Source: Tetraselmis striata (taxonomy: Eukaryota; Chlorophyta; Chlorodendrophyceae; Chlorodendrales; Chlorodendraceae). Taken from it: a stretch of DNA of 64,000 nucleotides. The stretch is taken from positions 1 to 64,000 of the forward strand of contig VCJN01001269.1 in NCBI GenBank assembly GCA_006384855.1. Direction: 5' to 3'. A model generated the notes under the pieces. The model ran no database searches, was not told the DNA's origin, and saw nothing but the letters and a program-made list of their open reading frames with translations. The translations under genes were made by a program, and so were the position numbers. Each line of letters opens with the position of its first letter. The first letter of the stretch is position 1. Shown piece by piece: positions 1 through 64,000 of the stretch.

Positions 1-335
1 CAGCACCGGTTGACTTTGCCTGGCAACGCTTGGGCAAGCATCGGGTGGCAAACCATTCCACATTGGCTCGATTGCCTGCCCCAAGCTGACAAGTAGCTTC
101 CTGTATACTGTGCTTGTGTGAATGTAAGCACCGCACGGCGTATCATACGACCCGGTATCATACGACGATGCCTGCACAAAATGTGGCGAGTGTTATCGAT
201 GCACTAAACCCATTAGTCAGCCCACACTAATAGGACCTATTCACCTGGAATCCTCCAGCACATCTGCCTGCCTATCTGCCTACATATATTCCAGTAGTAG
301 ATAAAACAGAGGGTATAAGGTATGTAATAATATGA

Positions 336-371
<36 letters not shown>

Positions 372-536
372 TGTATATGTATCTATACATGTATACGTAT
401 ATATACGTATATATATACATAATATCACATTATATCGATCTACAATATGCAAACATCGAATGTGGGTGTGTCTGTCTGTGTCGGTGTGTGCGTGTGCAGA
501 TGCAACTTTTCGTTATACACAAACGAAGAAGAGCCA
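1..536. other. Intergenic sequence downstream of the ankyrin/coiled-coil gene
   Basis: No ORF with recognisable protein features lies here. It is the 3' flank of the minus-strand ankyrin gene. The only structured part is the TATG-type microsatellite listed separately. Short ORFs crossing it are translations of that repeat. Confidence 0.6.
335..420. repeat. ATGT/AT-rich microsatellite
   Basis: About eight ATGT units run from 343 to 376 and are followed by alternating TA-rich sequence with TACGTATA blocks. The Tyr/Met/Ile-rich ORFs here are simple translations of the repeat. Confidence 0.9.
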
Positions 537-3500
537 CTAGGAGTACGCTACCAGCACAGGGCGGGGCGGCAGCGGGACTTCACAGCGCACCTGAAGCGTC
601 TTGCTCTCCTGCTCCAGCTCCCAACGCAGCTCGCGCCCCTGCGCCAGCTCCGCCCGCAGCTGCCCGATCTCCTGCAGCGCATCCTGCAGCGACTTGGCGC
701 CCGCAGCGGCTGCGACGCCACGCTGCCGCTCGCCGGTCACACTCGCACGGATCTTGTGCTGCGGCGCGTTGGCCAGTCTGGCGGTCTGGCAGGGCAAATT
801 GCGGCAGAGATATGATCGTGGTATGAGGAAGCGCGGGCAAGGGTGCCATATGCCTATGAAATAAATCAAAGGGGGGCAAACCTCGTCGAGAAGCGCCTCC
901 AGCTTGGTGTCCATCGCGCCCCTCTCATTCTCCGCAGAGATCAGCCCCGCCTTGAGCTCCTCCAGCGCGCCCACCTGCGCCCTGAGCTCCGCCAACTGCT
1001 TGTCCATCGCCTTGCGCTGCCGCCTGTACTCCGCCTGCAGCTTGCCCAGCTCCACCTTCTCCGCGTCCATCTGCTGCTTCACCTGCGCCGCGGGAGGTTT
1101 GGAACACAACAGTCAGATCCATCGCACAGAGGTGTGTGTGACTCTCACCTGCCGGAACCAAATGCTGTTGACGTATGATCGGGCAGAACTTAATTCACCA
1201 TGTCCTACCAATAACTGGGCTGGGACCCGTAGTCGGGCAGCCTCAGTGCTATGCCTCTTCAGTGCCCATGTGCGCACTGGGGGAACAACGATGCCGCGCT
1301 CCCACCTGGGTGTCGCGGCCAATGTCGGCCTGCAGCAGCTGCCGCTCAGACGGCACCCCGCTCCGCTGCTGCCGCGCTAGCTGCGCCTCCGCGGCCTCCG
1401 CACGGATGCGCAGCTCCTCCATCTCCATCAGGGCCGCAAGCTCCGAGCGGCCGCCTCCGCCGGCCGCGTGCGCCCGCGCCTCCACCGCCGCCAGCGTCGC
1501 GTCCCTCTGCGCCTCGGCGGCCCGCACGCGCTCCATCAGCGCCGCCGCGTCGCCGCTCGCCTCGGACGGCGCCTCTGCCGCCGCCTCCACCGCCGCCAGC
1601 CGAGCGCGCGCGGTGTCCTTCGCCGCCGCCTCCTCGGCTAGCTTGCGCTCCAGCGTGGCGCGCGCCGCGTCTGACTCTGCCAGCCTCCGCTTCAGCCGCT
1701 CCACTGTGAGCGCCAAAGACTGCGCCACACACAAGGAACCACTTAGCTTGGAGGTCGCCCGTACAACAGCATGTGCCATTGGCTCGGGCCGGCCAGGGAG
1801 AGGCGGGGACCAAGCTCACCTGATGCTGTGACTTGTCCTCTGAGAGCTGTGACAGCCGCTCTGACATGTTGTGCTCCATTGTGGATAGCGAGGTCTTTAA
1901 GCGCGGGGCAAACAGAGGAGGGTGAGACACCGGCGGCAAGCGAGGCTGGGTCGCCGCAGTCAAAAGGACCCCAACAGGAGCGATGGATGCTCTCATGGAC
2001 CGCAGGGTCTGCAAGGGTAGCAGCAGCGGGGGAGGAAAGGGAAGCAGCAGCGGGGCAGATGGCACTGTTGCCCGGCCCACCTTGACCATCCTCAGCTCCT
2101 TCTCCAGCCGCGCCTTCTGCTGCTGGCTTGCTTCCAGGCGGGCTTGAAGCGACTCCATCTGGAAAAAACCAAAATCAACCAGCCACCAGCATGTGCTCAG
2201 CAGTATGAGAGGAAGAAGATCGGGTGCCTGACAGCTTCCACACCGCGGCCAAGTACCAACAACGCACCACCTTGCCAAACCCCTCATTGGGTGTTTGCCC
2301 CCCCCCCCCCCCCCCTTGATTATCATTATCAGTATCATTGGGTCCCCCCCCCCCCCCCCCCCCACCCACTCTCCTCCCCCTATCATTAAGGCCAATCTGC
2401 CTCCCCGCGTGCCAAGTGGTACAAATTGGATACCAGGCGCTCACCTCTCGGCGCTGGGCGTGCTGGTCGCCGGCGCTCGGAGGCTGCGGCTGGGGGGCAG
2501 CCCTCCTGGCCTTGGCAGTCTCAAGTTCAGCCATGCGCTCCATCGCGCGCCCCGCCTGCGCCGCCCGGGCCTCGGCGTCCTCCGCACGGCGCCGCATCGC
2601 GCTCACCTCGCTGGCCGGTGCCTTCCCGGCCGCTGGGCGGTCCTTCGCCGCCACGGCCTTCTTACTGCCAGCGGCGACCTTCTTGACCTTTTTCGTCAGG
2701 GGCTTCTTCTCCGCCGGCTTGGCAGCCGCCTGGCTGGCTGATGCCACCCGAGATGAGGAAGTGGAGGAGCTGCCACACGTGGTGTCGCTCTGGGCAGTCG
2801 GCTTGCTTGGGCCGTTCGCTAGGCGCTCAATGGCCTTGCCTGCCTTCATCACGTCGCCCACGGCGGCAAACATCTCGTCCACGTCCATGTCCTCCCAGTC
2901 GTCGTCCCAGCCATCCGCGTCGGCAGATTGAGTCTGCGCTGTCACCTGCAGACAGTGTGACCGAAACTATAAACTCGCAGCAGCAACCTTCTCCCCGGAG
3001 ATGCGAGCACGGGCTAATTCCTAATTCGCGGAGGCGCACATGTAAATGTGTGTATGTGTAATTATGTGGGGCGTCCACCTTTTCTATCGGCTGTGCCGGG
3101 GCAGCATGGTTTTGGGCATGTTGAGGCTTCACGGGTAGCTCCGCAAAAGCCTGCATCTCCTCCGGGATCTCCAGGATCTGCCGCGCGGGGGCAGGCTGCC
3201 GGCCCGTGGGCTCACCCACCATCTCTTGCAGAATCCCATCAATCGACTCGTCGCTCCAGCCGCTGCGCGAGATCTCATCCTCCACGATCTTCGGAAGTTG
3301 CGCCGCTTCCTCGCCTGCTGGCACCCCACTTGCTTTGGTCTCCCTCATGGCAGATGGCGTGATGAGGCTGCATCACAAGAGACGGTCAGAGTCATGCGTC
3401 AAGGTCATGCGCCGATAAAGGTACACTACGGCCACGAGTTAAAACATGTGCATGTTTTCATAAGAGAATGACACCAGAGTGGTGACAGGTAGGAACAGGA

Positions 3501-5851
3501 TTGGAGTCGCCGGTAGCAAATGACGGAATAAGGATGGAATCCGAAGCGGGCGTTGCCGCCCCATCAGCGCACCTGGAGTCGCCGTCTTCAAACACGCTGC
3601 ACTCGCTGCAGTTGTCGGTGGTGTACGCCGGATTCGTCATCATCAGCGACGCACCGGGCTGCTGCTGCCCGCGGAACGCCACGCTGCCAGGCGGACCCTC
3701 CTTGCAGGCCGCCGCGACGGCTTCCTCGATGGTGGTGTTGAGGGAAGACGCGGCGGAGCGCGGCGCCTTGCGCGGCACCTGCGATGGATTCCGCACGGCA
3801 GATGCCAGTGTTTAGAGGCGGCAGTGTCCAGGAGCCATGCGGTGTCAGCAGCAACGGTCAGGCTCGCCGCTGCATCACACCGCAGGTCCGAATTGCAGCT
3901 TGGGGAGGGGAGGCAAGCAGCATGCAGCGCAGCCGGCACGTAAACTGTGGGTGTAGTGGCCTCAAATTGCGGGTTCAGTGACACCAGTCCCCTGTTGATT
4001 TATCTGGTAGGTAACTCACAAGAGAGGGGGGGGGGGGATCAAGTGTGGTGGATGGCGTCACATGGCATCGTCTTGGCTGCTCACCTTGGCTGCCTTGGGC
4101 TTTGGCGCCTTGGGGCGCTCGAGCGCCCTGGCGTCGGTGAGGTCCACGTGGACAGAGAGCTGCGTGGCGGCCGCGCCATGGGAGGGATCCGCCTTCACAG
4201 CCGCCGGCCGGACCGCCTTAGGTGCCTGGCCGGCACCCGGCTTTCTGGCTTGGCCGGCGCCGCCGTCGCGCCGCTTTGCCTGCGTGCCCGCAGGTGGTTA
4301 CAACCGCTCTGCCGGAACGGTGCCTTGGCTTTGCACACCCCCCTCCACTCACCCCCTTCCCCTCCCTGTCCTGCATTGGCACCCTCCGCCCCCTTCCGGC
4401 ACAGAGCCCCAGCGTCGCCCCGCCAGCCGCACCTTGCGCTCATCAAATTTTCGTAGAACCTCAACCACGGCCTCAAAGCCGCCCACGGAGGCCAGCTCCT
4501 GCGCCGTGCTCCCCTTCTGTACGGGGTTGAGGGGAACATGTGTGCAGCCATTCATCCCCCCCGCCCCCGCCTCCATCCACCCTCCGCCCCCCATCCGTAT
4601 TGCAGCGCAGCCAAACAGCAGGGCAGGTGCGTACGCTGTCACACGCGGCCATGTTGGCGCCCGCCTCCAGCAGCGCGTGCACAATGTCCCCGTGGCCGAA
4701 CTTTGCCGCCACCAGCAGCGGCGTGCGCCCGCTCTGCGACGCCCAGATTTGCGCTGCTGTCAGCAACTCTGGCGGCCGTGTGGCGGCAAGAGCAGCGCCT
4801 TCCCCTGGTCTGTGTGGGCGTGCCGTTGCCTGCGCCTGTGTTGAGTCTTGCTGCCACCTTCGGGTTAAGGAGGGGGGCGGGGGGGGGGGGGGGGGGGGGG
4901 GGGCACCTCGTCCTCCACTTCCACCTCCGCGCCCCGCCGCAGCAGCTGCTCCACCACCGCCAGCTTCCCGCCCCACACCGCAAAGTGCAGCGCCGTCTTG
5001 CCGCCCTGTGCCGCCGGCCGTGCCACAGCACACGTCAGCCAGCCAGCACCGGGCGACTTGCTGACCCCCGGTATGCTGGGAGGGCCGTGGCCCATGAATG
5101 CCTCAGTGCTGCCAAATGGTCCTGGGCCCGCACACCTGGTCCCGCGTGTGGAGCTTGGCGCCCTGGTCCGACAGCGCCATGCACACCTCCACCTTGCCCT
5201 CCCACGCCGCAAGATGCAGCGGTGTCCGGCCGGACTGCACGCACAACCACAGAGGGGCACACTCAGCTTCCCGGGCCTTACCAGCAGGGGAACGTGGTGA
5301 GGAAGTGCAGCAGATGGATTGGGGAGAGAGGGGGGGGGGGGGGGGATTAGAGGGGCCGCACCGCTGTCTTGGCCTCCAGGTCTGCGCCCGCTGCGCACAG
5401 CTCCGCCACTGTTTTGAGGTGCCCCATGTGCGACGCCACGTGCAGCGGCGTGCGGCCATGCTGCCAGACACACGCGGCGTCGCGCGTTCAGTCCCTCGCC
5501 CCCCCCCCCCCCCCCCCAACCAGCCTCATCCGACCTGATCCTGGCCCCCACTCCCATCCAGGCCAGGGCGATGCAAGTTGATTTAGGGCGCCGCAATGAC
5601 CGGGCCGATGGCGGGTGCAGTGGGGTGGTGGTGGGTGGGAGGAGATCAGACCTTGTCGCGCAGGTTGACGGCCGCGCGCCGCTGCAGTAGCTCGCGCACC
5701 ACAGCCATCTGCCCCTTCTGCGCCGCGGAGTGCAGCAGCGTCCGCCCCACCTGAAAGCCGCGAGCCAGGGGGCGTCGGTGGGCCGACGTAAGCTCGGGAA
5801 TAGCAGCTCTGCTGGCCCGTCTCCTCGGCGAACTGGGGTGAAGCGTTAGTG

Positions 5852-5882
<31 letters not shown>

Positions 5883-5994
5883 CGGGGGGCAGGCAGACCT
5901 TGCCGATGTGGTCCACGTCGTCGTTGGACAGGAACAGCTTGAGGGTGGCCACGTCCCCCGAGCTGGCCGCGGCGTGCAGCTTCGGGATGGACAT
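537..5994 (-). CDS. Ankyrin-repeat and coiled-coil protein, 16 exons, about 960 aa
   Basis: Exons (minus): 5994-5899, 5750-5652, 5460-5362, 5234-5136, 5005-4907, 4733-4635, 4516-4433, 4279-4085, 3778-3573, 3367-3079, 2945-2445, 2158-2081, 1894-1820, 1719-1306, 1082-882, 785-537 (TAG stop). All have AG/GT borders and phase closes throughout. Residues 1-225 are about seven ankyrin units. Five consecutive 99-nt phase-0 exons each encode exactly one 33-residue repeat, with cores such as GRTPLHVA, GRTPLHLAAWEG and GKTALHFA. Residues ~226-455 are Ala/Pro/Lys-rich and probably disordered. A Trp/Asp-rich patch (DGWDDDWEDMDVDEMF) starts near residue 466. From ~575 to the end lies an Ala/Glu/Arg-rich coiled coil. 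The architecture suggests a cytoplasmic scaffold that binds partners through the ankyrin stack and oligomerises through the coil. Partner and pathway are unknown. The ATG at 5994 opens directly into the first ankyrin helix. The last exon could instead splice onward at CAG|GTGCGC near 590, which is less likely. Confidence 0.87.
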
Positions 5995-7659
5995 GGTTAC
6001 AGCCCCGCCCGGATGCGCTGCCGCGCCGGTTAGGGTTGGGCCAGGCTTGGAGTTCAGAGACGACCTGTGCGGAGTAGCGCCCGGCGGCGGTCAACCGCGA
6101 GCGAAATTGTAAAACTCGTATGCGGGGACGTGCGGGGAATTACTGCTCCTCGAGCGAGCCGGGTCCTCTCCGGTGAAAGGCTCGGGCAGGCGTGCCAGTT
6201 AACAGCGACAAAGTTACTGCGCTGAAGGCGTGCGGTTGGCCGACAAGGCCCTGCCGTCTGCGACGAAGCGCGCGCCCTTGCTGGTGCGACCGCTCGAGCG
6301 GTTGCCGCTCACTTCATCAGGCGCGCAGTGGGCGCAGCGACGGTTGGCGGGGGCAGGCGCCCATATCGCGACCCGACGATACCAGCCGCGCGCGGAGCCG
6401 GCGGGATAGTTGATGATGGGTATACAGGCAGATAAGGGCGGGGTTTGTCACTAGTTTACTTTTTGTCACTAGTGGTACCGCTTTCGTGTCTGAATAGGGA
6501 AATAATTGCGGATAAATCCCGAATATTTAGCAGACTATACGAAACTGCTGCGTACCACGTTCTGCGTTCATTCCGAGCAACAAGGCTGTGCATCAGGGAT
6601 TTTATTAGTACTGTAGTCAGGTTATTGCGTCAACACCTGAGGACTTAACTGCCTTTTTTTTGGGCGGGGTCCCCCCCTCCCTTCACGGCGCCCTGGATTT
6701 TACTGGGAATGGGAAATTTTTCCAGCTACCCCGTATGGCGTCGGGCCCTCCTCCACATTGCCTTTTTTGTTGCGCATGTATCGCACTCCCGAAATGCTTT
6801 GCTCCGCGGGTTTGGGCTTGCCCCAACTCGCATTACTCGAATGGGCCGACGCCCCAAACGGGTAGGCGGACCTTCCATGGTCAGTGCCGGGTATTTTGAT
6901 GGCAGTGTTTTAGACGGTGATCCAACAGTGCTGGAAATTCGATCACTGACCTCTAATTAGTATTGCAGAATGCTTCGGCCATTTGCTTGTTGACAATAAC
7001 CGAGCGTCGCCTACCCCGGAACTGGATTGCTGCTTTAACGGCCGTCATAGAGACGCTGCAAGGGTTTCACTGGTGCCAGTCCTGTCCCGGGGGCGGGAAA
7101 AAGAAAAGGCTGTGTATCAGTTGTTTCCAGGCTTTTTTCCCCTCGTCGACGGAATCGACATTCGGCGCGCCGGCGCGCCCCACAGCCAGGCATGCTGGCT
7201 GACCTGCGTGCTGGCCGGCCGCGCCGGCGGGATGCGAAGATGTCGTTGGGGGCGAGCAAACTGCCACCCGTCTGTATCGCCCGACGCGATGGACAATAAA
7301 CGTTGGGCAACCCTCCCAAGTTGTAGCCAGGAGGGTACGACGCGGCTCTGAAAATCACTGTCGACTTCCACTCCGCCTGCCGACGCCGCAGGTGCTGTCC
7401 TCTGCGTTCTACAGGGATCATATACCGTACTGCAAAGCCAGACACAGCACGTCTAGCGCGATATTTCGGCCGATCGCGAGCGATCAAAGGCCGTCCAACG
7501 CGGGCCGCGGACGCAGGGAAGGGGAGCCGGGGGGGTGCCGCCGTTAGGGCGCCCAGCCGTGACATGGTGTACCGGGTTTTCGCACGAGGCGCCGGTGCCT
7601 GAACGGGCGCGCCGGTGACGAGCGGCCAGGCCCGCGACGGCGGCTACTGGGCAGCAGCG
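5995..7659. other. Divergent intergenic region between two head-to-head genes
   Basis: The region separates the ATG of the minus-strand ankyrin gene (5994) from the ATG of the plus-strand cadherin-like gene (7660), so it should hold both promoters. No TATA box or other clear promoter element could be identified. The middle is occupied by a truncated LINE end (6597-7105). Short ORFs at 6192-6413 and 7035-7565 show no protein features. Confidence 0.5.
6597..7105 (+). mobile_element. 5'-truncated LINE 3' end with 15-bp target-site duplication
   Basis: This 509-bp stretch matches 43588-44105 closely and matches the shorter copies at 39722-40044 (reverse) and 62180-62328. It ends in an A-rich tail after the shared TGTCCCGGGGGCGGG block. 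The flanks carry AAGGCTGTGCATCAG at 6582-6596 and the same 15-mer with one change at 7106-7120, the expected target-site duplication of target-primed reverse transcription. Family placement rests on the 43347-43550 copy, which encodes a LINE-type C-terminal zinc knuckle. Confidence 0.85.
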
Positions 7660-10312
7660 ATGGCGCGGCCGCGGTCGCTCTTCCAGCTGCGACAGCCGGC
7701 GCATCAGCGGCAGCCGCTGGCGGCAGCGGCCCGCCAGCTCGCCGCCGCCGGCCTCCACCTGCTGGTGGCCAACTGGCAGCTGGCACTGCTGGCTGTGACG
7801 GTGCTGATTGCTGCGCACAAGGCGTATCCGATGGTGCGTCCTACTGCTGGGACACGTATACCCTCGAGGGCTGCCTCCACCCCCCCCCCCCCCCCCTCCC
7901 GCTCACAGCACACATCCGCACGCTCACTGGCATCGCGCACACTCTCACATGTACCTACAAGCACCAACTGCCTGCGCATGCCACCTATAGCGGGGCACAC
8001 CAGCCAGTAGAGCGGGCTCCTTGGTGCTGACATGCATGAGCCATTCATGGCTGTTGGGCTGAGCCATCGCCGCATTATGTGCAGTGGGCCGGCAGAATGG
8101 GAGGCGCACCTGCAGCAGGTTCGTCAGGCAGCGTGGAGGTCGCTCGCGCGGAGGGCACGGGAGGCTTGCAGGAGGAGCCGGGCACTGCGTCGCCGGTGCA
8201 GCCGGAGCGCGGCGAGTCAAGGGGCTGGCAGCCGGAGCACGGGCCCGACCTGTTCTGGGCCGCGCCGGGTCCTGGGGCGTCTGGCGGTGCTGGCGACAGG
8301 GCGCCACGGGGGCGGAAGGTCAAGAAGGGGAAGAAGGTGCGGGGGATAGCTGGGCTGGCAATCATGCAGAGGGGTGCATAGGAGGCAGGCTGGGACCATC
8401 ACTGAACATCACTGAACATCAACAGTGCGCAATGATGAACGCACGGAACCCGTTGGATGTGGCTGCACGTGCAGTGGCAGCTCGACAGTCTCCGTGTCAG
8501 CATTCCCACCCCTGTTCCGCTAACTGACTCGCCCGCTCGCCCGCCCGCGCCTCCCCCGGCGCCCATGCAGACCATCTGGGTGCCGTACATGCCGCCGCCT
8601 CCCCGGCACCCGCCGCCGCCTCCCTCCCCGCCGCCGCCGCCCTCCCCGCCGCCGCCGCCCCCGCTCAGCGCCGACGCGTCCCTTGCCATGCTGCACGTGA
8701 CAAAGCCGGACATGCTCACTGTCATCGCGATACAGCCCGCTGCGGGGGGCGCCCTGGGGTTCACGCCCGGTGACACGGAGTACTGGGCCGAGGCGCGCCC
8801 CGCCCCGCTGCGCCGCATGCCGCCGCCTCATGCCTCCAGCGCGCAGCGGACGACGGTGCTGACGACCTGCGGACGATGCCGCGGCCGGCAGGTGGAGAGC
8901 GACGTGGAGGCGGTGTCCATCTCCTGGCTGGCGACCAACCCGAGCGCGCGCGTGTAGCGCTGTCGGTGGCGCACCCGGAGGGCAGCACCGGGCTGGGCAG
9001 CATCGCGGGCGGACTGCCGCAGGGGCTGCGGCACTACGGGGACCACGGCGATCGGTCGGCGTGGGAGCCGGCGCTAGAGCTGGGGCGGCCGCCGGGGCGC
9101 GCGCTGCTGCAGGCGCACGGCGCGAGCGACTTCGTCGGGCTGCTGGTGGGCCTCAACGTGGTGGCGCTGCGGGTGGAGGTGCCGCTGCAGGCACGCAACT
9201 ACATGCTGGCCATCCGCCGGCTGGAGCGCGCGGAGCACACGCTGCTGCGGGAGCTGGACGTGCGCGAGGGCCACCTGCACCCGCCCTTCAAGCCCACCAC
9301 GGACCATTACACCGTGCTTGCGGACGGCTTCCGCACGCTGTCGCTGCGCCTCACGCCCTTCAGCGCTCAGCCCGGCGTGACCGTTCAGGCGCGGGCTGCT
9401 CCCATCCCCCCCCCCTTGGCCCACCCTCTCTTCCCCCCACCCGACTCGACGCTTCAACCCTCACCAATGCCTCCCCCTTCCTCCCGGCAGGTTGACAACA
9501 AGCAGCTCAGCGGGCTTCATGTGGCCGCGGGTCGGGGGCTGACGCATACGGTGCAGCTGGAGCCGGGGCCGTCTGGGGAGTCTATCACCGTGCCCATCAA
9601 GGCGCGACCCCCCCCCCCTTCCCCCAAGAAACAAAATTACAACTCTGTTCCTCCTAGGCCCCTGCGACCCTCCCGTCCGTGGCTTGGCTGAGCCCCCGCC
9701 TGCGCGCGCGGCCGTGCAGGTGACGGCGGAGAAGGGCTACCGCAGCCGCACCTACACCATCACCGTCACCTTTCCCGCGCCCCCGCCGCCCCCGCCGCCG
9801 CCGCCTCCCCCGCGGCCGCCCCCGCCGCCCAGCCCCCCGCCGCCATCGCCCCCGCCCCCGCCACCCTCCCCGCCGCCTCCCTCCCCGCCGCCACCTTTCC
9901 CTCCCAGGTGGGTACTCCCCCCCTCTCCCCCCCCCCCCCGGAACTTCCCCGCCCACTCTTTGTGACATTGACTCATTCCCGCGGTGTCACAGTGGCCTTT
10001 GCGGGTCGCTGACTGCGGCCTTTGCTGTCGCCATGTGTGGCTGTGTGGCCGGGCGCCTTTGCTTCGCTGCGCCCAGCCCGCCGCCGCCCAGCCCGCCGCC
10101 CCCGCCGCTCCCCCCGCCCCCACCCCCACCCCCGCCGCCCCCCTCCCCGCCCCCGCCCCCACCCAACCCCCCGCCCCCGCCGCCCGTGCTGCCCTCCAAC
10201 GCGCAGCTCGCGCAGCTGCACCTCTACTACTACCGCGGCTTCCTGCAGGAGAGCATCCCGCTGCACCCCGCCTTCGACCCCGCGGTCCATCGCTACGAGG
10301 CGCACCTGCCGT

Positions 10313-10343
<31 letters not shown>

Positions 10344-13300
10344 CCCCACCTCTTGCAGCGAGCTAGGGTCTAGGGCATCAACCCTAAAATCCCCTCCTCC
10401 TGCCCCTCTGCCAGGCACGGGCTCGCCGATGTGGAGGTGTTCTTCCTCACCAAGGCGCCCTCCGCCACGGCGGCGCTCACGCACACCCTGCAGGAGCTGC
10501 CCCAGCACCCGGCGGCCCCCATGCGCGTGCGGCTGTGCGCGGAGCCCGGCTGGCTGCCGGTGCCACGCGGCGAGCTAACAGGGCGGGTGGTGGGCAAGGA
10601 GGCGTTTACGGCGCTGCGAGCGTGGACGTGCCTGGCGGCGGAGGCGCCTCCGGCGGCGTGGCGCAGCGTCACCGTCGCCGCCATCTGCGCCCAGGTGCGC
10701 GCCCGGGACGTCCGCGCCTCCGCCGTCCCATGCATGCGGCGTGCGGCGTGCGGCAACAGGCGCACAAATGCCATGATCAATCGTCTCATGGCGGGATGAT
10801 GTGTCTGGCGAGGCACGTGTACATATGCGCCTACTGGGGCACGGGCTTGTGTCCTGAGTCTGGGGGTGCATGGGGATGTGGGTGCTGGCCTGAGGGCGAT
10901 TTTTGTTTCATGACGAAGCCACTCGTTTGTGGGATGTAGGATCGCCGTTCTGCTCGTGCTCGTAGGACGCGGTTCTGTCCGTAGACAGCGAACGGTATGG
11001 CGTGCACATAGTGGTAGGGTATGGCGCTGCAGACACGGGGTTAGCATGCACGTCGTGCCGTAGCCACGCGTTGGGCTCGCCGTGTATTATTGCTTCTGAA
11101 CCCTCGCGAGGGAGGGGAATGCTACGTTCAAAACATGCCTAACACAATTCAGCACGAATATGGCACGGAATATCAGCGTCAGTGGTGCATAATTGTTCAT
11201 TGTGTTCAGCCCGTGAGCCCAATCATCATATGGCACATGTTGGCAGCTCTGTCATGACGCAAGCACACCGCGCCTGTGAAGTGCGGCCCGGTAGTTCCTG
11301 GCGGCCGCCGTGTGCCTGCGGGCGGCTGCGGCCTGCCCTGGTAGCTGGAGCCCTGAGGGTCGGCGCTGGTGCTTTTGCCTCAGGAGGGCGCGGCGGGCAG
11401 CCTGCTGTCCGGGTTTGAGCTGGAGCTGCAGTGCCCCCCGGGGAGCTCCCCGCCGCGCAGCCTGCTGGAGGTCACGCTCAGCACCACCGTCGGCGGGGCG
11501 GGCGGGCGGGCGTCGAGCACCGTCTCGGAGGCGCGGCTGGACGGCGCGCAGCTGGACGTGCCCGCCGGGGCGCTCGCGCTGGCTGGGCACGCGGGGCGCA
11601 GGCGGCTGGGGGAGGCGGCGGCGGAGGGCTCCGCCGCGCTGCGAGTCACCCTTGCGCCGGGAGTGACCAACACGCTGCGCCTGCGCGTGACATCGCAGGT
11701 GGGGGCCATTCGCCATTGGCGCGAGCGAAAGACGAATGCGGGACTGATTATGTTCGGCTTTCGCCCTTTTCCCCATAGCGGTTGAGCGCACGTCATGTCA
11801 TGTCATGTCATGTCATGTCATGTCATGTTCTTATACAATCGTTGAGACTATCTAGTGCAGGCGGGATTAGAGAGAGCAAAGCCGGGTGCCCCCGTAATTC
11901 TTTTGGCACCTGTGCGTGTAGTGTGCTATCAGAGTGCCCTACGTATAGGTTGGTTGGGATGGCAGACAGGAAGGCACAGGTCAGCGCCCCCAGTCGCCCG
12001 CCAGCGCTGACCCGTGTTTGGCGCTGCGCCCCGCAGGACGGCTCCAGCTCGGAGGAGTACACTGTCGCCGTCCATGCGTGGCCCGAGGGCCCCAGCCCGC
12101 CGCCGCCGGCGCCCTCCCCGCCGCCCCCGGCCAGCCCGCCGCCCCGGCCCCCAGCCCCGCCGCCCCCGCCCTCCCCCCCGCCGCCGCCCCCACCCAGCCC
12201 GCCCCCGCCCAGCCCGCCCCCCTTCCCCCCGTTCCCCCCCAGCCCTTCGCCGCCCCCGCCGCGGCAGCCCACCTCGGCGCTGTCCGCCTGGAACAGCCTG
12301 CACGGGATTGACCGCGCTGTGGGCGCAGAGCATCGGTGCGCTGCCCCTGGCGACACTGACCGCCCCGTGCCTCTGAGCACTTATCAGCGTGTCTCTTGAG
12401 CATTGACCGGTGTCGCACGTGCGTGCACTCAATGTTGCGGTATACAACTGGCAAACACTCAATAATCCCCAATGACATTCGGTCATTATTGACATAGCGC
12501 CTAGTACTAAAGAATCGTCCGTTGTTGTTCTCGACGTGATGTAACTGCGTGATTGCATGATACATATGATGCCTCAGTGTGCCGTTACAATTTTATATGG
12601 TTTGCGGGGTCTAAAAATTATGAATTGTTTTGCATCTTTGCGTCGGAATATTCGTAATGTCGTTTTAGAAGTTTTTTACCATTTAGCTCGCGGACCGTAT
12701 TTAATTTTGTGGAATGTTATATGTTTAGTAGCCAAAGTAGGGACATTCCTTCCCAGGTGTCATTCCGTAATGCGCAGGGACACTCGATGGGTAATCGCAT
12801 AACACCTGCACGGCTCCCGGCCATCTGGCAACGCGGCTGACTCCGCCGGCGCCGGGACGGTCGCTGTGGATGGCTCCCCAGAGGGCAGGTGCAGGCGCTG
12901 TCGATCGGCCTGTGGATGACCTCCCGAAGCAGCGGGGAGCCGATGCTGGTGGGCGCGCCCCAGTGGCGCCGCCTCTTCCGGAAGGCGCCCTTCCCGGCGC
13001 TGCAGCCGCCCTTTGCGCCCGACACGTACGCGTACCGGCTGGAGGTGCCGCAGCGTGCGCGCGCGCTCTCCCTCACCGCTGTCCTGAGAGGCGCGGCCGC
13101 CCGGAACGGGTGCGTGGTCAACGCGATGGGCGCGCTGGCGGGGAGCGGGGAGGCGACGGAGCCAATCCAGCTGGAGGTGCGCCTGCGCCTGCGGCCGGCA
13201 CTTTAACAGGCATGCATACACATCCACCCATCCATCCATCCATCCATCCACACACACACACACACACACACACATAATATATTTCTATGATACTTCTATG

Positions 13301-16300
13301 ATATATAGAATGATGTATTATTATATACATTCATAATACATTATTATATTTAATCATATATATTATTATATAGAATGATATATTATTATATATAATCATA
13401 GAATGATAATTCGTATTATTTTGTTTTTATATTTTAGTGAAAATATAAGTGATAGATTTAGGGGATATTGGAGTTTGAATGCAATCAGTCAAACCACAAG
13501 CAAAACTACTAGGCGTATTGCCAGGCGGGTGCAGCGACAAGGCGAATTCTGGTGCACTAGTTGTCATGGAAGATGCATAGCTCGCTTATTCACATTGACA
13601 AGTGCGGACCCGCCAGCGATGCGGTGAGTGTATTGAGGGTCTTGTAGATGCGGCCTTGACGCTGACGCCCGCTGGCACCTGTCTCCCCCCCCCCCCCCCC
13701 CTTCTCTCCTTGCGCGCCCGCGAAGACATATTTGGACGTGGCGCCCAACAAGGTAGTCCTCCAGGTGCAGGACGGCACGGGCGTCCGGCTGGGACGGCCA
13801 TACGTGATTTGGGTCTCCCGGCGACCTCCGCCGCCGCCGCCCCCGCCGCACGCCCCCGGCCGGCCGCCACGTCCGGCCCGGCCGCCGCCGCGCCCCAAGT
13901 CGCCTGGTGTCCCCGGGCAGCCGCCCTCGCCCCCACACCCCCCGCCGCCCCCCAGCCCCCCTCCGCCGCGCCCGCCCAGCCCACCGCCCCCGAGCCCTCC
14001 CCCGCCTCCCCCGCCGCCCTCGCCCCCGCCGCCGCCCTCCCCGCCGCCCCCCCGCCCGCCCGCACCGCCCTACGCGCCCGTCCTCCCCGACAACACCCAG
14101 CTCGCGGTGCTCTCCACCTCCGCGGGGCACCTGCAGCCCGCGTTCGACCCCGCCGTGTACCGCTACCGGGTGGAGGTGCCGCACGACGCAGCGCGCGTGT
14201 CCCTCGCCTACATGACCATGGCGCCCGCGGCGTCCATCGCCTTCACGCTCTCCTCCCGCCAGGCCTGGGAGCAACACCTGGAGGTCCCTCCCCTGGACGA
14301 GGTGCGGCAGCGGCAGGCCAATCACCGCTTGAGATGCTCCGAAACCCCGAAACCCTGGAAACCCTTACCTGACCGGCATACCCAAAACCCTATTTTCGTA
14401 ATCCCGCTCCCAAAGCCCTAACGTGTCGGTAGCCCTGATCGCAATATGAGAACCTAAACCTATGACCTAAACGGACAAAGGTTTAGATGACCCCACAACA
14501 TGTAAGCCCTAGGCTTCGCAACTTCATCCCTAGACCCTAAACCCTTAATAGCCCTACAAGTGCGGCAGCCTTGGTGTATGCTCCGTCTCATCTCCGTGCG
14601 GCGCCCTACTCCCCAGGAGGCGCCCGAAGAGGCCGGGGATGGGGGAGGGGCAGAGGCGGGCGGCGCCGGGGGGCGCCCGTCCGCGCGGCACCAGGTGCGC
14701 CTCCCGCGGCGGGACCGGCTGCCGCGCGGCAGGCGCCTGCTAGGCGAGGGCCGCTCCCCGGAGTTTGAGGTGGCGGTGGGCAACAGCATCGTCGTCCGAG
14801 TGGCCGTCACCTCCCAGGTGGGCGCCATTTCGCCTCCAACCCCCCCCCCCCCCTCCCTCTTTCTCCTGAACACTGCGGAAGGACCCGCTGCCTGCGGAAG
14901 GAGTCCCTCATCGTGTGTGGTGAAATAAAGTAAAGTCTGCCCCGCCGGGTCATCGGCCGAAGCTGCCCCAGCACCTGAGCTCTTGCGCCAGCTGCAGTCG
15001 TAGGTCTGGCATAGCCATTAGACCGTTCCCTCATTCGATCTACCCCGAAGGGCTGACGCGTAAACCAGGTTAACCCGATATTGCCCTCAACCGGGAGAAC
15101 CGGAAATCGAACCGGGGACCTCTCGCACAAGAGACCTACGCTTGTCTACCAAGCGGACAATGAGGCATGTGTGGTATTGCCGCCGTAAGCATAGGTCCCG
15201 ACGCACTCATAAGACCCTTTCCCTTTATAAGCATCAAATTGAGCTGGCATGCCACCGATAAGAACACTCGGTCAAGTCGCGCTATAGGCTTCGTCCACAC
15301 TCGCGAGGCGCTGAAGCGTTAGCAGGAGCACGACGAGATGGCCAACAACTTGTGCAGTCAGGCAGGGCAGGCTCTCCTTCGCAGCAGTGTTCACCCGTAT
15401 GCTGTTGGGTCCAATGAAGCCAACTGCGCTCGACCCGAATGTGAAAAGGTCTCAAAGTATGTCAGCGCACACAGTGAACCTAGCGAAGGATCCCCGCTCA
15501 GTGGCGCAGACCACTGCACTCTTTCCGCGACCAGCAGGCCCAATTGATTGCGCGGTGCCATCTTGAAGGCTGCACTCCGAAGTCGGAACGAATGTTCGGA
15601 TGGGGCGATGCCGAAACTCAGCCCGTGCTTCTTTCGGACCCTGGAACCCGATGCGGTGGTGCGGCACTTACGCCGCTGCCCCCACCCCCGCTGCCAGATG
15701 GGCGCCACCGGCCGCCACTACCTCGTCATGCTTCACCGCCTGTCGCCGCCGGAGCACGCCGCCCTGGAGGGGTTGGCCGTGCCGGGCGCCGCCCTGAGCC
15801 CCGCCTTCGCGCCCAGCGAGCAGGAGTACGCCGCGGAGCTGCCGTTTGGGGTGGCGGCCGCCACGGTCACGGCGTGGTGCGCGCCCGGCGCCGCCATTGA
15901 GGTGGCGGCCGCGGAGGGCCGCGTGCGGCTGCGGTCCGGGGAGCAATCGCCCGCCATCGCCGTGCCGACTGGGGGAGCCACGTACGCTGCTCCTTCCCCC
16001 CCCCCCCCTCCCTCGCCTTCCATCACCCCCACCCTCCCTCCCTCTCACCCATTCGCCATGACATCCAGGCCGGCACCACTGCGAATGGCAAGCTCGCAGC
16101 CGCATGTCCGTGCAAAAGTGGTCGACGCTCTGTTGGAGTCGATTGCTCTACTTACACCCACAGGATGTTAAGTGATGAGCAAGCAATGGATGTCAGTGAC
16201 TCTTGCGTATATGTCCATGTCTATTATATGTCCATGTACATGTGTATGTATATGGCGATGGCAATTGCAATGGCGATGGCTATTGCTCTGTATATGTGTA

Positions 16301-18422
16301 GGTATATTTGTATGTGATTGTGTATTGACATGACACGACAGTAAATGTATATTTATATGTATGTATATGTATGTGAATGAGTCTATGCATATATATTTGT
16401 GTATGCATATGTATATGCGTATGTCTATTGTACAAGTCCTTGTCGATGTCTGCATATGTAAATATACATATATGCATATATCCTATCTACCGTTTGATGA
16501 TATGAATAGTACATACGGGACTACCATGTATTGTTACGTTGCACCGACGCGAATTGACACAGAACCCGCCGCGAGTCGGAAAGCTGGGCACACACTTATT
16601 CACACCCCGTCGCCGCCCGTTCATTCCTCTGCTGGCGCCCGCTGCCCACCCAGGCGATGTCGTCGCCGGTGCTTGGTGCACATCATGCTGCACGCACCGG
16701 CACATTGCGACACTAGTATACCTGCCAGTATCTGCTCCGTGCACATGCGCCGCTTCCCTAAGAAAGTAACAGGTTCACCTGTGGCCATGGAGGTAACGCA
16801 AGGCTCGATGGTTCCACAATGATTGGTCGATTGGGCGCACACTGTTCATAGGGCGCTTGTTGGCGGACGTGGGCGGGCGACTTGACGCGGAATTTACCGT
16901 AACATTTGTGTTTGTGAGGCCAAAGTAAGTCGACTATATTTCTTTCCGTCAACGAGTCGGATGATCCGTTTGTGATTTGTGGTGGTTTATCTCGATATAT
17001 TTTTCGACAAATAACCTCTTTTCGGGGTGTCAAACACAATAATACACGGCGGACACAGAGCGTGGTTTCGGTGCTGAGTGTGCGTGCGTGCCGCCTCCGC
17101 AGGCTGACGGTGACCGTGGTGGCACCGGACGGTGTGACGGCGGTGGAGCACACGCTGCGGCTGCGCCACGCGCCCGCGCCTCCCCCGCCGCCATCGCCGC
17201 CCTCGCTCCCGCCGCCGCCCCCGCCGCCCTTCCCGCCCCTGCCGCCCGCGTACCCTCCGTTCCCGCCCCCCTCCGCGCCGCCCGCGCCCCGGGTGTCGCG
17301 CGCCGCGGGCCTCCAGGTGAGCCCCCCCCCCCCCCCCCCCCCCCCCCGCCTCTGCTTCAACCTCCTCTGTCTCCTCTATCTCCCCTCTATCACGACAAGA
17401 TCCGACCACAAGTGCACAGATGCAACATGAGTTTGTTGGTGGAGTGTAGGGGCAGTAGAACATACCACGCCGCGGGCTCTGAGGTGGGCTCTGAGGTGAT
17501 GGGAAGGCCGCGAATGCGAACCTGCCCCGCCCGCCAGAGATCCAGTGCCGACGCCAGCGCAGCGGGTACACACATCATGAGTGTTCCCATGCGGCGATGC
17601 CCTCCTGATCGGGGGGCGGATGCTCCGGGCTGTCGAATGCGCGCCGGCCCGCCCCGCGGCAGGTCGCTCGCCGCCGTACAACCCGCGCGCATTTGGCGGC
17701 TCGGCATTCACCCGCACTCTCAAAAGCCGTCCGCAGTGCCCCACCCCCCCCCCCCCCCTCTATGCTCCGCTTCCTCGTGTCTTGTTATTAGTGCCACCGC
17801 GTCCCATATCTCAAGATGACAACCATGTGGCCTGTCGATCCACAGCACCGACCGCGCATGTATAACCGTAGCTGCAAGGCCAGGGGCCGGGGGGGCGGGG
17901 GGGGGGGTCCATTAACATTCCCGCCCCCACCGATAAATGCTACCCCTGACTGTGCCCTCCCCTGGCCCCCGCGCTTCCCTGGCGGCATGACAGGGCTTGC
18001 TTGCGGGCATCGACGACCGCATGTACGAGGAGCGCCGCTGGTTCCTGAAGAGCATCGAGCTGCCCCACCTGCGGCGCGCCAGCTGGTCGCCGCCCTTCTC
18101 CCCCGGCATCTTCAGCTACCAAGTGAGTTGCCGCCCGGGCGGCCGCTGCGCCAACAGTGTCCCCGCTGCCCGCCATGAGCGGGAGGGGGGGGGGGGGGGT
18201 CCTGACTGGGCGGCGGCGTGCTGCCGGGTTGCTGCAGGTGGATGTGAAGCACTCGGTGGCTGCGGTGGAGGTGGTGCCGGTGGCGTGGCAGCCGCGGCTG
18301 GTGGAGCTGGCGGTGGACGGGCGGCCGGTGCGCAGCGGGGAAGCAGCGGTGGTGCCGCTGGCACAGGCGGCCGGGGCGGCGTTCGCCGACACCCGCGTCA
18401 CCGTAACGCTGCGGCCGCGGCA

Positions 18423-18455
<33 letters not shown>

Positions 18456-19360
18456 CTCCGCGCTGGCGCAGCCACGGACGTACAGCCTGATGTTGCGCCG
18501 CGCGGCGTCGCCGCCGCCGCCGTCTCCGCCGCCGCCGCCGCCGCCGTCCCCGCCGCCGCCCCCCGCCCCCCCGCCCCCGCCGCCTTCCCCCCTCCGCCCC
18601 GCCCGCCCAGCCCGCCGCCGCCCTCGCCGCCGCCGCCACCCCCTTCCCCCCCGCCCCCTTCCACCCGCCGCCGAACAGCCCCCCGCCGCCGCCTCCTCCG
18701 CCGCCGCCCCCGCCGAGCCCACCCCCGCCGCTGCCGCCCTCGCCGCCGCCCCCGCCCCCGCCGCCCCCGCCGCCCCCCGAGTCCAACAGCCACCTCGCCA
18801 TCCTAGTCGCCTCCCAGGTGAGAGCGCCCCCCTCCTCCCCTCCTCCTCCCCCCCCCCCCCCCCCCCCCCCGCCCTTCCCATTCTCCCCTGCAGTTCACCG
18901 CTCTTATGCCGCCACCACCCCGGCGCTCATTCCTGTGCTTCAGGGCTCGCTGCACCCGCGCTTTTCTCCCGACATCTTTGAGTACGTCCTCAAGGTGGAC
19001 CACACGGTGGGTTTGCCCCCCTCCCTGGCACCGCCATCCACCCGACACCGGGCGCTCCCTTAATTCTCTGCCTCCATGCTCGACGCCATGCTGACGATGG
19101 TGGCCCGCGCTGGCGGTCAACCCCCCCCCCCGCCCCCCCCCCGGCAGGTGGAGGCGCTGGACTGGGTGGCGCTGCCAGCGGCGCGGGCGGCGACCGTGAC
19201 GGTCGACGGGCGCGCAGTGGATGGCGCGACTGGCGCCCTAAACGACGTGCCGCTCCGCCGCGCCGCGGGCCCCGTGACCGTGGTGGTGACGTCGCCGGAC
19301 GAGCGCCGCCGGGCGACGTATCTCGTGGAGGTGCGGCGGCTGGCGCCATGGGAAACATAG
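7660..19360 (+). CDS. Cadherin-like beta-sandwich repeat protein with Pro-rich linkers (18 exons, ~1720 aa)
   Basis: Exons: 7660-7833, ~8116-8336 (start unsure), 8571-9388, 9491-9601, 9720-9907, 10077-10310, 10415-10694, 11384-11698, 12037-12318, 12895-13176, 13726-14301, 14617-14817, 15698-15981, 17103-17316, 17994-18122, 18238-18817, 18944-19006, 19148-19360. The N-terminus has an Arg-rich start and a hydrophobic stretch at residues 31-52, a signal anchor or signal peptide. About eight units follow the cadherin-like beta-sandwich pattern: L.xL.V..G.LxPxFxP....Y.v.V, ending near Y.v.V.R. Clear openings are GHLQPAFDPAVYRYRVEVP and GSLHPRFSPDIFEYVLKV; a clear ending is RTYTITVTF. Linkers are PPSPPPP runs, typical O-glycosylated spacers of volvocine extracellular proteins. 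A cell-wall, matrix or surface role is inferred. Oddities: exon 3 changes frame near 8950, and exon 16 changes frame twice within its Pro-rich part (about 18590-18670). Introns after exons 3 and 4 appear to be GC-AG. Confidence 0.85.
11788..11828. repeat. Pentanucleotide GTCAT microsatellite in an intron
   Basis: About eight GTCAT units lie in the intron between the exons ending at 11698 and starting at 12037 of the cadherin-like gene. No other signal is seen. Confidence 0.9.
13206..13450. repeat. CATC, CA and AT-rich low-complexity tract in an intron
   Basis: A run of CATC units is followed by (CA)n and then by AT-rich sequence built from repeats of AATGATATATTATTATAT. It sits inside the intron between the exons ending at 13176 and starting at 13726. 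It contrasts sharply with the GC-rich exons. Confidence 0.85.
14930..15168 (-). mobile_element. Possible tRNA-derived SINE (tRNA-like head plus unrelated body)
   Basis: On the minus strand 15168-15093 resembles a tRNA: a D-arm-like part with CTTGGTAGAC (A-box type), then about 30 nt later a T-arm-like CCCCGGTTCGATTTCC (B-box type). Acceptor-stem halves do not pair, and the anticodon region (TTGTGCG) has a pyrimidine after GTG, so a working tRNA is unlikely. Sequence continues about 160 nt beyond the T arm with no tRNA end, as in tRNA-headed SINEs. It lies antisense in the intron between exons ending at 14817 and starting at 15698. No second copy was found in the window, so a decayed tRNA gene is the alternative. 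Confidence 0.4.
16170..16500. repeat. Degenerate TATG/TGTA microsatellite in an intron
   Basis: An imperfect purine-pyrimidine alternating tract (TATATGTATG-type units) fills part of the 1.1-kb intron between exons ending at 15981 and starting at 17103. ORFs here are low-complexity Tyr/Met/Ile/His translations. Confidence 0.85.
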
Positions 19361-19855
19361 GCTGATGCGTGAGCAAGGGAGGCTGCCCCAGCTTTAAAAC
19401 CATATGGCGCACCGCTGCCTAGCCACGCTGGCTCGCGGGGAGCAGGAGCGCCGCTCAAGCGTTGTAAAGTCATATTGCCTGCGGGTGAGCATCGAGTTCC
19501 GACCTGCACGGCCAGGTATACACGGCGCCGGTCAAATGCACCGCTAGAAGCGCCTTCAGGCGGTGTGGGTATAGCCACAGTATATATCCAGAGTGCGCCC
19601 TCGGTAGTGTAGCATCAGCTCAATAATTACCCCCCTGCATTGGTGGCCAGCGCTATCATCGATCTGAATATTGCGCAATCGTGGAGTAACTAAATGTATG
19701 GGCCACATGCGTTCTGCATCCGGTGGAGACGCCTACTCTGCTGAATAGATAAACCCCAAGCGCCATCCAAGCGCGTGCCTGAAAATCGCGAGGCGGCATC
19801 ATCCACCTATCAGCAAACAGCGTGCTGCGTAAGAAGAGCGGGCGCGCCACCCTTC
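19361..19855. other. 3' flank of the cadherin-like gene
   Basis: No coding or repeat structure is seen apart from a candidate polyadenylation pentamer listed separately. The satellite begins around 19856. Confidence 0.5.
19463..19467 (+). promoter_or_regulatory. Candidate polyadenylation signal TGTAA
   Basis: TGTAA, the polyadenylation signal used by Chlamydomonas and relatives, lies about 100 nt after the stop codon of the cadherin-like gene. A pentamer can occur by chance, so this is only suggestive. Confidence 0.4.
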
Positions 19856-22800
19856 GATCATCCACATGAATCCGAGACCGGTTTTCAAGAGACTCTATGA
19901 AGTGATATTGAAAGATTGTTTTCCTCACCCGGGCAGGGTCCCAGCCTGGAACCACGCGATGCCTTTGAGCCAGCGCCTGACTACTTGTGTACGAAGCAAT
20001 CATATTACATATGCTGACAAATTGGGTCATGTGAGTAGACCGCTGGTGATGCATGCGCTCTGATGTGTCATTAGTAATCTGTGTTATTTATTTGAATAAT
20101 TTGTGCCATTTGTTAGGGCAAATTGACAACAACGAGAATTGTTACAAAATATGCATGTAAACTACGATACCATGATACCAGCATTCATAGATGCAATGAC
20201 AAATTTTCAAACTCCGGCGGACTCAAGATCATATGTACATGGTCGATAAGAATAAGAAAAATCTTTCTCCATATAAAACATTAATCCTTTATCCATAAAC
20301 CGCGCCGTGCGCTGTGATAGCCGCATGCTTGCAGCTCGGCGGCTTTCTAAGGTCATCCCGTGCTCCCGCGGCTCCGAAACCATCGTACGCGTGCAGACGG
20401 CGGCAGCGACGCCGGTCCGTTTCGCTGCATTTCGCGGCACGTCGGATGCATCGCCGAGATCTTCTGCAGCCGACAGGGTGGCCATGCTGTGGCCATGACA
20501 CTTGTTGTCGTCGGGGACAGCAAGCGTGGTGCGCGGCCGATTTCCGATTTCCGAGTTTCCTCGCCTCTGCGGCTCCGAAACCATTGCGCTCGAATAGCAG
20601 CCGATGCCGCGTTCGTATCACTGCACTTCGCGGCACGTCGGATGCGTCGCCGAGATATTTGCCAACCAGCAGGGTAGCGCTACTGTGGCCATGATACTTG
20701 TTGTCGACTCGTCGGGGTCAGCGACGCAGCGCCACGCGGTGCGATCTGGTGGCCGCACGAATGGTGCGCGGCCGCTTTCCGAGTTTCCTCGCCTCTGAGG
20801 CTCCGAAACCATTGCGCTCGAATAGCAGACGATGCCGTATCCGTGCCGCTGCACTTCGCGGCACGTTACATGCATCACCGAGATCTTCATAAATCTACAG
20901 GGTACCTATGCTGTGGCAAAATGGTCGTTGTCGACTCGTCAGGGTCAGTAAAGCGGCGCCACGCAGTGTAATCCGGTGGCCGCACGCGTGGGGCGCGGCC
21001 GCTTTTATTTCCGAGTTTCTGTGCCTCCGCGGCTCCTAAACCATCGCGCTGGAATAGCCGACGACGCCGCATCCGTATCGCTGCACTGCGCGGCACGTCA
21101 ATTGCATCGCTGAGACCTTCCCCAGCCTACAGGCTAGCCATGCTCTGGACATCCACAATCATGCTCCTTCAATCATCCACATAAGTCCGAGGCCGGTTTT
21201 GAGAGACTATATGAAGTGATATTAAAAGTAATTATTGCTCACCTGGCCAGGACCCCAGCCTGGAACCACGCCATGCCTCTGAGGCACCACTTGACAACTG
21301 GTATACGAAGCAATCATATTGCGTCTGCTGACAAATTTGGTCATGTGAGTAGACCGCTAGTGATGCATGCGCTCTGATGTAGTAATCTGTGTTATTTATT
21401 TTAATAATTTGTGCCATTTGTTATGGTAAATTGACGACAACGAGAATTGTTACAACATAATTATGTAAACGACAATAATTCATGTATTCAATAACAAATT
21501 TCAGACTCCGACGGACTCAAGATCATATGTACATGGTCGATAATCATAAGGAAAATCTGTCTCCATGTAAAAGCTTAATTCTTTATCCATATACCGCGCC
21601 GTGCGCTGTGATAGCCGCATGCTTGCAGCGCGGCGGCTTTCCACGGTCATCCGGTGCTCGCGCGGCTCCGAAACCATCGTACGCATACAGACGACGGCAG
21701 CGACGCCGAGTCCGTATCGCTGCACTTCGCGGCACTTCGGATGCATCGCCGAGATCTTCCCCAGCCGACAGGATGGCCATGCTGTGACCATGATACTTGT
21801 CGACTCATCGGCGTCGGCGAAGCAGCGCCACGCGGTGCGATCCGGTGGCCGCAAGCGTGATTCGCGGCCGCATTCCGAGTTTCCTCGCCTCTGCGGCTCC
21901 GAAACCAATGCGTTCGAATAGCAGACGATGCCGCGTCCGTGCCGCTGCACTTCGCGGCACGTCAAATTCATCGCTGAGATCTTCATAAACCTACAGAATA
22001 GCCATGCTGTGGCCATGATGCTCGTTGTCGACTCGTCGGGGTCGGCGATCCGGTGGCCGCACGCGTGGTGCGCGGCCGCTTTGATTTCCGATCCGAGTTT
22101 CCGCGCCTCCGCGGCTCCTAAACCATCGCGCTCGAATAGCCGACGACGCCGCGTCCGTATCGCTGCACTTCGCGACACGTCAATTGCATCGCTGAGACCT
22201 TCCTCAACCTGGAGGCTTGCCATGCTTTGGACATGATACTTGTTGTCGACTCGTCGGGGTCAGCGAACGACGTGGCGCCACGCGGTGCGATCCGGTGGCC
22301 GCACGCGTTGTGCGCGGCCGGTTCTTTGATTCGTCCAAGTATCCGCGCCTCCGAAACCATCGCGCTCGAACAGCCGACGATGCCGCGTCCGTGTCGCTGC
22401 ACTAGGCGGCACGTCAAATGCATCGCCAATATCTTCCCCTACGTACAGGCTAGCTCTGCTGTGGCCATGATACTTGTTGCCGACTCGTCGGGGTCGGCGA
22501 AGCAGCGTCACGCTGTGCGATCCGGTTGTCGCAGGCCTGGTGCGCGGCCTCTTTCGGCTTTCCGATTTTCCACGCCTCTGAGGCTCCGAAACCATCGAGC
22601 GCGAATAGCCGCCGACGCCGCGTCCGTGTCGCTGCACTTCGCAGCACGTCCAATGCATCGCCGAGATCTTTAACAACCTACACAGCAGTGCTGCTGTGGC
22701 CATGATACTTGTTGTCGACTCGCCGGGGTTAGGGAAGCGGTGCCACGTGGTGCGACCCGGTGGCCGCACGCGTTATGCACGACTGCTTTCCTAGTTCCCG

Positions 22801-23060
22801 CGCCCCTGTGGGTTCGAAATCATCTTGCTCGAATAGCCGACGACGCCGCGTCCGTGTTGTTGCACTTCGCGGCACGTCGGATACGTCCGCGAGATCATCC
22901 CCAACCTAGCGCTGCTGTGACCATTATAGTCGTAAACTCGCCGGGGTCAACGAAGCGGCGCCACACGGTGCAACCCGGTGGCGGCACTCGCGTTGTGGGG
23001 GCGCTTACCGAGCTTCCGTGCCCGTGAGGCCCCGAGACCACTGCTTGGATTCAACACACC
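19856..23060. repeat. Higher-order satellite of ~225-bp monomers
   Basis: Ten related monomers, spaced mostly 218-236 bp (one at 196), each contain a GCTCCGAAACCATCG-type block, a TGCACTTCGCGGCACGTC block, an ACTTGTTGTCGACTCGTCGG block and a GCGGCCGC core. They lie in two arrays: four monomers (about 20340-21160) and six (about 21640-23060). Each array is preceded by a similar ~470-bp AT-rich header (19856-20330 and 21167-21640), making a higher-order unit that is itself duplicated. ORFs occur in many frames on both strands without conservation of any one frame, so it is not treated as coding. Confidence 0.9.
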
Positions 23061-23350
23061 GCCGCTGAGTGCGCATCGCTCTATCATCGCCGAGCGTTGC
23101 ACGGCGAATATTTGTTGCTAGGGTTATGTTCCTCAGCGCATGGTAAAACTGATATGGGGTTTAAAACTAAGAAACACTTTCTGCTCTGTTTTGGGCACCG
23201 GGATACATATATGATGTTAGATCAACAGCTGCCTCGCCGTCTACCTGCTATCAGAGTGCTCAAAGGCCGGCTGAAAAGCTGTTAGCAGTAAATTCCTCAA
23301 ACGTCCATGAGTCGCTCTTTCTGGGGACTCAGCCACGCATGCCTGACCCG
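23061..23350. other. Spacer between satellite and Abraxas-like gene
   Basis: Nothing recognisable is seen. This is the 3' flank of the minus-strand gene that stops at 23351. Confidence 0.4.
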
Positions 23351-24576
23351 CTACCGGTTCAGGCGGATCTCCGCCACCTCCTGCAGAACCCCCGACACCG
23401 TTAGCCTCGGCCTCGCGCCCGCCCTCGCTGCGTGGACGGCGTCCCGCAGCGCCCGGTTGCGTGCTTGCTGCTCCTCCGCCTGCTGCATACCTAGCGCCAC
23501 CTCCTTCGCCGCCACGTCCAGCTGCCCCACCATGTGCTCGAACATCGCCTCGATGCTCGCTGTTTGCGCGCGCGTGGCCTGCTGGAGCGCATCCGACCGC
23601 GGCTTCCCCGACCCCGCGGGGCCCAGTGCTGATGCGCCCACCATGCTGGAGCGTAGGGAAGCTGGGAGCGACGCGTGCTGCTGGCTGGCGCCTGCGTTGG
23701 TGATCTGCATGTCAATGGGCACCAGGCGCATCTGGGCGCCGCTCCTGCCGCCTCGGTAGAAGCAGTGGTGGTAGGTATCGATGGCGCCGCCGGCGTGCTG
23801 GCTGCAGCCGATGACACACAGGATGGGGCGGCCCGCCGCCCGACTGGGGAACTGGCTGCATACCGCGGCGTCCCGCACGGAAGGCTGCACCATGGGCCCC
23901 CGCCGGGCGGAGAACCAGCCCACCACCGGCCTCGCGTACGCCGCCTCCAACGCCGTGATGGTGTCGAGGGCCGTAGGTAGCAGGTCGCCGGCCTGGTCGT
24001 AGAAGGAGCAGGAGGTGGTGTTGCAATGGGTCGCGGTCACCATCACCAGCTCCTCCTCTGCAGTCGCGTCTGAGGCCATGCGCGCCGCATGACAGAAGAA
24101 AAAGGATGGGGTGAGGTATCAGATACGCTGACATGATCACACCCCACATTGGCGCCGCAAATGTGTCATTCAGCAGAAAGCAGATCCGGGCGCCGCTGTG
24201 CCACTTGGGCATGGGCTTGAAGCAGGCCAGCGGGCGACTGGCACCCCGCCTGGGACCGCTGCAAGCATTTGGTTGCAGTGCCCCTCCAATATCGACACAC
24301 CTGACTCCTGGTCGGACGTCCGCTTCACCTGCTGGACCGTTCGACAGCCTGCAAACACAGGGGCACGGACGCGCGTGTTAGGGGGGCTCCACCATCGATG
24401 CCTGAGCGTCGCCCGCTATTCTCATGCTGTGGGTTGTCGCAGAGCCGCGGGCGGGGCTGCCGGCCGCCCACACCGAACAGGAAGCCGTCCACTTGCCGCC
24501 CGGCGGTCTTCACCGTGTGCAGCAGCGCGCCCAACGCCGCGCCGTTCATGCGGTAGCTGCTCTCCGCCGCCTCCAT
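23351..24576 (-). CDS. Abraxas/FAM175-like MPN-family protein, 3 exons, about 289 aa
   Basis: Exons (minus): 24576-24474, 24348-24301, 24069-23351 (TAG). Phases 1 and 1 close, giving an unbroken protein. The start MNGAALGALLHTVK followed by VDGFLFG matches the opening of the Abraxas MPN fold (SGFVLGAL...EGFLLG in human). Then come CSFYDQAGDL (human LFSFYNSSGEV), PVVGWFSARR (human NVVGWYKFRR), a Ser-Gln-His segment, YHHCFYRGG and RLVPIDMQITNAGASQQ (human RVPLVVANLG...). No H-x-H...D JAMM zinc motif is seen, as expected for an MPN-minus scaffold. Residues after ~200 are helical and Gln/Ala/Arg-rich, like the Abraxas coiled coil that holds BRCC36. The expected role is a scaffold of a K63-specific BRCC36 deubiquitinase complex (BRISC or BRCA1-A type), nuclear or cytoplasmic. 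The protein is shorter than human Abraxas1. A C-terminal SPxF motif is absent. An alternative start is the ATG at 24079, which would remove the first MPN strand. Confidence 0.68.
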
Positions 24577-26475
24577 ACCCGATGGCCGCCCCACCTCGCT
24601 GCGCCCCCTCCCTTTTTGAAGGGACACCGAGTCGCCGAGCGGGGCGTGTGGCAGGCGCGCCGCGGGTGCACAGCAAGCCTGCTGAGCTGTCCCCGGCCTG
24701 ATCAAGTAACCTGACCGCCTGCTCGTGTGCAGTGCTGAATGCGCCTTGAGATGAGCGCGGTCTATGTCGCTGAAGCAAGCGCGGTTGACAGCGTGGGTGC
24801 GCCTGCTGACGGGGTGACCTGCTTGTGGGAGGTTCGGTGCCGTTCTACAATTCGACCCTCGTCGTCGCGCGCGCTGTATCGGCGGCTCGCGTATGCGATA
24901 CGGGTATATGACCTCGCGCGAACATCTATCAGGATTAGTCGTGAATAATATATTCAAATACTCGTGCACTCCCTAAGCAGCATAATAAGGATTACGTGCG
25001 GGCAGACGGATAGTGCACGTGATACGCACCACCCTGTAGTCGCTCTGCTGCGCGTGCGCTAGCAGTGCGATACATGCGCACTACAGGGTACAATAACCGG
25101 TACATGCTTGCTGACGAGGTTCCGGGCAGCATTTTGCGCAGTATTTTGCCGTTTTACATCGTATTTTTCCGTAGAGTTTTTGATACAGCATCCATCACAT
25201 GTGTATTATTATAATATTTGCGCGCTGAGCGCGTGCGGCATGCGTCTCCCCGTCCGGCCGCCTGCGCACGCGCTTCCGTCGGTCTGACGACAGACACAGG
25301 TAGCGTCCAACCAAGGCTGCTTCACCGGCACACTGGGAGCACACCGTCAAAACCGGATCACGTGCGCACGTAGCGCTGTCGACAGGAGCTGTGCCCGTGA
25401 AGCATATCTGCAGGTGCGCTGTCACGCACAATCCAGCCAGTGGCGCGGCGGCGGGGACGGAGGCCCTGGCACGGGCAGCGTACTCGTGGGAGAGTACAGC
25501 ATAACATACATGGTCGCTGTACTTTATTGGTGCGAGTACCAGTGTAAAGCAGGCCGAACGCGCGAATGAATCATACGCGTACCAGTACGGGCCACCCACG
25601 GCACATGTCGCGACAGTCCCTCTGGGTGAGCCGTTTGGGGGCAGAGTATTGGTGGCGTCACAATTCCAGCTTGGAGGATCCTATCAGCCACGCGTTGGGC
25701 GGGTGGGGGCATCTGGCAAGCTACTGTGGCGTGAGGCGGTGAGGCTGACATGCCCACGGGCACCACCTCTTCTCCTCGTCGCCTCGAGCACACTACGACG
25801 AGCAGCACTCTGCTTAATTACTCTCGTGGCATCATTTACATCTAAATTCATAATAATATTGATAATGATTACATGAGCTAGAGGCAACATTATATTGATA
25901 ATGGTATATTATTTTAACGTTTTGGTTAACGGGAGAGCGTCAAGAGAATGGTATATTATCCGTGCATTATTTTTTTCTGGATCTTTCGGCGTCTCGTGCG
26001 TACGGCCTCTCTACGGAGTGGCCGTTCATACAGCTCTTCACCGGAGAGCCCCCCCCCGGCTCCAGACTCGGCTCCACCCTCACCCCCATTGCTCTACGAG
26101 CACCGGCAGCACATCTGCCTCCACTTGCAACAAAGTTCAGGTGCACCGCTGCAACAGCGCCGTGGGGAGCGTGGTCCGGAATATCCAGCAGGAAAAATAG
26201 CGTACGTATCGCGCGGGCCTCGTTTCTGCAGCCCGGTACTTTACGGACGGTGTCCTCAGGGAGCGCCCCGCCCCGCCATCCCGCCACTTTCCGGCGGGCC
26301 GAGCATACAGGACGGGCAGTCGCCTTGGCGCGGCGTGGGTCGTGGCGCCCGGGAGAAGCTCGGCCTGAGGCGTCTCGGTTGCCGGTGCGGATAGGTGGTC
26401 GGGAAGAGCAGACGCGCCGGAACAAGCGCCAAGGCGACCGGGCGGCTGCCTCACTCCGCTGCGCAGCTCGGCAGT
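24577..26475. other. Divergent intergenic region
   Basis: The region lies between the ATG of the Abraxas-like gene (24576, minus) and the ATG of the polycystin-like gene (26476, plus). It should contain both promoters, but no core element is clear. ORFs at 25195-25599 and 25967-26713 overlap both strands without protein features; the latter is antisense to the first exon of the next gene. Confidence 0.45.
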
Positions 26476-28850
26476 ATGAGCGGCTTTGAGAACCAGGGCC
26501 TGCTGGCTGGGGACAGCCCGGGGGAGCCCGCCTCGCCCGCCAGCCCGCAGAGGCCGCGCGTGAAGAAGACGGCCAAGGAGAGCGAGGCGCTGCCTGGGGA
26601 CGAGGCACCGCAGCGCAACTTAAAGTACAAGCCAGAGGACTATGCGCAGGCGGTGCAGGAGAAAATCGAGGCGAGTCGACCTGCATCCCCCCCCCCCCCC
26701 CCCCCCCCCCCAAAACATGAAGAAATGGAACAAAAACGCCTTCCTGTCGACGGGGCTACGTCGGTGGCTGCGGCCTGGGTCTGGGAGGCTGAGCTTGGAT
26801 CATGGCCTTGCAGGAAGCGGTGGACCTGCAGGCCAAGTACCGCCATGCCGGCCTGTACACCCTCTTCGTCATCGCCTACCTGCTGGTGCTCTACCTCCAG
26901 GTGAGCTGCCGGCTGCGCACGAACCGGGGTAACAGCAGCTCTGCCACGCGCCCCATGTGGTAGAAGGACAGTTTATCTGAGTGCGGCCCTTTCATCTCCC
27001 CGTATCGCCGCAGGCGTCCGCGTACAAGAGCGGCGAGGTGGTGCGCACCCTCAAGCAAGTCATGATGCCCAAGGACGAGGACGGCAACCTGATGTCCTCC
27101 ACCACCTTCAAGGATCAGCACGCCGTGCTGGGCCACCTGTGGCACAACATCCTGGAACCTACGTGGAAGGTGCAGCCCCCCCCCCCCCCCCCCCCCCCTC
27201 TCTCTACCTGTCCACCGCCACTATCACGGCCAAGCTCGTGCTGATCCTGTTGGACCCACCGCGCAGGATCCCGTGTGTGGAGACCAGAAGTGCGAGTACC
27301 CGTGGGAGTTTCCGTCCTACGGTCGCTTTGGCTGCAGGTCTGTCCCCCCTCCCCCCGCTTTCCCTGCGCTTGTCGTGAATAGGTTGATACCTCCAATTGT
27401 TTGCTGTTACATGCCATGGCATCTACGCCATTCTCTGCGTTCAAAGTGCACACGCCAACAGACCAGTGAAATGAATGGGGGTGGAGATGCGGCGTTATAG
27501 GCTTAGGTTTAGGTTTTTTATGTTCTAGGATTGTCTTTTAGGGTTTTTGGGGTTGGTAAGGATTAATGTGCGTGTTTGCTGGGGTGATGCCGGCGATGCT
27601 GACATGTATCGCGGCTGTGCGTGCAGGGCTGATTGCGGCCAGCACCAGAACCTCACCAAGATCCTCGTCCTGATCCAGCACGACTTCACGGGCCACCCGA
27701 CCGCCAACCCGCGCGTGCTGATGTCCGCGGCCAAGTGGAATCTCTGCCAGAACGACCCCGCACGCCGTGCCCGCGGGGAAGCCGACCTGTGCTGGTGACC
27801 ACCCGCCCGCAGCTGGCAACCCTCCTATTGCCACCTCTGATTGCTATTCGCCGGACCGCCTCCCGGCGCCCATTCCTCAATTCTGACCGTAGACCTCCTC
27901 TGTGGTGTCAATGCATAGGTATGCGGATGACAATGGATTTGAGACCGTGAAAGGCAATGTCCTGGAAACGGCAGAGGTCATCGACGGCACCTGGTACGTC
28001 CAGGTGACGGGCGACTACGCGGGCCGCATCTCGGGAGCCATTTACGACCTGAAGAACGCATCCGACCCCAAAGCGCTCGACGTTACGGTCAGTGCCTGCC
28101 CCTGCCCCTGCCCCTGCCCCTGCCCCTGCAGCTACCGCGCGGACCTTGCCCGTTCCCATGCCGGCCTGTGCTGAGGCGGCCCCGCTGTGTGGCTGCCCGC
28201 AGCCGGCCTGGGAGAAGTGCGAGATTCCCAAGGTGACCCGGCGCAGCACGCTCGAGACGTCCACCGTCGTGCGCCGCATGATGAACGAGTGGACCTCCAA
28301 GCGCGAGGACCGGCGCCGGCGGCTCAATGAGGGGGAGCTCACGCAAGAAGGTGTGTATCGCGACCCTGTGGGCATCCTGGGGCGGCAGTCACTGTGGCCA
28401 TTCGCTGCCCCCCCCCCCCCCCCCCACCCGGCCCTCCCCCCTATTCCCTCCCCCTGGAGGCTGTTGCCTGCCGTATCCACTCCTCATCCGGTCGGCATTA
28501 TGCTCCATAAGCGTGTGGCTCGACTGAGATGGCTCTGCGCCGCTGCAGACGTGGATGCTGCGGACCACGAGATGATCATGGAGCTCCAGGGCAAGGTGGA
28601 CCAGATGAAGGAGCAGGCGCAGAAGCTGGAGGAGATGGAGGCCAAGATCCAGAGCATGATGTCGCGCATGAAGAACAAGACCCCTGCGCAGAAGCGCCTG
28701 GAGTCGCGCTTCCACGTGCAGACCAGCGAGCGCACGCTGGTGGATGGCTACAACGCCGAGATGCGCAAGATGGCCGCCATGTCGCCGGAGGAGCTCGCCG
28801 CTCGCGCCGAGGCCATCGGGGCCAGCACCGCGGGCGCCATGGCTGCATGA
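26476..28850 (+). CDS. Single-pass membrane protein with polycystin-like ectodomain and coiled-coil tail (8 exons, 431 aa)
   Basis: Exons: 26476-26670, 26814-26900, 27014-27169, 27267-27337, 27627-27794, 27919-28087, 28203-28350, 28549-28850 (TGA). Every phase closes. The first intron has a GC donor (GAG|GCGAGT). Residues 1-79 are a polar Lys/Glu/Pro-rich tail. Residues 80-93 (YTLFVIAYLLVLYL) are one membrane segment. Then comes a Cys-containing block at 147-174, with C150, C155, C169 and C173 in YPWEFPSYGRFGCRADCG, and a beta-rich part with WNLC, DLCWY and DGTWYVQVTGDYAGR. This order resembles the ectodomain just after the first helix of algal and oomycete polycystin-type channels, recalled from family knowledge. 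No further membrane helices follow. Residues from ~333 form a Met/Glu/Lys/Gln-rich coiled coil. A ciliary-membrane partner of a polycystin channel, comparable to small single-pass PKD2-interacting proteins of Chlamydomonas, is an inference. The downstream TGA in exon 8 is the only stop after closed phases. Confidence 0.85.
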
Positions 28851-29574
28851 GGCACTCGGGGAGCCCCATCTCCCCCCGCGCTTGCCGCTCTGCAAACGAG
28901 TGCTGCAGGCCATTGCCCTTGCCCTTGCCGTCTCACAGCACCGCAGCTGGGCAGGAGACGCCCCAGATCGGTTGATGGACGAGCAGGCTAGCCATGCCGG
29001 CGCAGTGTGGAGCAGCTGGTAGATGTGGCGCTTGCTCCTAGCAGCTGTTCGCCCCCCCCAGGCCGCGCCATTTTCACGAATCACAACTAGACAGCCTCCC
29101 TCGCCCCCTTTGAGAATTACATGCCATGACTTTGAATATCGAGCTTTGCCTAGGATTTTCTGCCACTCGTTCTGCCATTGCCGGACAAACCTGGACACCC
29201 TGCCCTCTGAACTCGGGGCCAACGCTCCAGGGCGGCCAATACTGCCTGCCAGGTGATAGCAGTCACCATTGGTCAGGCATTCGAGAAGGCGGCGGCCCTG
29301 TGTATAAAATGGCCAGCATGTGCCGCTAGGTGGCTGGCATTGGATTTCCATTTTGCAGCGCCATCAGGACAACACACTTCTCAGGCTGGAGTCGCAGGTG
29401 TGACATGATTGGTACATGGTGGTGGGAGATCGCCAGCTGCCCAGTAGGACTCGTGGACAGTAGGACAGTGCACATCGCGGAATTGCGTCACACGCAGCGT
29501 GGCGTGGCGGCTCCGTGTGGGAGGGTCAGTCTCTCTCGTCTGGTCTCTCTTTCTCGAACGGAGAGAGATTCCGT
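28851..29574. other. 3' flank of the polycystin-like gene
   Basis: No coding or repeat structure is recognised. The antisense ORF at 28389-29351 overlaps the last exon and is its shadow. Confidence 0.45.
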
Positions 29575-30011
29575 TTTTTTCAAAGGGAGGTATGCAAGGG
29601 GAGAATATCCGCAAATTGCGCAGGCTTAGTTACACGGAAAAGGGCGGAGTACTTGCAGCAAATTAAGAGCCACAAAAGGGGGTGGGTAGGGGGGGGGGTT
29701 GTGCAGGCAGGAGGCCAGCACAAAACCAAGAGTAGTCCCATCAAGCGGACGATGATGGTTGTATTATAGGATTCGGCGGGTAATCGGGTGACCAGCGATT
29801 TTGTCCAGTGCGGCACGCAAAAGTGCCGTACTACTGCCCGTGAAGGCGGGCGATTGCTTTGTGGGCGCCATGTCAATTTGGGGTGGCGCAGAGGCCGCGG
29901 GCAGCAGGGCTCGACACCCGCATACCCTGGGGCTTGAGCAGGGAAAGGAAACCCCAAGAACATAGATGTAAACGCTTCAAAGGGAGGTAGGCTAGGGAGA
30001 TTTATTCGCTA

Positions 30012-30054
30012 CCTCGGTCTTCACGACTGTGGTCCACAGTCGTGAAGACCGAGG
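30012..30054. repeat. Perfect inverted repeat, 21-bp arms, 1-nt centre
   Basis: The left arm (30012-30032) is exactly complementary to the right arm (30034-30054) around a single T. It lies just inside the inner copy of the short B-type block of the decayed element. It would fold into a long hairpin in either strand. Confidence 0.9.
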
Positions 30055-30330
30055 CCTGGGGCAGCGCCCGACGCATCGGAGGCGCTGTCGAGGAGGTTGC
30101 GGAGGACCACCGTGGAACGAAGCGCTAGGCAAACAGAAGCGCGGCGACGCGAATAGGAAGCTTAGTCAGGCCGATGTAGTCGTTATTGATTAGCGCATCA
30201 GAATTGCGGAGCCCTCCATCCCACCAACGGATATTATCGAGGAACACGCCAGCTGCTATTTGCGGCTTTGCGCCCGACACCGCGCCCTTCCCCACGGAGC
30301 GCGAGGTCCCTCGAGTGAGAGGGGGTTGAT

Positions 30331-30365
<35 letters not shown>

Positions 30366-33300
30366 ATGCGGCCAACAGCCCGCTTGAGCCAATCGCTGGG
30401 GGTAGTGGCGTTCCACGAGAGGGGCGGGGTAGCGCGATCGCCGGAGAGCGCCCATAACCAGTCGGGTTGCTTGGAGGAGGAGAGAGCCCATAACGCGGAG
30501 TCGCGCTACGCGATGAAGCGGCGCAGGAGAGCTGTCCAAGCGGGCACATCGGTAGCAAGGATTTGACGTAAGGGCTTGAACACGTCTCGACGTTTGCGAT
30601 GGCCCGCCTTCCTCCGGTTGAAGAAGAGGGTGACGTTGTGGGCGTCAACGGCCATGCCGTGGAGTCGGCAGGAGACGATGGACTCGCCGCAGGAGTAAAA
30701 CATGAACGTAGCAGTTGAACACACGGCAGCGCCCTGACTCGCTAAGGATGTTTCCGTCCGTGGTAGACGTGGGAAGGGCGACTAGGTCGTCGAGGAGGTC
30801 AGTGATGACGTCGCATGGCAAGGGGGGGGGGGGGGGGGGGGGGGGGGGCGTCGCAGCTCCTTGCTGGTAGTGAGCTCCCGGAGTTGAAGCGCTCGCTTCA
30901 TGTCGATGATGGCTGGCCCGGTTGCCGGGGGGTCGTTCCGACTGGTACGACGCATGGATGTTGATGTCAGAGGTAGGGCTGCATGGAGTCGGCGCAAATG
31001 GTCCCGCGCTTCGCGATCCATGCGAGGTAGCAAACGCCCGTCGCCTCAGTGCAGTCGAGCGCGTTGAGATGCCTTCCTCGTCGATGCAAAACTAGGCAAC
31101 GAGGCGAATCTTGCCTTCGTAGATGTAGGTGCTGGCCGTGAGTGAGGTGGTCATGAGGTCGAGCAGCACCTTGGAACCCCAGTCATCCGTGCCGAAAAGG
31201 GGCTCGATGCTGCCTCGCGTGACCTCGCTCCTGGGGTGCCTTCGCCCCGGCGTCCGCGATGAATTCCGTGGGGGGCTTCGTGGAGCGACGAAAACGCCGA
31301 AACGCACGCCATACGCCGCCGCGGGGTTGGACGACGGCGTCGGCCGGGCGGGGACGACGGGGCTAGGTGCAGCAGCACGAAGATCATGACATGAAGGTAG
31401 GATGTTATAGCCGCCCACTCCGTAGCGGGCGGGCCCCGCAAGTACTTGGCTCGACGGGCCGCGCGAGAGAGTTGTACGAGCGACGGGCAGAGAGACTTAC
31501 CGCGGTAGCTCGGGATGGGCGCGCCAGAAAGGGGTCCGAAGTCGGTTTAGACTCGTGGTGTAATTGAAATTGAAATTCCAATTACAACGTGCTTGTATGC
31601 TGCTCTCGGCCGCCAAGACTGAGTTGCTCTCATGGCATGCTATAACCGTAGTAGGGCACACAAGCAAAGTGTAATGACATCTCAAGCTACCGGCATGCAT
31701 TTGTTGTTTCCAGCCCCCTCCTTCCATTTATTTGTGTTGAGGGGGGTGCTCTCGGAGACGGCACGTCGTACGTGTGGAAGGTCCATGTCTATCTATAGCC
31801 TACTAGTTGTCGATATAAGGGGGCGGGGGGGGGGGGGGGGGGGGTTACTATATTGTGGAAGGCCGTGCTTTCGCCCCGGACCCTTACTTGCTAGTACTTC
31901 CCGCACAAGTGCGGCCTCTATATACTGACCCTACTGACAAATCTCCCTGCCGCCGGCTATCACCTGCCGTGCTTCTTTTCCGCGGCGCAGTAGCTACCTA
32001 CTGCGCGGATGGGCTAGGCTTTGGAGTGGCGCCCCCTTGCCTCCCCCCTCTTGGTCGGATCGTCGGTCCACAGAGATACTGGCGTGCGGGCTGAGGTAGC
32101 CTTAGCGTCCCGCCGGCCACGCTTTAGATATTAGACCGTCTTTCCGATTAGAGGGCGCCATGGTATGGGGAGTGACCTCGCATGGAAAAATCCTGCTAGT
32201 CGGGGTGGATTGGGCCACCGGATATCGGTGTGGTAGGCTCGTCGGCGTAGGTGCCGACTCCGCATGTCTAGGGTTCGTTGACCGATACTCCGTCAAAATC
32301 GAGTTGGACATCTTGGGAATCGACTTGCTCGTCAAGGTAAGCGCCCGAGGGGATGTGTGGCTTGGCGTGACGGGGTAAGGGGTAAGGGAGCGGGGGCCCG
32401 CGCGGAGGTCCACAAGCCTAGCCGCGAGTCGGAAGGCCGTCGGCGCCCCGAGGACTTGACGTGATGGCGGCGCTGCGTTTTGTCGATCAGTATCCTACGG
32501 CGGATGGCATTCAGTGGTCTCGCAGGTGGGGGTGGCGGAGAGTCGGAGGGGGTTTCTCCCGGCTCCACTGATAGGGCATGGCGGCGGACTATCGACGGGC
32601 TCCGAGAGCGGTGCATGTTGTGTTCATGAGACGCGGTATATTGTCTGGGTTAGGGGGTTGGCCGTCTTGTCTGCGAGGCGGCTGCCGAGGTGTGGGTGGT
32701 CATGGGCGGTGTGGGGGCGCGCCACGTCTAGCTGGCCGGGAAGGGATGCGTCGGGGGGTGGTTTCGGACCATGCGGGGCGTGAGGTGGTAGTCCTACCCG
32801 GCCCGGACCTCTGCCGCTGCCGGCGCCATGGCGTGAGGTGGGATTTGGAGGGTCGGCCTTTGGCACTGCCTGAGACGGCGCCGCCCCTTGTATCGCGAAG
32901 GTTGAGCGCGACGGTCGGTGACTGACGGCCGTTGGAGGAGAACGCGGCTTATGTTTCTTGGGGTTACTACGAGAGACTACCTGCTCCAACCCGGCCGATG
33001 GTCATTGACCTTGGCGGTTCACTCGCTACGGTTGCCTCGTCGGTCGGCAGGGTTGGTGTGGGCACTCATGTGGCCCTTGCCAAAGGCGTCTAGGGTGACT
33101 ATCAAGGCGTGGCCGCTCTTTCCTCGGCGGCGGGAGAGGATCTGTGCCGGCCGCGTCCCGTGCGGTGCGGCGGGGCGTCGGTCGGGATATGGCACGGCCG
33201 GAAGGTGCATGGGTTGTCAGAATCGTCCTCTAGGTAGATGCGGCATTATATTCACAGCGGGGGTGTACAACGAATATGGCCGCTTTAAGAGAAGTGAGCG

Positions 33301-34295
33301 AGAGCAGCAATCGGTGGGTGCCGCTCTCCGCGCTCGCCGTCGTAGGTTTGGTGGTGACGGCGAACACGCTTGGCTCGCATGTACCGAGGGAGATTTCGGC
33401 AAAGCAATTTGCCGTTTGAATGCCAGCCTCTTGGAATCGAGGTAGCGGCGAGTCCATATGGAAGGAGGCATCTAGCGGGGGTCCGGAGATGGCGTTGCGT
33501 GAGGGTTTTCACCACCGCTTATTGCTTGGGCGATGGCCTCTAGTGGGGACATGAACAAGGGTGATGGCGGGTCCAGTTTGGTATACCGGACATGTACCAT
33601 CCATTGGTAGGAATCCGCAGACGCCGTGGTGGGTCAATTGGTTGGGGACGGTTCTCCTGGGGGAGTTCCGGGAGCGAATGGCCGCATATCATGCCAAGCC
33701 ATTCAGGGGGGGGAGGGGGGGGCTAGGGAGGCAAATGTGAAGGGAGCGGTCTTCATTCGCCAAATGCATCTATATTTCAGCCTTTCCGGTGAGGTTGCGG
33801 GCGAGATGAGCCGCCGCTTGGGTGGGGTTTAGCTCCAATCCTGCGAGTGAGGCGCTCGGGTTAGGCTTGTAGTCTGGCAACAATTCAAGGCGGGGGTTGA
33901 TATCAGCAGCCGACGGCCGAGCGGCCTAGCCTCTTGGCCATGGCCGGCGGAACGCAGCACTAGAGATAGCTGCGGGGGGGGGGGGGGGGGGGGGGGTAAA
34001 GGCGGGAACATGCGCATATGCAGCGCAGTCACGTGACTAGGGGTTTCTGCGCCCGGGGTAGCAATTACAGGCTAACGCCCATGTGCGAGTGTATAAAGTT
34101 ATGCCTCCGTATGCCTCACACGTATAGTGTACCGTGCCACTGAAGCAAAGTTAGTACATGTTGCGATATAGCCACGTGGCTTGCATATGCCCCGCCGTAC
34201 GCGCTTTAATTAGCGGACCCTATGCGAGTTGGTCTGGGGCGGGCCCTTCCCTGATGTCGACAAAGACAAATTATTGTCAACACGAAAAATGAATC

Positions 34296-34302
34296 AATCA
34301 TA

Positions 34303-34338
<36 letters not shown>

Positions 34339-34372
34339 TGTATGTATGTGTGTGTGTGTGTGTGTGTGTGTA
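34296..34372. repeat. TA, TATG and TG microsatellite
   Basis: Successive (TA)n, (TATG)n and (TG)n tracts inside the decayed element. ORFs starting here are translations of the repeat. Confidence 0.9.
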
Positions 34373-35256
34373 CAATAGGCGCGATCAGGCGGTGCTGTGT
34401 CGGGCCGGCTTGGGTAAGCGTGGCTTGTCGGGCATGTTGGCGGGGAAGGGGTTGTTTGACTATCCCCGTGGCTACCGTGGTGCCGGGTTATTTAATGGGG
34501 GGGTCGTGATGGTGATGACTTTCTGGCGCACATATAGGCGTTGGCCTCCGGAACGGGGCAACTCCTATGTGTCCGAAATGTGGGCACCAACGTTTCGTTG
34601 GTCCTTGAGACGTTGTGGTATGTCCACTGAATGTCCCACTTGGGCAAGGTCATTGAGGGTAAGGTGCACTTGCTCCGGCACCGGGGTGTCCATGGACTCC
34701 CCCATGAGGACTCGGGGGAGTGTCGAGCGATGGGGGTCTGGGTGGTGCGGGGCAGCAACTCTAGCGCTGCCGTTGGTTCGAGGCGGGCGTTTGGTGACGG
34801 CTTCCTAGCTCCGTTCCATTGGCAGGGATGTAGCCGGTGACCGCCCCCTAGGTCCTAGGTCTTGGCAGTTGCGATCACTCGTAGTCGGTTGAGTGGATGG
34901 CACCGATGGTGATGATGGTGGGGCCGGTGCCGGAATTGGAATCGGCCACTTATTACATGCAGCTATATATGGCTGCGCGAGTAGAGACTGCGGGTTCCGC
35001 TAGGGTCTTAGCCTGCCGGGTCCACTCAGTGAGCGGCATTGATTGGAGCTTTGCGCCGGGTTGATATGTTCAAATCTAGGCGGCGGGCCGTCCTCGTTCG
35101 TATGATGGCGCGCCGCGAAGATTGCGGAGTGGTTCGGATTTTCCCGGGAGATTTCGGGGCGGCATGGCTACGAGCGGCCATTTTCGCACGCCTAGAGGCA
35201 ATACCGACTGTCTTTGCCCATTGGGAGGGGTGGAGGTGTGGGTCTTCTTGGCAAGA

Positions 35257-35287
<31 letters not shown>

Positions 35288-37703
35288 CCCGCCAGCGGAG
35301 AGGCAGCCCGTGCTGTCGGCATCTCCCTTAGCAACGGTGCCGCCGCGGCGGCAGTGCTGCGGGTGAGCCCTTTTAGTGTTGCCGCTATCCACAAGCGGAT
35401 CAGATATACGAGGATCGCGGCGCGGCCAAGCCGCAGGCGGAGCGTTGTGCGCAAGATCACCGCTCGGAACCGTGTGTGCTGTAGCAACCACTGCGGAATC
35501 ACGGCGCACGGTTGTTCCCCTCGGGTGGGTAGCCAGATCTACGTCCATTATCTCCGCGCTGGCCATAAGCTGGGCGGGGTATGAAGCGGGTTCTGCGGGC
35601 AGCGGACTACCAATCTAGCCATTGGTCGCGGCGTCAGTAGATGGTGCAGGGGAGGGGTTTTCCGCGCCGGATCGCCGCAGCTCGGCGGCGCCTTGGCTCG
35701 ACTGGCCGCCACATGGCGGTTGCGCGCCTGCGGAGAGAGCCTCCTCGACCTCCGTGTGGTCCACCACGGGCGGGGCCGTTGCGGGATCGGTTGGGGAAGC
35801 GCCGGCGCTAGTAGGCGTCGGTGTTGGAGATCGTGCCATTTCATGTCGCCGGTTTTTCCCGCGGGAACCTTATGCGAGTAGCGAGTATAGTACTACTCGT
35901 AGTGATGTAGAAGGGTAGGTTGAAGCCGGAGAGGTTGACTCAGGCGAGGGTGAGGGGAAGATGACGACCCGGACATGCGGGGTTCGTAGTTAGGGAGTCC
36001 CGCTCATGTTGACGGCTCAAGTGCATCGTCGTTTGGAAGGCACGCCCGAAGGTGTGTCCTCTAAACGTCGATGCGTGGGGTCGGTACAACGGAGCACCCC
36101 ATCATTCGGCCTTGCTTGTCGACCACCGAGGTCTCGGCCTTCGCGTCAGCCTTGCCGGCGTCCTTGATGGTGTCCTTGGCAAAGGCAGCTCGTGGCGAGA
36201 GTGCCTCGCGCGCCGGGCGCGGTCTTAAAGTTGTCGCGGTTGCCGCCGCCGCCATTTTGATCGCGGTTGCTGCGCTGATGGATGGCCACCGCCGAAGCGC
36301 TGACAAGCCGACATTTTCGAGGCGCTCGCAATCCTCGCGTCCTACACGCGGTTCTTACTGTAGAGCTCCAGCAGCTCGGTGAACTAGAGTTGCCCCTACT
36401 TCTTGGTGCCATGACAAAGGTAGCGCTCGCCCACGCCGTGCAGGGTGAAGTAGGTGTCATCGTCGTTGTGCATTTGCATGTCCCAAGGCTTGCGAAGGTA
36501 GGCCAAGCGGAACCGATGCCCGTCGTCGACGGCCTCCATGCCATGGACGACGGCCTCAAGTCGCTGTCCGAACGCGGGCATAATCCCATCGGTGACGCAT
36601 GACGGAGCAGCTTGAGCAACTCGACGACCACACCGGTGGTGAAAGCTTCGTAGCACGTGGCGTGGTAGTACTAATCCGTTGCCGGCTGTAGACGAGGGTT
36701 ACCAAGCGGGTACTCGAGCACGCGGTCAAGGGCTTTAGGGAAAGAGCCCCGGGCCGTTGCACGCTGTCTTATGGCATGCCGTTCTCGAAACCGGGTAGAG
36801 CAGCAGCGAGGGCGGCTTACCAATTAAGGTAGTGATGGGGTTCGCTCGAGGGAGCGAAGAGCGCACGGACGAAGTTCTCATCATTACTACCGGCGCGAGG
36901 CCCGGAATGGCGTCCTCTTTGCCGGCGGCATAGGAGTCTCTTAGGTAGCAAAGAACCGGGAAGCTGCTCATGGGCGATGAGCCGCGTCATCCTCGCGTCG
37001 TCCCCCGCACGACGTTCCGCCTCGTTCGATGCGTTCTTGGTAAGAGCATATGTCTCAACGCCCTCGACAGCCGCCGCCGGCCAGCGTCGACCATCTTGCG
37101 GTCGGTGGGTGAGCCGCTGCCAAGCATGTCGAAGGGGTCGTCCGGGAGGGAATCGCGGGGAGAGAAGATTAAAGAGCCGTGGCTTGAGCTGGTCATGTAG
37201 TAGCAACGAGAGCGGCGGGGATGAAAGGTTTTGTACCGTTTCCGAGGGCATGAGCACTATGCACGGTCCGAAACCGCGAGTTAGTAGCGTTTTGCAACTA
37301 GCTAGGAGACCAGCACAAAACTAAGACAGTGGTCCCATCTAGCGGACGATGATGGTTTTATAGGATTCGGCGGGTACATGGGTGACCGATGATTTTGTCG
37401 AGTGCGGCATGCAACGTGCCGCAATACGGCATTAAGTCAAAAGCATATCGCCGTCGGCTGCCCATACATGTGTCCGATTGCTTTGTGGGCGCCACATCAA
37501 TTCGGCATAGCGGGCAGCATGTGTCGACATCTGCATACCCTAGGGTTGGACTATGGAAAGGAAATCCCAAGAACATCAGCAAGTCTCGAACTTTATAGCG
37601 CAGCAGTGAGTGTTGGACTTCATAGGCAGCGCTACTTTGAACTCAATGCATGGTTTATCGGACAGCATTGAGCAATTGAACATTGGGGGGCAGGGGCGTG
37701 CAT

Positions 37704-38513
37704 GTTACGCTCATGATTACGCTATGCTTAGGTTCAAATCCTGCGAGGCCCCTCGGTGGAAATATAACCGAGGCGGGGAAGTGGGGGGTTGGACGATGCA
37801 CATTTTTCTAGTACAAACCCTAATACAGTGGCTTACCGCGCGATCCGCATCCAAATAAAACGCGATGTACTCGCCCCGCGCGGGCGGGTTTTCCACGCGT
37901 AGGGGCCCGCTAGGCGCAGCCCAATAGCAGAATATGGGAGCGTGCTGATGGCCAGCCCTACCACATGCCCTGGACGATACTCTAGCGCAGGTGAACATAT
38001 GGACCGACCCGCTATCTCGGGAGCTGTACCCCTGCGCAGTACGGGCTGAAGCCGGGCTCTACCTAAGACGCATTAAATGCGGACATCAGTTGTAGGTGGG
38101 CTGGTTTTGGAGCAGGGCGTACTTGCAGTAGTGGCCGTTTCGTGGGAACCCCTCACTTGCTTGCATGCCGACGGCAGGGAGAGCACGCCTTTGTGAATGT
38201 GTTCCGCGATGGTAGAGCTATCTCTTGGCGTGCAGTCGTACACATAGGACGCATATACGTGTTGTATAAAATGTCGCGCCCTCGGGACATTGGGTTGTCA
38301 AATTCATGACTAGTAACCCTGAACAATGACACGCACACGTATGGCTTGTACAATGAGAGCTCTACAAACGCCACTTAGGACGCCCCCCACGTATGACGTC
38401 ATGTTCATCACGTATGGCACATGGAGGGGCGCGGCCGAAAACGAAGGCGAGGGCTGATAATGGGCCAATGGACAATTGATGCTTGTCAAGGGGTAAGACT
38501 TTTGTGGGCAGGT
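37704..38513. repeat. ~0.8-kb direct repeat, copy 1
   Basis: From GTTACGCTCAT to TTTTGTGGGCA this stretch recurs at 38866-39692 in the same orientation at roughly 95% identity. No coding content is recognised. The two copies flank only ~350 bp of unrelated sequence. They could be terminal repeats of a small internally deleted or non-autonomous element, or a plain segmental duplication. Confidence 0.85.
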
Positions 38514-38865
38514 GTTAGCCATCGTTTAGGCATGATTTGGGCATCTGCGTGCCCGGGTGCGTATGGGTGAGCTATCACCATGGAGGTCTTTCATATGATA
38601 CTCCGCGTGCCGCCATTTGCTTGGATGTGCCATGTTCGGCCATTTTCGCGAGGCTCCTTGTTGACCCTAAAGAGTGCAAAAACCTCTACAACGACCCCCT
38701 GGCTCGTAAGTTTTGCCATGGACGTATATCTGTCCATATCGCCATGTCAGCACTGGCGGCGCGCCGACGGTTGAGTGGTATAGTGGCGCATTTATATGAT
38801 ATAAATAACTTAGAATATTCATCAACGGCTTGAGATGTGATAGATGGCGGAGAGGGGGGGCCTGC

Positions 38866-39692
38866 CTGTTACGCTCATATATGATTCCGCTCGGCGCAGG
38901 TTTTCAAATCTTGCGGGCCCCCTCGGTGGAAATCTTGCGGGCCCCCTCGGTGGAAATGAGGGGGTAAGGGGGGCCGATGCACATTTTTCTAGTACAAACC
39001 CTAATACAGTGGCTTACCGCGCGACCCGCATCCAAATAAAACGCGATGTACTCGCCCCGCGCGGGCGGGTTTTCCACACGTAGGGGCCCGCTAGGCGTAG
39101 CCCAATAGCAGAATATGGGAGCGTGTTGATGGCTAGCCCTACCACATACTAAAATATGGACGATGCCCTAGCGCAGGTAAACATATGGACCGACCCGCTA
39201 TCTCGGGAGCTGTACCCCTGCGCAGTACGGGCTGAAGCCGGGCTCTACCTAAGGCGCATTGAATGCGGACACCAATTCTAGATGGGCTGGTTTTGGAGCA
39301 GGGCGTACTTGCAGTAGTGGCCGTTTCGTGGGAACCCCTCACTTGCTTGCATGCCGACGGCAGGGAGAGCACGCCTTTGTGAATGTGTTCCGCGATGGTA
39401 GAGCTATCTCTTGGCGTGCAGCCGTACACATAGAACGCATATACATGTTGTATAAAATGTCGCGCCCTCGGGACATTGGGTTGTCAAATTTATGACTCAC
39501 CCTGAACAATGACACACGCACACGTATGGCTTGTACAATGAGAGCACAACAAACGCCACTTAGGGCGGCCCCCACGCATGATGTCATGCTCACTTATGGC
39601 ACATGGAGGGGCGCGGCCGAAAACGAAGGCGAGGGCTGATAATGGGCCAATGGACAATTGATGCTTGTCAAGGGGTAAGGCTTTTGTGGGCA
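38866..39692. repeat. ~0.8-kb direct repeat, copy 2
   Basis: This is the second copy of the 37704-38513 repeat. It starts with a small internal duplication of CTTGCGGGCCCCCTCGGTGG (38913-38953). A LINE end sits just beyond its right edge. Confidence 0.85.
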
Positions 39693-39721
39693 TGTTATCC
39701 TTTATTATTTGGGTACTATCT

Positions 39722-40044
39722 TTTTTTTCCCGCCCCCGGGACAGGACTGGCACCAGTGAAACCCTTGCAGCGTCTCTACGACGGCCGTTTAGGCAGCAAT
39801 CCAGTTACGGAAAGCCCTGGGTAGGCGACGCTCCGTTATAGTCATGAAGCAAATTGCCGAAGCATTTCGCAAGACTAATTGGAGGCCAGTGACGGAATTT
39901 CCAACACTGTTGGATCACCGTCTAAAACACTGCCATCAAAATACCCGGCACTGACCACGAAAGGTCCGCCCTACCCGTTTGGGCGTCGGCCCATTCGAGT
40001 AATGCGAGTTGGGGCAAGCCCCAACCCGCGGAGCAAAGCATTTC
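39722..40044 (-). mobile_element. 5'-truncated LINE 3' end with 11-bp target-site duplication
   Basis: The reverse complement matches the 3' ends of the copies at 6597-7105 and 43340-44109, starting with the T8 tail at 39721-39728. GGGTACTATCT flanks it at 39711-39721 and 40045-40055. The last base of the left duplication overlaps the tail. The insertion is short and cleanly delimited, so it is probably fairly recent. Confidence 0.88.
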
Positions 40045-40055
40045 GGGTACTATCT

Positions 40056-41641
40056 ATACAGCAATCATCCGATCCGCGCGCGTATCGGTATCTCAGCGCA
40101 ATACCAGGAGCGACTACCTGTGACTACCTGTACCTGTACCCGAGGACAGCCGGCGCGGTACGATTTAATATACGAGTCCCCATAACGACCACTAATTCAT
40201 CTCCAAATTTAGCGAGATATATAGATAATAGTAGTTCTCTCCGGGGAGGAAGAATCGCACAATTCAGGTGTTTGGGTAAAAAACATCAATGGCCCGGAAA
40301 CTACGGAGTCTTGCTTGCGGTACAGACCAGCCGCTAACGACCATGTGGCGTTTAGGGTTTATAATCCTTACAGGGTAGCCGCCATATAATTCAAGGGTTG
40401 CAGCTCGCTGTTATTATTGACCACAGCAATAACAAGATTTATGTAGCACCGCCAGCGCGCAAACCCCGAGCAAAATCGGGCTCTGCGCTGTGTGCTACGC
40501 TTTACGAGGATTTTAATTTTCCTATCCGGCGGGATAACTGGATCAAAGGCCGGATCAAAGTCTGCTCGAACCTGATCAAATAAGGCGCCTATACTACTGT
40601 AATAAACGGCCAATAATTTTGGCCCGTTGGACAAAACACATCAGCGTTTTCTACTAGCATGGAACTACCTGCACTCTACTGAACCCATATCGATCCTCGA
40701 CTCTTCGACGGCAGCAATGCAATAATGCAGTCAGGAAAAAACGCGTTACGCACATCCGCGGCCGCGGGTTGCTCACCGCCCGTTTCGCGCAGCTTCATAT
40801 GTGATGCATCACACGCCCCCGGGGCCGCCGAGCTTATCCCCGCTGGCCAAGTCTTGCCCCGTGCTGCAAAAGACGGCATAGCCTGCGCCCGCCAGCCCAA
40901 CTCGTTACACCAGATAGCTAAGCAATTCCACTGGCCCAACGATAAGCCTTCTGGACAGCAACGACGCTAGTCTTGCGGGCTTCGATGAACTTGGCGCAGC
41001 AGCAGGCGTACCGGACGATGCCTCCGCCGGCGCCGCAGCACCAGCACCACGGTATCGTCTTATCCCGCCCTCACCCCGTCTCTCTCCCCCCTCCCGCCGC
41101 AGAGCCCACGCTCAACCCCAAAGACAGGCACTCACCTCGGTTCCCTTAGGATCAATTTGGAACCCCTCACATGCGCTCTCCTGCGTCGCGGGGCGAGCTT
41201 CCTGGGCCCGCAGCGGCGACTCACCGGTCACCGTCGTCGTCGCGGCCCTCGTACGGACATAGTCTCGTACGAGCGCAGTCACACTGTAGTACTCGTCGTA
41301 CGGGCAGCGGCTCCTCACTCCCCGCGGGGCCGCGAGCGCTCACCCCGTTGTGCCGTGGTTTCTCGCGCAGCGGGTGCTCGTCCTACCGACGCCCGGACCT
41401 GTCTCCTACCGACTTAGCAGGTCGCGGAGTCGCGCCGTACGGACGGCGCTACCAGCGGCTCGTCTGCGCGGCTTGGTCGCGCAACACGCGAACCGAGTGG
41501 CCGTTGTTTTTAATATTTCAGCGAATTTTTATCCAGATTCGGCCGCCCGTGTGGCCGTTGCGCAGCAGCCCCCCCGCCGCGTCCGCACACGCCGCAGCCA
41601 GCCGGTATCACCCCGTACTCGGCAGCTTCTCTGCTGCAGCT
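40056..41641. other. Intergenic sequence upstream of the LSD1-like gene
   Basis: No gene or repeat family is recognised. The promoter of the plus-strand zinc-finger gene should lie in its right part. The long plus-strand ORF opening at 41171 is in the LSD1 frame by chance for part of its length, but its upstream half has no domain features. Confidence 0.4.
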
Positions 41642-41772
41642 ATGGCGAAACTCGTCGGCTACCGGCACAGACTTGGTCTAGCGCCGGTCTTGCCCCCCCC
41701 CCCCCCCCCGGGGGGCGGCTGTTGGGGGGAAACCCCCAGGAGCGGGGAAATCAGGTTGTGGGTTTTGCTGAG

Positions 41773-41806
<34 letters not shown>

Positions 41807-42439
41807 CCCCCCGGCAACCGGTGTGTCCTCTCCACCCCTTCGAACCGCGCAGTGTACCAGAATCAAATTGTGTGCACCGGCTGCCAGACGTTGCTGATGT
41901 ACCCGCAGGGCGCCTCTAATGTGCGCTGCTCGCGGTGCCACCACATTACAGCCGTCACGCAGGGAGGTGAGCGCCGCACCGCACCGCACAGCGCACGCCC
42001 CGCCGACAGCATCCCCTTCCTGCGGTGCCGCTGCTATCGCACGAGCTGGGCTGGGCTGGGCTGGTGGCGGCGAGAGGGGCTGACACAGCGCTACGGCCGG
42101 TGCGGCAGGCCCAGAGATGGCGCAGCTGGTGTGCAGCGGGTGCCGGGTGCTGCTGATGTACCCGCGTGGCGCCGGCAGCGTGCAGTGCTCCTGCTGCAGC
42201 ACCATCAACTCCGCCGCGGTGCAGACCACGTCCAGCCAGCTGGGCCACGTCGTGTGCGGCGGCTGCACCGTCACGCTGATGTACGCGCTGGGGGCCCAGT
42301 CGGTCAAATGCGCGCTGTGCAACTTTGTGACCGGCGTGCCGCCGCCGCCGCCGATGTACCAGCAAGGTGCCGCCCCACCCCTTCCCCCACCCCAGATTGG
42401 AGCCACAGCCGGCACAGAGATCCGTAGAGAGGGATTTTG

Positions 42440-42471
<32 letters not shown>

Positions 42472-42835
42472 TCATGAAGCCATTGCTGCGATAAACATTG
42501 GATCCGCGCGTGGATGAAAGTGGGCGATTTCGCGACATGCCTGGCGTGACACAGTAAGACATTAGCAGGAAGAAACGCGTAGTGGGGGCAAGGCTCTTGA
42601 TGCCCCCCCCCCTGTCTCCCTGAGCGCCCGTTTCCCTCCCTGCCTGCTCTTCCTGCTGACGATCATTGCGCCGCTGTGCCGCGCAGTGGGCCCCTCCACC
42701 AGCGCGGCGCCCTCGCCGGCGCCCACCGTGAAGGTGCTGACGAACGCGGTGGTGGTGGAGAACCCGTCCACGCTGGACGAAAACGGCAACGAGGTGCCGA
42801 GCATATCGGTCGGGGTGCAGAAGATGGGCGGCTGA
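41642..42835 (+). CDS. LSD1/LOL-type zinc-finger protein, three zf-LSD1 fingers
   Basis: Supported exons: (5' part)-41853-41966, 42115-42366 and 42687-42835 (TGA), with phases 1 and 1 closing. Three fingers follow the plant LSD1 pattern CxxC-x(4)-LMYP-x-GA-x(3)-C-x-x-[41 protein letters not shown] and [21 protein letters not shown] Pro run follows, then a tail with [13 protein letters not shown] and [11 protein letters not shown]. That tail matches the conserved VVVENPMSVDESGKLV end of Arabidopsis LSD1. LSD1/LOL proteins are plant-lineage zinc-finger proteins that restrain superoxide-triggered cell death and act with bZIP factors and metacaspase; the algal role is unknown. The 5' end is unsure. 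ATG 41642 is in frame and could join across the C-rich intron, or the reading could run on unspliced. Confidence 0.85.
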
Positions 42836-43029
42836 TGCGACCCCCACCCCCAAACCCTGGCGCATAGGTAGAGCAGCGGCATTGCGGTCGCGCATGCTGA
42901 CCTCCAAGCAGGCAGGCGGAGCAGCCAGGGGCTGCCTCGCCACCCCCCCCCCCCCTCCCCCCATTCTCCCCTCCTCCTCCTCCCCGCAGCAGCGCGCGTC
43001 GCCGCCGGCGCGTTCACCGCGCCCGCATA

Positions 43030-43034
43030 TGTAA
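43030..43034 (+). promoter_or_regulatory. Candidate polyadenylation signal TGTAA
   Basis: TGTAA lies ~195 nt after the stop of the LSD1-like gene, within usual 3'-UTR range for volvocalean algae. It may be a chance occurrence. Confidence 0.3.
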
Positions 43035-43339
43035 CTAGTTGAGCTCCCGGAAGCGCTCCTGATGCTCTGCTGGGAGGGGGGGGCTCCCTGTCAGGAGACT
43101 TTGGGGCCTTAGGTTCGGATTTAGGGCAAGATTGAACCCCTCCTGAACAGACCGGCTAGCTAGGGCGAAAGTAGGGCTAGCTAAGTGGGGCGCACCTTCC
43201 ACTTGAGTGGAGGTCACTAGCCGCGCGTGATGCCGCTTAAGTAGTGAAGGCATCGGTGTGGGCGCGTTATTAGGCATCGTCGGCATCGTTAGCAACGTAC
43301 TTCAACCATTGGTATATGTGTCCAGGCGTCTTATGCGTC

Positions 43340-44109
43340 AAACCCGTTGCCACAGTACAGTGTGGGTATCCCCGCGGGGGTTGTGGCCGGGTTGCACATT
43401 ATGATACAATTACGCACCCGAGTATTTCCCACTGCCCGCCGATTGGCCCGGATTCATACCATGCCTGAGCGGTTCCTGGAACACTGCCCTACATGTGGCG
43501 GAGGTGAATCTGAGACTATCGAACATATGTTGGTGGAGTGCCCGCAATAGGGGTATCACCGTCATAATTTTGGGTTGTTAGTCCCGGAGTTGCCGGATTT
43601 TATTAGTAGTCTGGTTAATATTGTGTCAACACCTGAGGACTTAACTGCCTTTTTTGGGGGCAGGGTCCCTCCCTCCCATCACAGCGCCCTGGAGTTTGCC
43701 GCCGGGAATGGGAAATGTTTCCAGCTATGGCGTCGGGCCCTCCCTCACATGGCCTTTCTTTTTTCACATGTATCGCACTCCCGAAATGCTTTGCTCCGCG
43801 GGTTGGGGCTTGCCCCAACTCGCATTACTCGAATGGGCCGACGCCCTAACGGGCAGGGCGGACCTTTCGTGGTCAGTGCCGGGTATTTTGATGGCAGTGT
43901 TTTAGACGGTGATGCAACAGTGTTGGAATTCTATCACTGGCCTCTAATTAGTCTTGCAGAATGCTTCGGCAATTTGCTTGATGACTACAACGGAGCGTCG
44001 CCTACCCAGGGCTTTCCGTAACAACTGGATTGCTGCCTTAACGGCCGTCGTAGAGACACTGCACGAGTTTCACTGGTGCCAATCCTGTCCCGGGGACGGG
44101 GGGAAAAAA
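43340..44109 (+). mobile_element. LINE (non-LTR retrotransposon) 3' end, longest copy
   Basis: The 5' part (43347-43550) encodes a segment with TRVFPTARRLARIHTMPERF followed by CPTCGGGESETIEHMLVEC. This is the C-P-x-C...E-x-x-x-H-x-L-x-x-C zinc knuckle at the end of many LINE reverse transcriptases. The rest is the 3' UTR shared with copies at 6597-7105, 39722-40044 and 62180-62328. It ends in TGTCCCGGGGACGGG plus an A6 tail. The left boundary is uncertain and no target-site duplication was found for this copy. The coding part is only the extreme C-terminus, so it cannot move by itself. Confidence 0.85.
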
Positions 44110-44252
44110 CGAGCGACCCGCACTGCAAACTAACTGTGGGTCAGCAAATAATCACTTGCCTTTAACCCCCCTCCTGGGGGAAAAAACGAGCGACCCGCAC
44201 TGCAAACTAACTGTGGGTCAGCAAATAATCACTTGCCTTTAACCCCCCTCCT
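44099..44252. repeat. Exact 77-bp tandem duplication at the LINE tail
   Basis: Copy 1 (44099-44175) and copy 2 (44176-44252) appear identical. Each starts with GGGGGAAAAAACGAGCG, the LINE tail plus flank, and ends with CCCCCCTCCT. The duplication thus includes the A-tail of the LINE and the next ~65 bp. Confidence 0.92.
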
Positions 44253-45533
44253 CTGGGCGGCGTGGGCAGCGATAGTGACCGACCGTTCACCATGGAGTGC
44301 AGCAGCCCTATAGCCTGAGAAGGCCCAACCCCCCATGCACGCTGGGCGGATTAGGGTTAGTAGAACCCCTTCCCTAGGGCATAGACAGCCCTAACTAAAC
44401 CGCGACTGCTCAGCAGTACTTATTAGGCAGTCGGAAGTACTCGCATCAGCTTATCCTCAAAGAGGAATGACGGACCAAGCCCTCTCCCGTGACAATTACG
44501 ACGTCTATATACCGTACAAACACAAACAGTATGCAGATTAACAACGTTGTTGACCCCCGCCCAGAGGGGGAAAAAATGGGGCAATGATTCAAGATTGAGC
44601 ACGAATACATCAGCACGAATGCATCAGCACGAGAAACATCGAATACATCGAGTATTCCGACGTGAAGGTGCAAAACAATGAACTTTTTGGGCCCCGCGGA
44701 CCGTGTATGTAATCTACGGTGGGCTACGAGTACGTGTGCGATGTGTATCCGAGGTAACGACGAGTATACATATAAGATATCACACCGTTGTTATACATAT
44801 AAGATATCACACCACCGATGTCTTTCCCTTTTGGTCGTTCCTTGGCTTCAGTGCTTCCCTTGACCCTTTGGTTCCTAGCAGCTTGGCGACATCGTGGTTC
44901 CCTTGGCTCTTCCTTGGTTCTTGGCTCCCTGGCCTTCTGCTTGACCTTGGTTTCAGGCTTATGTCTCTCTTTTGCTGGCAACCTTTTATAGTTGCTTTTA
45001 GTTCTGTTTGTAGTGCGCATCTGTTTCTAAGCACTGATGTAAAAGACTTCATATCACACCGCTGCGTGGGAAGCGTTGTGTTTTAGAGACGAATGTCGCC
45101 TCGTTCCCCCCCCTCCCCCCCCCCCCCCCCCCCCCCCCCGGGTGGGGGGGGCTGCCTCGTCCTGCAAAAAGAAAGAGACAAAAAAACGCAGCTGCAATGC
45201 ATCGGAATACGCCAGGGGAATGCCTGGTGACACGCTGGGTGGCAACGCAATTCACTGCTCTCGGGAGCCACGCATGCCGTTCACCAAATGCCTTGCGGTG
45301 CCCTACATGACAGCTGAAGGCGCTACGTCAGCTTGGGGTGACCTAGTTACCACCACCAAACCCTACAGAAACCTAATCCATCTGCCTACTAAGACAGCCC
45401 AATGGATAGCCTACTCTGCCACCACCCGGGGGTTTGACGGGCAGGGGTAAGCAAGGAGGGGGCGCGGCCCCCTTCAAGGCCCCGGTGGCGGCTGCCTGTC
45501 GCAGCGGCCGCCCGCCCGCTCGACTCATGCGCG
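44253..45533. other. Intergenic sequence with a short local duplication
   Basis: No gene is recognised. A ~27-bp unit containing ATACATATAAGATATCACAC is repeated at 44767-44816. A C run (45105-45139) interrupts the right part. The right edge is the 3' flank of the minus-strand F-box/LRR gene. Confidence 0.45.
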
Positions 45534-48500
45534 TCACTGTCGCGTAGGCACGCGCGGCGAGATCCACACCATCACCTCCTGCAGCCCCGCGCTGCTGTTG
45601 ACCCGGAAGCCGTACGCCTGGTAGCGGCTGTCGATGCCGTCGCAGCCGTGCAGGTCCAGGTGCTGCAGCGACATGTCCACCAGCGTCTGCAGCCCCCCGT
45701 CTGTCACCTGCCGCCGCGCCGCCACAGCTCAGGCGCCGCCCTGCCCTGTGCCAGCCCCCATCCCGGCACACCAAAACCCTCCACACCGCACTCGCCTGCT
45801 AGCGCGCCGAGAGAGCGCGCAGGTTGGGCGGGGGAGGGGGGGGGGGGGGGGGGGGGGGGAGTTGGGGGGGGGGGCGGACGGAACCAGCGTGTAGGAAATA
45901 CCTCCGGTTTGGAGCCCCCGCGAACACAGAGAGGGAAACTTTAATTGAAAACACAGCGGACAACGGCAGCGCCGGGATACCATAGCGATGACGACGCATG
46001 TCGGGATGGCTGGGCCGACCGGTGGCAGTTGTTGCCACACGGGCGGCCATCGTCTGGGCCGGTGCCAGGGTGCGATCGCGGCCTCTCTGACACGGGCCCC
46101 CGCAAAGCCCCGGAAGCCCAAACACCCCAAAACCAGTCCCTAATTGCTCAGGAGTTCATGGAGTTAGGGTATGTAGGCTTTTCAGGGTATATCATAACAC
46201 ACCCAGGTTTAGGGTTTCTTTGGCGTAGGGTATCATCTGCATGGCGCGCTGGCCGACTCACTACGAAAGGGAAGGAGGGGGGGGGGGGGGGGGGGGGTGG
46301 AGGGGCGCACCGCCGTGGCCTGCAGGTCGAGGCTGGAGAGCGAGGTGCAGTGCGAGAGGTGCGCGAGCGCACCGTCTCCGACGTGCGTCGAGCCGGAAAG
46401 CGCCAGGCTGTGCAGCGCGGGCATGCGGCGGCCCAGGCCCCGGAAGGAGGCGTCCTCCAGGCCGTCGCAGCGCAGCAGGGCGAGGCGGCGCAGCGAGGGC
46501 AGCGGGCCCAGCGCGCCCCAGTGCGGCTCCGTCACGTTGGGCAGGTCCTGGCGGCCAAGGCGCAGAGGCGAGAGGATGGGGGCTTAGGAGCGACCCCGCA
46601 ACGCGGCCGACGCTGCATACCACCCTGCCTTATGGCTGGTAGCGGGTAGGTAACGGGCAGGCACATCTCTCCCCTCCGAGCCGGGCGGGGGGGGGGGGGG
46701 GGGGGGGGGGGGGGGTCGGTCCATACTGAAGGACGTTACCACCAGGGTTGGGCTGCAATCCACTTTCCAGTACTGCAGGCTGCAGTGCAGGCTGTAGTAG
46801 CACTGAAACTGTTGATTATAGGGAAGGGCGGGACAGTGAAGGGCATATATTTGGGGCACTTTGGGTAACTGCACCGCAGCCCCTTTTCGGGAAGTACTCC
46901 TGGCTGCAGTGCAGTAGCTTAACTGCAGGCTGCAGTTTTTGCAGTCTGCAGTGCAGTAGATACTGCAGTCCAACCCTGGTTACCACACAGTAGCCAGAGA
47001 GTTTGATGTCCAATATACCCTGAAAGCATTCTGACTTTATCTTACGGTATCACACCGGCAACCGGTATGCTGTATGTAATACACGCGGTACAATACGAAT
47101 AATTATTATTAATAGTAATTAAAAGAATAGAATAGCGAATTTCGAAACATGATACAAATAGAAAAACGGTAGAAGAAGGGTGGCAAATTCATACACGGCG
47201 AAACACCGCCGTTCAAAATTAATTGCCGCCCACGCGCTAGTACCCCTTGAGATTGCCTATGCGTCAGCGGTGTGCAGAATGCTTTTGCTTATTTGCGCTC
47301 ATACTCTTGCATGCGGTGAATTACGGACACCTGTGACTGGGGAACTGAAGACGAAGTATGTAGCAGAGCATGCAAAAGAAGGGGATCGCTGACTACTTGA
47401 ATCGTCGCCAGGCGCGGGGAAGGGGGAGGGAGGTGGGGGAGGGGCACCTGCAGGCCGAGGCTGGTGAGCGCGCCCAGGCGGGAGAGGTGCGCGAGGCGCG
47501 TGAGGTGGGGCGTGGCGCCCAGGTGCAAGCTGTCCAGCCTGGGGAGCGCGGCGGCCAGCGCCGCCAGCGTCTCCTCGCCCAGGTGGGTGGGGCAGTCGAG
47601 GCGCAGCTCGGTGAGGGTGGGGTGCAGGCAGCCGGCGACCTCCGCCAGCTGCTCCGCGCCCAGTGAGCGGCAGTCCATGTGCAGCACGCGCAACTTGTAC
47701 CACGCGCGCACCGCGCCCGGCAGGCACACGCCCGCGATGTTGGGCGCGTTCATGTACAGCTCCTGCGCGGCAAAGCGCGGTGGGTCACCGCAGCGCCAGG
47801 GCGAGGGGGGGGGGGGGCAGCAGAGGGTCAGCCACGCAGCTAGGCGCGCCGGGACCGCCGACGCTGGCAACACAACGGCACACGCTACGAGCCTCCAGCC
47901 TCTTGCTGCGCAGGGAGGGGCCAGGCGGGGGCCCAACGAGTCCCGTCGATGAGGACAAGGCATAGGGAGTCGTGGCGATCCTTGCCATCCTCCGCCCACC
48001 CTCCAACTAACACCCCCCCCCCCCCCTTCCCATTGGGCCCGTGCCCCCTTGCCTACGGTGTCGCAAACACCCTCACTAGCAGGTACCAGGTGCCTAGTTA
48101 GGAGGGGCTCCATGAAAGTAGTATGGACGCCGACTCAGGCTTTGGCGATCAACTAGCAGGTGTCACAGTGCCAAGCCGCCTGGGAGAAGCCACCATCGGA
48201 TGCGGCATAGAGTCCGGCGCCGGCGCGGTGATGAGCGCCCTGCGACTAGTAGAGGCTCGCTCTGCCAGCCGGAGGTCGAATACATACCAGCGTAGAGATA
48301 GCGGAAGAACGGCGAATCTTCCTAACCGCAGGCCTCATGGAAAGCCCCCATGAAGGCGTAGTATAACGGGCTTTCTTTATAGGTGCGCCGGCACCGCCCG
48401 TAGGGTTGCGCCAACATGTCACTCAGCGGCGGACACAACACTGTGCGGCGTCCTAAGCGGAGGGGGCAGTCCTCAGGCAGCGCGGGCCACTCCGCCCATC

Positions 48501-49283
48501 TCTGTAACCCAGCCACAGCCGTGCGCACGTACCTGCAGGTTGCGGCCAATGCGGCCGCAGCCCAGCAGGTGCACCCCGCGGTGGTCGATGTCCGGGACGT
48601 CGCGGATGTCCAGGTGGTGCAGGAACAGCCGTGAGATGTTCATGAACGCCTCGTTGGTCCACTGCGCCGGCGCCCAAGCAGGCGGGCAAGCAGGCAGGCC
48701 GGCGGGTCTGGGTCAGCACGCCGGTGCCGCGGGTGGCTAAAGAGCGGAGCCGTCGCGATTGGGGCCACGGTGGGAAAGCGCGCAGGGGTGTGATGGGACA
48801 CAGGTGGGTTATCGGGTGCCGCCAGTGGGAAGAGGGGGGGGGGGGGGGGGGGGCGCACCCGCTTGCAGCCGCGCGCCTTGAGGGATTTTAGGTCCAGCAG
48901 GCCTATCGTGAGGTGGTTGAGGATGAAGTCCGACGCCTGCCAGGTGGGCGCAGCAGCAGCAGTCAGGTACGCCCAACAGGCAGATGGCACCAAGCACGGG
49001 GTCCGTCAGGTGAAGGGAGGACTTGAGGCTGGGAGGGAAGGGGGAGGGTGTGCGGCGGCGGTGCGGTTCGGTGTGGGTTTGGGTGCGGTGTACACGCACC
49101 AGGTGCAGGCCGCTGATGTCCAGCTCCGTGATGGTGCCGAGGCGGGAGACCATGCTCAGCGCCAAGTCGGACAGGCCGGGGCATCCGCTGATGTTGAGGG
49201 AGGTGAGGCTGGTGAGCTTGGGCCACACGATCTGGCAGGCGCAGAGGCAGCACAGGAGAGGGGACAACGGGGCGAGAAGAGAA

Positions 49284-49317
<34 letters not shown>

Positions 49318-52015
49318 AGGGGGAGATCATTTGCCACCACCATGAGGGGAGGCAGGTAAAGGGGGCCGTCGGACAGGGGGAAGGGTGATTATCAACGTTG
49401 CAGCATGCGTAGAGCGCGCGCACCAGCATCGAGATGTCCGAAAGCAGGCGGCAGTTGGAGAGGTCGAGCTTGCGTAGGCGCGGCAAGCACGGCATCGGCA
49501 TGTCCGCCGGCAGGCTGCCCCAGTGCGGGAAGTTGTAGTTGCCCGACAGCGTCAGCTCTGTTAGGCGCTCCAGCCTCGACAGGAAGGAGCCGTGCACCTG
49601 GGCAGCAGCAGCAGCAGCAGCGGTGGCGGCGGTGGCTGCACGTCAGCTCCAAGCGGAGGTTGCGGATATGCCCATCGCTGCCGCGACTCAGCCGCGGGCT
49701 GCGGCCACCCATGCTGCGGACTCATGCTCCCCCCCCAACCCGGCAACCTCCACCTGCTGCCGTATCGCGCACCGCAGCATTGCGCCCACTGCCAACTGGG
49801 TGATCGGCTGGTCTCCATGCCCGAGTTCCTGACTACCGCCCCAAGCACCCGCAGGATGCACGGCCCATCAAACCCGCCCGTGCCGAATCAGTCCGCTGAG
49901 GCTTCCGCTGCATGGCGCGCGGCATTGGTGGGCCCATTTGCACCGCACCCGTGCCAACACCCACTAACCGACTCATTTTGGGTTTATCAGCCTTCCACAT
50001 ACGCCCCGACGGCTGTCAGCACATTCCCTGCTTGGGCACTGATACCAAGGCACCATCAAGAGGTGGGGAGAAGCCTGGGGGGAGTGGTTGGGGGGGGGGG
50101 GGGGGGGGGAGTGGAGGGGGCAGTACCAGCGGGCATCCCGTGACGTCGGTGGCCTCCAGGTGCGGCAGGTCACTGAGCAGCATGATGCCGGTGTCAGTGA
50201 GCTTGTTGCAGCGGCGGAGGCCCAGCCGCTGCAGCGACGGCAGCGTCTGCACGATGGTGCCTATGCTGGTGTCCCGTAGCTGGTCGTTCCCCTGGAAGAG
50301 CCAGCCAGCCAGCCCCAACAGTCAGCCCCCCACCTCCACACCCCGTGTGCTGGGCAGTGTGGCCGGAGGAGCAGCAGGAGGAGTAAAGGGGCGCGGGGGG
50401 GGGGGGGGGGGGGGGGGGGGGCACCTGCATGTCCAGCTCGGTCAGCCTGCTCAGCGGCTGGAGCACGGTGAGGCCAAGGGGTCGCACCAACTGGCAGTCG
50501 GCGAGCGAGAGGCGGGTCAGGCTGGGCATGCCCACTGCCAGGGAGGCCAGCACCGCACTGTGCCGGGCCCAGGGGGCGGGAGGGGGGGGGGGGGGGGGAG
50601 GGGGGAGGGGGCAGCCGTCATCAACTCAGCAACCTGAAAGTACGTGTGTGTGTGTGTGTTGGGGGGAGGGGGGGGGGGGGGGGTCTGAGTGTGTGTGTGT
50701 GGGTGTGCATACAGGTGCCGGCGGCGTGAGAGCACCGCCGACGGGTATTAGAACCCCGCCTGCCTGCCAGAGGTCGAAAACAGACGAACAGCAGCAGAAC
50801 AATAGGGAATGTGCCTACGGGTTCCATCACGCGGGCCCTATTTGATGTATCAAATGCATATCTACAGACAGAAATAAACGAGGGGCGCCTGCACACTGGC
50901 ACCACCGCGCTGGGGGCCACATTCGCACAGTCCGGCTGCAGTGTGCCCCACCGACCCCGACGCCCACCTTCGCAACCTTCCTACACAGCAATGCATGCCG
51001 CTAAGCCACCCCCCTCTCCCTCCCTCCCCCGCCCCTCCCCTCCCTCCCTCTCTTGGTCGGTGAGCTCCACTGCCTGGCTTAATTGGCTTCACTCGCCCAC
51101 GGCTGGGGAGGCAAGCGGAGGAGCGGTGGCGGGGAACGAGCAGGCTGGCGGCGCACCAGTCCACGCCCATGCAGCTGCCGCGGTACGCGAGGCTGGCGAC
51201 GCCCGCGAGGTTGAGATCCGTCAGCTGCGGCAGCTCCGTCAGCTGCACCAGGCTCTCGCGCACCTGCACCAGCTCCTCGTGGCTGGTGATACGCGGCAGC
51301 GTGCGCCCCGCCGCCGGCGTGGTGTCCAGCGCCGCCAGGTTGGGGAAGCGCGCCACGGTGCGGCCCAGCACCAACGCGCGCGGCGCCAGTCGCTCCAGCC
51401 TGCCGTCGAAGTTCTCCGCCCACCAGCGCGATACCAGCCGCACCGCCGGCGCGTCGGTGCGGCTCACGCGCGCCAGGGCCTGCCGCAGGATGGCGGGCGG
51501 CAGGGCGTCCCAGTGCCCGCAGCACAGGGACAGGGGGGACGCGCTGCTGGGCGCCGCGGCCGACGACGAGGCGGTGGCGTTCGCGACCTGCAAAGCGCCA
51601 CGGGAGGGGCGAGTTGCCCCCCCTGCCTCGAGACAGAGCCAAGCCCGCAAGCCCGGAACGAACCCCCCCCCCCCCCCCCCCCTTCCCCGTCCCGAGAGAT
51701 TTTTGGTTGTCGCGGGGGTGAACGACGAGCTCGGATGGGGAGGGGGGGGGGGGGGGGGTTATAGTGTGTGCGCCCATAGTCTGCCCACCACGTTACAGCA
51801 CTCGCGCGTACATAACTGGGGGGGCAGCGGCGCGACCCTCCGCCTGGTGCTGGCGGGGCTCTCAAGGCGGCGTAGGGACCCGAGCGGGGCGGGATTGCGG
51901 GGCGGGGGGGGTGAGGGGCCGAAGGGGAAAAGGGGGGGGGCACCTCGCGGCGGTGCAGCGAGGCGGCCTCCGCCGCGGCCGCGCGGCGGTGGGACTTGGA
52001 CTCTGTCTTCGCCAT
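45534..52015 (-). CDS. F-box and leucine-rich-repeat protein, 11 exons, about 688 aa
   Basis: Exons (minus): 52015-51944, 51587-51157, 50557-50425, 50291-50127, 49597-49397, 49231-49100, 48936-48859, 48661-48533, 47762-47448, 46547-46311, 45707-45534 (TGA). All junctions are AG/GT and phase closes (one phase-2 junction, all others phase 0). Residues ~50-88 (WDALPPAILRQALARV followed by VRLVSRWWAENFDG) look like an F-box. After it come about 15 leucine-rich repeats of the Cys-containing AMN1/FBL type: LTRLSLADCQLV, LQRLGLRRCNKLTDTG, LRKLDLSNCRLLSD, LTSLNISGCPGLSD, LRRLALLRCDGLED and LQHLDLHGCDGID. The family role is a substrate receptor of an SCF ubiquitin ligase, with Skp1 binding the F-box and the LRR arc holding the target. 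The target is unknown. Missing small exons in the long introns cannot be excluded. The ATG at 52015 is the only good start upstream of exon 2. Confidence 0.87.
46743..46978. mobile_element. hAT-type MITE, 236 bp, 8-bp target-site duplication
   Basis: The termini are inverted: CAGGGTTGGGCTGCA on the left and the complement of CAGGGTTGGACTGCA on the right, 15 bp with one mismatch. Direct copies of GTTACCAC flank it exactly (46735-46742 and 46979-46986). An 8-bp target duplication and CAGGG-type ends are hallmarks of hAT DNA transposons. There is no transposase, and the interior is rich in CTGCAG palindromes (e.g. CTGCAGGCTGCAGT), so it can fold back strongly. It lies in the intron between the F-box/LRR exons ending at 47448 and starting at 46547. 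Confidence 0.9.
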
Positions 52016-52506
52016 GGTTGGCTCCCGCTGGCGCGTTGTGCCTGGTGGTGGCACTGCGGGATCCGAGCCTACCCGGTAGCGGCGTTGCCTTGGGCTCGGC
52101 TGCTGTAGCGGCGTCGCGCAACCAGTCGGTAATCGACTGCAGGCGCGGTCATCGACTCGCGCACGCCCACAGCTCGGCGCCAGCACGTGACTACCTGAGC
52201 AAGCGCCCCCGTCTGACATTCGGGCGCTGTGATGCTTGCTGTCGGCATCGGCCTGCTTTCCACCAAGCAAATAATACTGTGAGGATTATGTACTATGTAG
52301 GCTATGTAGGATTATGTAGGCTTTTTCCTTCCCCAGTACTTTGCGTGCATTCTCTTGACGCTCTCCCTGTAACCAAAAAGATAATTATGTACTATCGGGG
52401 GGTCATGAAAAAGGCGCACTCGCGATGTCATCAGAATCCTAAAATAATCCGCGATTCGCATTGAAATAGTAGGCCCTTCCGATTTAATTTCCTGATGGGT
52501 AGTTAG

Positions 52507-52543
<37 letters not shown>

Positions 52544-53025
52544 TGATTTTGCGGCTTGCGCACTTTGTTCGTCAGGGAAGTCCAGTACTGTGTAAAGGGC
52601 TGCCTTGGGACATTTAAGCAGGTTTTCCTATGTTAGTGCCTCCTGCGCATTGTTGCAAGTGCTACATGAGTGCAGTGCAGTGAGAACAGACCGTATATAG
52701 TGCCAAACATGTCAAGCACAATTATATGTTGCTATGGCTACGCCCCTAACTTTCCCAGCCTCACGGCCTACCGTCTAGTTGTTGCTTGCTGTTCGCTGTC
52801 CATGCTCGCTGTCACTCCACCCTGCTGCTCGCAGTCATTGCTCTGTCGTTGTCACCGTCACTCGCTGTCGCTGTCACTCTGTCACCTGTCCAATAACTCG
52901 TACTCGCATCTGCATCGGGTTCGTTTTCGCCTCCACATCCTCGTCATGTCGCTCCCGCAGCTCATGCTCCTCCCCCTCAGTCAGCTCGATCTCCATCGCC
53001 TCCTCCTGGTCGATATGTCGATCAC
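52016..53025. other. Intergenic sequence upstream of the F-box/LRR gene
   Basis: The 5' flank and likely promoter of the F-box/LRR gene. It contains a C38 run near 52509-52546 and, from ~52790, a CT-rich part made of CGCTGTC/CTCGCTGTCAC-like units. ORFs on the plus strand (52670-53206) are Ser/Leu/Arg-rich translations of that part and not convincing. Confidence 0.4.
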
Positions 53026-54916
53026 CTACCTCCTCCTCCGCCGCGGCCGGCTATGGGTGTTGTCACTCCTTTTGTTGCTCGCTCTTCCTCGCGGTTGCTG
53101 CCTTGCGCGCCTCCTTGCGTCCCAATTGCTCGAAGAGCTTCTTGCCATTGGCCTTGCTGCCACGTGCACCAGCTCCTTCGCTCCTTGGCTGCTGATGATT
53201 CTATGATGGTCGCTAATGAAGTCAGACCGCACTACGGTTGCCAAAAAGGTTGTGCGATGGGCCATGTTATGGAACACGATAGCGTCAGCTGCAAGTTGGG
53301 CAATGAGGCCAGTGAAGATCTTCTGCTAGCGCTCCTTTTTGGCCTTCTTCTCGGCCTTGCTGAGGTTTATGGGAATCTTCAAGACGATGTGCACTGACAC
53401 TCCAGCTCGGCCGCCCAACATGTGGTCCAACCATTGGTACGGCACTCCCAACCTCTTCTTCATCTTCACCAATAAGTATTAGGCGTGGCGCTGCTTGCTG
53501 GTCGATAGAGAGTGCGGTGAAGTAGACATTGACGTCGATGGGTGTGTCGCAGTCGGCATCGAGCATGCCATGGTTCAACGGGCGGAGGTCAACGTGAAGC
53601 GGCATGCCCAACGGGAGCGCCTCGACGGCGGTGTTATGGAGCGAGTTCTTGGCAGGCGTCTTGGCTGGCTTCTTCCGCGCGTGGTTCTCGGCTGTGCGGT
53701 GAGATTGCTTGTCGAGGCGCTGCTCGATGTGGGCAGCCATGCAATCCTCCATGCCGAACAGTTACTCGCATATCTCGTCCCAGGGTTTGGCCCGTAGCCA
53801 ACTGCTGCCTCCCTCCGCCACTATGCCGTGCAACCACATTTGGATATTCTCTACCGCCTCCTCGCGCACCTTGTTGCACTGGTCAATCAACATCTTCTTG
53901 CTTAAAAATGTTGCAGGTCAGGGTAGAGTCGCCTGCATGTCTATTGCTGCATACGAGGCATATAAAGGCGCAGTAATAGTCGGGCGTCGAACTAGCCGAG
54001 AGACAAAACCCTATGGGCGGTGTTTCACCTTCTACATACCTAGATGCCGCCGCCGGACGGTGGGGCACTCACATGTGCTCGCTTTGTCGTTTAGCTCCGT
54101 CCACTCGGCCATAGGCAATGCAAAGAACATTTTGGCCAGACCCGCAACAAACTCTGCCCCTTTGGCATGAGCCTAGTCAGGCTTCCACCCTGCATTGTGG
54201 CGCCCTATCCAGTCAATTATGACATTGTATAGGGGGTGGTTCGCAGTCATGATGGTCGCACGGTAGCACTTCTTGTTTAGCAACGAGGTTCGCGAACGGG
54301 CCGCCGACATCAGACGGTTGAACGCGTTGTTCTTGCTGCGGGCAGCTGCGGCCTATGCCTCATCCGACGGAGCCTCATTCGATATCACGTTGAGCCGGAA
54401 GTCCTCAACGCTAAGCTCCAATGCGGCTTCACGCGATACGCTGTGGACTAAGGTGTTGCAGTTCTCAACGACAGCCCCGTCTGCGCCACTACCAACGTGC
54501 GTTCTTTCGAGCTAGAACCTGTCACGAGATAGTGCATCGTGTGTCTCAACGCAGCCGAGCCTAACCTCGTCAGCGGACTGCGGCATCTTGACGCGTTCTT
54601 GCTTGTTCAACACTTTCAAGCAACACTTGAGCAAAATAATCGAATGGGGTGTCGGCGGGGCTGAGCCAATCGGGGGCAGGGCAAGCACGGCAGCCTTGCC
54701 CAACATGGGCGGGGCGTCGTCCCAATTGACTGAGACGCTGATCATACGGACTTGTGGCACCGGGGGCGCCGAGATGACCCCGCCTCGTTCTCCATGTTGT
54801 CCTCCATCGCGGAGCAAGGAGGGTGCTTGGGGCTGTTGGGCGGTGGATATAAAGGTGGGAGTGACGGCGGCTGCTCGGGTCGCACAAATAATGATAGCGT
54901 GCGTGACAGCGCGCAA
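53026..54916 (-). pseudogene. Decayed coding relic of an unidentified element
   Basis: The minus strand shows protein-like composition in several successive stretches (for example segments with DVNVYFTALSIDQQAAPR and SVNWDDAPPMLGKAAVL), broken repeatedly. No splice borders consistent with host introns were found. No family could be named. It is most likely an old mobile-element or captured gene copy, inactive. Confidence 0.35.
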
Positions 54917-57480
54917 GGGCGTGCGTGGCGGTCGCGCGCTTACTCATCTGCGCGGAATTGGTGCGGAATTTATACAATGCCCCCCTTGGCATGCGAACTA
55001 TCGGCAATGCATGTAGGGCTTTAAATTATGTCATTAAGGTTCTGTAGCAAGCCCTATCCATCGAATTGGTTTTGGAGCAAATTCGTTGGCATAAATATTG
55101 CCGTAATCGTTGCATGCTCAAGCATGAGAGGGTTCTCGCGGCCTCCTTGCTGAAAGGAGAAGCCTTTCTATAGTAGCGCATGGCTACGTGCACATAGCGC
55201 GCTATCGTCGCCCGAGTGGCATGAGAATGGCGTGGCCTTTATTGTCTCGATAATATGATGGTGAAAATAACGTTGTTAAAAGGGGGGTGAAGCGTGGCGC
55301 CCACACCCGTCGCTGAAGGGGGACATGAACCAAGTATGAGCGGGCAACGTGCAAGTACATACAAAACACAGCTTCATCTCCGGGTATTGGGTATTGGGAC
55401 GCATGCACTGTAAAGTTACACGCCCATTATGTGGCCACTTGTTGCAATGCGCGTCACGTTTCCGCCTACCTCTTCGTTTAGGAACGAAAGGGCGCCTAAA
55501 CATGCCCGGACGCCCCCAGGATGTGACATTTGATCGTCACTTTATTGCATAGATATTTGTCCGTATTTTTTTGAATTTTTCTGAGCAATCCCTGAATGGC
55601 TATGAATCTTATCGGTTGCTCAACGAGGCAACAGTGGAGTCGCGATGGCATCAATACATACCGTACGGTGGCCCACGCTCACGTCCCCGCACCTCACCTT
55701 TCAAAACCACCCTTTGCTAAAATGTTCTCTCACTCTGCCATGGCCATCTCACCATATCTAATGGTATACTATGTATGCACAGCGGCACGTCATGGGCACC
55801 CATGTGTTAAGGGGGTACTAAAACGCCCAATCTGACGCCAAGACGGCTTTGTATGGAATAATGTATGGCACTACAATTGTTAGGGTATTCGGGCTTAATT
55901 GAACCCCAATATTGTGATGATGACTTAATACGAGGGAACTTGGGAATTCAAACAGCGATGCGTCGATTGTTCGAGGATGTAGGCTATCACCCCTCGGGGA
56001 AACCGATGCGCGACGACGAGCGGGCTGCTTGCGCGGGAAGGCTAGACCGGGGTGTGGTGCGGGAGCTGCGGCGGGCCGCGCCGCCCGCGACGGGCAGCGC
56101 GGGGCGTGGTGCGGGGGCTCCGCCGGGCCGCCGGCGGGAGGGGTGGGGTGCGGGGTATGACGCGGGCGGGGATGAGATGCGGAGTAGCGACTACTTGTAA
56201 GGATTACATGTACTCGCGTATGGCCGGGATGGGCTTCGCTTCGGGATGGGGCTCGCAGTTGGATTCAATCCTTCATATCGTACAACCGAGAGATTAACGA
56301 CCGTGGCTGGGTGGGTAGACGATTATAGTACTTAGTAGTACATTACAGTAGCGCCTTTTTCGGCTATCAATTACCGCCCCGATAGATGCCCCGATACTCG
56401 CGCCCAGGCACATGCACGGCAATAAAGCGAAGCGTACTGATCGACCAATCTACGCTTCGCTAGATAGACGTGCAACCTTCGTTCCGGGGTTTCGGGTCAC
56501 AAACCCTAAATTAAGTTGCCCCTATTTTTTGCAAACTCGCATTGGGTGGAAAAGGGGCTGGGACTTATGTGGAGGGGTGTAATGTACTGGTACTGGCATC
56601 ACTCGTCTGCGGCCGGCGGTAGTTGCGCGGGCGGCCGCTTATTGTGTTGCTCTTCTGGACACACCTGTCGTCTATTTGGGAACATGTCAGACAATTAGAG
56701 TGTAGATTAGAAAATGTTTTGAAATTTGCCTTTTCTTGAAAGAAAGCTGGCACGTAGATCTTAGTCGTATTGCGAATCGATTCCAATTAGCAATGAGCAA
56801 TTATCATTGTGTCTACTGTCCGTATATTGCGAAAATACATCAGTTTTTAATTAGACTAAGCGGCGCTTCGCGCCGGGGATTTGTGGAGGTGCCCCTACCT
56901 CTTGGGTTGAGCCTGGTGCGGGATGCGGCCCGCTTTCAGCCGGCTTGTAGTGTTGATGTTGTAATGCTGTTGTTTCCGGGTAATACTGCTTTTAGCGTTA
57001 GATTTGTCAGTAATTTATTTTTTAAAGAGACGTATTATTTTGTAAAACAGATTAAATCTGCAAGCCGCGTAAAAGCGGGCCGCTGACTACTGGTGTGCAT
57101 TGCAAAAAGGCCAGTACCCAACCCACCGCTAAAGTTGTTTTACCCCCCCCCCCCCCCCCCCCCCAAAGCAGCACTACAAGATCAGCAATACAGTGCAAGC
57201 CGCCTACAGGCGGCCCGCATCCCGCACGAGGCCGCGCAGGTCGGGCCCGTCGTAAGGTCTACGGGGCGGGCACGGCGCGAATCGCCATGCCCGCCGCCTG
57301 TACCGGCACCGGACGCAGGACGCCGTCGTTCGCCCGTCGCCCGTCCGTCGACGGACGCCGGGCCCCGGGTCGGCGGACTGCCCCCGCACCGCGGCGACCC
57401 CTTTTTACAGCATCATTTTGCAGGATATATACTTGCAGGATACATATGGACTACCGTATAAGGAATAGTCGCTGTATATA
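54917..57480. other. Gene-poor stretch
   Basis: Nothing can be assigned. A GC-rich island at 56030-56170 has GGCCGCGCCGCCCGCG-like repeats. A plus-strand ORF at 56736-57086 (116 aa) has coding-like composition but no recognised motif and no splice context; it may be another relic. A C run lies at 57144-57164. Confidence 0.35.
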
Positions 57481-59074
57481 AACAAAGAGGGCAAGTCTCG
57501 CTTGCTGATTCAGCAGTAAAAACGCGCTGCGGTACCGCGTTATTTTGGCGTATCAGACGGATATGTGACGTGCATGGGCTAGAATACACGCGCATCCATT
57601 CAGAACCTTACCGTACACCGACCAGTACCGTGAATCAAACGGGCAAAAACGGAACGTATGACGGTTCATACACGAAGCGCGTATGACGGAGGACGGACGG
57701 ACGAAACGGACGGACGGAGGACGCCTAAAAATCCGTGATAAAACCGTATTGTAACCGGTATTAACTATCTCATATTCCAGGCGATTTCGGACGCGGCTCT
57801 CCTCTTCCTCCGCTCAACCCAAGAGGTAGGGGAATAAAGATATACAAGAATGCGTGCCGCGATGCATCACAGCGATAGAATTACGATTATTATCATCAGG
57901 CAATATTGCGCGGTGACCGGCGGTAAATCAGCACCAGTACCGGTATATCGGGATGCGCGGGCTATTTTCAGCGGCTTGTGTTGATCTTTTAGTACTTCTT
58001 TGCTGTTTTGCTCCTGGCCTTTTTATAATTCCACCAGTACTAACCATTAATTAATATGTGTCGTCTCGTCGTTCATCCGTTTACCAATTATACGCAACCT
58101 TCCAAAAACCTTCGCCGGAAAAAGTGACACCTTTGCTCTCATAGAAATCCTGCGATGCGGCAGCTAAGCTTAGTGTCCCAACCGCCATAATTAGGGCTAG
58201 TGTCGCACACATCACACTTATTTCGACTGCCGCTCCGCGCGATCAACACATATGTTTGCATGATTGCGCCATGAGCGGAGGTGGCGGGGCACATGGGCGC
58301 ATTTTGCTGTGGAGCGGACCCAACCCGCGCCATACTTGTACATGATACTAGTCTGGGTACCGGCGCAGAACAGCATATATGGGTGTCAGATCCTTCAACA
58401 TGCATGGTACCGTTTCGCATAGATAATAACGACATTCTACGAGGTTGCCTAATGGTTGGTGTACCATACCCGCTACGGCACGGTACGGCTGCTGTGAATT
58501 ATAAAAGACCGCCAGTAAATGTAAATCCACAGTTGCAAGCAACTAGTACTATGAGATCATCGAAAGCCACTACATCAATAAAAGCGGCCCGCAACACTTA
58601 TACCGTAGGTACATGCACTCGTGATGATGTGGTAGTGTAGCACGCAGGGTATTGCAGATTATATTTGGAAAATAACTCTACAAGGGTGGCAACACACGGT
58701 CGGGGCATGCCCCACCATTTTAAGGTTTTGCCACCTATGCGCCAGTACTACTGCTTGTAGCGGTGGATTAGATACAATTACATGAGCTAGCTGCAGAAGG
58801 CGATATCAGAAAATCACCAGAAAAGGACAATCGGAAAGGTCCTCTACAACAAGTGCGAGGTGGAAGCGGTAGCATGAGAAGGTGCAGAATGGGCACGAGC
58901 CCACGCATCGGACTTGGCCATCTGCACACCGGCAGAGAGAATGCCGCCCAGGGTACCATAAAGCGGTGGATTAGATGCTACTTTGTCATAATATTGATAC
59001 ACACCCATCTTGTTATAATACATACCAACAAAATGCTACAGGTATTCGTCCGCCCTTGTGCCTCTTGCGTGTGA
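57480..59074. other. Gene-poor stretch
   Basis: AT-richer, with CGGACGGA-type short repeats near 57690-57725. The phrase GCGGTGGATTAGAT occurs twice (58759 and 58963). No gene is recognised. Confidence 0.35.
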
Positions 59075-59432
59075 ACTACAAAAGGCCAGCACTAACAAAA
59101 GCTTGACCCCACCGCTAAAATCATGTACCAGGAGATCAACACAAAGCCGCCTAAAAGCGTTCGCAACCCGCGCGCATCACGAGCGAGGCGGGACGGATGA
59201 GTTATGCGCGCCCAATTACGTTTAAACGGCTCAACCGCGGAGGTGATAATGGTGAATGGAAGTACTCGGAGCATCTTACTGTGGGAGCAGCGAGCCGGGC
59301 TCAAGCTGCAGGAACTTTGGACATGAAGAGAGTGGAAACAAGAGCGCCCGGCGGGCCGGGAGACAGGCAAGCGCGCACAAAGGCGCGCGACATGTGCCCC
59401 GCCGGTGCTAGGGTATCGGGCAGATTTCAATA
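59075..59432. repeat. Dispersed repeat, copy 1
   Basis: The part from about 59207 to 59430 (GGCTCAACCGCGGAGGTGA, GGAGCATCTTACTGTGGGAG, GAGTGGAAACA, GCTAGGGTATCGGGCAGATT) recurs at 60440-60685 in the same orientation at an estimated 80-85% identity. The left part (AAAGGCCAGCAC, CCACCGCTAAA, AAGCCGCCTA) also resembles 57098-57215. No coding function is seen. Confidence 0.75.
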
Positions 59433-60439
59433 GCCCCCCTCATTGTACATGGGATCATCTCCGTCTGACCGCTGTGTGCAATTGGAACCATGGTCGGAAT
59501 CTGGCGCTAATACAATACCGAATAGTGGCAGTAATCAATAGCGACTACCCTAAACAACCTTGATATAGCTTCCAGGCGACAGGCTCCCGCGTGCACTGCA
59601 CTCCAGGCTGCAGCGTCGCCCCGCCGGTGTGTTATCTTATCCGCCGGAGTTGGCTGGTGACGAGGCCGCGAGGGCGTCATCTTCGTGCCGTGGGCGATGC
59701 CGGGCAGTGCGCTCCGCAAGATGCCTTCTGGCATTCTCATCTCTGCGAGCGGCGGGGCTGCTGAGCACGGGCTGCCGGTAGCCAACGCAACCGGGGGAGT
59801 CCAGGGCGGGCTGCTCGTAGCTGAGATATGCCTGCACCCAATAGTAGCGCTGCCTCGCCGACGCAAGCCCCATCGTGCACGCACGCCTCCAGGCCAAAGG
59901 GCAGATAGCCATCGCAGTCGGGGCAAGCCTAGGCAGCTCATACACATGCTGCTCGTAGCTGGGATGCTCGAAGGCGGGCTGCTGATCTGGACGCGACGGT
60001 CGTCCGGCGGTCCTTCGACCAAGCAAAAGCCATATATCAGCGGGCTGGCCGGTCGTTTCACCGGCTGCCTCCGGTGATATTGCTAGTGGAACCACGACGA
60101 GTGACGGCCTGGGTCGACGCAAGGTAGCGTGTGTGTTTGAATTCAAAGTTCTTTTTGAGGTTAGAATCTAATAACTAAGCACAATGGTGGTTCGACAAAA
60201 TCGGGAACTTGTTTGTTGAGCGCAGCCCCGGAGGCTAGCTATAATCTCGGGCCAGTAGGCGGAACCCCGATACGATGTCAGGAGGGTTGCGCGCTGGCCC
60301 GGAGGCTCGGAGTGCATCCCCCGCCCCTTGTGGGCTTGTTTTCGGCGCCCTTGTGGCAGCCGCCTCGGTCGTTTTTCAACGACTCCGGACGTGCGCCGGA
60401 CGCACGGACTTCTCCCTGCACCCGCCCGCGCCCACGTGA
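59433..60439. other. Sequence between two dispersed-repeat copies
   Basis: The ORF pairs on opposite strands (59507-60061 and 59685-60077) lack recognisable motifs. A CAGCAGCCCGCC / GGCGGGCTGCT motif with CTCGTAGCTG recurs at roughly 59806, 59950 and 59973, hinting at a small local duplication. Confidence 0.35.
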
Positions 60440-60685
60440 CGTGTGAGGGCCCATAACTTAAACGTCTCAACCGCGGAGATGACGGTGAGTGGAAGTGCTC
60501 GGAGCATCTTACAGTGGGAGCAGCGAGCCGGGCTCGTGCTGCGGGGACTGTGGACAAGAAGAGAGTGGAAACAGAGCGCCTGGCGGGTCGGGAAACATGC
60601 ACGCGAGCGCGAAGACGCGCGCGACATGTGCCTGGCCGGTGCTAGGGTCTCGGCCGATGCTAGGGTATCGGGCAGATTCCAAGCA
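60440..60685. repeat. Dispersed repeat, copy 2
   Basis: Direct-orientation relative of 59207-59430. It carries a short internal duplication of the GGTGCTAGGGT...CGG block near its right end (60634-60672). Confidence 0.75.
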
Positions 60686-60902
60686 ACAAAGTGACGTCCT
60701 TTACCGCGCGATTTACCATGCCCGTGCCAGTGCCTGTACCCCTGTCGTGTCCTATTAGGAAACAAATCGTACGGGTACCGGGTGCAGTGCGCTGTGCGAT
60801 TGCTGTAGTGCGAGAAGCGCATGAAAAGGGATGAGCGGAGTATTACCTCCAGCATCACCTAAGTAGCGCTGGAAGGTTCAAGACTAGGGAGGTCGGGAGC
60901 TG

Positions 60903-60941
60903 TCGATGGTCAGCTGGCAACATACGCCAGCTGACCATCGA
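60903..60941. repeat. Perfect hairpin: 16-bp arms, 7-nt loop
   Basis: TCGATGGTCAGCTGGC (60903-60918), loop AACATAC, then its exact complement (60926-60941). No ORF or known RNA family is attached to it. Confidence 0.9.
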
Positions 60942-61350
60942 GAACTCCTAGAATGTCCAGTGTGTCGTGCTAAATTGCAGCGACAGCCGGCAGAAGGGTT
61001 TTATGAGCAGCGGCACGAAATTGCCCGCGCCACTCGGCCTGTCTGACTAACCTCAGTTAAGTACTGAACCATGAAAAAAAGCGGCGGAAAAGTATGAAGT
61101 TCAATAGTCATGTAGTCGCTACTTTGTGCAACGTGGTAACTATCTGACGATCCCGTGTTTCGTAATGGAGCGGTCCCACGTAGAACTCGCCATGGGCCCC
61201 ACGACGGAACTATTTGAACGTTCGTGAAGAACTAAGCACATCCCCTCCGTGGCGGAGATCCCTAGGTTGATTACGCGTGTACTCGGCAAGGCGCAATGTA
61301 TGGGTGGTCACGCATGCATGTGCTCACAGCAGGTCCGTCCACGACATGAT

Positions 61351-61355
61351 TTACA
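61351..61355 (-). promoter_or_regulatory. Candidate polyadenylation signal TGTAA (minus strand)
   Basis: TTACA on the plus strand, read TGTAA on the minus strand, lies ~140 nt after the stop of the EF-hand-like gene at 61495. It may be a chance occurrence. Confidence 0.35.
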
Positions 61356-61494
61356 TGCAAGATGCGGAGGGGGGGTGTGCTGGTACAATTATTCCTACAG
61401 GCTGTGCTCGCAGGGCTGGCCACCGCAGCCGTTGAAGACTACCTACCATCACCTATACAGGTGCCCATCCCGCTGCCGGCTGCCCTTTCCGGGC

Positions 61495-62928
61495 TCAGAA
61501 GCGGCCCGGGATGAGGGTGGCCGCGCACGCAAACACGAACCCATCCAGGAAGGCCTGCACGTGGTCCGCCGCCTGCGCGCCCTCCGCCCCCGCGCGGCGA
61601 ACCACCATCGCGCAGCGCACAATCAGCTCCTGGAACTCGTCGTAGATGAGCTCCGTGTTGCGGTTGTTCTTGTGCCGGCTGGCGACCACCTCCGTCACGC
61701 CGGTGACCTCCTGGAAGATGTCGCGCACTCGGCGCGGGTCCAGCTGGGCGTCCATCACATCGCTCGCCTGCACAGTGGGAGCGGGGCGGCTTAGTGTGGG
61801 TGTCATGCTCGTCTGCCGTATACAGCAATGCACCTGCCGCCCCGGAAGCGTCAGCTTCAAGGGGTGCCCCGACTTGGTACATGAAGCAGTGTTACCCGCC
61901 CTTAGTGTCCGCGTGCGATCTCGCGCTGCCGTCCAGCAGCCCTCAAAAAAGTCGCGATGTCGGTTTGGACATGTCTCTTTTACTTTGGTGGTGTGAAATT
62001 GATTCGTTATTTCAAATTTCACTAGGGAGGTCTGGATACCATGGGACGCCAGATATAAATCATTGGCGATGAAATATGGCGATAAATACGACATATGTTA
62101 TTGTCCTCATATCTATATTGAAATTGTTACGGGTACCCGGGTTGGATAAGGCCGTTCTCGTAAATAATAATGCGATGCTTGCAGAATGCTTTGGCAATTT
62201 GCTTGATGACTATAACGGAGCGTCGCCTACCCAGGGCTTTCCGTAACTGGATTGCTGCCTAAACGGCCGTCGTAGAGACGCTGCAAAAAAAAATGACTAG
62301 TGCCCGTCCTGTCCCCGGGGCGAAAAAAAATGCGATGCTCACATTCCGCCGTACATTATTCGTACCATGTTTGGTATACTACCAATAATGAAACGGCGCA
62401 GTTGCAGAGATTCATTGGGCTCTAATGAATGTGTCGCAAACAGCACGGTTGCATCTCGTACATTACTGGAGCAATGAGGGTGCCCGCCTAGCGCATTTCG
62501 GATGATCCGTGCCCCCCTCCCATCAATAAGGTGCCATGCCCTACTGCCAATTCCGTTGGTGAGCCAGCGTACAAACCCAGGCACAGCCAATCGGCCGACG
62601 ACCACCGAAAAAGGCACTCTGACATCTACAATAATCGCAGAATACCCTGAGTGGGGTTTCTAGGGCTCTTAGCCTGCGGCACCTACCAACACCCCTCGCA
62701 GTCCACACGACCCCTCGGGCACCCACAGCTGCACTGGACAAGTATACAACCCCCCTCTGCGTGGTGTCTATGTAACAAGGCTGCCTGCCCTCCACTCTAC
62801 TCGCAATTTTAATGGTTTCGGAGCATCATCACCCATCGCCTCCCCCCCCCCCCCCCCCCCCCCTCTCCCCCCCTGCAGCGCATGTTTGGATTGACATAGG
62901 AGGCGGGATTATACTCCCGTGCGCCCTT

Positions 62929-62965
<37 letters not shown>

Positions 62966-63092
62966 GGGGGGGGGGGGGGGGGGGGGGCACCTCCAGCATG
63001 CTGAGGAAGTCGTTGTAGCTCATCACGGGGCCGCCCATGAGTTTCTCCTCCGCGGTGATGTCCGTCACGTCCTGCCCGAAGTGCAAGAAGCA
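61495..63092 (-). CDS. C-terminal exons of an EF-hand-like protein
   Basis: Two exons on the minus strand join in phase 0: 63092-62991 and 61767-61495 (stop). The first encodes FGQDVTDITAEEKLMGGP then MSYNDFLSMLE. The second encodes DPRRVRDIFQEVTGV, then TELIYDEFQELIVRCAM and a hydrophobic C-terminus (AFLDGFVFACAATLIPG). The pattern of two helices with MSYNDFL and IYDEFQEL is that of degenerate EF-hand pairs in algal calcium-binding or axonemal proteins; the calcium-loop acidic residues are incomplete. No start codon is found upstream of 63092, so at least one 5' exon is missing. It may be joined to the exon at 63811-64000 or lie beyond the window. The intron between the two exons carries GTG plus a C run right after the donor and holds a LINE end (62180-62328). 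Specific function is unknown. Confidence 0.6.
62180..62328 (+). mobile_element. Very short LINE 3' end with 11-bp target-site duplication
   Basis: 149 bp matching the last part of the LINE copies at 6597-7105 and 43340-44109 (TGCAGAATGC...CTTTCCGTAACTGG...CGTAGAGACGCTGCA), with an A-rich tail. AATGCGATGCT flanks it at 62169-62179 and 62329-62339. It lies in the intron of the EF-hand-like gene, in the orientation opposite to that gene. Confidence 0.88.
62933..62962. repeat. (GT)n microsatellite next to a G run
   Basis: A dinucleotide run of about 14 units precedes a G run (62966-62988) that ends at the splice donor of the EF-hand-like gene. Confidence 0.9.
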
Positions 63093-63810
63093 CTGCGGTG
63101 CCAACGCCGCCAACGCAGCGGCAGCTCAGAAAGCATGCGAGCAGTAGGCGGGCCGCAGGTCCCATTGATGTTGTTACTCTATATATACGCATGCGCTCTA
63201 ATAGGGGTATTAAACTCTGGGTCCCCGCTTTAACATTTAAAATGCTATAAGCTTTAACTAAAGGAAAACACAATTTTCAAATAATAATCATATTATTCAT
63301 ATACCCGATAAAGATAAGACATCTTATAAAGATAATATATCTTATCTTACCATTATTTCATGCATGATAAAAACATGTTATCTTTACGTAGACACAGCAT
63401 ATATACCGGGCAGACAGGCGTACATTTCAAACCTGCGTCTGTGATATACTCGTGCATTACTCATGTATGTTATGAATATATAAAATGGTCTGCCGCGGCA
63501 TAAATCATTCTAAGCATTGACACGCTTAGTTCCAATGCGACGTTTACAACACAGCTCACCGTTCTAATTTTCCAGGTTCAGCCTTCCCGTTTTGCACAGG
63601 GGCAGTTCGTAGTGATTTCGGAGCCGTGGGTCCGTAAGCATGAAAAGTACGCCCATATGCCGATGACGTACGCTGTGGATGATAATATAACATAATAGCA
63701 ATAATGAAACAAAATGATACCAAGATGACATCTGAAGAATGTGATTCTAATCCATGATATCATAATCCAAATAAGATCATCAATATATCGGTGGATTCAT
63801 GTTGATCCAT
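63093..63810. other. AT-rich intergenic or intronic sequence
   Basis: Strikingly AT-rich compared with the neighbouring exons. It includes imperfect inverted stretches around 63306-63352 (AAGATAAGACATCTTATAAA...ATCTTATCTT). No gene is seen. It is either intergenic or a long intron joining the exons on both sides. Confidence 0.4.
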
Positions 63811-64000
63811 TCATGCTTCAGCTGCTTGCCAGCGGGCCAACTGGGAGGCGCGCGCCTTCATCAACCGAGTCTGCCGCGTCCGAATGACCTCCTGGATCTC
63901 CGCGCTCGCCATCAGCTGCTTCCACTGCACGACGTTGGTCGGCACCACCAGCGGCGGGGCTGGCGGCGGCGGCGTCCCCTCGCCCTCCCCCTCCCCCTCC
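63811..64000 (-). CDS. Partial C-terminal exon running off the window
   Basis: On the minus strand an open frame enters at 64000 and ends at a TGA (63813-63811). It reads (EG)n-T-PPPPAPPLVVP, then NVVQWKQLMASAEIQEVIR and RLMKARASQLARWQAAEA. The codon bias (GC-rich third positions) matches the other genes here and contrasts with the AT-rich DNA just downstream. It is a Glu/Gly- and Pro-rich linker followed by an amphipathic helix. It may be a gene's last exon, or splice at a GAG|GTCATT site to the EF-hand-like exon at 63092, which has the right phase but a weak donor. No family is recognised. Confidence 0.5.
   Translation of the reverse strand, partial: EGEGEGEGTPPPPAPPLVVPTNVVQWKQLMASAEIQEVIRTRQTRLMKARASQLARWQAAEA

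Follow-up and report, generated by a model that had tools for sequence, protein, structure and literature searches.

The window, the whole stretch of 64,000 nucleotides analysed here (Tetraselmis striata contig VCJN01001269.1, positions 1 to 64,000), carries an ankyrin-repeat gene and a leucine-rich repeat (LRR) gene among its predicted genes and holds 57 C or G runs of at least nine bases. The first-pass annotation of this DNA had listed 14 donors followed by a long C run on the sense strand, and the runs are present where it placed them. The introns and donors with such runs are as follows.

4734..4906, minus strand: intron of the ankyrin-repeat gene; donor 4906, GTG followed directly by C25 (4879-4903)
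5199..5361, minus strand: predicted intron of the same ankyrin-repeat gene, absent from the first-pass annotation; C16 (5330-5345) at +17
5751..5898, minus strand: intron of the ankyrin gene; donor 5898, C30 (5853-5882) at +17
9383..9490, plus strand: predicted intron; C10 (9406-9415) at +24
9602..9692, plus strand: predicted intron with a GC donor; C11 (9608-9618) at +7
9908..10076, plus strand: predicted intron; C13 (9927-9939) at +20
10311..10414, plus strand: predicted intron; GTGCG, then C27 (10316-10342)
15982..17102, plus strand: predicted intron; C13 (15996-16008) at +15
17317..17993, plus strand: predicted intron; GTGAG, then C26 (17322-17347), with a G11 run deep inside
26671..26711, plus strand: candidate GC-type donor 26671; C25 (26687-26711); ambiguous
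27170..27642, plus strand: predicted intron; GTGCAG, then C23 (27176-27198)
45708..46310, minus strand: predicted intron of the LRR gene; C21 (46277-46297) at +14
48662..48858, minus strand: predicted intron of the LRR gene; GTGCG, then C20 (48834-48853)
49808..50126, minus strand: predicted intron of the LRR gene; C20 (50090-50109) at +18
50292..50424, minus strand: intron splitting a leucine-rich repeat; GTG, then C27 (50395-50421)
51588..51943, minus strand: predicted intron; GTG, then C9 (51932-51940), with a G20 run deep inside
62966..62990, minus strand: donor 62990; GTG, then C22 (62966-62987), then a CA repeat

Joining the exons of the ankyrin gene across its C-run introns restores the ankyrin array (Ank E=6.2e-37). 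In the LRR gene, removal of intron 50292..50424 gives an LRR_4 match (E=8.5e-14) whose best stretch spans the junction, and removal of 48662..48858 gives an LRR_6 match that is weak and misses its cut-off (E=0.0045).

Intron sets and gene prediction

Three sets of introns, 379 in total, were used: 75 from the window, 262 from a genome sample (250 kb from elsewhere in the genome, chosen regardless of runs), and 42 from kinesin genes. The first two sets are gene-finder predictions, and the kinesin introns were located through protein homology, with their donors set by hand. From 54 kinesin stretches, 12 were dropped before counting (six duplicates, five without an intron, and one unclear). The less certain kinesin donors are L037, L059, L063, L078, and L086, and only L063 among them counts as a C-run case.

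The gene finder is a self-trained GHMM whose final training was built on codon-usage clustering. C or G runs of at least six bases (at least four under harder masking) were scored zero, and the donor matrix was restricted to -3..+3. Despite the zero-scored runs, donors were placed exactly at 13 of the 14 positions given by the first-pass annotation, a recovery to be read with the window included in the training data and with two seed frames cut at its donors 4906 and 48858. The only donor missed is the GC-type 26671; this example is ambiguous because the gene finder sets the donor at 26653, putting the C run at +35. The predicted exons, some of them mispredicted, contain 12 C runs and one G run of at least nine bases in 62,927 bases. 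Several of these runs sit at exon ends, and a C33 at 49284-49316, between two LRR stretches, is read as a missed intron, so the exon-assigned runs are not counted as coding.

Donor-proximal C runs inside and outside the window

A sense C run of at least nine bases starts within 25 nt of the donor in 41 of the 379 introns, compared to two of 379 with a G run in the equivalent position. The excess of C over G proposed from the window alone holds when predicted and homology-derived introns are aligned at their donors. Within the window, the counts are 17/75 for C and 0/75 for G; when its 36 intronic C runs are re-placed randomly within their own introns, a mean of 4.2 become donor-proximal, and the observed 17 was not reached in any of 20,000 simulations. 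Outside the window, the genome sample gives 17/262 for C versus 1/262 for G, and the kinesin introns give 7/42 (P = 4e-5) versus 1/42 (P = 0.50). The donor-proximal bias is real and extends beyond the window.

Deeper in the introns examined, the runs are balanced (44 C versus 54 G), which agrees with the earlier remark that both orientations occur there. Within 40 nt of the acceptor, a weaker C preference is seen in the genome sample (16 C versus 4 G) and is absent in the window (3 C versus 3 G) and the kinesin set (0 C versus 1 G). The share of introns with a donor-proximal C run is 23% in the window, 6.5% in the genome sample, and 17% in the kinesin set; the window overstates the frequency of C-run introns relative to the rest of the genome.

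Genome-wide, AGGTGAG is followed by C12 within 15 nt at 198 plus-strand sites, against 10 for the reversed control, and by G12 at 118 sites against 57, about a twofold excess. With C12 placed at N40-55, the counts are 105 versus 44 reversed. The shorter AGGTG joined directly to C13 occurs 1150 times (13 reversed), and AGGTG joined to G13 is as frequent, at 1158 (664 reversed). Upstream of eight AGGTG+C13 loci (L001-L008), the coding score is positive at four and negative at two, with no open frame at the other two, so not every AGGTG+C13 can be taken as the donor of a coding exon. The G12 sites near AGGTGAG and the abundance of AGGTG+G13 weigh against the enhancer reading given below. Raw motif counts around all runs were also tried; they were too diluted and confounded by G context, and decided nothing.

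Short tracts and slippage

The bias is shared by tracts far shorter than those visible by eye. For C tracts of lengths 3, 4, 5, 6, 7-8, 9-14, and 15-40, the ratio of donor to interior density is 1.8, 3.7, 4.6, 7.1, 14, 16, and 15 (under harder masking, 1.7, 3.2, 4.5, 10, 9, 27, and 13), while the G-tract ratios are 0-1.9, with small counts. Of 194 introns, 30% have a C tract of at least four bases starting at +4..+15, and the share declines to 7% by +64, so the excess is limited to about the first 60 nt; G tracts of at least four stay at a steady 4-7% along the same introns. The long C runs occupy the same position as the short tracts, directly after the donor GT(G). Since C4-C6 are already enriched, and the excess is about 15-fold from C7, the long runs look as though slippage had lengthened some members of a general donor-proximal C-tract class. 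The tract cannot be essential, since about 70% of the 194 introns have no C4 starting at +4..+15.

Long homopolymers of C or G are common in this genome: 200 kb contain 101 C/G runs of at least 10 bases and one A/T run of that length, and the genome-wide density of such C/G runs is 0.54 per kb. Their lengths appear unstable. For example, two copies that match perfectly over 474 aligned nt have runs of different length (G32/G24), and two further near-identical pairs carry C28/C31 and C18/C26. Duplicate copies on separate contigs carry their runs at the identical place. Slippage fits these run lengths. The proportion of runs of at least nine bases to tracts of 7-8 is equal at donors (35/11) and in the interior (30/10, P = 1), so the location bias seems to be set by length 7-8. 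If C5-8 tracts are taken as the seeds, lengthening is commoner at donors (35/47) than in the interior (30/100, P = 0.004), and under harder masking the density ratio fails to level off smoothly with length; for these reasons, lengthening that is blind to location fits badly.

A putative splicing enhancer and its rivals

We give a probability of about 0.5 to the reading that the tracts act as intronic splicing enhancers rich in C, with a poly(C)-binding protein of the KH type as the probable reader, and that C/G homopolymers slip freely in this genome; both the reader and the effect on splicing are putative. The first 25 or so intron bases would serve as a C-tract zone that aids 5' splice site definition. 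A KH-domain poly(C)-binding protein would bind the tract and stabilise the U1 snRNP at the donor, and selection would retain C tracts there and disfavour G tracts. With free slippage, tracts reaching about seven Cs could grow to 10-33 without much harm. The G-triplet intronic enhancers of vertebrates are also a homopolymer-like motif just inside the donor that is active in splicing, but the base here is the opposite one, C and not G.

A poly(C)-binding splicing factor was among the options offered by the first-pass annotation. It is the one that fits best, because the bias is donor-proximal, strand-specific, and found in short tracts, and because there is a minigene precedent; the factor itself is presumed. 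In the portion of PMC8789036 at hand, C-rich motifs just inside the donor of an SMN2 minigene are stimulatory, a pentamer library ranks CCC top at the first position, and the authors assume PCBP1/2 as the readers. The mammalian enhancers of PCBP/alphaCP (hnRNP E) are likewise intronic sense C tracts near splice sites, and here, too, a sense C tract lies beside the splice site and short tracts share the bias (3.7-7.1 fold; 3.2-10 under harder masking). However, as far as the available text of PMC4797308 goes, alphaCP/PCBP proteins promote splicing of cassette exons through C-rich tracts upstream of acceptors, whereas the tracts here are mostly on the donor side, occur in many predicted or homology-derived introns genome-wide, and are homopolymers of up to 33. 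The available part of PMC11228838 makes no mention of C runs.

C-tract donors are no weaker than the rest at -2, -1, +3, +4, or +5 (P 0.15 to 1; for +6C, P = 0.027), so there is no sign of the tract compensating for weak sites. Where +4..+6 is CCC, AG is intact at -2,-1 in 12/16 donors against 116/228 otherwise, a trend only (P = 0.07). It is doubtful that this organism has a donor class in which a C tract from +3 or +4 replaces the U1/U6-pairing bases +4 to +6, so that such a donor would be read as AG|GT(G) plus a protein-read C tract, constitutively and genome-wide, while evolving fast by slippage.

Less probable than the enhancer, though a possibility to be reckoned with, is passive tolerance of functionless tracts. 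A C-biased background on the donor side, arising perhaps because cryptic GT donors, G-driven pairing, or A/T are avoided there, would supply the seeds, and slippage would lengthen the harmless ones. Consistent with this, introns without a long donor-proximal run are still C-rich at +7..+11 (0.41, versus 0.34 at +42..+60), GT dinucleotides are lowest at +7..+16 (27.5 per kb versus 33-61 in other bins), A, T, and G3 tracts are underrepresented close to donors, and run lengths vary between copies. However, the GT dip is weak as observed over expected (0.73 versus 0.76-0.94 elsewhere), and composition alone, by arithmetic from base frequencies, would give an enrichment of about 1.7-fold at C4 (observed, 3.7) and 2.5-fold at C6 (observed, 7.1). 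Structure in the DNA or during transcription is a quite unlikely cause: a template G-quadruplex or a coding-strand i-motif would slow the polymerase past the exon and help splicing, or would limit R-loops. The orientation is consistent, with G on the template strand, and intragenic G tracts of C. elegans likewise favour the non-coding strand (84 versus 47, in the accessible part of PMC2211496), but the enriched C4-C6 tracts probably lack the length to form such structures by themselves, and the deep runs lack an orientation bias. A simple RNA fold, which models RNA and not DNA, also finds no C-versus-G difference in donor accessibility. At 35 run donors, the mean unpaired probability is 0.369 with the native C run, 0.343 with a G run (P = 0.24), 0.370 with an A run, and 0.292 with the run deleted (P = 0.006); the effect is not C-specific, because the G-run and A-run replacements resemble the native C. 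Donor C runs showed no association with a distal G run for pairing in the same intron (4/37 versus 29/225).

A transcription-associated mutational process generating sense C runs in introns, also suggested at first pass, is very unlikely to have produced the bias. The genome as a whole is rich in C/G runs, and their lengths vary between copies, so that slippage still fits the lengths, but deep introns have no sense bias and the C-tract excess stops at about 60 nt. An origin of these introns from a mobile, introner-like element with a 5' C run is highly improbable: GTG or GT directly before the run does recur across different genes, but with the runs masked, similarity to any other of the 371 introns compared is seen for only 5 of the 41 with runs, one pair having runs in both, and the intron bodies mostly share no sequence. 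An error of sequencing or assembly has an equally slim chance. Homopolymers are error-prone, and such errors could account for length differences between identical copies, but the placement is donor-specific and strand-specific, C4-C6 tracts share the bias, and runs recur at matching positions in duplicate copies on separate contigs, which makes an assembly artefact unlikely.

Two other systems invite comparison. The poly-G/poly-C tracts of Caenorhabditis, kept by DOG-1, are also long C/G homopolymers far above chance; the text available from PMC2211496 counts 396 such tracts in C. elegans, four of them in exons, with unbiased location within introns. Here, in contrast, there are 0.54 runs per kb, a strong donor bias, and a bias in orientation that is seen chiefly near donors. 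In the volvocalean algae Chlamydomonas reinhardtii and Volvox carteri, tandem repeats concentrate toward intron ends, mainly as GT/AC dinucleotides in a U shape across both ends (PMC3887541, in the part accessible), whereas here C homopolymers occupy one strand and the donor end. CA/TG repeats of at least five units show no enrichment within 40 nt of the donor here (of 19, one is at the donor end, one at the acceptor end, and 17 are interior).

For gene annotation and read mapping, these introns call for caution because their donors often abut homopolymers. Splicing signals tend to be short and degenerate; in this genome, slippage has seemingly stretched a putative enhancer into runs visible by eye in about 1 in 10 of the introns examined. 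The genome offers tract lengths from 4 to 33 as a natural series, along with nearly identical gene copies whose runs differ in length, and two questions are therefore directly testable: whether C tracts may be read constitutively at donors in organisms other than animals, and how selection on splicing interacts with repeat slippage.

Runs, genes and predicted donors

The window (64 kb, 61% GC), which lies on one contig of a 224,097,584-base assembly of 2,903 contigs, contains 57 C/G runs of at least 9 nt. C/G homopolymers are common in the sampled genome, at 0.54 runs per kb for lengths of at least 10, and A/T runs of at least 10 hardly occur, with 1 in 200 kb. Since C runs are found throughout the genome, the question is their attraction to the donor (5' splice site) and their orientation, not their existence.

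Introns were predicted by a gene finder trained on the window plus 250 kb from elsewhere in the same genome (314 kb), and its codon step also took in eight 3 kb loci. C/G runs of at least 6, later at least 4, were scored zero and the donor matrix was restricted to -3 to +3, so the predicted donors are not directly attracted by runs. The coding model is plausible, with a third-position GC of 0.89. The first-pass annotation had named 14 donors as followed within about 5-20 nt by sense-strand C runs; the finder placed 13 of them at exactly the same position under both masking settings and did not reproduce the one at 26671. There is a small circularity, as the codon step started from seed frames of which two ended at donors from that list; its effect should be diluted by the 12 rounds run over 216 segments. 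The upstream coding score was mixed at eight loci carrying the donor-plus-run pattern (L001-L008), being positive for four. Finder errors exist, as in the last entry below.

Genes and predicted features of the window
591-5994 (minus): gene with an ankyrin array and C-run introns at 5898 and 4906
7660-19360 (plus): protein predicted at about 1,790 residues, in which long proline/serine-proline blocks separate repeated stretches, reminiscent of volvocalean wall glycoproteins; one frame matches Pfam Cadherin-like below cut-off (19.1 bits vs 24.2)
20718-24576 (minus): predicted protein carrying an MPN domain of the Abraxas type (PF21125, E = 1.2e-10)
24764-28841 (plus): predicted protein with a hydrophobic stretch and a C-run intron at 27170; a Pfam search with 224 of its residues gave no match; extended by the finder to 42835, probably a gene merge
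46-52 kb: LRR gene with a C-run intron at 50424
49284-49316 (minus): C33 in a predicted exon between two LRR stretches, probably a missed intron

Protein matches extend across several of these introns. For example, the 591-5994 gene with its introns removed gives an ankyrin array at E = 6.2e-37 that spans both C-run introns, compared to E = 1.6e-5 for the stop-to-stop frame 4868-5845 alone; recovery of the array by predicted splicing is independent support for donors 5898 and 4906. In the LRR gene, reading continues through the intron at 50424 (LRR_4, E = 8.5e-14), and the stretch joined over 48858 gives a weak LRR_6 match below cut-off (E = 0.0045).

Donor bias in introns and across the genome

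A run was called proximal if it was at least 9 nt long and began no more than 25 nt from the donor. Among the 75 introns of the window, 17 carry a proximal C run and none a proximal G run; in a sample from elsewhere in the genome the counts are 17 and 1 of 262. A third set of 42 kinesin introns, found through exon matches to Pfam PF00225 and thus blind to runs, with donors set by hand from the sequence, has 7 and 1 (for C, P = 4e-5 against uniform placement per intron). The three sets agree on a donor-proximal C bias. C-run density in the sample is 4.2 per kb at 0-10 nt from the donor and 1.5 at 11-25, followed by 0.31, 0.76, 0.52 and, beyond 200 nt, 0.24, while G-run density is flat (0.16-0.68). 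Opposite-strand runs had been noted deeper in introns, and more than 60 nt from both intron ends the two orientations are indeed in balance, with 44 C and 54 G runs over the three sets.

Whole-genome pattern counts agree with the intron sets in the direction of the C bias. AGGTG+C13 occurs at 1150 sites vs 13 for the reversed pattern. Gapped patterns were counted on the forward strand against the reversed control, because minus-strand sites were counted many times over: AGGTGAG N0-15 C12 gives 198 vs 10, and C12 at N40-55 gives 105 vs 44, although runs that begin nearer the donor are counted at this spacing too. G runs near the donor pattern also exceed the control, about twofold (AGGTG+G13, 1158 vs 664; AGGTGAG N0-15 G12, 118 vs 57), and part of this excess may come from G-rich context.

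At the other end of the intron, the sample has 16 C and 4 G runs no further than 40 nt from predicted acceptors; this excess is absent in the window (3 vs 3) and the kinesin set (0 vs 1). Upstream of acceptors T is barely enriched, and therefore any acceptor pyrimidine tract appears to be C-based.

Tract length and slippage

The most telling result comes from following the bias by tract length in 262 introns (220 better-supported predicted introns and the 42 kinesin introns). The donor-to-interior density ratio for C tracts of 3, 4, 5, 6, 7-8, 9-14 and 15-40 nt is 1.8, 3.7, 4.6, 7.1, 14, 16 and 15; under harder masking it is 1.7, 3.2, 4.5, 10, 9, 27 and 13, the rise being unchanged and the plateau noisier. 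In these introns G tracts, which are few, show no notable donor enrichment (ratios 0-1.9), and donors are poor in A and T tracts. C tracts of at least 4 starting at +4 to +15 are seen in 30% of 194 introns, falling to 7% by +64, and G tracts stay flat at 4-7%.

We read placement as fixed while tracts are short, with long runs arising afterwards by slippage. Runs of at least 9 stand to tracts of 7-8 in equal ratio at donors (35/11) and in the interior (30/10). Against slippage acting only afterwards, when C5-8 seeds are considered lengthening is commoner at donors (35/47 vs 30/100, P = 0.004). Run length does vary between copies: loci L037 and L039 (contigs C2788 and C332), either recent duplicates or unmerged haplotypes, have no mismatch over 474 aligned nt and differ as G32/G24, and two copy pairs that are 97-98% identical differ as C28/C31 and C18/C26.

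A candidate splicing enhancer

Among the matches listed from titles and abstract openings in the open-licence PMC literature, no report of sense C runs at algal donors was found. The poly-G/poly-C tracts of C. elegans favour no part of the intron and show a moderate orientation bias (PMC2211496). The tandem repeats of C. reinhardtii and Volvox gather at both intron ends and are mainly GT/AC (PMC3887541).

The favoured explanation of the bias, to which we give a probability of about 0.5, is a sense-strand C-rich splicing enhancer at the donor. It fits because the C-tract bias is limited in position and orientation and is already seen in short tracts, and because the bodies of most run introns have no sequence in common. 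Its main rival is a passive one, with donors C-rich for some other cause and slippage tolerated there, and we consider it rather unlikely. The C preference is not accounted for by simple RNA folding, and donors bearing C tracts are not weaker than other donors.

C-rich elements are able to act on splicing elsewhere. CCC was the best stimulatory motif at the first position of a pentamer library placed just inside the donor of an SMN2 minigene, with PCBP1/2 assumed by the authors to be the readers of C motifs (PMC8789036), and alphaCP/PCBP proteins work through C-rich tracts upstream of acceptors (PMC4797308). Under the enhancer explanation, the donor tracts of the Tetraselmis genome would be read by a protein and would thereby affect splicing.
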